Source: Paracoccaceae bacterium
GTDB taxonomy: Bacteria; Pseudomonadota; Alphaproteobacteria; Rhodobacterales; Rhodobacteraceae
Assembly (NCBI GenBank): GCA_009773055.1
Contig: WOUW01000045.1
Location: 1-35,155 of the forward strand
Length of the DNA stretch: 35,155 bases
Reading direction: 5' to 3'
Shown here in pieces: positions 1 through 35,155 of the stretch (its first letter is position 1; every line of letters starts with the position of its first letter). The position numbers were made by a program, and so were the translations under genes. Under the pieces are notes generated by a model, which did not search any database, was not told where the DNA came from, and saw nothing but the letters and a program-made list of their open reading frames with translations.

Positions 1-34
1 GCCCCTCCTCCGCCTAATGCTGCTCCTCCACCTC

Positions 35-394
35 CTATTCCTCCCCCACCTCCACCGCACCCACTCGAACCCGCTCCTCGGCCACCATGCTTTTCAGGAC
101 GCGCACTTCCTCTGGCGTCGCATGCCGGGCGGCCAGCCGGGCAGCCAACCCTTCCAACTCGGTCCGCACGGTGTAAAGCTCGGACAGCTGGTTGTGGTCC
201 AGCGATGCCACGATCAGGCTGCGCCCGTCCCGCGTCAGCATCGACTGTGTCTCAAGCCGCTGCAGCGCCTCGCGGACCGGCGTTCGACTGACCCCCAGAC
301 GTTCGGCCAACTCGCTTTCCACCAGCCGGTCGCCGGGCTTGTAGACCCCGGCCTCGATTGCTTCCATCAACAGCGTATAGGCGTCTTTCTGCAC
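35..394 (-). CDS. GntR-family (FCD-type) transcriptional regulator, C-terminally truncated
   Basis: Residues 1-65 form a winged helix-turn-helix of the GntR type, with the hallmark stretch SRTPVREALQRLE. After it comes the beginning of an FCD ligand-binding domain (SELYTVRTELEGLAARLAA). Family members are about 210-240 residues, but this frame stops after 119 at a TAG at 35-37, so the effector-binding half is missing. The last residues and the sequence beyond the stop are purine-rich and low in complexity on this strand, unlike the coding sequence before them. That fits a degraded or mis-assembled window edge as well as a true truncation. The start is a GTG at 392-394 with a G-rich stretch (GGGGGACGG) just upstream. 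It is divergent from the HAD gene. FCD regulators usually repress catabolic operons when no ligand is bound; the target here cannot be read from the sequence. Confidence 0.7.
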   Translation of the reverse strand: MQKDAYTLLMEAIEAGVYKPGDRLVESELAERLGVSRTPVREALQRLETQSMLTRDGRSLIVASLDHNQLSELYTVRTELEGLAARLAARHATPEEVRVLKSMVAEERVRVGAVEVGEE

Positions 395-502
395 CGTGTC
401 CGTCCCCCAAGCGCGGCCCCCTGCGCGGACCGGACCCTAACGCGCGGCCCCCCCCGCGATCAACCCTTCCCAAGGCCGCAGCCCCGGACTACACCCTTGC
501 CC

Positions 503-1150
503 ATGCCAAAGCAGCACTTCAGCCATGTCACCACCTGGGTCTTCGACCTCGACAATACACTTTACCCGCCGCATATGCGCCTTTTCGACCAGATCGAGGT
601 CAAGATGACCAACTGGGTTATGCAGGCGCTTCAGGTCGACCGGGCGCGCGCGGATCACTTGCGTGCCTATTACTGGCAGACCTACGGGACGACGCTGGCA
701 GGCCTGATGCGCGAACATGACGTCGATCCCGGACCCTACCTGAACGAAGTGCACGACATAGACTTTTCGGTCCTGTCGCCCGACCCCGACCTTGCGCGCG
801 CTGTTGCAGCCCTGCCCGGCCGAAAGATCATCTACACCAATGCATGCAGGCCCTATGCCGAAAAAGTCCTTGCTGCGCGGGGGCTTGGTAGTCTTTTCGA
901 CGCGATCTACGGGGTCGAGCATGCCGAGTTTCACCCCAAGCCCGACGCCCAGGCCTTTACCACAGTCTTCGCTCTGGACGGTCTGAACCCCAGATCCGCC
1001 GCCATGTTCGAGGATGACACGCGAAACCTCGCCGTCCCCCACGCGCTTGGCATGCAGACCGTCCATGTCGCGCCAGCACCCGCTCCCGCGGACCACATCC
1101 ACCACCACACCGACGACCTCGCCGCGTTTCTGGGCCGCCTCGTGGGGTGA
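503..1150 (+). CDS. HAD-superfamily hydrolase, pyrimidine 5'-nucleotidase type
   Basis: A 215-residue cytoplasmic HAD phosphatase. Motif I is FDLDNTLYP near residue 15, with the nucleophile and acid Asp pair. Motif II is the IYTNA stretch in mid-protein, the conserved Lys lies in HPKPDAQAF, and motif IV is MFEDDTRNL. The DLDNTLYP form and the length match the SDT1/pyrimidine 5'-nucleotidase group, which dephosphorylates UMP, CMP or related small phosphates. The frame stays open upstream to position 17, but homology to the family begins at the ATG at 503. The upstream extension is Pro/His-rich and lies antisense to the GntR gene, so it was discarded. No strong ribosome binding site is visible. 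The stop at 1148-1150 is followed by a small membrane-protein gene on the same strand. Exact substrate specificity cannot be told. Confidence 0.88.
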   Translation: MPKQHFSHVTTWVFDLDNTLYPPHMRLFDQIEVKMTNWVMQALQVDRARADHLRAYYWQTYGTTLAGLMREHDVDPGPYLNEVHDIDFSVLSPDPDLARAVAALPGRKIIYTNACRPYAEKVLAARGLGSLFDAIYGVEHAEFHPKPDAQAFTTVFALDGLNPRSAAMFEDDTRNLAVPHALGMQTVHVAPAPAPADHIHHHTDDLAAFLGRLVG

Positions 1151-1218
1151 CAACCGGTCACATGCCCGCCGCGCAGCTGGCCCCTATCTATCTGGGTGCC
1201 ACAATGACCGAGGTTCCG

Positions 1219-1461
1219 ATGACCGCCACCACCTTCGCCGCGTCAAGCCTCATTGGCCGCCTTTTCCGGGCCCTTCCCGTAATCGGCGGGGTAATCCGCG
1301 CCGTCGAACGCGAGCTTGACACGATCTACTACCTTCTCGTCATCGCGCTGACCGCCCTTGTCCTTGCAATCCAGACGTGGGGCCTCCCTGCCCTCGTCCT
1401 GACCGCGCTCGCCATTGTCCCGGTGATGTTCATCTTACTCGTCATTCTCGCCATACCCTGA
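1219..1461 (+). CDS. Small hydrophobic membrane protein, function unknown
   Basis: An 80-residue protein with a short amphipathic N-terminus (SLIGRLFRALPVIGGVIRAVERELD) followed by two close hydrophobic segments at about residues 34-52 and 57-79, which suggests a helical-hairpin inner-membrane protein. I chose the ATG at 1219 because GAGG sits five bases upstream. In-frame alternatives are the ATG at 1204, the ATG at 1162 and a GTG at 1147 that overlaps the HAD stop. I do not recognise a named family. Its position directly behind the nucleotidase on the same strand suggests co-transcription but gives no functional clue. Confidence 0.65.
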   Translation: MTATTFAASSLIGRLFRALPVIGGVIRAVERELDTIYYLLVIALTALVLAIQTWGLPALVLTALAIVPVMFILLVILAIP

Positions 1462-1522
1462 GACGTCCTGCCCTCTGGCCCCGCCCCTCCGCGCGGCCTA
1501 TGTTGACCGGCGGAGGCCATTC

Positions 1523-2746
1523 ATGCGCGAAACCACCGACATCCTGATCTCCGGCGGCGGCGTCGCCGGCCTTGCCGCGGCATGCGCCTTCGGCTCGGCC
1601 GGGTTCAGCGTGATCTGCGTCGATCCCACCCCGCCGGTGACAGACGTCGATGCTGACGGCGCGGACCTGCGCACCACCGCTTTCCTGCAACCCTCGATCC
1701 CGGTCCTGCAGGCTGCCGGTCTCTGGTCGCGCCTTGCGCCCCACGCCGCCCCGCTTCAGGTCATGCGCATCATCGACGCAGGCGGCCCCGAGCCCGAGGC
1801 CCGCCTCACCAAGGACTTCGACGCCTCCGACATTTCGGACGCGCCCTTCGGCTGGAACCTGCCGAACTGGCTTCTCCGTCGCGAAATGGTCGCCCGACTG
1901 GCCGACTTGCCCAACGTCAGCTTCCGTCCGGGTATCGGCTTCGCCCGGATGCTGACCCGACAGGCCGAGGCGCTGGTCACTTTCACCGATGGCACGCAGA
2001 TTGCGGCGAAGCTTGTCATCGGGGCCGATGGTCGCACGTCCTCCGTGCGCGAAGCCCTTGGCATTGCAGCCAGAACCACCCGATACGGTCAGAAGGCGCT
2101 GGCCTTTGCCGTCGCTCACGACATCCCGCACCAGAACGTCTCGACCGAGGTGCACCGCAAGGGTGGCCCCTTCACACTCGTGCCGCTGCCCGACCGCAAC
2201 GGCCGCCCGGCCTCTGCCGTGGTCTGGATGGAGACCGGCCCGGAAATCGCGCGCCTCGCCGCATTGGCCGTCCCCGCGTTCGAGGCCGAGATGACCGCCC
2301 GTTCTGCCAGGGTCCTCGGGCCCCTGACGCTTATCTCGCGGCGCTCGGTCTGGCCGATCATCAGCCAGATTGCCGATCGCCTGTCCGGCCCGCGCGCCGT
2401 CCTTCTGGCCGAGGCCGCCCATGTCGTCCCGCCAATCGGGGCGCAGGGCTTGAACATGAGCCTTGCCGACCTGAGCACACTCCTGACCCTCGCCGACCAG
2501 CACCGCGACGACCCGGGCCAGCCTGCCGTCACCGAAACCTATCACCGCCAGCGTCACCTTGAGGTTCAGGCCCGCGTCACCGGAATCGACCTGCTGAACC
2601 GCGCGTCTATGGCCCACGCGCCAATCCTCCGCGACCTTCGCGCCAAGGCGCTGGATGCGCTTTATTCGGCACGGCCCGTGCGCCAGATGCTGATGCGGGC
2701 GGGCCTAGGCCTCGGCCCAAAGGGCACAAAGACCGATCCTTCCTGA
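1523..2746 (+). CDS. UbiH/UbiF/VisC/COQ6-family FAD-dependent hydroxylase (ubiquinone biosynthesis)
   Basis: A 407-residue class A flavoprotein monooxygenase. The N-terminus carries the Rossmann FAD motif SGGGVAGLAAA, GADGRTSSVR is the mid-protein DG motif, and AEAAHVVPPIGAQGLNMSL is the second FAD-binding motif. That last motif reads AEAAH rather than the more usual GDAAH, a form I associate with rhodobacterial members. Such enzymes hydroxylate the aromatic ring of ubiquinone intermediates at the inner face of the membrane. Which ring position (UbiH, UbiF, UbiI or UbiL type) cannot be assigned from sequence alone. The start at 1523 has GGCGGAGG about seven bases upstream. The C-terminus is charged and ends with a short Gly/Lys-rich tail. 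It appears complete. Confidence 0.9.
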   Translation: MRETTDILISGGGVAGLAAACAFGSAGFSVICVDPTPPVTDVDADGADLRTTAFLQPSIPVLQAAGLWSRLAPHAAPLQVMRIIDAGGPEPEARLTKDFDASDISDAPFGWNLPNWLLRREMVARLADLPNVSFRPGIGFARMLTRQAEALVTFTDGTQIAAKLVIGADGRTSSVREALGIAARTTRYGQKALAFAVAHDIPHQNVSTEVHRKGGPFTLVPLPDRNGRPASAVVWMETGPEIARLAALAVPAFEAEMTARSARVLGPLTLISRRSVWPIISQIADRLSGPRAVLLAEAAHVVPPIGAQGLNMSLADLSTLLTLADQHRDDPGQPAVTETYHRQRHLEVQARVTGIDLLNRASMAHAPILRDLRAKALDALYSARPVRQMLMRAGLGLGPKGTKTDPS

Positions 2747-2772
2747 AACTTCATGCAGTCTTGCACAGTGCA

Positions 2773-2795
2773 GCGGCAGTCCCTGCAAGGGCCGC
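2773..2795 (+). terminator. GC-rich hairpin behind the ubiquinone hydroxylase gene
   Basis: GCGG and CCGC flank an inner CCC/GGG stem with a TGCAA loop; a small CAGT bulge lies on one side. It starts 27 bases after the hydroxylase stop, where a terminator would be expected. There is no T-run behind it, so a Rho-independent role is doubtful. The rest of 2747-2944 shows no gene I can support. Confidence 0.3.
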
Positions 2796-2944
2796 AAGCA
2801 TCCTGACAAAGGTAGCCGTCCAAGTCCGGACGACTGGCGGTCTTCCCGAGACTGCGCGCTGCCCAACAACATCCGACACAGACCCAGGCGTAAAAGCGGT
2901 CATAGGCACCAAGGGGCAACCACCGGATGACTGCAAAACCGCAC

Positions 2945-2968
2945 AGGCCGGATGCTCCTGTCCGGCCT
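2945..2968 (-). terminator. Hairpin terminator behind the aminotransferase gene
   Basis: A perfect 8-bp inverted repeat (AGGCCGGA / TCCGGCCT) with an 8-base loop begins 7 bases after the aminotransferase stop on the minus strand. Downstream on that strand a short GGTTTT run follows at a small distance. Position and stem support termination of the aminotransferase/enolase transcript; the T-tract is weak. Confidence 0.6.
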
Positions 2969-2975
2969 ATGTGGC

Positions 2976-4100
2976 TTACAGGACCGCTTCGACCGCCCGA
3001 CGCAGCCGCGCGACCGTCGCATCAACGTCTTTCAGCTTGTCCAACCCGAAAAGTCCCAGCCGGAAGGTCTTGAACTCCGGCCCCTCTCCGACCTGCAGTG
3101 GAACCCCCGCTGCGATCTGCAACCCTTCGGCCCGGAATTTCGCACCGCTCTGCACCTCGGGGTCGCTGGTGTAGCTGACCACCACCCCCGGAGCCTGGAA
3201 GCCCTCGGCGGCCACCGACGGAACCCCCTTCTCAGCCATCAGCGCACGCACCGCGCGGCCCAGCGCCCATTGTGCGGCCTTCGCCGCCTCGAATCCCATC
3301 GCCTGCGTCTCGACCATCGCGTCGCGGAAGCCGACAATCGCGTCCGTGGGCATCGTCGCGTGATAGGCGTGGCCGCCCTTTTCATAGGCCTCCATGATCG
3401 CGCGCCACTTCTTCAGGTCCAGCGCAAAGCTGTTCGACGCAGTTTCCGCCAGCCGTACCTCGCCCAACGGGGACAGCACCACAACGCCCGACGAAGGCGA
3501 TGCCGACCACCCCTTTTGCGGTGCCGAGATCAGCACATCGACCCCCGTCGCGGCCATGTCGACCCAGATGCAGCCCGAAGCAATGCAATCCAGCACCATC
3601 AGCGCGCCCACCTCATGCGCCGCCGCTGCCATCTGGCTGATGTAATCGTCGGGCAGGATGATCCCGGCGCTGGTTTCCACATGCGGAGCAAAGACCGCCT
3701 CGGGCTTCATTTCGCGGATCTTGGCCACCACCTCTTCGATGGGAGGCGGAGCGTAAGGTGCCCGCGCATCGTTCCCGGTCTGCCGCGCCATCACCACGGT
3801 CGTCTCGCCCGCGAACCCGCCCGCCTCGAAGATCTGCGTCCAGCGATAGCTGAACCAGCCGTTCCGCACGATCAGCACCCGCCCCTTGCCGAACTGTCGC
3901 GCCACGGCCTCCATCGCATAAGATCCGCCACCCGGCACCAAAGCCACGGCCGAGCCCTTGTAGACCTCTTTCAGCATCCCCGACACGTCGCGCATCACCC
4001 CCTGGAACCGCGCCGACATGTGGTTCAGCGACCGGTCGGTGAAGACGACCGAAAACTCCTCAAGTCCCTCGGGGTCGATATGGGCGTGAAGTCCGGGCAT
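2976..4100 (-). CDS. Class V PLP-dependent aminotransferase (alanine/serine-glyoxylate type)
   Basis: A 374-residue fold-type I aminotransferase of the serine-pyruvate/alanine-glyoxylate group. ALVPGGGSYAMEAV (about 53-66) is the PLP phosphate-binding region, LDCIASG contains Asp171 expected to hold the pyridine nitrogen, and SAPQKGWSASP contains Lys196, the expected Schiff-base lysine. The N-terminal SLNHMSARFQGVMRD is typical. The start at 4100 is one base after the stop of the enolase gene, which marks a two-gene transcript. A longer frame exists upstream, but it runs inside the enolase gene. Members transfer amino groups between small amino acids and glyoxylate or pyruvate. Beside an enolase-superfamily dehydratase or racemase it probably serves a catabolic pathway, with the substrate unknown. 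Confidence 0.88.
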   Translation of the reverse strand: MPGLHAHIDPEGLEEFSVVFTDRSLNHMSARFQGVMRDVSGMLKEVYKGSAVALVPGGGSYAMEAVARQFGKGRVLIVRNGWFSYRWTQIFEAGGFAGETTVVMARQTGNDARAPYAPPPIEEVVAKIREMKPEAVFAPHVETSAGIILPDDYISQMAAAAHEVGALMVLDCIASGCIWVDMAATGVDVLISAPQKGWSASPSSGVVVLSPLGEVRLAETASNSFALDLKKWRAIMEAYEKGGHAYHATMPTDAIVGFRDAMVETQAMGFEAAKAAQWALGRAVRALMAEKGVPSVAAEGFQAPGVVVSYTSDPEVQSGAKFRAEGLQIAAGVPLQVGEGPEFKTFRLGLFGLDKLKDVDATVARLRRAVEAVL

Positions 4101-4101
4101 C

Positions 4102-5184
4102 TCAGGTCGCCTCCGATACGCGATGGCGGGCCTTTGCCAGCCAGTCAGGGTTGATCTCGACGCCCCAGCCGGGCGCATCCGTCACGATGGCATGGCCGCC
4201 TTCGATCCGGTAGGGGTCGTTCAGGAAAAGGCCGTCCTGCCAGGGGTAGTAATCCAGTCCCTCGATGGAGAACTCCAGATACTTCCCGGCATTCGGGATC
4301 GCCCGCAACAGGTGCATCGTGCACATCGTGACCAGCCCAAGATTCGCGGCATGCGGGGTGATTGGCAGACCGGCACGTTCGCCCATCCGGCAAACCTCCA
4401 GCGTCCGGTACATGCCGCCCAGATACATGATGTCGGGCTGCAGGATATCCACTGCCTTGTGTTCGATGGCCAGTTGCCAGGCCGTCAACGCCACGTCGAG
4501 GTTCAGGGCCGCGCGAACCTCGGCGGTCTGGTCGACCTCCCAATAGGGGCATGGTTCTTCGAAATGGCTGATGCCATTGTCTTCCAGCATCCGCCCGACC
4601 TCGATGGCGCGTTTCGGCGAATAGCAGGAATTTCCATCAACCAGTTTCTCAACATCGTCGCCGAGAGCCTTGGAAACAATTGGAATAACGGCTTCTGTCC
4701 GACCCGGCCATTCGTCCTGGTCGCGCCCCACCTCGGCCCCGACTCGCCATTTGAAGGCATCAAACCCGAACTCGTCCCGCAGCTTCATGAAGCGCGCCGC
4801 CTCATCCTCGGGCGTGATGTCGCGCTTCATCGAGGACGCATAGGCCCGCACTTTGCCCGGGCTTCCCCCCAACAGCGACACCACCGGCTTGCCGGCAACC
4901 TTGCCTCGCAAGTCCCAGACCGCCGTATCGAGGCCCGCCTGCGCGCGGCGCAGGTAACTGCCGGGAAACTTGTGCTCGCGCTCGAAGATGCGGCGCAGCG
5001 TGTCTTCCAGATCGGCCACCTCGGTCCCAAGCGCGTATGGCGCGACCTGACGATGGAAAATTTCCGCCGTGATATCCGCCTGATAGGTAGAAGTTTGCCC
5101 CCAGCCGACATCACCGGTGTCGGTGGTCACCTTCACAAAGCAGACATATGCGGTATCGAACGTTTCCAGCTTGGCGATCTTCAT
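4102..5184 (-). CDS. Enolase-superfamily protein (mandelate racemase/muconate lactonizing type) lacking the third metal-ligand segment
   Basis: A 360-residue protein with the N-terminal capping domain and the beta/alpha barrel of the mandelate racemase group. Visible active-site elements are the base motif KWR (Lys145, Arg147), the metal ligand Asp183 in LVDGNS, the second ligand in HFEEP (Glu209/210), and the Asp251/His278 pair in LQPD and ITPHAAN. The third barrel ligand normally sits in a GGEQD-like segment after the strand LNLDV. Here LNLDV runs directly into LTAWQLAIEH, so about eight residues including the ligand Glu appear to be missing without a frame change. Family members catalyse alpha-proton abstraction from sugar acids or amino-acid derivatives. 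As read, this copy would lack a complete magnesium site. The start at 5184 has CAGGAG seven bases upstream. Confidence 0.85.
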   Translation of the reverse strand: MKIAKLETFDTAYVCFVKVTTDTGDVGWGQTSTYQADITAEIFHRQVAPYALGTEVADLEDTLRRIFEREHKFPGSYLRRAQAGLDTAVWDLRGKVAGKPVVSLLGGSPGKVRAYASSMKRDITPEDEAARFMKLRDEFGFDAFKWRVGAEVGRDQDEWPGRTEAVIPIVSKALGDDVEKLVDGNSCYSPKRAIEVGRMLEDNGISHFEEPCPYWEVDQTAEVRAALNLDVALTAWQLAIEHKAVDILQPDIMYLGGMYRTLEVCRMGERAGLPITPHAANLGLVTMCTMHLLRAIPNAGKYLEFSIEGLDYYPWQDGLFLNDPYRIEGGHAIVTDAPGWGVEINPDWLAKARHRVSEAT

Positions 5185-5203
5185 GGGCGACTCCTGGTTC
5201 CGC

Positions 5204-5222
5204 CTGACCCTAGACGGGTCAG
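5204..5222. promoter_or_regulatory. Perfect inverted repeat between lrp and the enolase gene
   Basis: CTGACCC and GGGTCAG flank a TAGAC spacer in the 39-base gap between the Lrp-type gene and the enolase start. It could be a weak terminator for the regulator mRNA, an operator for the downstream metabolic pair, or an mRNA processing hairpin. There is no T-run behind it on either strand, which makes simple termination less likely. Confidence 0.4.
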
Positions 5223-5223
5223 A

Positions 5224-5706
5224 TCACCGTTTCCCGACCGAATCCGCCACGCCCAAGGGTCCGGGGCGACGTTCCTCGGTCAAAAGCACATTGGCCTCGA
5301 CGTTGCCCACACCGGGAAGCGTCATGATTCGGCGGCGCAGCACCCGCTCGAAGTCCGCCAGATCCCGCGCGACGACCCGCAGGCGATAGTCGAAAAGCCC
5401 CAACACATGCTGTACCACCTGCACTTCCGGGATGGCCGTCGCCGCCCGCTCGAAATCCTCCAGGCTCACCCGCCCCTTGGTCGCAAGCTTGATCCCCAGG
5501 AACACCGTGACCCCGAAACCAAGTGCTGCCCGGTCGACGTCCACCCGCCGCCCTGCCAGCACCCCCGCTTCCTCCAGCCGCCGCACCCGCCGCCAGGCCG
5601 CAGGTTGCGACAGGCTCATCTGCCGCCCCAGCTCGCCCGCCGACAGGCTTCCGTCCAAAGACAAAGCCCGCAGGATCGCCCGGTCCAGATCGTCCAGCTC
5701 AATCAC
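5224..5706 (-). CDS. Lrp/AsnC-family transcriptional regulator
   Basis: A 160-residue regulator with an N-terminal helix-turn-helix at about residues 5-50 (DLDRAILRAL, then LSQPAAWRRVRRLEEAGV). The C-terminal RAM/AsnC effector domain follows at about 65-145, including VQHVLGLFDYRLRVV and IMTLPGVGNVEANVLL. Length is normal for the family. The GTG start at 5704-5706 overlaps the TGA of the upstream Lrp-like gene, so the two were one transcript. Lrp proteins bind amino acids and act as oligomers on promoters. With ilvC divergent just beyond, and the aminotransferase and enolase genes downstream, amino-acid-responsive control of one of these is a reasonable inference. Confidence 0.9.
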   Translation of the reverse strand: MIELDDLDRAILRALSLDGSLSAGELGRQMSLSQPAAWRRVRRLEEAGVLAGRRVDVDRAALGFGVTVFLGIKLATKGRVSLEDFERAATAIPEVQVVQHVLGLFDYRLRVVARDLADFERVLRRRIMTLPGVGNVEANVLLTEERRPGPLGVADSVGKR

Positions 5707-6043
5707 AGCGGCAGCCCCTCACTCTCCTTGATGGTCGCCACCAGCATCAGCGCCTCGACCTCGGCGATATGCGGTAGCGCAAGGATCCGGTCGCGGTAGA
5801 TGCCGGTCCAGTGCCCCATGTCCCGCGCGATGACGTTCAGGCGCACATCGACGCGGCCAAGGAAGGTCTCGATCCCGATGACCTCGGGCACATCCCGCGC
5901 AGCTGCACTGAATTCGTCGAAGGCGCGGGGGTTGGTCTTGTCCAGCGTAAACCGCAAGCTGACCTCGACCGCATAGCCAAGGGCCCGCCAGACGGTTCGG
6001 CCAGCCAGTGACGCAGGATGCGCCGGTCAGTGTCGTCAAGCAT
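5703..6043 (-). pseudogene. Lrp/AsnC-family regulator with the helix-turn-helix deleted
   Basis: The first codons from 6043 give MLDDTDRRILRHWLAEP, a standard Lrp N-terminus. In a different frame the sequence then continues as VWRALGYAVEVSLRFTLDK and a complete RAM/AsnC domain (VPEVIGIETFLGRVDVRLNVIARD) down to the stop at 5703-5705. Only a junction lies between, near 5990-5995. The roughly 40 residues that normally hold the DNA-recognition helices are absent and the frame is broken. The span is 341 bases, so the missing length is one more than a multiple of three. Intact family members have about 150 residues. The remnant could at most make an effector domain from an internal start near 5957. 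It precedes the intact lrp gene with a GTGA overlap and is divergent from ilvC. Confidence 0.8.
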
Positions 6044-7191
<1,148 letters not shown>

Positions 7192-7210
7192 TCCCGGCGA
7201 AAATCCTGAA

Positions 7211-7236
7211 AAAGGGCGCCCGAGGGCGCCCTTTTG
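7211..7236 (+). terminator. Rho-independent terminator of ilvC
   Basis: AAAAGGGCGCCC and GGGCGCCCTTTT form a perfect 12-bp inverted repeat around a GA centre, starting 19 bases after the ilvC stop and ending in TTTT. Because it is symmetrical it could work from both strands, but only the plus strand has a gene feeding it closely. Confidence 0.9.
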
Positions 7237-7293
7237 CTTGGCCACACCGGTAAGATCGGGCAGGCTTTCGTCCAGGACGGGAAAGGACCGGAC

Positions 7294-7545
7294 ATGTCGA
7301 AATGGATACCCATCGCGCTGATCGGCCTCGCCTTTATCTGGTTCATCCTGACCAACGTCGGCAGTTCCCTGGCGCTGTCCGACATTGCCGCGCAACCGAT
7401 CCTTGCGCTGGTCAAGGACGGCCAGACCATCCGCGTGCAACAGCCGGGCCAGGCCGCCACGCCAGATGCTGCCCGCATCCTTGGCGGTTCCGGCGTGCAG
7501 TTCGGTCGATGCCGCCCGCGCAACCCTGCGGCGTCCCCAGAGTGA
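7294..7545 (+). CDS. Small membrane-anchored protein, function unknown
   Basis: An 83-residue reading frame beginning MSKWIPIALIGLAFIWFIL, which is one N-terminal membrane segment (about residues 4-20). A polar tail rich in Gln, Ala and Arg follows, with no recognised motif. The start ATG at 7294 has GGGAAAGGACC upstream. It ends seven bases before the glycosyltransferase-like gene and may be translated together with it. Codon use and composition are like the neighbours. No family was recognised, so the call rests on start signal, hydrophobic segment and spacing only. Confidence 0.5.
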   Translation: MSKWIPIALIGLAFIWFILTNVGSSLALSDIAAQPILALVKDGQTIRVQQPGQAATPDAARILGGSGVQFGRCRPRNPAASPE

Positions 7546-7552
7546 GGCCCCG

Positions 7553-8328
7553 ATGCCCAGCCTTCTGATCCTGATGCCGACCGGCGGCCAGATCGAGACG
7601 CCGACCGTGCACAGCCTGATCGGCCTTACCCAGGCCCTGCCGCGCCGCAGCATTCCCTTCGCGCTAAAGACCTACGAATGGTCCGACCTCGTGATCTCGC
7701 GCAACTACCTGATGTCGTTCTTCCTGGCCGAGAAGACCTTCACCCACGCGCTCCTTCTCGACAGCGACATGAGCTTTCATCCCCAGGTCTTCTTCGACCT
7801 TTTGGACTTCGACGCCGATTTCACTGTCGCCCCCTACCCGCAGCGCCAGATGCGCTGGTCCACCTTCCGCGCCCTGATCGAACGCGAGGCGCAAAAGCCG
7901 GAAGCAGACCGCGCCCCGACCGATCGACTGCTGGCTGAAAGCTACCGCTACAATGTGGCCGAACGGTTCGATGCGGGCGCGCCTGGCCGCATGAGGTCAG
8001 GGGCAATTTCCGCAAGGTCCCGGGGGCCGGGACCGGTTTCATGCTTCTGCGCCGCGCGGTGCCCGAACGCATGGTGGAAACAGGCACGGCGCTCCCGGTA
8101 CCGGCCTTCAATGGCCCGGGCTATCCGGGTGCCGATTTCCACGATTTCTTCAGCCATCTGCGCGGCCGTGGCGGCGCGGTGATGCACGGCGAGGATACCT
8201 CGTTCTGCCGCCGCTGGATCGACGGCTGCGGCGGCGAGATCTGGTGCCACGAGACAGCGAAGATAACCCATCACGGCGGGCTGGCGTATCAGGGCGACTA
8301 CAGTCTGGCGAAGAAGCCGCGCGGGTAA
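7553..8328 (+). pseudogene. Glycosyltransferase-like (GT-A fold) gene with an internal frameshift
   Basis: The first frame from the ATG at 7553 reads PSLLILMPTGGQIETPTVHSL and contains LLLDSDMSFHP, a DxD-type metal/nucleotide-sugar motif (Asp70, Asp72) in a GT-A context. It continues normally to about residue 140 (YRYNVAERFDA). The homologous continuation, WPHEVRGNFRKVPGAGTGF and on to a C-terminus containing HGEDTSFCRRW, lies in another frame that ends at 8328. The shift falls inside the GC-rich run at about 7973-7985 and corresponds to a loss of one base (or a gain of two). Read through, it would be about 258 residues. It could be a recent loss, a sequencing error or, less likely, recoding; no slippery heptamer with a downstream structure was evident. 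The acceptor and sugar are unknown. Confidence 0.7.
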
Positions 8329-8412
8329 AGAGGCGGACGGCAGACGCTTCGACAACACCAGCTTTGTATCCTTGCTCCGCTCATAGCCCCGCGGTCGCCT
8401 TCGGCCCAGCCC

Positions 8413-9228
8413 TCACTCGCCCACCGCACCCCGCAGGGCCGCGGTCGCCTCTGCCGGCCACAACGCGGTATCGGCAGGCCAGAAACGCGCTTCGCTTTCG
8501 CCCGAGACATGCCAGGCGGCAAAGACACCTTCGCTGGCGGTTTCCAGATAAAGCATCGCCCAATCCCCATCGCAGGTGTATTTCAGGCAGGCCTGCCCCA
8601 GATAACCCTCCGTCGTCAGATCACCTGACCCAAGGTCGGAAATCCGTTCAGCAAAGACTGGGTAGTCTGCCCCAAGCCCCGCCTGCAACGCGGTCAGCAC
8701 TGGTGCCAGCTTCATCGCCTCCGCCGGATGCGCCTTCGCCAGCGAAGGCAGGGCGTCCCAGCCCAGACCCGGATCGGCGCTGAACTCCTCGGGCGAGGCC
8801 TCGGTCAGTCCGGTCGTCGGGTTCCAGGCCCAGACCTCACCCGGCTCGGATGGCAGTGGCTCGGTGGAAAAGACCAGCCCCTCGGGCTGAACCTGCATCG
8901 CGAACGAGCGGCAACTGTCGATCGGACCATAGAGCGCCGGTGCCGCGCCTTCGGGCAGGGCCAACACAATGGGGGCGGCTCCGCAAGCGTTGCCGCCTGG
9001 CCCCGCTACCCCAGTCACGACCGTGACGCCCGCAAGGGTCTGCTGCGCCTCGTCCAGGTAGATCACGCCGTTCTCGTGCAGGACCTCGCCGTCGACCAGA
9101 AGTGCCGCTCCGCCCATACCGTCGTCCTGAACGCTGACCAAATGCCCGCCGACCGTCAGATCTTCTGCCGACACCGCCGTGCCCCATAGCAGTGCCGCCA
9201 CGCCCGCGCCAATGAACTGCCTGCGCAT
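8413..9228 (-). CDS. Secreted protein of unknown function
   Basis: A 271-residue protein with a clear signal peptide (MRRQFIGAGVAALLWGTAVSA, cleavage before EDL), so it is expected in the periplasm or outside. The mature part contains four Cys (GGNACG, DSCRSF, GQACLKYTC) that could form two disulfides. It is Trp- and acid-rich towards the C-terminus. I recognise no named domain. The start at 9228 was chosen for the signal peptide and the GGGAGAACC stretch just before it; the frame is open further upstream to 9471, but that part is low-complexity and has no signal sequence. It lies downstream of glmM on the same strand, separated by 173 bases in which I see no gene and no clear promoter. Confidence 0.75.
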   Translation of the reverse strand: MRRQFIGAGVAALLWGTAVSAEDLTVGGHLVSVQDDGMGGAALLVDGEVLHENGVIYLDEAQQTLAGVTVVTGVAGPGGNACGAAPIVLALPEGAAPALYGPIDSCRSFAMQVQPEGLVFSTEPLPSEPGEVWAWNPTTGLTEASPEEFSADPGLGWDALPSLAKAHPAEAMKLAPVLTALQAGLGADYPVFAERISDLGSGDLTTEGYLGQACLKYTCDGDWAMLYLETASEGVFAAWHVSGESEARFWPADTALWPAEATAALRGAVGE

Positions 9229-9401
9229 TTCCGGTTCTCCCTTGTTTTCAAAGTGCAACACTGACGAAGGCATCGCCACCGCACCAGAGCGGAAAGCCTG
9301 ACCCTCCGCTTGGAAGGCAAGGGTTAAAGACGTATGAATGTGGCCCGCCAAGCCATTGAAATATCTACAGGGCCCAAGGGCGCCACGCGCGGGCAGCCAG
9401 A

Positions 9402-10745
9402 TCAGACCGCAGCCTCCACGGCCCCCACGATCTCGTCGACCACGGCCGCCAGCAAGGCCTCGTCCTCGCATTCCGCCATCACCCGGATCAGGGGTTCGGT
9501 CCCCGATTTCCGGATCAGGATGCGCCCCAGTCCCTCGATCCGCGCTTCGCTTGCCCGAATCACCGCCTGCACCGCCTCGAGCTCCAGAGGCCGCGCCCCT
9601 GCCGTGAAGCGGACGTTCTTCAGCATCTGCGGGACCGTCGCGAAACTGCGGGTCAGCTCGGACGCGGGCTTGCCCGTCCGCACCATCTCGGCCAGGAACT
9701 GCAACCCCGCCACCAGCCCGTCCCCGGTCGTCGCATAGTCGGTCATCACGATGTGCCCCGACTGCTCGCCCCCAAGGTTGAAGCCCCCCTCGCGCATCCG
9801 TTCGACCACGTAGCGGTCACCCACCGCCGTCCGCTCCAGCCGCAGACCACGGCCTTGCAGGAACCGCTCCAGCCCCAGGTTCGACATCACCGTCGCGACC
9901 AGCGCACCGCCCGCCAGCCGCCCCTCGGTCGCCCAGCGGGCAGCCAGCAGCGCCATGATCTGATCCCCGTCCGCGACCCGCCCGGTTTCATCCAGGATCA
10001 TGATCCGGTCCGCATCGCCATCCAGCGCGATGCCGACATGTGCGCCATGGGTGACCACAGCCTCGGCCGCCGTCTCGGTATGGGTCGACCCGCAACGGTC
10101 GTTGATGTTGGTCCCGTTCGGCGCGACCCCGATCGGGATCACCTCGGCCCCCAACTCCCACAATACCTCCGGCGCGGCCCGGTAGGCCGCACCGTTTGCA
10201 CAGTCGAGCACGACCTTCAGCCCGTCCAGCCGCAGACCGGTTGGGAAACTCGTCTTGACGAACTCCTCGTAGCGCCCGCGCCCGTCCTCGATTCGCTTCG
10301 CCCGCCCGATGTTCTCGGGCTTCGCGGGCTGGACCTCACCCTCGACCAGTGCCTCGATCTCGGCTTCAGCCGCGTCCGACAGCTTGAACCCGTCCGGCCC
10401 GAAGAACTTGATCCCATTGTCCTGATGCGGGTTGTGGCTGGCAGAGATCATCACCCCTACGTCCGCCCGCATCGACTTGGTCAGGAACCCCACCGCCGGG
10501 GTCGGCACCGGGCCCAGCAGAAGCACGTTCATGCCCGTTGAACAGAACCCCGCCGTCAGCGCGTTTTCCAGCATGTAGCCCGACAGCCGGGTGTCCTTTC
10601 CGATCACCACCCGGTGCGCAGAAGACCCGTCCCGGCGGAAATACCGCCCCGCCGCCGCGCCCAGTTTCAGCGCCAGCTCTGCCGTCATCGGCCAGCTGTT
10701 CGCCCGACCCCGGACGCCATCGGTGCCAAATAGCTTGCGGCTCAT
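9402..10745 (-). CDS. glmM: Phosphoglucosamine mutase
   Basis: GlmM interconverts glucosamine-6-phosphate and glucosamine-1-phosphate, feeding UDP-GlcNAc for peptidoglycan and lipopolysaccharide. This 447-residue protein starts [11 protein letters not shown], has the phosphoserine loop [16 protein letters not shown] (reactive Ser at about 103) and the metal loop ALDGDADR near 245. The sugar-binding loop GGEQSGHI and the phosphate-binding [12 protein letters not shown] lie near the C-terminus. Length and motifs are complete. The ATG at 10743-10745 overlaps the folP stop by four bases (ATGA), so the two are translationally coupled in a folB-folP-glmM unit. Confidence 0.97.
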
Positions 10746-11761
10746 GCCTCTTCCTCCAGATGATCGGTGTTCAGCGATTTCCACAGCCGCAGCGCCTGCC
10801 GCGTCTCGGCCACGTCGTGAATGCGGATGATCTGCGCGCCTTGCGCCACCCCGGAAAGGGCCGTGGCGATGGACCCGGGCGCGCGGGCATCCGGCGCGTC
10901 GGCCCGGCCAATCGCTCCGATGAATCGCTTGCGCGAGGTGCCCAGCAGGATTGGACAGCCCAGCCCGTGCAACAGCGACAGCCCGCGCAGCAAGGTCAGA
11001 TTGTGGGCTTGCGTCTTGCCAAAACCGATCCCGGGGTCCAGCGCGATCCGCGCGCGGGCAATCCCCAGTGCCTCGGCCCGGGCCAGCCGCGCGGCCAGCG
11101 CATCATAGACGTCGAGGAGCACGTCCCCATAGCGCGGGTCGTCCTGCATCGTCTTCGGCACGCCCTGTGCGTGCATCAGCACCACCAGGGCGCCTGTTCC
11201 AGCCGCCAGTGGGCCAAGGGCCGGATCGAAATCGAAAGCCGACACATCGTTGACGATGGTCGCCCCGGCCCGAAGTGCGGCTTCGGCGACCGGCGCTTTC
11301 CGCGTGTCGATCGAGATCGGAGCCATCAGCCCTCCTTCCCGCAAGGCACGGATCACCGGGGCGGTGCGGGCGATTTCTTCAGCCACCGGCACCTCGACCG
11401 CGCCGGGGCGAGTGCTTTCGCCCCCGATGTCGATGATCTCGGCCCCTACGGCCATCGCCCGCGCCTGAGCTACCGCCGCATCAGCCCCAAGAAACTTGCC
11501 GCCGTCCGAAAAACTGTCGGGCGTTACGTTCAGGATGCCCATCAGCCGAGGCCGGTCCATGCCCAGACCCGCAAACGCCGGGCGGGGGGCCGTCAACCGA
11601 TGCAGGACTGACGCTGGAACCTCTGACGCCGGGATCAACCGCGACGGTGCTGCCCGCGACAGAACCTCGACCCGGTCGAACCAGCACCAGCCCCCGGCAA
11701 GTGCGAAAGCCCCCGCCGGGCGGGCGGGATCGGTCATCGCGATAGGGCGGAAATACTCCAT
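10742..11761 (-). CDS. folP: Dihydropteroate synthase
   Basis: DHPS condenses dihydropterin pyrophosphate with p-aminobenzoate and is the sulfonamide target in folate synthesis. The TIM-barrel signatures are [26 protein letters not shown], the ISIDTRK strand, INDV-type VNDVSAFD, and GTSRKRFIG near the end. At 339 residues it is longer than the E. coli protein by an N-terminal extension of about 70 residues ahead of the barrel, beginning MEYFRPIAM. The extension carries no recognised motif. The ATG at 11761 lacks a clear Shine-Dalgarno; an internal ATG eight codons later is possible. It follows folB after 45 bases and overlaps glmM. Confidence 0.96.
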
Positions 11762-11806
11762 GGTTTCGGATTGGCCGAAGCCAAGGCCCTTTTCAAGGGG
11801 GAAGCG

Positions 11807-12709
11807 TCAGGCGCGCCTTACCGGGACGCGGCTTCCTGCCGGGACTGCAACCTCGCCGTGAACAACCAGCGCCGTTGCCGACAGGGTCTCCGCAAGCCAA
11901 AGTGCAAGACCCACCGGATCGCTGCCCTTCGGCCCGTCCACCGCGTCCAGCACCAGCTTCGACGGCGCCCAGACCACCGTCTGCCCCCGCTTCATTGCCC
12001 AGTCGATCTCGGTCCGCGTCGCCACCACCACGCACCGCGCATCGCGGGCGGCAAGGGTCCAGGCGTTCTGCTCGATGGCCAGCAGGTCCACCCGGCGCTG
12101 CGTCGGCTTGTGACCGGTGACCGGGCGCGAAAGGTCCGGCAGGCCGACGGTCAGGATCATCGGCAGCCCTTCGGCCTGCAAGGCATCCAGCCGCGCTGAC
12201 AGATCGGACGCATGGATCGTCGAATTGTCGACGAATACGACCAGCGGATGCACCGCCTCCATCCCCTCGTCCCCGGCCTTCTGCACCGGGCGTTCGGCGC
12301 GCGAGCGGACAATCTCGACCCCCAACGCATAGGGACCAACGTCCAGCTTCTCGATCCGGATGAACACCCGCATCGCCGCAGGCTCGGCCAAGATGCGTTC
12401 GGCCACGCGTTCGGCCAGCGTTTCCAACAGGTTCAGCCGTTCCGCCGCCAGTTCCGCCGCAATGGATTCGGTGATCCGGTCATAGGACAGGATGCGGTCG
12501 ACGTCGTCCTCCAGCGGCTCCGTCACCGGGCGGACCTCGACCACCACGTTGAACCGCAGGCGCTGCTTGTGCCCGCGTTCCTTCTGAAAGGCCCCAATGT
12601 CCGCCTCGACCAGATGATCGCGCAAGGATATCCGGTCGCGCATCCCCGTGCCTGCCGAAGCCTCGGCTCGGTCTTCGGGATGGGCGAATGCCAGGTCGAT
12701 ATCGCTCAT
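11807..12709 (-). CDS. folB: Dihydroneopterin aldolase with an extra C-terminal domain of unknown function
   Basis: Residues 1 to about 130 are FolB: HLVEADIGAFQKERGHKQRLRFNV, LNLLETLAERVAERIL and FIRIEKLDVGPYA hold the substrate-binding Glu and catalytic Lys expected of dihydroneopterin aldolase, which releases glycolaldehyde in folate synthesis. The protein is 300 residues, while stand-alone FolB is about 120. The added part (about 135-300) starts HPLVVFVDNSTIHASDL and includes ILTVGLPDLSRP, CVVVATRTEIDWA and WAPSKLVLDAVDGPKGSD, an alternating hydrophobic pattern suggestive of an alpha/beta fold. I do not recognise it. The start at 12709 has GAGGACC seven bases upstream; the frame remains open to 12859 without homology. 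It is first in the folB-folP-glmM unit. Confidence 0.9.
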   Translation of the reverse strand: MSDIDLAFAHPEDRAEASAGTGMRDRISLRDHLVEADIGAFQKERGHKQRLRFNVVVEVRPVTEPLEDDVDRILSYDRITESIAAELAAERLNLLETLAERVAERILAEPAAMRVFIRIEKLDVGPYALGVEIVRSRAERPVQKAGDEGMEAVHPLVVFVDNSTIHASDLSARLDALQAEGLPMILTVGLPDLSRPVTGHKPTQRRVDLLAIEQNAWTLAARDARCVVVATRTEIDWAMKRGQTVVWAPSKLVLDAVDGPKGSDPVGLALWLAETLSATALVVHGEVAVPAGSRVPVRRA

Positions 12710-12797
12710 CAAGGGTCCTCCGCCACTTCGGCCCCTCATACCACGCGGGCCGCGCGGGCCAAGCGGGAAGGCGTCACCGAAGGCACGATTGGCGACA

Positions 12798-13421
12798 TCA
12801 GCCGTTCGCGCCGGGCTGCCGGTAAAACAGGTGCTCACCGATGGCCGCGGTCTTGGCAAAGCGCTTGGACCAGCTGGGTTTCACGCCCCGCGTGTGGAAG
12901 TGGGTCGCGCCGTCGGTCAACACGCGCGGCGCACCATCTATCATCGCCCGCGCGATCCGGCCCGCAAGGTCACGCGCGGTCTTCTCCCGCATCTTCGTCG
13001 TTCCCCGGCAGACGTAAGAGAACTGGCACCCGCCACCGCCGCGCTGTTTGACCACGCCGCAGACCGTGCGCGGGTAAAGCGGACTGTCGGCCCGGTTCAG
13101 GATGACTTCGGCCACGGCAATCTGGCCTTCCAGGCTTTCGCCACGGGCTTCGAAGTAGATCGCCTGTGTCAGGCACTCCCATTGCGCATCGCCCGTGGGG
13201 TCCGGGCGCGCCATGAGCCACTCTTCGGTGATCCCCTCGGTCATCGCGATGGCAGGGAGCGGACCACTCAACTCTGGCGTGGGCAGCCGTTTCAGTTCCG
13301 GGGAATAGGATGCCAGGCTGGGCTCCAGGCCGAACATGCTGCGGTTCCAGTTGGAATCCGCGGTCGCCGTGTTGGCCACAAGGCCCATCACCAGCGCGAA
13401 AATCGCCAGGTTGCGTTTCAT
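12798..13421 (-). CDS. SleB/CwlJ-like cell wall hydrolase (Hydrolase_2 domain)
   Basis: A 207-residue exported protein. The signal peptide is MKRNLAIFALVMGLVANTATA. The second half is a Hydrolase_2 domain: ECLTQAIYFEARGESLEGQIAVAEVILNR with the likely catalytic Glu91 in YFEARGE, then GCQFSYVCRG and GATHFHTRGVKPSWS. Such enzymes cut the glycan strand or peptidoglycan cross-bridges; in non-sporulating alphaproteobacteria they act in wall turnover. The length fits a single-domain rhodobacterial member. It lies on the same strand downstream of the PPDK-like gene but behind a hairpin with a T-rich tail, so it may have its own promoter in the 185-base gap. It ends 88 bases before folB. Confidence 0.88.
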   Translation of the reverse strand: MKRNLAIFALVMGLVANTATADSNWNRSMFGLEPSLASYSPELKRLPTPELSGPLPAIAMTEGITEEWLMARPDPTGDAQWECLTQAIYFEARGESLEGQIAVAEVILNRADSPLYPRTVCGVVKQRGGGGCQFSYVCRGTTKMREKTARDLAGRIARAMIDGAPRVLTDGATHFHTRGVKPSWSKRFAKTAAIGEHLFYRQPGANG

Positions 13422-13456
13422 TCTGCTCTTCCGTCTTTGGTTCTTGGCGGAAGTTT

Positions 13457-13529
13457 CCCCGCCTTGGCAAGCTGGCGGGGAGGTATGGGAAGCAGCCCGG
13501 GGGGTCTATGGTTGTGGCCAAAATGCCAC
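13457..13529 (-). other. Two hairpins in the leader of the cell-wall hydrolase gene
   Basis: On the strand of the gene, the 5' leader can fold into GTGGC/GCCAC around a 6-base loop (13514-13529) and CCCCGCC/GGCGGGG around a 10-base loop (13457-13480). The second lies about 36-60 bases before the start codon. They may stabilise the mRNA or be remnants of termination of upstream transcription; neither has a T-tract. No known riboswitch pattern was recognised. Confidence 0.35.
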
Positions 13530-13551
13530 GGAAATCAATGCTGCATAAGCG

Positions 13552-13572
13552 AAAGACCGCCGAAAATGGCGG
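13552..13572 (-). terminator. Hairpin terminator behind the PPDK-like gene
   Basis: CCGCC and GGCGG flank an ATTTTC loop on the minus strand, followed by TCTTTC, 35 bases after the stop of the PPDK-like gene and within an AT-rich stretch. The stem is only 5 bp, so termination may be partial. Confidence 0.5.
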
Positions 13573-13606
13573 AAATCTATGAAGAAAATCTTACAATTAA
13601 CTGATT

Positions 13607-16153
13607 TTAAACAATTTTATCGCGATCCTTCAACGCCAGGTGCGCTGCCGCCAACCGTGCCATCGGCACCCGATAGGGCGAACAGGACACATAGTCGAAC
13701 CCGGCACGCCGACAGAAGTCGATGGATTCCAGGTTGCCGCCATGTTCACCGCAGATCGAAAGGGTGAGATCTTTCCGGGTCTTGCGGCCCCGTTCAGCCC
13801 CGATATGCAACAGCTCGCCCACCCCGTCGATGTCAAGGATGTGGAACGGATCCTCGGGGAAGACCCCCAGACGGACGTAGGTGTTCATGAACCGCCCTGC
13901 GTCGTCGCGGCTAAGGCCATAGGTCATCTGCGTCAGGTCGTTCGTCCCGAAAGACAGAAACGCCGCGTGCTGGGCAATCTCGCCCGCGCGCAGGGCGGCA
14001 CGCGGGGTTTCGACCATCACGCCCAATTTGTAGTCAAAGCTCGCCCCGGCCCTGGTGCGGACCATCGCCGCGACAGCGTCGATCCGGGTCTTGACCAGCT
14101 CGACCTCGCGGCGGGCCGAAACCAGCGGGATCATGATCTCCGGCACCACGGGGGCACCGCGCCGGGCCGATTCCAGCGTCGCTTCAAAGATCGCCTGCGC
14201 CTGCATGTCGTAGATTTCCGGCAGGACCACACCCAGCCGCACCCCGCGCATTCCAAGCATCGGGTTCACCTCGGTCAGCGCCTCGGCGCGGCGGGTCACT
14301 TCGGACAAAGGCCGGTCCAGCGCTTCGGCCAGATCGCGCAGACCTTCGCGGTCCGAGGGCAGGAATTCGTGCAACGGCGGGTCGAAAAGGCGAATGCAGA
14401 CCGGCAATCCCTGCATGATTTCAAAGAGCTGCACGAAGTCTTCCCGCTGCATCGGCAACAGCCGCGCCAGTGCCGCCGCACGGTCGCCCGGCGTGTCGGC
14501 GAAGATCATCTCGCGCATCACCACAAGGCGGTCCTCGTCAAAGAACATATGTTCCGTCCGGCACAGACCGATCCCCTGCGCCTCGAACTTGCGCGCGGTT
14601 TCGGCGTCCGCCGGGGTGTCGGCATTCGCCCGCACACCGATGTCGCGCACCTCGTCGGCCCAGGCCAGCAGCCTGCGGAAACTGTCGTCCAGCGCGGGGG
14701 GCAGCATTTCGGCAGCCCCCGCCAGCGCCTCGCCTTTCGAGCCGTCCAGCGTCACGACGTCGCCTTCGCGGAAGACGCGGCCATCGGCGGCGGTCAGCTT
14801 CTTGTCGCGCGCATCCAGCCGCATGTCGGACGCGCCAACCACGCACGGCAGCCCCAACCCGCGCGCGATCACCGCCGCATGGCTGGTCATGCCGCCACGT
14901 TCGGTCAATACGGCAGCCGAGGAATGCATGCCGCGAATATCCTCGGGCGAGGTTTCGCGGCGCACGAGGATGCACGGCTCGCCTTTTGAGGCACTGGCTT
15001 GCGCCGCAGCCGACGAAAACACCAGCTTGCCCGTCGCAGCCCCGGGCGAGGCAGCAATCCCGCGCGCAATCACGTCACGCTCGCCGCGCGGATCGACCTG
15101 GTGGTGCAAAAGCTCCGACAGCGCACGGGGTTCGACGCGCAGCACCGCCTCGTTGCGCGGGATCACCCCGTCCTCGGCCAGCGCCACCGCAATCCGCAGG
15201 CCCGCCCGGACGGATCGCTGCACCTTTACTGCGTCCAGAACCGCAAGGCGTCCGTCCTCGATGGTGAACTCGACCTGCATTTCCTCGCGCAGGCGGGTCC
15301 GGCAGACCGCACCGTATTCGATCAGCGTGGCGAACAGATCGGGCGCAATATCTTCCAGCGACGGCCCCCGCGGGTCGCGCGTCAGATACAGCGCCTCGGT
15401 CGTCTTCAGGGCGTCCCGGCCCTGCGACTGGCCAAGATAGCGCCCGGTGACCTGCGGCTGGCCGGTGACCGGATCGACGAACTGAATCACGCCGGAGCCT
15501 GAAATCCCCTGCCCGATCCCTTGCGCCATTTCCTGCACGACAAGCCCCAGCGCCGCCTCGTCGGGCGCGCCCTTGGCCTGACGCAGCAGCCGGGCCGAGG
15601 TTCCTTCCCAGGCCCGCGCCATCGACCGCAAGACTTCGGACAGCTGTTTGGCCGGGTCCTGCGGGAAGGGCTCGTCAGTTTCGACCTCGTATTCGCGCAG
15701 CGCCTCGCGCAGGGCGCCGGGTCCGGGTTTCAGCCCGTCGAAGACCTCCGGGTCAAGCCGCGCCACATGGATCGCATAGGCCTGCACAAAGCGCAGAAAC
15801 AGCGCATCCGCCGCCGCCTCGCCATGGGTTTCAGCCAGCCGCGCGTGGCGCTTGGCATTCAGCCCGATGTTCAGGATCGTCGCCGGGCCGCCCCAATCGG
15901 GGTTCGCGGGGCTCGGACGCACACTGATCAGCGGACCGTCGCCAAAATTGTCCAGAATTCCAACGGCATCCACCCCATGCCCCGCCGCGATCGCGCGCAC
16001 GGTCGAGGCAGGCAGCGCCACCGATTTTGGCACTGGAAGCTCCAGCCGCACCAGGCGCTGCAAGCACTTTGCCCGCCAGCCATGCGTTGCCGCAGCGATC
16101 TGCGCCGAGGGCGTGATCTGCGCGAATTCCGCGATGGGGTCGTGTTTCTGCAC
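13607..16153 (-). CDS. Pyruvate phosphate dikinase-like PEP-binding protein with a degenerate ATP-grasp domain
   Basis: An 848-residue PPDK homologue. The central phosphohistidine domain is intact: TERGGMTSHAAVIARGLGLPCVVGAS with His425. The C-terminal PEP/pyruvate barrel is intact too: GLCRTEHMFF, MIPLVS, SFGTNDLTQMTYGLSRDD, and SICGEHGG with Cys824 in DYVSCSPYRVP. The N-terminal nucleotide domain has lost its signatures. The usual GGKGANLAEM is replaced by THGWRAKCLQRL, SVRSGARASMPGMMDT by SVRPSPANPDWGGPAT, and the MQDIEFT...LQTR segment by MQVEFT...LDAVK, without the Asp and Gln that bind ATP-magnesium. True PPDK makes PEP from pyruvate and ATP; this one probably handles PEP and a phosphohistidine without using ATP in the normal way. 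The start is a GTG at 16153; an in-frame TGA lies just upstream. Confidence 0.85.
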   Translation of the reverse strand: MQKHDPIAEFAQITPSAQIAAATHGWRAKCLQRLVRLELPVPKSVALPASTVRAIAAGHGVDAVGILDNFGDGPLISVRPSPANPDWGGPATILNIGLNAKRHARLAETHGEAAADALFLRFVQAYAIHVARLDPEVFDGLKPGPGALREALREYEVETDEPFPQDPAKQLSEVLRSMARAWEGTSARLLRQAKGAPDEAALGLVVQEMAQGIGQGISGSGVIQFVDPVTGQPQVTGRYLGQSQGRDALKTTEALYLTRDPRGPSLEDIAPDLFATLIEYGAVCRTRLREEMQVEFTIEDGRLAVLDAVKVQRSVRAGLRIAVALAEDGVIPRNEAVLRVEPRALSELLHHQVDPRGERDVIARGIAASPGAATGKLVFSSAAAQASASKGEPCILVRRETSPEDIRGMHSSAAVLTERGGMTSHAAVIARGLGLPCVVGASDMRLDARDKKLTAADGRVFREGDVVTLDGSKGEALAGAAEMLPPALDDSFRRLLAWADEVRDIGVRANADTPADAETARKFEAQGIGLCRTEHMFFDEDRLVVMREMIFADTPGDRAAALARLLPMQREDFVQLFEIMQGLPVCIRLFDPPLHEFLPSDREGLRDLAEALDRPLSEVTRRAEALTEVNPMLGMRGVRLGVVLPEIYDMQAQAIFEATLESARRGAPVVPEIMIPLVSARREVELVKTRIDAVAAMVRTRAGASFDYKLGVMVETPRAALRAGEIAQHAAFLSFGTNDLTQMTYGLSRDDAGRFMNTYVRLGVFPEDPFHILDIDGVGELLHIGAERGRKTRKDLTLSICGEHGGNLESIDFCRRAGFDYVSCSPYRVPMARLAAAHLALKDRDKIV

Positions 16154-16176
16154 TGCAGCACCTTTTGTTCAAGTGC

Positions 16177-16204
16177 AGAATACGCCGAAACCCCTGTCAA
16201 TCAA
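16177..16204 (-). promoter_or_regulatory. Candidate sigma70-type promoter of the PPDK-like gene
   Basis: On the minus strand TTGATT (16199-16204) and TATTCT (16177-16182) are separated by 16 bases and end 24 bases before the GTG start. A 10-bp palindrome TGACATGTCA lies just upstream at 16208-16217 and could be an operator. The 90-base gap to glyS is relatively AT-rich. The call rests on pattern only. Confidence 0.4.
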
Positions 16205-16243
16205 GGGTGACATGTCAGTCGTATGACGAATCTTTGGGCGCTT

Positions 16244-18553
16244 TCAGCCCTCAATGCGGCTCAGGTCCGCAACCCCGGAACAGATCGCCCGGATCCGGTG
16301 CAGCAAGTTCAGCCGGTTGCGCCGGATTATCTCGTTGTCACTGTTCACCTGAACGGCGGTGAAGAAAGCATCTATGGGCGCGCGGAGGGCTGCCATCGCG
16401 GCCATCGCCCGGGGAAGATCCTCTGCCGTCATCGCCGGGGTGATCTCGGCCTCGGCCTTGTCCAATGCGGCAAACAGCGCGCGTTCCTCGTCGGTTTCGG
16501 CGAATTTCACCTCGGCCCCGAAGGAATACTCGACGCCATCCTTCGCCTCGGCCTGAGACAGGATATTCGCCGCCCGCTTGTAGCCCTGGATCAGGTTCGC
16601 CCCGTCCTCGGTCTTCATCACCGCCGCAAGGGCCTCGGCCCGCTTGACGAGGAGCGTCAGGTCGTCATTCCCCGGCATGGCAAGGCAAGCGTCGATGATG
16701 TCGTGCCGGATGCCCTGGTCCTTGAGGTAGACCTTGAGACGGTCGTGGAAGAAGGAGAGGAGGTCGGACGAAATGATGTTCAAGGGAACGATTTCTACTG
16801 AACCCCAGTTCCCACGAGGATCATTGTCTAGAACAATCGATAGTCCATCGTCATTGTCTTGATCGTGGGGTTCAAAGAACGTCCAGAACAGCTTGGAGTC
16901 CATTAAATCAAAGTCTGGATAGATGGTAGAATGAGTTTGTAGCCGGGTGTTTCTCGGATGCAGAGCGAAGTTGCCGTCCTCCGCAAACAGGAGGTAGGCA
17001 TGGAATTGAGCAGACAGCCGCTGAACGATTGCTGACCAACTTCCTTGGAACAGTTCAGTCAGTGAAACCCTCACCCCGTTCCCCAGCACCAACCGGATCA
17101 CCCCCAGCGCCGCCCTCCGCAGCGCGAACGGGTCCTTCGACCCCGTCGGCTTTTCGTCAATCGCCCAGAACCCGGTCAGCGTGTCGATCTTGTCGGCCAA
17201 CGCCACGGCCACCGACACCGGCTCGGTCGGGACGCCATCACTCTCCCCCTTCGGCCGCCAGTGGTCGCGGGCGGCGTCGGCGATGGGGGCCTTCTCCCCG
17301 GCCTCCAGCGCGTAGTAGCGGCCCATGACGCCCTGCAGTTCGGGGAACTCACCCGCCATCGCCGAGCGCAGGTCCAGCTTCGCCAGCCGCGCCGCACGTT
17401 CGGCGTCGTCGGCATCGGCCCCGACCAAGGGCGCAATCTCCCGCGCGAGGGCTGCAATCCGCTCGATCCGTTCCGCTTGCGACCCCAGCTTCGCCTGGAA
17501 GGTCACCGACTTCAGCCCCTCAACCCACTCGCCCATCCCGGCCTTCGCGACGCGCAAGTCATTCTCCCAGAAGAACTTCGCGTCCGACAGGCGGGCCGCC
17601 AGCACCTTCTGGTTGCCCTTCAGGATCACCTCGCCACCATCCGCGGCCTCGATGTTGGCCACCGTGACAAAGCCCTCGATCCGCCCGGTCTTCGGGTTCC
17701 GGACCGAGAAGAACTTCTGGTGTTCCTTCATCGAGGTCTGCAGCACCTCGGGCGGCAGACCCAGGAAGGGCTCGCCGACGCGGCCCATCAACGGCACGGG
17801 CCATTCGACCAACCCCGCGACCTCGGCCAGCAACCCGGGGTCCGCCACTACCTCCATCCCCGCCGCAAAGGCCAGGTTCTGCGCGCCCTGCCAGATCGCG
17901 GCTTCGCGTTCAGCGGTGTCCAGCACGACCTTGGCACGCTTCAGCTTGACCACATAGTCGTCAAAGCCCGACACCGTGAACCGCCCGTTCCCCATGAACC
18001 GATGCCCTTCGGTGACGTTGCCCGCAACGATCCCGTCCACCTCCATCGGCACGACATGCGCGCCAGTTTCATCGGACAGAAGGCAGACAATGGACTGCAG
18101 GGGCCGCACCCAGCGCAACGTGCCACTGCCCCATCGCATCGACTTCGGCCAGGGGAAGTTGCGGATAACGCTTTCCAGCACCTCGGCCACGATTTCTGCC
18201 GCCAGACGGCCCGGCTTTTCGACCACGGCATAAAAGGTGTCGCCCTTCTTGTCCGCGCGGCGTTCCAGCTGGTCCAGCGTCAGGCCGGTCGACCGCAGGA
18301 ACCCCTCAACCGCCTGCGCGGGGGCCGACACTGACGGCCCTTTGCGTTCCTCCCGCACCGGACGGCTCTCTGCCGTCAGCCCATCGACCGACAGCACCAG
18401 CCGACGCGGGGTGGAAAACGCCCCGGCACTGGCATAGGTCAGCCCGGACTCCACCAACCCGTCGGTCATCAGCTTGCGCAGGTCTTCGCGGGCGCGGGCC
18501 TGCATCCGGGCCGGGATTTCCTCGGAGAAGAGTTCGATCAGAAGGTCGGGCAT
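16244..18553 (-). CDS. glyS: Glycyl-tRNA synthetase beta subunit, with an unusual internal insertion
   Basis: The beta subunit of the heterotetrameric bacterial GlyRS, which binds tRNA-Gly and works with GlyQ. It begins MPDLLIELFSEEIPARMQ, the hallmark N-terminus. It continues through LVEWPVPLMG, PPEVLQTSMKEHQKFF and VALADKIDTLTGFWAIDEKPTGSKDPFALRR, and ends with the anticodon-binding part (DAFFTAVQVNSDN, RNRLNLLHRIR). At 769 residues it is about 80 longer than the E. coli protein. The excess lies between VRVSLTELF and DLLSFFHDRLKVYLKDQG (about residues 498-596), where the DNA is visibly richer in A and T. The reading frame is intact across the insertion. An AGGAA stretch precedes the ATG at 18553. 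Confidence 0.95.
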   Translation of the reverse strand: MPDLLIELFSEEIPARMQARAREDLRKLMTDGLVESGLTYASAGAFSTPRRLVLSVDGLTAESRPVREERKGPSVSAPAQAVEGFLRSTGLTLDQLERRADKKGDTFYAVVEKPGRLAAEIVAEVLESVIRNFPWPKSMRWGSGTLRWVRPLQSIVCLLSDETGAHVVPMEVDGIVAGNVTEGHRFMGNGRFTVSGFDDYVVKLKRAKVVLDTAEREAAIWQGAQNLAFAAGMEVVADPGLLAEVAGLVEWPVPLMGRVGEPFLGLPPEVLQTSMKEHQKFFSVRNPKTGRIEGFVTVANIEAADGGEVILKGNQKVLAARLSDAKFFWENDLRVAKAGMGEWVEGLKSVTFQAKLGSQAERIERIAALAREIAPLVGADADDAERAARLAKLDLRSAMAGEFPELQGVMGRYYALEAGEKAPIADAARDHWRPKGESDGVPTEPVSVAVALADKIDTLTGFWAIDEKPTGSKDPFALRRAALGVIRLVLGNGVRVSLTELFQGSWSAIVQRLSAQFHAYLLFAEDGNFALHPRNTRLQTHSTIYPDFDLMDSKLFWTFFEPHDQDNDDGLSIVLDNDPRGNWGSVEIVPLNIISSDLLSFFHDRLKVYLKDQGIRHDIIDACLAMPGNDDLTLLVKRAEALAAVMKTEDGANLIQGYKRAANILSQAEAKDGVEYSFGAEVKFAETDEERALFAALDKAEAEITPAMTAEDLPRAMAAMAALRAPIDAFFTAVQVNSDNEIIRRNRLNLLHRIRAICSGVADLSRIEG
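16766..17060 (-). other. Lower-GC in-frame insertion within glyS
   Basis: This part of glyS encodes a stretch rich in Asp, Asn, Phe and Trp (FWTFFEPHDQDNDDG, LDNDPRGNWGSVEIV) that I cannot align to GlyRS beta. Base composition drops visibly from the GC-rich surroundings and codons such as ATT, TTG, AAT, AGA and TCA cluster here. Flanking GlyS blocks resume exactly in frame. No terminal inverted repeats or intein motifs (no Cys/Ser start with a His-Asn end) were found, so it is not an obvious mobile element. Confidence 0.6.
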
Positions 18554-18571
18554 CGGTCAGGGTTCCTGAGA

Positions 18572-19177
18572 TCAAATCCAGTCGAGGTTGACACGGGTCG
18601 GCGGGAAGGCGGCGGCGACGGACTCGCGCAGGGCGGCAAAGCGGGGGCGCAGGTCCTTGAACTTGCGTTCGTGGGTTTCGGCCACGGTCAGCTGGATCTG
18701 GTCGAACAGCCCCTGCCGCAGCATCGCGTCAAGCAGGTCCAGCTCCGCCCCCTCGATGTCGATCTTGACGAAGGCAATGCGACCATGGGCTGCCAAAAGG
18801 CCGCGGAGGAAGGCCGGGAAGTCGATCAGTGCGACGTCGATCCCCTCGCCCTCGGCAATGTTCTGGCCACCCGCGACAACCGTGCTTTTCACCGACGCGA
18901 GCTCCGGGTTCGCCTCCCAGTTCGCCGCCCGCATCAGCCGAATCGCGCCAGATTCGGTCCCCACGGCAGCGGCGTGAAGATGCACGTTGGCGGTCCCGGC
19001 AAAGCGTTCGGTCAGTTTCTCAAGATTGTAGGCCCGGTTCGCCCCGCAGTCCACTGCCACATCCCCCGGCCGCAGCATCGAGACGACGCCCTGCAGCATG
19101 CCCTCGGCCCGCGCATAGCGCAGGTCGCGCTTGTGACGGCGCCTCAGCTTCCGCAGGGGATCCTCGGCCTCGGCCAT
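18572..19177 (-). CDS. FkbM-family methyltransferase lacking the SAM-binding loop
   Basis: A 201-residue protein. The C-terminal half is clearly FkbM type, with FVKIDIEGAELDLLDAML (the DIEGAE signature) and LTVAETHERKFKDLRPRF. The N-terminal half should contain a Rossmann loop beginning VDCGANVG and ending in an acidic SAM-ribose contact about 20 residues on. Here VDCGAN (residues 42-47) runs directly into RAYNLEKLTERFAG, a helix that normally follows the second strand. Roughly 20-24 residues thus seem deleted in frame, removing the core of the cofactor site. I chose the ATG at 19177 because GAGGAG, which is the end of the preceding gene, sits four bases upstream; a TTG at 19189 is possible. 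It lies between the DUF6446 gene and glyS with very short gaps, in one transcript. Confidence 0.82.
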   Translation of the reverse strand: MAEAEDPLRKLRRRHKRDLRYARAEGMLQGVVSMLRPGDVAVDCGANRAYNLEKLTERFAGTANVHLHAAAVGTESGAIRLMRAANWEANPELASVKSTVVAGGQNIAEGEGIDVALIDFPAFLRGLLAAHGRIAFVKIDIEGAELDLLDAMLRQGLFDQIQLTVAETHERKFKDLRPRFAALRESVAAAFPPTRVNLDWI

Positions 19178-19178
19178 T

Positions 19179-19655
19179 CTACTCCTCAAGGTCGCCGTTC
19201 AGCTGCTGCCAGGCATAGGCCCGCCCGTCACCAAAGACCGCGACCACCCGGTCAACGCCCGGGTGAATGTTCGGCTCGGACAGGAAGGCCAGCGCCTCGC
19301 CGGTCTCCAGCGCCTTACCGATCGCTTCGGCGTCAAAACAGTCAAAGCCGCGCGGCGCGATCAGCGGCTCGGCCTCCTGATAGTCCCGGTAAGTCTCGCT
19401 CAGCATGGCCAGCGAAAGAGGCGTGGTAAAGCAGGCCCGGAACTTGATGGGAGAGCTGTCAGCGTCGATCCCTTCGATCCCGTTCACGACAATGACTTCG
19501 GGCTGGTCGCCGGTCAGCGGCACCAGCCGGATTTCCGCGCCGGGCTGGAAGGCGACGGGATCGTAGAACGCCCGTTCGGCGGTATACCACAGGAACCCGC
19601 CCGCAAGGGCAGACGCAATCACGATAGAACTCACGGCGAGTTTGCCCGCATTCAC
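19179..19655 (-). CDS. DUF6446-type membrane-anchored protein in the gly operon
   Basis: A 158-residue protein with an N-terminal membrane anchor or signal ([21 protein letters not shown]). A periplasmic part follows, with [57 protein letters not shown] and a C-terminal [18 protein letters not shown] recall this architecture between glyQ and glyS in Rhodobacterales under the name DUF6446; the function is unknown. The start is a GTG at 19653-19655 overlapping the glyQ stop (GTGA), which indicates translational coupling to glyQ. Two Cys (RACF, FDCF) might form a disulfide. Confidence 0.8.
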
Positions 19656-20578
19656 TGGTCCGCCCCCGCTTCGGTCTGCCGGAAGGCATCGGCACATTGC
19701 TTGGCCAATGCACGCACGCGACCGATGTAGGCCTGCCGTTCGGTGACCGAGATCACCCCCCGCGCGTCCAGAAGGTTGAAAAGGTGGCTTGCCTTGATCG
19801 TCTGGTCATAGGCGGGATGCGCCATGATGATCCTCTTTCCGGATTTCGGGTCCTCGGCATCAAAGGCCAGCAACCGCGCGCATTCGGCCTCCGCATCCTT
19901 GAAATGCTGCAACAGCATCGCTGTATCGGCACCGTCGAAGTTGTGGCGGCTGTATTCTTCTTCGGTCTGGCGGAAGATATCGCCGTATTTCAACGGGATC
20001 GGCGATTGAGGGTCGTTGAAGGGCATGTCCATCACATGGTCCACGCCCATCACATACATCGCCAGCCGTTCCAGCCCGTAGGTCAGCTCGCCACTGACCG
20101 GTTTGCAATCATGCCCGCCGACCTGCTGGAAATAGGTGAACTGGCTGACCTCCATCCCGTCGCACCAGACCTCCCATCCCAGACCCCAGGCGCCCAGAGT
20201 GGGGCTCTCCCAGTCATCCTCCACAAAGCGGATGTCGTGCAGTCCAAGGTCGATGCCGATGGCACGCAGGCTGCCCAGATAAAGGTCCTGCAGGTCCGGC
20301 GGCGACGGTTTGATGATCACCTGGAATTGGTAATAGTGCTGAAGCCGGTTCGGGTTCTCGCCGTAGCGCCCGTCGGTCGGACGGCGAGACGGCTGGACAT
20401 AGGCCGCAGCCCAAGGCTTTGTCCCGAGTGACCGCAAGGTTGTCGCCGGATGGAACGTGCCTGCGCCGACTTCCATGTCATAGGGCTGCAACACCGCGCA
20501 GCCCTGTGCTGCCCAGTAAGTCTGCAGCCGCAGGATGATCTCCTGAAAGCTTCGCGGCGTGGTCGTGACGTCGGACAT
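19652..20578 (-). CDS. glyQ: Glycyl-tRNA synthetase alpha subunit
   Basis: GlyQ carries the class II aminoacylation site that activates glycine. The 308-residue sequence begins [37 protein letters not shown] and includes [29 protein letters not shown] (motif 2), then [18 protein letters not shown] and [12 protein letters not shown] (motif 3). Length and motifs are complete. The ATG at 20578 matches the family N-terminus; the frame extends to 20674 without homology. It is the first gene of the glyQ-DUF6446-methyltransferase-glyS cluster and is divergent from the peptidoglycan-binding gene, with both promoters in the 176-base gap. Confidence 0.97.
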
Positions 20579-20692
20579 GGGCAGCCTCGGGCGGGGGCGA
20601 CGGACAGGGAAGCGGGTCGCGCACTCCCTACCGACTGGGGGGCACAGGGTCAATTCCGGAAAGAACTGGCGCAACCGTGACCGGTTTCACCC

Positions 20693-20720
20693 TTGCCGCT
20701 GCGCGCGCCTTGGCTAATGT
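20693..20720 (+). promoter_or_regulatory. Candidate promoter of the peptidoglycan-binding protein gene
   Basis: TTGCCG (20693-20698) and TAATGT (20715-20720) with a 16-base GC-rich spacer lie 34 bases before the start codon. The CTTGCC...GGCTAAT layout resembles housekeeping promoters I recall from Rhodobacteraceae. No matching clear promoter for the divergent glyQ was found. Confidence 0.4.
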
Positions 20721-20754
20721 CGCCCAACGCGGAACTTATCTTCAGGACCTGTTC

Positions 20755-22500
20755 ATGTTCAGACCTTTTGCCTTGGTTGCCCTGTTTCTTTCTGCACTGA
20801 TCTTCGCCCCGACAGATCGGGCGGCCGCGCAGGAACCGCAGGTCTGGCTGCAGGTCGAAGCCCATCCGAGCCTTGAGACCGCGCTTGACCGCGCCCGCGC
20901 CTATGCCACCCTCTTTCCCGAAACCGCAGGCTTTTTGCTGGGGTCGGGCTGGTATGGCGTCGTCCTTGGTCCCTACCCCACCGACGAGGCCCAGATCCGC
21001 CTTGGCGCGCTGAAGCGTGAGGGGCAGATCCCGGCCGACAGCTTCATTACCGATGGTCTCGGCTTCGAGGGGCAGATCTTTCCCGAAGGCGCGGTGCAAG
21101 TCGTCCCCGCCACGCCCGAGGTCATCGCCCCCGAGCCTTTGGTCGAGGCAGAGCCAGTCGTGGTGCCCGACGAAGACCGCGCGCAGGCCCGCGACAGCGA
21201 GGCGCTGCTCACCCCCGAAGAGCGCCGCGACCTCCAGACCGCGTTGCAGTGGTTCGGCTTTTATTCCAGCGGGATCGACGGCGCGTTCGGCCCTGGCACC
21301 CGCAACTCGATGGCAGCCTGGCAAGAGGCGCAGGGCATGCTGGAACCGACCGGCATCCTCACCACCCGCCAGCGCCGCGCCCTTCTGGACGCCTGGAAGG
21401 GCGAACTGGCCGCCTTCGATTTCACCGAAATCGTCGAGCCGGAATCTGGCATCACCGTCACCCTGCCCCTCGGTCTGGTGGAGTTCGACCACTACGAGCC
21501 GCCCTTTGTCCACTACCGGGCCAAATCCGAAACCGCGCCGCGCATCATCCTGATCTCGCAGCCGGGTGACCAGGCGTCACTCTATGGCCTCTACGACGTG
21601 CTCCAGACGCTCGACTCGGTCCCGCTGGACGGGCCGCGCGACCGGGGCGACCGCAGCTTCCGCATTCGAGGCACCTCCGCCAAGGCCGATACCACGGTCT
21701 TTGCCGAACTGAAGGGCAGCCGGATCAAGGGCTGGATGCTGATCTCGACCCCGGGCAACGATGCGCGCGACGCCCGGATCATCAAGGTGATCGAAGACAG
21801 CTTTTCGCCCGACGGGGACGGCGTTCTCGACCCGGGTATGGCGGTTATGGGTGCCGAGACCAAAGCTGGGCTTCTGTCCGGGCTCGAGGTCCGTAAGCCG
21901 CGTCTCAGCCGCACCGGGTTCTTCATCACCCCTGAGGGCGCAGTCCTGACCACGACCGAAGCCGTAGAGGGCTGTGCTCGCGTCACCATCGACCGCGACA
22001 CCGAAGCAAGCGTTTCTTTGGCGGATGCCTCCAGCGGCCTTGCTCTCCTGACGCCGAAATCCCCGCTTGCCCCGCGCGCCATCGCCGGGCTTGCAACGGC
22101 CTCGGTCCGGCTTGGCAGCGAAGTCACCGTTCCGGGCTATTCCTACGAAGACCGCCTGCCCGCCCCGACCTTGACCTTCGGCACGCTGGAAGACGTGACC
22201 GGCCTGAACGGCGAGACCGGCCTCAGCCGCCTTGCCCTGCAATCCCTGCCCGGCGACGCCGGGGGCGCGGTGCTGGATGGCCAAGGCGCGGTTCTCGGGA
22301 TGCTCTTGCCCGCAGCGCCCCAAGGCGGCAAGCAGATGCCCGCCGGTGTCGCCTTCGCGCTGTCTGCGTCCGAGATCACCCGGCTTCTCCTCCCCACCGG
22401 CATCGCGACGCAGGCGCTCGTGCCGACCGAACCGCTGAGCCCCGCCGCGCTGGCGGACAAGGCCACAGGGATGACAGCGCTCGTCTCCTGCTGGGAGTAG
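20755..22500 (+). CDS. Secreted peptidoglycan-binding protein with a catalytically dead trypsin-like domain
   Basis: A 581-residue protein. The signal peptide is residues 1-25 (ending DRAAA). An N-terminal region with WLQVEAHPSLETALDRARAY and FLLGSGWYGVVLGPY resembles a SPOR-like fold. A PG_binding_1 domain at about 150-216 reads LQTALQWFGFYSSGIDGAFG and TRNSMAAWQ. A chymotrypsin-fold domain at about 385-560 has GFFITPEGAVLTTTEAVEGC and LPGDAGGAVLDGQGAVLGML. In active proteases these stretches hold His (LTNAHVV) and Ser (GDSGGP); here they read Glu402-Ala and GDA502GG, and no acidic residue matches the third triad position. It therefore looks like a conserved pseudoprotease that binds the wall. 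The ATG at 20755 gives the signal peptide. Its stop is two bases from the end of convergent trkH. Confidence 0.85.
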   Translation: MFRPFALVALFLSALIFAPTDRAAAQEPQVWLQVEAHPSLETALDRARAYATLFPETAGFLLGSGWYGVVLGPYPTDEAQIRLGALKREGQIPADSFITDGLGFEGQIFPEGAVQVVPATPEVIAPEPLVEAEPVVVPDEDRAQARDSEALLTPEERRDLQTALQWFGFYSSGIDGAFGPGTRNSMAAWQEAQGMLEPTGILTTRQRRALLDAWKGELAAFDFTEIVEPESGITVTLPLGLVEFDHYEPPFVHYRAKSETAPRIILISQPGDQASLYGLYDVLQTLDSVPLDGPRDRGDRSFRIRGTSAKADTTVFAELKGSRIKGWMLISTPGNDARDARIIKVIEDSFSPDGDGVLDPGMAVMGAETKAGLLSGLEVRKPRLSRTGFFITPEGAVLTTTEAVEGCARVTIDRDTEASVSLADASSGLALLTPKSPLAPRAIAGLATASVRLGSEVTVPGYSYEDRLPAPTLTFGTLEDVTGLNGETGLSRLALQSLPGDAGGAVLDGQGAVLGMLLPAAPQGGKQMPAGVAFALSASEITRLLLPTGIATQALVPTEPLSPAALADKATGMTALVSCWE

Positions 22501-22502
22501 GC

Positions 22503-23951
22503 TCAGCTTCGCCAAAAGCTTGGCAGGACCAACACCAGGATCGCCAGCAGACCAAGGCGTCCCAGCAGCATGCACAGCGACATGATCGCGATGGCACCCG
22601 GCGGGAAGTCGATGAAGGTGCCGGTCCGTTCGACGAGCGGGCCGAAGCCGTAGCCGATATTGCCCAAAGCCGTCCAGACCGCGAACAGGGCCGATACGCT
22701 GTCCACACCCAAAAGCGTCATGGCCACGCTCATCGTGCCGATGATCAGGATATAGCTCGACACGAACATGATCAGCGCGTTCAGCACATCGTCGCCCACG
22801 GCCCGCCCATCATAGCGCACCGGGTCCACGGTCGACGGGTTGCCGATGCGCCGCACTTCGCGCTTAAGGACTCCCACAAGCAGCTGGGTGCGAAACACAG
22901 AAAGCCCCGCCGCCGATGATCCGGAACAGGCCCCGATCACCCCGATGACGAAAGCCACCACCAGCATGAAGCCGCCCCAGGTCGGGAAGCTGCCGGAAAA
23001 GAATCCGGTCGAGGACATGATCGAGGTCAGGTTGAACAGTGCCTCACGAAAGATCGGCTCGATCGCCCCGCCCGTGGTCCAGACCCGCCACACGGTCACT
23101 GCCAGCACTGCATAGACCAGCCAGCGCAGATAGGCCCGGACCTGGCTGTCCTGCCAGAGTGGCCCGGCCGAGCCGTTCACCAGCTGCACATAACGGATAT
23201 AGGGCAGGCTGCCGAGGAACATGAACAGCGCCCCGAAATACTCGCCCGCGCCGACATATTTGTTGAACGACACATCGGCTGGAAAGAAGCCGCCGGTGGC
23301 GATGGTGGCAAACCCGCCCACGACGGCGTCCAGGGTCGACATACCGATGGCCGAATAGGTCGCGATGCAGGCAACGGTCAGCGCCGAATAGACGAAAAGC
23401 AGCTGGCGCGCGATGTCGGTTGCACGCGGTAGAGCCTTGCCGAAGGTATCAAATCCCTCGGTGCGAAAGAACTGCATGCCGCCCACCCGCATCAGCGGCA
23501 GGAAGATCATGGCGATGAACGCGATGCCTAGACCACCCAGCCAGTTCAGCATGCCCCGCCAAAGGTTCATGCCCGCCGGCAGGTCATCAAGGCCAAAGAT
23601 CACCGTGGCCCCGGTTGTGGTGATCCCCGACACGGCCTCGAAATAGGCGTTGTTCAGCGTCAGCCCCGGCGCGCCGACATAGAACGGCAGACCACCGAAG
23701 AACGGAACCAAAAGCCAGATGCCCGCCGTCAGAAGATAGGCCTGCCGGGTGTCCAGCGGCTTTCCCAGCGCATTGCCGGTCGACAGCGTCAACCCGGCCC
23801 CGACCACGCCGGTCAGTGCGGCACAGGCCAGAAAGTCATAGCCATTCTCCAGCCCGGCACGCCAGTCGACGATGGCAGGGGCCAGCATCAGGATCGCAAG
23901 CACGATCAGGATGCGGCCGATGACGTAGGCAACGGGGCGGAAGTCAACCAT
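22503..23951 (-). CDS. trkH: TrkH-family potassium uptake channel subunit
   Basis: A 482-residue integral membrane protein with four pore repeats. The filter loops are visible as SGITTTGATVI, FATIATGGFF, TSIMSSTGFFSG and ALGNIGYGFGP, each with the filter Gly that lines the potassium path in TrkH/KtrB proteins. GSSAAGLSVFRTQLL is the characteristic stretch near the intramembrane loop. Such channels need a cytoplasmic TrkA partner, which is not in this window. Start MVDFRPVAYVIGRILIVLA gives the first membrane segment directly. It lies 48 bases downstream of folE2 on the same strand and converges with the peptidoglycan-binding gene with a 2-base gap, leaving no room for a separate terminator. 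Confidence 0.93.
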   Translation of the reverse strand: MVDFRPVAYVIGRILIVLAILMLAPAIVDWRAGLENGYDFLACAALTGVVGAGLTLSTGNALGKPLDTRQAYLLTAGIWLLVPFFGGLPFYVGAPGLTLNNAYFEAVSGITTTGATVIFGLDDLPAGMNLWRGMLNWLGGLGIAFIAMIFLPLMRVGGMQFFRTEGFDTFGKALPRATDIARQLLFVYSALTVACIATYSAIGMSTLDAVVGGFATIATGGFFPADVSFNKYVGAGEYFGALFMFLGSLPYIRYVQLVNGSAGPLWQDSQVRAYLRWLVYAVLAVTVWRVWTTGGAIEPIFREALFNLTSIMSSTGFFSGSFPTWGGFMLVVAFVIGVIGACSGSSAAGLSVFRTQLLVGVLKREVRRIGNPSTVDPVRYDGRAVGDDVLNALIMFVSSYILIIGTMSVAMTLLGVDSVSALFAVWTALGNIGYGFGPLVERTGTFIDFPPGAIAIMSLCMLLGRLGLLAILVLVLPSFWRS

Positions 23952-23999
23952 GGTCGGGCATGGCTACGCGGCCCCGCGCCTTTGGTCAATCGGCTGCGG

Positions 24000-25085
24000 T
24001 CAGCGGCTGTGGATCAGCGTCTGGAAAAGCTGCGGGTCGAGGCTTTCGGCCGCGAAGGTCTCGCCCTCGGTCAGAAGGCTGATCGCGTCGTGGCTGTGCA
24101 GGCTTTCCTGATGGCTTGCGACCACCCGGAAGTCGCCGATCCGGGCCTCATCCCGCAAGGCTTCGCAGAACAGCCGCGCCGCGTCTTCCACGAAGATCGG
24201 GTTTGCCGCGTTCAGTTCCGCGAAGGCCTGCTCGTCCTCGCGCTTCACCATGACCTGCGTCTCGGTGACCACTGCGCTCCGCGCGAGTTCCACCAGATCC
24301 TCCAGCGCCATGTCGGCTGTCAGCACGACCGACAACCGCGCCACGGACCGCTGCGAATGCGGCGTTGCCAGTTGTCCACGGACCGCTCGGGCGTGCTCGG
24401 CCAGCTCCAGGCTGCACGGGCAGGTGGAGCTGTAGACGTAGTCCAGATGCACGATCCGCTTGCGGACCCCGGCGACCTCGACCAGTTCCAGCGCAATGTC
24501 GTAATACTGCCAGCCCGACAGGCCCGACCGAAGCGATTTAAGCTGCATCGGGAACGACAGGCGCATCTGGATGCGCGCATCAAAGCTGCCAAGGTCGGCC
24601 TTGTAATCATCCAGCGCCGCCTCGATCACCCCGAAGGAAAACGCCTTGTCGGCATGGGCATAGAACGACCGCATGATGCGGCTCATGTTGATGCCCTTCT
24701 TTTCAGCCTCCAGGCTCACCGTGCCGGTGACACTGGTTTCCAGCTGAACCGGTGCCCCGTCGCGGGTGGCAAAGCGGACCGGCAGGCGGAAATTCGAGAT
24801 CCCGACATGCTGAATCCGCGCCTTTGCACCCTTGATCAGGCTGGACGGCCCATTCTGCAGGTCGGGCATCGACGCCTTGTAGGCCGCGTCGGGGCGGAAC
24901 GTCCAAGGATAGTCGCGCGACAACGCCGGATAACCCTGCCCCGGCAAAAGCCAGCCCACGGCGGAATCCAGCTTTGCAATATCCTCGTCCGAGGACTTGC
25001 CCGCCCACTGGCGCAGCACAGCCAGCGCCGCCTCTGCCTCTTCGCGAGACGGCAGACGATCGAGTTCCGGGGTATGGATGTTCAT
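24000..25085 (-). CDS. folE2: GTP cyclohydrolase FolE2 (type IB)
   Basis: FolE2 converts GTP to dihydroneopterin triphosphate, the first step of folate synthesis, and is the metal-flexible alternative to zinc-dependent FolE. The 361-residue sequence has VGISNFRLPVRF, the active-site stretch YSSTCPCSLELAEHAR with the metal-binding Cys, TPHSQRSVARLSV, and NPIFVEDAARLFCEAL near the end; all are family signatures. With folB and folP it gives this window three steps of one pathway, but in separate units; folK is absent. The ATG at 25085 has AAGGACC upstream. The 176-base gap upstream of it contains no gene and no box that I could recognise as a Zur site. Confidence 0.95.
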   Translation of the reverse strand: MNIHTPELDRLPSREEAEAALAVLRQWAGKSSDEDIAKLDSAVGWLLPGQGYPALSRDYPWTFRPDAAYKASMPDLQNGPSSLIKGAKARIQHVGISNFRLPVRFATRDGAPVQLETSVTGTVSLEAEKKGINMSRIMRSFYAHADKAFSFGVIEAALDDYKADLGSFDARIQMRLSFPMQLKSLRSGLSGWQYYDIALELVEVAGVRKRIVHLDYVYSSTCPCSLELAEHARAVRGQLATPHSQRSVARLSVVLTADMALEDLVELARSAVVTETQVMVKREDEQAFAELNAANPIFVEDAARLFCEALRDEARIGDFRVVASHQESLHSHDAISLLTEGETFAAESLDPQLFQTLIHSR

Positions 25086-25261
25086 CGGGCAGGTCCTTTC
25101 GGTTCGGGCGGGCCATCTGGCCAAGCCTTCAATTTCCGGAGAGTTCTACGCAGGGCGTCCGCCAACGGATCACCCTGGTCCGAGGCAGGCCCCCATCAGA
25201 TAGGCATTCCGCCGCGTAACGCAAGCAGCGATTGCGACCCATGTTGCACGGCCGGCGTCAA

Positions 25262-26382
25262 TCAGCCCTGGCTCAGCGCTCGGAAGAGATCCTCCTGCAG
25301 ATCGCCCGCATCCTCAAGGCCCACGGACAGCCGGATCAGGCCCGGCGTGATGCCCAGCTTGTCCTTAACCTCTTGTGCAAGTCGCTGGTGCGTGTCGCCA
25401 GCGCGTTCATGAAGCGGAACGCCGCCTCTTTCCCGCCCTTGACGTCAAACGTCACCAAGGTCCCGCCCGAGCCCATCTGCGCCAGTGCAAGATCATGCTG
25501 AGGGTGACTGGCCAGCCCCGGATAGATCACCCGCGACAGATTGGGATGGTCCGCCAGTGCGCGGGCCAGGGTCAGCGCCGTGTCCGCCATCGCCCGGCAG
25601 CGCAGATCCAGCGTCGCCATGCCGTTCAGCATGATCCACGCGGTGAACGGGCTCATCGAGCCCCCGGTGTGCTTCATGAAGGGTTCCAGCGTCTTTCGGA
25701 TGAACTCCTTCGTCCCGCAAACCACGCCCCCCAGCGCCCGTCCCTGCCCGTCAATGTGCTTGGTGGTCGAATAGACCACCACATCGGCCCCCTGCTCGAC
25801 CGCGCGCGAAAAGATTGGCGTTGCAAAGACGTTGTCGCAGATCACCAGCGCGCCCACGGCATGGGCGATTTCAGACACGCTGCGAATGTCCACCAGCTCC
25901 AGCGTCGGGTTTGACATGGATTCGAAGAACACCGCCTTCGTGCCCGGCGTGACCGCCTTCCGCCACTGGTCCAGGTCCGCGCCGTCGACAAAGGTGACCC
26001 GAACCCCGAACTTCTGCAGCACGTCTTCCAGCACATAAAGGCACGACCCGAACAGCGCCCGCGACGACACCACATGGTCCCCCGCCCGCAGGCAGGACAT
26101 CAGTGCCCCCGATACCGCCGCCATGCCGCTGGCGGTGGCAAAGGCGTCCTCGGTGCCTTCCAGCGCGGCAATCCGCTCCTCGAACATCCGGGTGGTGGGG
26201 TTGCCGTAGCGGGCATAGATGAACTCGTCCTCGCTCGCCTTGACGAACCGCGCTTCGGCCGCCTCGGCGGTGGGATAGACGAAGCCCTGGGTCAGGAAGA
26301 TCGCTTCGGCCATTTCGCCATACTGGCTGCGGCGGCTGCCTTCGTGCACCAGCTGAGTCCGTGTCTTCCAGTCCTTCGTCAT
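25262..26382 (-). pseudogene. metZ: O-succinylhomoserine sulfhydrylase with a 3' frameshifting deletion
   Basis: MetZ makes homocysteine from O-succinylhomoserine and sulfide with PLP. From the ATG at 26382 the protein is normal for over 330 residues: EAIFLTQGFVYPTAEAAEARF, EFIYARYGNPT, ASGMAAV, VYSTTKHIDGQGRALGG with the PLP lysine, and GGTLVTFDVKGG. After FRFMNAL the frame ends at 25336 with 16 unrelated residues. The expected C-terminus (THQRLAQEVKDKLGITPGL, LSVGLEDAGDLQEDLFRAL) is present in another frame down to a TGA at 25262-25264. Between them the family's ISNNLGDAKSLATHPAT block is missing. The span of 1121 bases fits a loss of about 67 bases, which would restore roughly 395 residues. 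The region contributes to substrate and PLP binding, so the product is probably inactive as read. A SAM-II riboswitch controls it. Confidence 0.85.
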
Positions 26383-26417
26383 CGCCGATCTTCCCTAAGC
26401 CTGGCCCCCCGGCCAAT

Positions 26418-26451
26418 AAAAAAGCCCCGGACAACCAAAAGGTGCCGGGGC
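26418..26451 (-). terminator. Attenuator terminator of the metZ leader
   Basis: On the minus strand GCCCCGG pairs with CCGGGGC, an inner ACC/GGT stem closes a TTTT loop, and six T follow. It stands 12 bases after the riboswitch aptamer and 36 bases before the metZ start, a canonical intrinsic terminator in an attenuator position. A small alternative hairpin GGGC-GTT-GCCC (26448-26458) overlaps the 5' arm and could serve as a competing structure. Confidence 0.88.
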
Positions 26452-26462
26452 AACGCCCTTCA

Positions 26463-26516
26463 CCTCTTTAGCGGCTTGTTTAACGTGGCCCGCAATCCGG
26501 AGGACAAATCGCCACG
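26463..26516 (-). promoter_or_regulatory. SAM-II riboswitch upstream of metZ
   Basis: Read on the minus strand, CGTGGC (26511-26516) pairs with GCCACG (26484-26489) as P1. GATTTG follows the 5' arm, ATTGC lies in the loop, and GCTAAAGAGG closes the element. The loop CCTC (26500-26503) can pair with GAGG (26463-26466) to form the H-type pseudoknot. Order, spacing and the conserved GAUUU, AUUGC and GCUAAAnAGG elements match the SAM-II class, known from alphaproteobacterial methionine genes. S-adenosylmethionine binding should reduce metZ expression, here probably by favouring the terminator just downstream. Confidence 0.9.
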
Positions 26517-26636
26517 ATCGCCTGCATACGCCGCCCAAGGGGTGTGGTGCGTCATCGACCTGTCACGACCACGTCACGGCCCCGTTTCCGCAACGCGCCA
26601 AGAGATAGGGGCACAAGCAGTAGTGGTCGACAGGCA

Positions 26637-27545
26637 ATGACCGACGATCCCCGCCCCATCCGCGCCGACGCTGACCCGCAAGGCCTCCGGCTGGACCGTG
26701 ACCGGCTGCGCCGCAAGCTTGCAGCCCTGCCCGAAGGTGCCCCGGTCGTCGTGATGATCCACGGCTGGCGCTATGCCCCCGGCATTGCCCATGACTGCCC
26801 GCATGGCTCGATCCTGTCGCTGGACCCGCCGTCGAGTGACCGGCGCACGATCAGCTGGCCCCGGCATCTTGGGCTCGACGGGCGCTCAGCCCTTGGCATC
26901 GCGCTGGCCTGGCACGCGAAATGCGATCCCTGGCGCGCCCATCTGCGCGCCGGGTGGACTGGACCCGCCCTGGCCGAGATCGCCCGGATGGTCCACGGCG
27001 AAACCGGTCGCCCGATCCAGGTCATCGCGCACTCCATGGGAGCGCGGGTCGCGCTGTCCGCCCTGCCCCTCTTGCCACCGGGCCACATCGACCGCCTGAT
27101 CCTGCTTGCCGCCGCTGAAACGCGGGGCACCGCCCTTGCCGCACTCGACACTCCTGCCGGTCGCGCGGTCGAGGTGATCAACGTCACCACCCGCGAGAAC
27201 GACCTTTTCGACGCCTTCTTCGAATGGGGCGTGCATCTCGGCCTGCGCACCTCGATCGGTCAGGGCCTTGGTCGCACCCGGGCCAACTGGCACGATCTCT
27301 GGATCGACCAGCCCCGGACGCTGCAGGCACTGGCCGACCTCGGCCATCCGATGCCCGACCCGCCGCGCCGGATCTGCCATTGGTCGCCCTACCTGCGTCC
27401 TGGCACGATCGGGCTTTACCGCGCGCTGATCGACGGTCGTCTTGCTGCACATGCGCTGCCCTTGCACCGACCCGGCCGCCGCTGGTCGCGGCTCATCCTG
27501 GGCGGGCGCGGCATAGGGCTTGGCGCAGGGCTTCCCGCCGCCTGA
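26637..27545 (+). CDS. Alpha/beta hydrolase of unknown substrate
   Basis: A 302-residue soluble protein with the alpha/beta-hydrolase layout. VVVMIHGWRYAPG forms the oxyanion-hole strand and turn. IQVIAHSMGARVALSAL contains the nucleophile Ser in an AHSMG elbow instead of the classic GHSMG. LILLAAAETRGTAL follows the next strand. A His in the C-terminal third (for example in HWSPYLRPGTIG) could complete the triad. No signal peptide is present. The ATG at 26637 was chosen because homology-like sequence starts there, although the ribosome binding site is weak. It is divergent from metZ across the riboswitch leader and 80 bases ahead of the TPR gene on the same strand. Esterase or lipase-like activity is likely but unproven. 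Confidence 0.82.
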   Translation: MTDDPRPIRADADPQGLRLDRDRLRRKLAALPEGAPVVVMIHGWRYAPGIAHDCPHGSILSLDPPSSDRRTISWPRHLGLDGRSALGIALAWHAKCDPWRAHLRAGWTGPALAEIARMVHGETGRPIQVIAHSMGARVALSALPLLPPGHIDRLILLAAAETRGTALAALDTPAGRAVEVINVTTRENDLFDAFFEWGVHLGLRTSIGQGLGRTRANWHDLWIDQPRTLQALADLGHPMPDPPRRICHWSPYLRPGTIGLYRALIDGRLAAHALPLHRPGRRWSRLILGGRGIGLGAGLPAA

Positions 27546-27625
27546 CCCAATCCCGTGTGCACTTGATTTTCGCAACCGGCTCTGGGACGCTGCCGGGCGA
27601 TATCCCGACCTTGCCGCAGGCCCTC

Positions 27626-28756
27626 ATGCGCTGTCTTTTCGTCCTCGCCGTCCTTGTCCCTGCTGCCCTGATCCCCGCTGGATCCGCGCAGGCTCAGACC
27701 TGCGAAGATCGCAGCGCAGATTTCGAAACGCAGATCACCCTTTGCGACCAGGCCTTCGTGGCCGCAGGCTCACAGGATGTCGCGGCCCTGGCCCTTGCGA
27801 TGAAGGGCGAGGCGCAACGGATGCTTGGCCGTTTCGACGAGGCCGCCGCCACCCTCCAGGAAGCCCTGACTTTCAACGCCGCCGACGCCTGGATCTGGGT
27901 CGAGTTGGGCAACGTCCGCTACGATCAGGGCGATACGGCCGGGGCGCTGGCGCATTACTCCGCGGCCCTTGCAATCGAGGATTACATCTCTGCCTGGGCC
28001 AACCGGGCCGAAACCTGGTGGCAATTCCGCGAGGGCCGGCGCTGTTCCGACGACGCCGACAACGCGCTGCGGCTTGACCCGCAATATGCTTACGCGAACG
28101 AAATCAAGGGCCGCTGCCTGATCGACCTCGGCCGGGCGGAAGAGGCGCTAAGCTATTTCGACACCGCCATATCGCTGGCCCCCGGCTATCAGAACGCCTA
28201 CCGCAACAAGCTTGCGGCGCTCGCGGACCTTGGACGTTATGAAGACCTCGTCGACACCGCGGACGAGGCGTTGCGTCCCGGCGTCGTGACCGACAGCAAT
28301 CCCGCGATCGAGGAAGACATCCTTGCGCGCCGCCTCATGGCGCTTGGCGAATACGCTGACCTTGCGACCGTGGCCGCCGAGGCCAAGGCGCTGTTGCAGC
28401 GCTATCCCCGGAACTTCGCCGCGGTGAATGTCCACGCCCGGGCACTTCTGGCCGAAGGCAAGGCCGCCGAGGCAGATGCCGCGACCTCCGAGATGCGCCA
28501 GAACCCCGACGGCGCGCGGATGGAGGCGATCTGGTTCGACACACTTGCCCGGATCGATGCGACACTGGGGCGGATGGACGCAGCCTTTGCCGGCTACGAG
28601 GCGGCACTTGGTATCGACCCCGGTCTCTCCAAGACCTATGCCCGCAGACTGTCGGAACTTGGTTTCTTGCCCCTTTCGAACGCGCCAGCCGGTGTTCTCA
28701 CCGCGCTGCGGCGCTGCATAGACGTGAAAAAGACCAGTTGCATCCTTGCGCCATAA
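27626..28756 (+). CDS. Periplasmic tetratricopeptide-repeat protein
   Basis: A 376-residue exported protein. The signal peptide is residues 1-24 (ends SAQAQ), followed by TCEDRSADFETQITLCDQAF with a Cys pair. At least five TPR-like helical pairs follow: KGEAQRMLGRFDEAAATLQEAL, VELGNVRYDQGDTAGALAHY, IKGRCLIDLGRAEEALSYFD, LAALADLGRYEDLVDTADEAL and a late repeat near FAGYEAALGIDPG. TPR proteins scaffold protein-protein contacts; the partner is unknown. The frame is open far upstream into the hydrolase gene, but only the ATG at 27626 gives a signal peptide. A strong symmetrical hairpin follows the stop. Confidence 0.82.
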   Translation: MRCLFVLAVLVPAALIPAGSAQAQTCEDRSADFETQITLCDQAFVAAGSQDVAALALAMKGEAQRMLGRFDEAAATLQEALTFNAADAWIWVELGNVRYDQGDTAGALAHYSAALAIEDYISAWANRAETWWQFREGRRCSDDADNALRLDPQYAYANEIKGRCLIDLGRAEEALSYFDTAISLAPGYQNAYRNKLAALADLGRYEDLVDTADEALRPGVVTDSNPAIEEDILARRLMALGEYADLATVAAEAKALLQRYPRNFAAVNVHARALLAEGKAAEADAATSEMRQNPDGARMEAIWFDTLARIDATLGRMDAAFAGYEAALGIDPGLSKTYARRLSELGFLPLSNAPAGVLTALRRCIDVKKTSCILAP

Positions 28757-28758
28757 AG

Positions 28759-28780
28759 AAGGGCGCCTTGCGGCGCCCTT
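28759..28780. terminator. Bidirectional terminator between convergent genes
   Basis: AAGGGCGCC and GGCGCCCTT form a 9-bp stem with a 4-base loop, beginning right after the TPR-gene stop. On the plus strand only TT follows; on the minus strand the hairpin is followed by CTTTAT. It separates the TPR gene from the convergent membrane gene and is nearly the same stem sequence as the ilvC terminator. Confidence 0.75.
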
Positions 28781-28833
28781 ATGAAAGGTCTTTGAGGGGA
28801 AGGTCTTGGGGGGAAATTTCAGGATCCGTCTGA

Positions 28834-29469
28834 TCAGGCTTTATGCCCGTTGTCGTCCAGATTGATGACAGTCAGCACCATGGCCCGCAGCACCGTGTGG
28901 CCGATGACCGGCAGGACGGCCCAGAACAGAAGCCAATAGGACGTGTCGAAAGCGCGGATCATGGTTTCGTTCATCAAGAGGAAACCGAAGTTGTAGACGA
29001 CCATCATCCGGGTCAGGTTCGGCAGATGCTCACGCATTTCGGCATCCGGCCAGAAGCTGGCAGCGGTCGACGTGCGGCCTTGCATCACGTCCTGCAGGAA
29101 GACGCCGCCGATCACCACATAGAACATGCTTTGCATGCGCTGGCACCACAGCGGATCATCCGCCACCGCCAGCACCAGCAGCGGCAGCCCCGCGAAAGCC
29201 AGTGCAAGGATCGTCGCCTGTGCCACCGAATAGCGCGTCAGCATCCGGCGCATCATGCCCTCAAAGCCCATCCCGACCCGCACGGCCAGCGCTGCAAGGA
29301 AGGCCGTTGTGAAGGCCTGTCCGGCATGATCGGAACCGAAGGCCACCGCCAGGATCGGATATCCGATCAGCAGCACCGCGCCCGGCAGGTACAGCGACCG
29401 CGACAGCGGGGGCAGATCCTGAAACAGGCTCAGGAACAGACGGACCAGATCGAACGGTGTGCGGTGCAT
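28834..29469 (-). CDS. Multi-pass membrane protein, function unknown
   Basis: A 211-residue protein with five or six hydrophobic segments, for example YLPGAVLLIGYPILAVAFG, ILALAFAGLPLLVLAV, MFYVVIGGVFLQDVM, MMVVYNFGFLLMNETMI and LLFWAVLPVIGHTVLRAM. No motif identifies a family. It is the last gene of the minus-strand run that begins with ftsY, but is separated from ispZ by 97 bases, and a hairpin covers its ribosome binding site. The start at 29469 (ATG, product MHRTPFDLVRLFLSLF) has AGGGAG about eight bases upstream. Confidence 0.75.
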   Translation of the reverse strand: MHRTPFDLVRLFLSLFQDLPPLSRSLYLPGAVLLIGYPILAVAFGSDHAGQAFTTAFLAALAVRVGMGFEGMMRRMLTRYSVAQATILALAFAGLPLLVLAVADDPLWCQRMQSMFYVVIGGVFLQDVMQGRTSTAASFWPDAEMREHLPNLTRMMVVYNFGFLLMNETMIRAFDTSYWLLFWAVLPVIGHTVLRAMVLTVINLDDNGHKA

Positions 29470-29470
29470 C

Positions 29471-29492
29471 GGTGAACTCCCTAAGGCTCACC
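29471..29492 (-). promoter_or_regulatory. Imperfect hairpin over the ribosome binding site of the membrane-protein gene
   Basis: GGTGA and TCACC, extended by a further partly paired base, flank a loop that contains AGGGAG, the likely Shine-Dalgarno of the gene starting at 29469. A fold here could restrict translation. Stem length is modest and no ligand-binding pattern is visible. Confidence 0.3.
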
Positions 29493-29566
29493 TTCTGGTT
29501 TAGACACGGTTCAAGGCAGGTCTGGGGCAGAACCCGGCCCGTTGCGGGGCATTCCTGTGCCGGCGG

Positions 29567-30175
29567 TCAAGGCTCGTTCTCCGGCTCTTCGATCATGAAG
29601 CGCTGCAGCGCCATGAACTGCAGCATCAGGAACAGAAACAGTGCGGCAGGCATCGCGAAGGTTTCCAGCTTGACCCAAAGCTCGGTCGTCTGCGTGCGCC
29701 AGATCACCTCGTTTGTCACCGCAAGGGCTGCAAACATCAGCGCCAGTCGGCGGGTCAAGATCATCCAACCTTCTGGTTTCATGGGCAAAGCCTCCGCCAT
29801 GACCCATTGCAACAGGCTTTTGCCTCGCATCAACCCCAGGCCCAGGATCACCGCGAAGACCCCGTAGACGATGGTCGTCTTCATCTTGAAGAACCGCTCG
29901 TCGTTGAACCAGGCGGTCAGCCCGCCAAACACCACGACCATCACCGCGACAAAGATCTGCATCCGGCTGATCGTGCCCGTCAACAACCATAGCGTTAGTA
30001 TTGCAACCAGCAGTAATGGCACCAGGACCAACGCCGCCACAATGAAGCCAGAATACTCGGTCCCGCCCAAAGTGTAGGTCTGATCCTTGATCCGCATGTA
30101 GATCAGGAAGAAGACCAGCGTCGGTCCCAGCTCCAGCACCTGCTTGAGAATCGGGTTGATCTTCCGTTCCGCCAT
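29567..30175 (-). CDS. ispZ: Inner-membrane-spanning protein YciB / septation protein A (IspZ)
   Basis: A 202-residue protein that begins KINPILKQVLELGPTLVFFLIYM, the family hallmark, with five to six membrane segments. The conserved polar loops GGLTAWFNDERFFKMKTTIVYG and NEVIWRTQTTELWVKLETFAMP are present. YciB proteins are linked to cell envelope synthesis and septation. It starts three bases after the EamA stop, in the ftsY operon. The C-terminus is a short acidic tail. Length is typical for alphaproteobacteria. Confidence 0.93.
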   Translation of the reverse strand: MAERKINPILKQVLELGPTLVFFLIYMRIKDQTYTLGGTEYSGFIVAALVLVPLLLVAILTLWLLTGTISRMQIFVAVMVVVFGGLTAWFNDERFFKMKTTIVYGVFAVILGLGLMRGKSLLQWVMAEALPMKPEGWMILTRRLALMFAALAVTNEVIWRTQTTELWVKLETFAMPAALFLFLMLQFMALQRFMIEEPENEP

Positions 30176-30178
30176 CGC

Positions 30179-31078
30179 TTATCCCGCCCATTCCATGATC
30201 ACCGCGCCAATCGCGATCATTGCCATCAGTCCGGCCCGGACCGGCCCCACCTTCTCGCCCAGAACCAGCCAGCCGATCAAGGCGGCAAACACGGTCGAGG
30301 TCTCGCGCAGGACCGCCGCTTGTCCCACCGTGTCCAACCGCGTCGCCAGCATGATCGAACCGAAGCTGAAATAGGCGACGAACGCCCCCAATACACCCCG
30401 CTTTAACAAGGGCGTGATTTCGGTCACGGGAAGCTGCCGCCAGCGGGCCTGCGTCACGATAGGGATGAAGATCCCGTCCAGCATGAAGAACCACGCAAGG
30501 AAGGTGAACGGGTCCGCCGTCGCCCGGATGCCATAGGCGTCATAGGTCGTGTAGACCGCGACCATCGCGCCGGTCAGCGCCGCAAGGCCCAACGCCGGCA
30601 CCATCGTGGCCCGGTCCACCGCGACATGCATCAGGTTCCAGGCCGCCAGCCCAAGAATGCCGCCGACCAGCAGCGCCAGCCCCGCCCATTGACCGGGGGC
30701 AAAGACCTCGCCAAAGACGATCCCGGCCCCGATCACCGTGAAGACCGGCCCCGTCCCGCGCACCACCGGGTAGACCACGGTAAAGGCCCCCCGCGTGTAG
30801 GTCATCGCCTGCAGCACCTTGTAGACGATGTGAATGACGACCGCCCCCGCGAAGATCGGCCACATGCGGGGTTCTGGCCAAGGCACGACGAACAGCGCGA
30901 ACGGTGCGGCGATGAGCCCATAGCTTGCGTCGATGGCCGCGCGGGACAGCCACGGATCATGCCGCCCCTTCTGCAGCGCCCCGAACAGCGCATGCAGCAC
31001 CGCCGCGAACAGCGCGAGCGCAAGCGCCATGTCGTGCCCCGCAGCTGTGCCCTCGATCGACCGCAGGAAGTCGCTCAC
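30179..31078 (-). CDS. EamA-family (DMT) transporter
   Basis: A 299-residue membrane protein with about ten hydrophobic helices arranged as two EamA repeats. One is visible around TYTRGAFTVVYPVVRGTGPVFTVIGAGIVFGE and the other around LDTVGQAAVLRETSTVFAALIGWLVLGE. The family exports metabolites or amino acids; the substrate is unknown. A GTG at 31076-31078 overlaps the stop of the preceding gene (GTGA). An internal ATG seventeen codons on (MALALALFAAV) is an alternative start closer to the first helix. It is followed by ispZ after three bases. Confidence 0.88.
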   Translation of the reverse strand: MSDFLRSIEGTAAGHDMALALALFAAVLHALFGALQKGRHDPWLSRAAIDASYGLIAAPFALFVVPWPEPRMWPIFAGAVVIHIVYKVLQAMTYTRGAFTVVYPVVRGTGPVFTVIGAGIVFGEVFAPGQWAGLALLVGGILGLAAWNLMHVAVDRATMVPALGLAALTGAMVAVYTTYDAYGIRATADPFTFLAWFFMLDGIFIPIVTQARWRQLPVTEITPLLKRGVLGAFVAYFSFGSIMLATRLDTVGQAAVLRETSTVFAALIGWLVLGEKVGPVRAGLMAMIAIGAVIMEWAG

Positions 31079-31962
31079 GGGACGATCCCGGGCGTCCAGT
31101 CGACCAACAGAGCGGTTCCGGCAAAAAGCTTTGCCAGCGCAGTCTCCCCCACGGGATCATCCGACAAGGCCGCAATCGCAAGCCTTGCCGCACCGATCCC
31201 GTCCCCGGCGTCAAAACCCAGCGCCATCCGGCCCCGCCCCTGCGGCAGCGCCTCGACCAAAGCCGCCAGCTCCTTTGCGGTGTCGCCCGTGAGCATCTCC
31301 CCGGGCAGGTTGGCGATCACCGCCAGCAGCCCCTGCCGCGCCGCCTCCACTGCGGCGTCGCCTGTCGCCCCGTCTGTCAGCCGTTCTCCTACCGCCTCCA
31401 TCGCCGGGCGCAGCAGCCGTCCGTCGGCCTTCCACTCCAGATCCAGCGCTGTCAGCAATGCCGACAGAAGTGTTCCGGCCTCGAACCCGGCCCCTTTCAG
31501 ATCCGCCTCGATCCGCACCTCGGTCCCGCCCGACAGCGCGATCACTCCGCCTCGCAGCTCCAGACCTTCAAACAAGGTCCCCTGCCGAAGCATCAGTCGC
31601 ACATCGACGGTCTGCAACCGCAGCGCGTCGCGCAGACGCGGGTCCATCGTCCGGTCGAGCAGCGCGGGCGTTACCCGCAGGCCTTTGACGACCAGCGACA
31701 GGCTGTCCGGCATACCGTCCACTCCGGTCCCCGAAAGTTCCAGCCGCTTGACCGTGATCTTCGGCCCGCCCTCGGCCTGCAGCACCGCGTCATCGACCAC
31801 GCAGGCCGCTTCGACATTCGGCGCGGGCGGTAGGGTCAGGCTATAACTCGTCATGGCCGTAAAGACGTCGCCAAGCTGCCGACACCCAAGCCCAGTGTCC
31901 GCACCTAACGGCCCGGCAAATCCAACCGCCAGCACAAGCGCAGGCCTAAGGCGCATCGCCAT
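31075..31962 (-). CDS. Secreted protein of unknown function, tandem paralogue of the next gene
   Basis: A 295-residue exported protein with a signal peptide (RLRPALVLAVGFAGPLGA). An early Cys pair (GCRQLG, ACVVDD) is followed by a domain of alternating hydrophobic residues (KRLELSGTG, SLVVKGLRV, VDVRLMLRQG). It ends in a tail LLVDWTPG. The upstream gene has the same plan: signal peptide, two Cys at similar spacing, a KLRFRGSAL-like strand and a final VTVDIGWTHG. They look like old tandem duplicates. I do not recognise a named family; the fold hints at a lipid-binding or AsmA-like beta-rich protein, but this is a guess. The start at 31962 overlaps the upstream gene by 17 bases; the ATG at 31956 is equally possible. 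Confidence 0.75.
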   Translation of the reverse strand: MAMRLRPALVLAVGFAGPLGADTGLGCRQLGDVFTAMTSYSLTLPPAPNVEAACVVDDAVLQAEGGPKITVKRLELSGTGVDGMPDSLSLVVKGLRVTPALLDRTMDPRLRDALRLQTVDVRLMLRQGTLFEGLELRGGVIALSGGTEVRIEADLKGAGFEAGTLLSALLTALDLEWKADGRLLRPAMEAVGERLTDGATGDAAVEAARQGLLAVIANLPGEMLTGDTAKELAALVEALPQGRGRMALGFDAGDGIGAARLAIAALSDDPVGETALAKLFAGTALLVDWTPGIVP

Positions 31963-32878
31963 GGGTCCATCCAATATCCACCGTCACCCCGCCCATCAGC
32001 GGCGCGGCCTCCGCCACCGTCGCGGGCACCCCCGTGACCGCATAGCCCCCCAGCCGCGTAGGCCCAATTCCGGCCTCTGACCGCAGCGCGACCGTCAACT
32101 CGCCCGAGGGGTTTGGCAGTTCCCCGATCAGCGCCACTATCGCCGCCTTGCTGTCCGCCTCAAAGCTCGTGTCCGGCAACTCGCCCACCAGGGCCAGTAG
32201 ATCCGCCCGGATCGCATCGGCCGCCACATCCATGTCGCCCTCTTGCGGCAGCACCAACGGCCCCAGCATCATCAGAAGATACCATTCGAACAACCCATGC
32301 GTGGTGATCCGCACATCGGCCTCGGTCAGCGCAAAGCTGGCCGCCGCCATCGGCATCGCCCCATCCGAAGACAGATCGACCCCTATCACCCGCGCCGACA
32401 GGTCCACCAGGTTCTCCCCCGGGAAGTCGATGCTCAACCCTTCCAGCCGCAGGACCCTTTCCGCCGATTCCCAAGACAAGGCCGCCGCAGCGTCGATCCG
32501 GTTCGGATGTGACTGCGCGGCAAACAGCCAGTCCATCTGCGGATTTCCAGTCTCGATCACCAGCCGCAGCCCCTCGACCGCAACCTCCAGCCCCTCGGGC
32601 AGCGTCAAGCCATCGACGATCCCGCCCAGCGCCGAACCGCGAAACCGCAGCTTGTCCATGTGCCAATCGGGCGGATACTGCCCCTCAAGGTCCAGAACTG
32701 GCGCCTCGGCCACACACCAGTCGCCGTCCTGCCCAACCGAGGCTGCCGACACCCGACCAAAGCCGGAAAGTCCCTCGCCGACCTTGGCCCAGACCGCCGC
32801 ACACAGGGCTTGGCCAGCTAGCCCTTCGGCCACCGCAGGACCCGCCAGCACCAGCGCCAAAAGCCCCGCCTTGATCAC
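31946..32878 (-). CDS. Secreted protein of unknown function downstream of ftsY
   Basis: A 310-residue exported protein. The signal peptide is IKAGLLALVLAGPAVA. Two early Cys lie in ALCAAVW and DWCVAEAP, followed by WHMDKLRFRGSALGGIVDGLTLPEGLEVAVEGLRL and ADVRITTHGLFEWYLLMML. It ends with VTVDIGWTHGDAP. The arrangement parallels the following gene, so the two are paralogues. The GTG start at 32876-32878 overlaps the ftsY stop (GTGA), so expression is coupled to FtsY, the receptor for membrane-protein targeting. A role in the envelope is likely from export and context only. Confidence 0.78.
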   Translation of the reverse strand: MIKAGLLALVLAGPAVAEGLAGQALCAAVWAKVGEGLSGFGRVSAASVGQDGDWCVAEAPVLDLEGQYPPDWHMDKLRFRGSALGGIVDGLTLPEGLEVAVEGLRLVIETGNPQMDWLFAAQSHPNRIDAAAALSWESAERVLRLEGLSIDFPGENLVDLSARVIGVDLSSDGAMPMAAASFALTEADVRITTHGLFEWYLLMMLGPLVLPQEGDMDVAADAIRADLLALVGELPDTSFEADSKAAIVALIGELPNPSGELTVALRSEAGIGPTRLGGYAVTGVPATVAEAAPLMGGVTVDIGWTHGDAP

Positions 32879-34050
32879 CCCTCGGCCCCGACCAGCGCGC
32901 GGGCAAACTCCTCCGGGTCGAAGGGGGCAAGGTCGTCGATCTGTTCACCCACGCCGATGGCATGAATTGGCAGGCCGAATTTGTCGGCCAGTGCCACCAG
33001 CACGCCGCCTTTGGCCGTGCCGTCCAGCTTGGTCATCACCAGACCCGACACATCGGCAATCTTGCGGAAGATATCGACCTGCGTCACCGCGTTCTGCCCC
33101 GTCGTCGCGTCCAGCACCAACAGGGTGTTATGCGGCGCGGTCGGATCGACCTTGCGGATCACCCGGACAATCTTCGCCAGCTCCTCCATCAGGTCCTGCC
33201 GGTTCTGCAACCGACCTGCCGTGTCGATCATCAGAAGGTCCGCGCCATCCGCCCGCGCCTTGGTCAGCGCGTCAAATGCCAGCGAGGCCGGGTCCGACCC
33301 CTCGGGAGCCGTCAGCACCGGCACCCCCGCGCGCTGGCCCCAGATCTGCAACTGCTCCACCGCCGCCGCACGGAACGTGTCGCCCGCCGCAATCACCACC
33401 GTCTTGCCCGCCGCCTTGAACTGCGAGGCGAGCTTGCCGATCGTCGTCGTCTTGCCCGAGCCGTTCACGCCCACCACCAGCACGACCTGCGGCTTCTGCG
33501 GATACAAGGGCATCGGCCGTGCCACCGGCTCCATGATCCGCGAGACCTCTGCCGCCAGCGCCGTACGCAGCTCGGATGTCGACACCTTGCGCCCGAACCG
33601 CCCCTCGGCGATGTTCGCGGTGACCCGCACAGCCGTATCCACGCCCATGTCGGCCTGGATCAGCAACTCCTCCAAGCTTTCCAGCATCGCGTCGTCGAGC
33701 ACCCGGCGGGGTTCCTCCGACCGGCCGAAAAGGCGGCCCAGAATGCCAGGTCGGGCAGCCTCGGGCTCGGTAGAACGCGAAATCGTTGTCGTCATGCCCC
33801 GGTCCATCGGCGTCGGATCCTCGGGCATCGGAAGGTCCGGCTCCGGTGCTGCAGGCTCCGGCAGTTCCGGCAGATCGGGTTCCGGGATCTCTGGCGTGAC
33901 AGGCTCGGGACTTTCCGGAACGGTCGGCGGCACTTCCCGCTCTGGTGTGCGCGGCCCCTCGGCCCCGTCCGCCACCAGCGCCTCAAGCCCTTCGCCGATC
34001 TTGTCGGAAGACCGGAACATCCGCTCCTTGAGCTTCTTGAAGAACGACAT
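32875..34050 (-). CDS. ftsY: Signal recognition particle receptor FtsY
   Basis: FtsY is the membrane-associated GTPase that docks SRP-ribosome complexes at the translocon. The 391-residue protein starts MSFFKKLKERMFRSS, an amphipathic membrane-targeting helix. A Pro/Glu-rich acidic linker follows at about 40-82 with repeats such as EPDLPELPEP. The NG domain comes next: P-loop GVNGSGKTTT (194-203), AAGDTFRAAAVEQL, DTAGRLQNRQDLMEEL, LDATTGQNA and TKLDGTAKGG. All G motifs are intact. The ATG at 34050 gives the expected N-terminus; the frame is open eleven codons further. It heads an operon of overlapping genes reaching to ispZ. Confidence 0.96.
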   Translation of the reverse strand: MSFFKKLKERMFRSSDKIGEGLEALVADGAEGPRTPEREVPPTVPESPEPVTPEIPEPDLPELPEPAAPEPDLPMPEDPTPMDRGMTTTISRSTEPEAARPGILGRLFGRSEEPRRVLDDAMLESLEELLIQADMGVDTAVRVTANIAEGRFGRKVSTSELRTALAAEVSRIMEPVARPMPLYPQKPQVVLVVGVNGSGKTTTIGKLASQFKAAGKTVVIAAGDTFRAAAVEQLQIWGQRAGVPVLTAPEGSDPASLAFDALTKARADGADLLMIDTAGRLQNRQDLMEELAKIVRVIRKVDPTAPHNTLLVLDATTGQNAVTQVDIFRKIADVSGLVMTKLDGTAKGGVLVALADKFGLPIHAIGVGEQIDDLAPFDPEEFARALVGAEG

Positions 34051-34114
34051 GGGCGCACCCCTCTCGGCCAGATTTCCCTTCACCTAGTCGCTTTGGCCCC
34101 CCATGGGAAGGCCG

Positions 34115-34819
34115 TCAGACCGGACCCGCGCGCCAGAACATGACCGCTCCCCAGCCGATCAGCGCCTGTGCCCCCCAGTAGGCCGGCCACAGCGCCAGCG
34201 CGAGGCCCCGCCGCCGCCCCGCATCGCGAACGACGAACAGCTGCAACGCCAGCATCAGGTCTGAAGCGATGAACAGCGTCGCCCCCAGCCGCAAGACTCC
34301 CCGCCCGTCATGCACGGGCAGCAAAAGCGCCGCCAACCCCATCACCCCGATCAGCGCCACATAGCCCCGCACCGGTCCACGCAAGGCACCGGTGCGCGGC
34401 GCGAGCCAGACCTCGGTCGACACCAGAAGGCCCAGAAGCCCCGCCAGCACCACCGCTTCCGCAATCCCGACCCCGTCGAACCCGATCTCCGCCGACCGCA
34501 GCAGAAACCCGCCCGCATAGGCCAGATGCCCCAGCCCGAACGCCGCCACCCCCGCCAGAAAGACCCGCTCACCTTTCAGCGCCAGAAGCAGATCGCCCAG
34601 CGCTCCCAGCGCCAGACCCAGCGGAACCAGCCAGAACCACGCCCCGCCCGGCAACGTGATCAGCAGCACAGCCAACAGCCCGGTCGAGGCCGTCTTGACC
34701 GCCGCCCCGACAATCCCCTTGACGTCGGACGCGGCAAATCGTCCCCAATAGGCCAGCGCGGCCGCCAGCGACACTATGGCAGTTGCGGATGCCATCAAAT
34801 CGCCCAAGCTTTCCTCCAT
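34115..34819 (-). CDS. YhhN-family membrane protein (lysoplasmalogenase-like)
   Basis: A 234-residue protein of about eight hydrophobic helices. The family features are LGLALGALGDLLLALKGERVFLAGVAAFGLGHLAYAGGF, with GDLLL and GHLAY, and a later GATLFIASDLMLALQLF with SDLML. These conserved acidic membrane motifs define YhhN/TMEM86 proteins, some of which cleave the vinyl ether bond of lysoplasmalogens; for bacterial members function is largely unproven. Start choice is uncertain: the ATG at 34819 (with GAGGG upstream) or 34795 (MASATAIVSL). It follows ftsY upstream by 64 bases on the same strand and is divergent from the alkB-like gene. Confidence 0.85.
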   Translation of the reverse strand: MEESLGDLMASATAIVSLAAALAYWGRFAASDVKGIVGAAVKTASTGLLAVLLITLPGGAWFWLVPLGLALGALGDLLLALKGERVFLAGVAAFGLGHLAYAGGFLLRSAEIGFDGVGIAEAVVLAGLLGLLVSTEVWLAPRTGALRGPVRGYVALIGVMGLAALLLPVHDGRGVLRLGATLFIASDLMLALQLFVVRDAGRRRGLALALWPAYWGAQALIGWGAVMFWRAGPV

Positions 34820-34857
34820 CCACTGCCGGCCCTCGGCGCAATGAAACCCCGGACCCC

Positions 34858-35155
34858 ATGGCCACGCAAGCCGATCCTCCCCTGCCCCTTGCCGCTTTCG
34901 TCGTGGCCTCTCTCTTGCCCTTGCCCCTGATCGCATTGGGCCTGGCGTTCGGCGGGCCTTGGCTCTGGGCCGCTTTGCTCTACATGGCGGTCCTCACCCT
35001 GATCCTCGACCAGCTCATCCCCCTGACCGCAGGCCAGTCCGACGCGACCGAGTTTCCCGCCGCCGATGTCCTCCTCGTCGCCATCGGCCTCTCCGCCCTG
35101 GCCCTCCTCCCCCTCGCGACCTGGGGCATCGCCGGATCGTCCGGCCTCTCCCCCG
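34858..35155 (+). CDS. Alkane 1-monooxygenase (AlkB-like), N-terminal part cut by the window end
   Basis: An open frame from the ATG at 34858 to the window end, 99 codons without a stop. It encodes hydrophobic segments PLAAFVVASLLPLPLIALGLAF and PWLWAALLYMAVLTLILDQL, then a loop with ATEFPAADVLLVAIGLSALALLPLATWGIAG. This resembles the first helices of rhodobacterial AlkB-type membrane di-iron hydroxylases, which oxidise n-alkanes with rubredoxin. The diagnostic His clusters would lie beyond the window, so the name rests on the N-terminal helices and the LDQL...FPAAD pattern only. A general fatty-acid desaturase relative is the alternative. It starts 38 bases from the divergent YhhN gene. Confidence 0.65.
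   Translation, partial: MATQADPPLPLAAFVVASLLPLPLIALGLAFGGPWLWAALLYMAVLTLILDQLIPLTAGQSDATEFPAADVLLVAIGLSALALLPLATWGIAGSSGLSP

What the first reader, a model, noticed from the sequence alone, without database searches (positions are those of the whole stretch)
4102..26382. Recurrent loss of short motif-bearing segments in several genes of one window
Four recognisable genes lack an internal piece of about 24 to 120 bases that carries an essential motif: the second lrp (helix-turn-helix), the enolase (third metal ligand), the FkbM methyltransferase (SAM loop) and metZ (3' block). A fifth gene, glycosyltransferase-like, has a small frameshift. The neighbouring housekeeping genes (ilvC, glmM, glyQ, folE2, ftsY) are intact. 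So many independent motif losses in 22 kb of core genome would be unusual for a free-living cell. It suggests genome decay, an unusual mutator or deletion process, or an assembly/amplification artefact that skips GC-rich foldable segments.
Basis: partly seen in the sequence, partly recalled or inferred. Interest (0 to 1): 0.75.

Follow-up and report, generated by a model that had tools for sequence, protein, structure and literature searches.

The report
Draft-assembly joins that mimic gene losses
Several genes in this stretch of a draft bacterial genome really do lack short internal pieces, but the pattern points to faulty joins in the assembly rather than to a decaying or mutating bacterium.

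Summary
Against syntenic relatives the window lacks 21 bp (enolase-superfamily gene, 4488|4489), 115 bp (second lrp, 5991|5992), 60 bp (FkbM, 19032|19033), 61 bp (metZ, 25393|25394) and 1 bp (glycosyltransferase-like, near 7981). No relative examined shares the large losses: metZ is full length in all 80 loci kept, and the enolase segment is present in 15 of 15 close orthologues.

The window is a contig of a 59%-complete, 87-contig draft. Similar losses recur on other contigs, one inside cytochrome b. Private losses run at about 8 per 100 kb, against about 1 in three relatives counted alike. Small frame-breaking indels show no clear excess. Six of ten coding losses are out of frame, yet DNA beyond those breaks still changes mainly at third codon positions. 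Junctions are blunt. The assembly also carries short N runs whose lengths disagree with relatives.

Best explanation: contig ends were joined end to end across short unsequenced gaps, with no N written. The artefact is well supported; the exact software step is inferred. Genome decay and a mutator are not supported, nor is hairpin skipping as a general cause. No reads were available.

The parts
4488..4489 (.). junction inside the enolase-superfamily gene (4102-5184, - strand); 21 bp (7 codons) absent, in frame
   Evidence: alignment (three relatives), (21 bp in both G022 and G008; 15 of 15 orthologues at 89% identity or more are 7 residues longer over the same span)
5991..5992 (.). junction inside the second lrp gene (about 5719-6043, - strand); 115 bp of the helix-turn-helix region absent, out of frame
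   Evidence: six relatives aligned, all six hold the segment; 115 bp in G022, G008 and G015
7981..7982 (.). one base absent in a glycosyltransferase-like gene (about 7554-8329, + strand), frameshift
   Evidence: alignment with L037 and L033; the small-indel count did not list it
16239..16246 (.). shorter intergenic spacer before glyS (45-73 bp shorter than in G022, G008 and G015, but L042 has the same short spacer, so not a sure artefact)
19032..19033 (.). junction inside the FkbM-type methyltransferase gene (18572 to about 19180, - strand); 60 bp absent, in frame
   Evidence: 60 bp in G022 and G008; in 7 of 9 relatives with the gene the match splits at the junction with 60 bp more DNA, and in the other 2 it starts at residue 45 or 51, too near the junction (about residue 52) to tell; 8 of 11 loci with a match, those at 54% identity or more, have 20-24 more residues
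25393..25394 (.). junction inside metZ (26382 down to about 25262, - strand); 61 bp absent, out of frame, replacing the C-terminus after residue 328
   Evidence: six relatives; 61 bp in G022, G008 and G015; all 80 loci kept have 391-399 aa and match the window protein only to residue 328-335

Best explanation
The missing segments are errors of a draft assembly, not mutations of the organism. Gaps of roughly 20-120 bp broke the assembly, and the pieces on either side were later joined end to end. Where the estimated distance was positive, a run of N of estimated length was written. Where it came out at or below zero, the ends were abutted with no N, which leaves a blunt false deletion. Shown here: the losses, that they are private among the relatives examined, their excess over relatives, blunt junctions, codon constraint beyond the frameshifts, and mis-sized N gaps elsewhere in the assembly. 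Inferred: that the blunt joins come from the same scaffolding step as the N runs, and that reads or a better assembly would contain the segments.
For: Private losses: metZ full length in 80 of 80 loci, the best kept of 497 relatives found; enolase, 15 of 15 close orthologues in 32 genomes searched, own included; FkbM, 7 of 9, two uninformative; lrp, 6 of 6 aligned. Excess: 12 events in 147.9 kb against 4 in 365.6 kb of controls; two further control runs with G022 as query and the own assembly as one subject gave 0 in 117.6 and 0 in 82.3 kb. Draft state: 2.26 Mb, 87 contigs, 59.14% complete. Mis-sized gaps: 17 short N runs (5-101) in 1.098 Mb held, none in 583 kb of relatives' stretches. In one search, of seven N runs tried, 14 N stand where relatives have -4 bp, 11 where -7, 5 where 20, 26 where 26-29, and 57 where the one matching relative has 140; two gave no clear answer. 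A mask of real bases would keep length. Three of 17 N runs separate ends that share 4-6 bases. Blunt ends: 0-3 bp shared at 9 of 9 junctions measured. No selection filter: 4 of 10 coding losses are multiples of three. Core genes hit out of frame, including cytochrome b (C1:16825, 121 bp). Private substitutions 3' of the six out-of-frame junctions fall 13/16/70 by codon position (five genes, C13:2815; summed). Small frame-breaking indels: own 4 in 147.9, 4 in 124.5 and 8 in 110.8 kb, relatives 4, 6 and 4 in about 122 kb each. One possible end-to-end join of overlapping ends: an exact 20-bp tandem copy breaking a dhaK-like gene at C2:6846.
Against: No reads or second assembly of this species could be examined, so the false joins are not shown directly. 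The flanks of the blunt junctions do not fold more strongly than random, although those of the N runs do, so the two kinds of break may not have the same cause. If overlapping ends were often abutted, private insertions and exact tandem copies should be in excess; they are not: private insertions of 4 bp or more number 22, 19 and 15 for the own assembly against 17, 21 and 27 for relatives, and frame-breaking two-copy tandem units are 2.7 per Mb against 1.3 and 7.3. Private insertions of 15 bp or more are 3.4-3.7 per 100 kb against 2.2. The gap-size error needed for the blunt joins (21-121 bp) is larger than most errors seen at N runs, though one N run is short by 83 bp. Mismatches are not raised next to the junctions, as they might be at poor contig ends.
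Confidence: 0.92

Rival explanations
1. An amplification or polymerase artefact (for example single-cell amplification) that skips foldable or GC-rich segments, so that the reads themselves carry the deletions.
For: Incomplete genome (59%); some N runs end at strong hairpins (C1:13056 and C80:17665) and N-run flanks fold more strongly than random (P 0.016). Four of nine lost segments are above background GC in every comparison, and 3 of 24 rows are among the most foldable tenth. The lost metZ piece lies between short inverted arms (read by eye).
Against: metZ and cytochrome b segments are below background GC and 21 of 24 rows are not unusually foldable; blunt-junction flanks fold like random sites; shared bases at junctions are 0-3.
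Confidence: 0.06
2. Real, ongoing genome decay: the lineage is losing genes, as in host-restricted bacteria.
For: Ten coding losses of 21-121 bp, six of them out of frame, in nine stretches totalling about 193 kb.
Against: Small frame-breaking indels show no clear excess; private substitutions past the frameshifts still favour third codon positions; cytochrome b is hit. GC content and gene order are like those of relatives.
Confidence: 0.01
3. A very recent mutator that makes blunt deletions of 20-120 bp everywhere, so recent that codon constraint has had no time to fade.
For: Blunt junctions, a narrow size range and no clear excess of other indels.
Against: Scaling ten coding losses in about 193 kb to 2.26 Mb gives on the order of a hundred, cytochrome b among them, which is hard to reconcile with a living cell (inference). 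The assembly has independent signs of faulty joins.
Confidence: 0.01

Closest known systems
Spurious pseudogenes from assembly errors (PMC11017572; abstract and passages seen)
   Same: Genes that look broken because of coverage and assembler behaviour; the authors warn against trusting such pseudogenes without other evidence.
   Different: The passages seen concern internal stops and frameshifts in RefSeq assemblies, leave truncations aside and state that metagenome-assembled genomes were not assessed; here the errors are losses of 21-121 bp in a partial draft.
Under-predicted and negative scaffold gaps in drafts (PMC3504050; passages seen)
   Same: Gap sizes in drafts can be wrong; the passages describe under-predicted gap sizes and neighbouring contigs expected to overlap that do not.
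   Different: Large animal drafts with N gaps to be filled; here the joins in question carry no N at all.

Membership tests
Assembly artefact (false deletion at a contig join) | Loss absent from the close relatives examined | tested here: met
   (two of nine FkbM relatives uninformative)
Assembly artefact (false deletion at a contig join) | Losses spread over the assembly without regard to frame or gene importance | tested here: met
   C1, C7, C8, C13 and C46; 4 of 10 multiples of three; cytochrome b hit. C2, C3, C32 and C49 gave no such loss in the stretches compared
Assembly artefact (false deletion at a contig join) | Blunt junction without the direct repeats of slippage | tested here: met
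   0-3 bp shared at 9 of 9
Assembly artefact (false deletion at a contig join) | Independent signs of faulty joins in the same assembly | tested here: met
   mis-sized N runs and shared ends; but no excess of insertions or tandem copies
Assembly artefact (false deletion at a contig join) | Clipped reads or insert-size shift at the junctions | not testable with these tools
   no reads held
Artefact caused by GC-rich foldable segments | Lost segments or flanks unusually foldable or GC-rich | tested here: not met
   four of nine segments are GC-richer than background, two poorer; 3 of 24 rows unusually foldable
Genome decay | Excess of small frameshifts beside larger deletions | tested here: not met
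Genome decay | Relaxed codon constraint in broken genes | tested here: not met
   13/16/70 by codon position

The most novel reading that the evidence does not exclude
The deletions are real and very recent: a strain or single cell in which a repair defect (or sudden decay) produced blunt 20-120 bp deletions across the genome at once, before selection could act.
Probability: 0.02. Interest if true: 0.8.

Novelty: not a real feature. Interest (0 to 1): 0.08.

Why it matters
Apparent motif losses in draft genomes can be mistaken for pseudogenes or for odd protein variants. This case gives a cheap test from sequence alone: compare private losses with control relatives, measure junction overlap, check codon-position bias beyond the break, and compare N-run lengths with relatives. 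Gene-loss or metabolic claims from this draft (for example no MetZ or no working cytochrome b) should not be made.

Tried and rejected
Hairpin skipping: tested by folding lost segments and flanks with DNA parameters; not supported as a general cause. N stripping over the whole assembly: rejected, because short N runs are still present. End-overlap duplications as a general signature: one clear case, no excess. Losses confined to the low-numbered contigs, where 11 of the 17 N runs lie (C1-C13): rejected, a 62-bp loss lies in C46. Lost segments sitting elsewhere in the held own sequence: no convincing match (one weak 36-base hit). More mismatches next to junctions, as at poor contig ends: not seen (0.145 near, 0.178 further away). 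The first codon-position script chose the longest frame, often antisense. One search chose the frame with most third-position changes, which is mildly biased, and took wrong frames for the enolase gene and C13:2815; the enolase row is not used and C13:2815 is taken, so my sum 13/16/70 differs from the 13/18/71 printed. One search failed on a contig that reads wholly N and was redone. The synteny search with C16 found no match in three relatives, so that contig was not used. Literature: searches; passages seen of PMC3504050, PMC5368935 and PMC11017572. No paper on this assembly was sought.
Full report
What was checked. The window is contig C7 of a draft assembly, G000: 2,261,068 bases, 87 contigs, 59.14% complete, 0.3% contamination. 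Named records that match the window's metZ best carry titles such as Tabrizicola, Rhodobacter and Rhodobacteraceae or Rhodobacterales bacterium, and the lengths of two relatives' contigs equal those of named records in that list (Rhodobacter sp. SY28-1 and Tabrizicola aquatica RCRI19), so the genus is most likely Tabrizicola in the GTDB sense (inference). I fetched syntenic stretches from ten relatives of the same genus and aligned the window to them.

Against relatives the window lacks 21 bp in the enolase-superfamily gene (4488|4489), 115 bp in the second lrp (5991|5992), 60 bp in FkbM (19032|19033) and 61 bp in metZ (25393|25394), and one base near 7981 in the glycosyltransferase-like gene (two relatives). 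The lost lengths are the same in each of the two or three relatives measured. The 115-bp and 61-bp losses shift the frame.

The losses are private among the relatives examined. Of 32 genomes searched in the genus, own included, 15 others hold an enolase orthologue at 89% identity or more, and all 15 are 7 residues longer over the same span. In the same 32 genomes nine others hold the FkbM gene: in seven the match splits at the junction with 60 bp more DNA, and in two it starts at residue 45 or 51, too near the junction (about residue 52) to tell. Among the 80 metZ loci 11 hold an FkbM match; the eight at 54% identity or more have 20-24 more residues over the same span, and the other three are distant (30-32%). 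For lrp, all six relatives aligned carry the segment.

The pattern is assembly-wide. I compared stretches of nine contigs of G000 (about 193 kb) with the relatives G022, G008 and G015 and counted losses of 15 bp or more seen against two relatives at one place. Against G022 and G008, G000 has 12 rows in 116.2 kb (two rows are the one FkbM event) and 1 in 31.7 kb. The other pairs of relatives gave 6 in 81.1 and 7 in 82.0 kb, and 2 in 43.4 and 1 in 28.8 kb. With relatives as the query the counts were 1 in 91.9, 0 in 92.7 and 2 in 91.2 kb, and 0, 1 and 0 in about 30 kb each; C8 is not in these controls because only two relatives were fetched for it. The G022+G008 rows include intergenic ones at 5187, 16240 and 22502; 16240 is not wholly private, as one relative (L042) has the same short spacer, and 22502 differs in size between the two relatives. 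Dropping these three leaves 9 events, rough Poisson P 4.9e-5. The ten coding losses are the four in the window and C1:12024 (47 bp), C1:16825 (121 bp, cytochrome b), C8:10882 (81 bp, polyketide-synthase-like), C13:2815 (49 bp), C13:5819 (102 bp, von Willebrand A-like) and C46:5410 (62 bp, aldo/keto-reductase-like) (gene names are my reading of the proteins printed there). Contigs C2, C3, C32 and C49 gave no such loss in the stretches compared.

Why this is not decay or a mutator. Four of the ten lost lengths are multiples of three, near the one third expected without selection. Beyond the six out-of-frame breaks, substitutions private to G000 fall 13/16/70 on codon positions 1/2/3 (lrp 1/3/7, metZ 4/5/10, C1:12024 2/2/12, cytochrome b 2/1/13, C46 2/3/18; C13:2815 2/2/10, because picked a wrong frame there; sum). 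The frame was chosen by its third-position changes, a mild bias. These genes therefore look to have been working until very recently. Small frame-breaking indels show no clear excess: 4 in 147.9, 4 in 124.5 and 8 in 110.8 kb with G000 as query, against 4, 6 and 4 in about 122 kb each for the relatives. Decay would be expected to raise them too.

Why it looks like faulty joins. Junctions share 0-3 bp at 9 of 9, against the longer direct repeats usual in slippage deletions (recalled). In the 1.098 Mb of G000 that I hold there are 17 short N runs of 5 to 101 bases, with none in 583 kb of relatives' stretches. Their lengths look like estimates and are often wrong: 14 N where relatives have an overlap of 4 bp, 11 N where 7 bp, 5 N where 20 bp, 26 N where 26-29 bp and 57 N where the one matching relative has 140 bp; two further runs gave no clear answer. 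Three of the 17 N runs stand between ends that share 4-6 bases. At C2:6846 an exact 20-bp tandem copy breaks a dihydroxyacetone-kinase-like gene, as if overlapping ends had been abutted. So this assembly contains short unsequenced gaps of the right size and joins made without a correct length. The simplest account is that joins with an estimated gap at or below zero were written with no N.

What speaks against parts of this. The flanks of blunt junctions fold like random sites (P 0.50), whereas N-run flanks fold more strongly (P 0.016), so the two may not share a cause. Private insertions of 4 bp or more are not in excess (22, 19 and 15 against 17, 21 and 27), nor are exact tandem duplications, so overlapping ends were not often abutted. 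Mismatches are not raised beside the junctions. Reads were not available, so the false joins are inferred, not seen.

Known setting. Spurious pseudogenes from assembly errors are documented (PMC11017572, abstract and passages), and so are under-predicted and negative scaffold gaps (PMC3504050, passages). Nothing here is a new biological feature.

Noticed in passing
16769-17087: glyS carries a stretch of about 300 bp that BLAST does not align in the relatives; G022 has a stretch of similar length there (289 bp) while G008 has about 133 bp. Probably a variable insertion in the glycyl-tRNA synthetase beta subunit.
   Followed up: no
L062 (contig C16 of the same assembly), 1-17600: A 17.6-kb contig, GC 0.617, with no match in three relatives at E 1e-40 (the tool notes that an empty answer alone shows little): perhaps accessory DNA, a plasmid, or a foreign contig in the bin.
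   Followed up: no
L049 (contig C2) about 6846: Exact 20-bp tandem copy that breaks a dihydroxyacetone-kinase-like gene; absent from three relatives.
   Followed up: partly
L048 (contig C1) about 13056 and L263 (contig C80) about 17665: N runs that begin directly after a strong hairpin, as if sequencing or assembly stopped there.
   Followed up: partly
18572-19189: The FkbM-type gene is patchy in the genus: found at E 1e-20 or better in 10 of 32 genomes searched, the window's own included, and missing between conserved neighbours in four relatives (G007, G015, G021 and G013).
   Followed up: no
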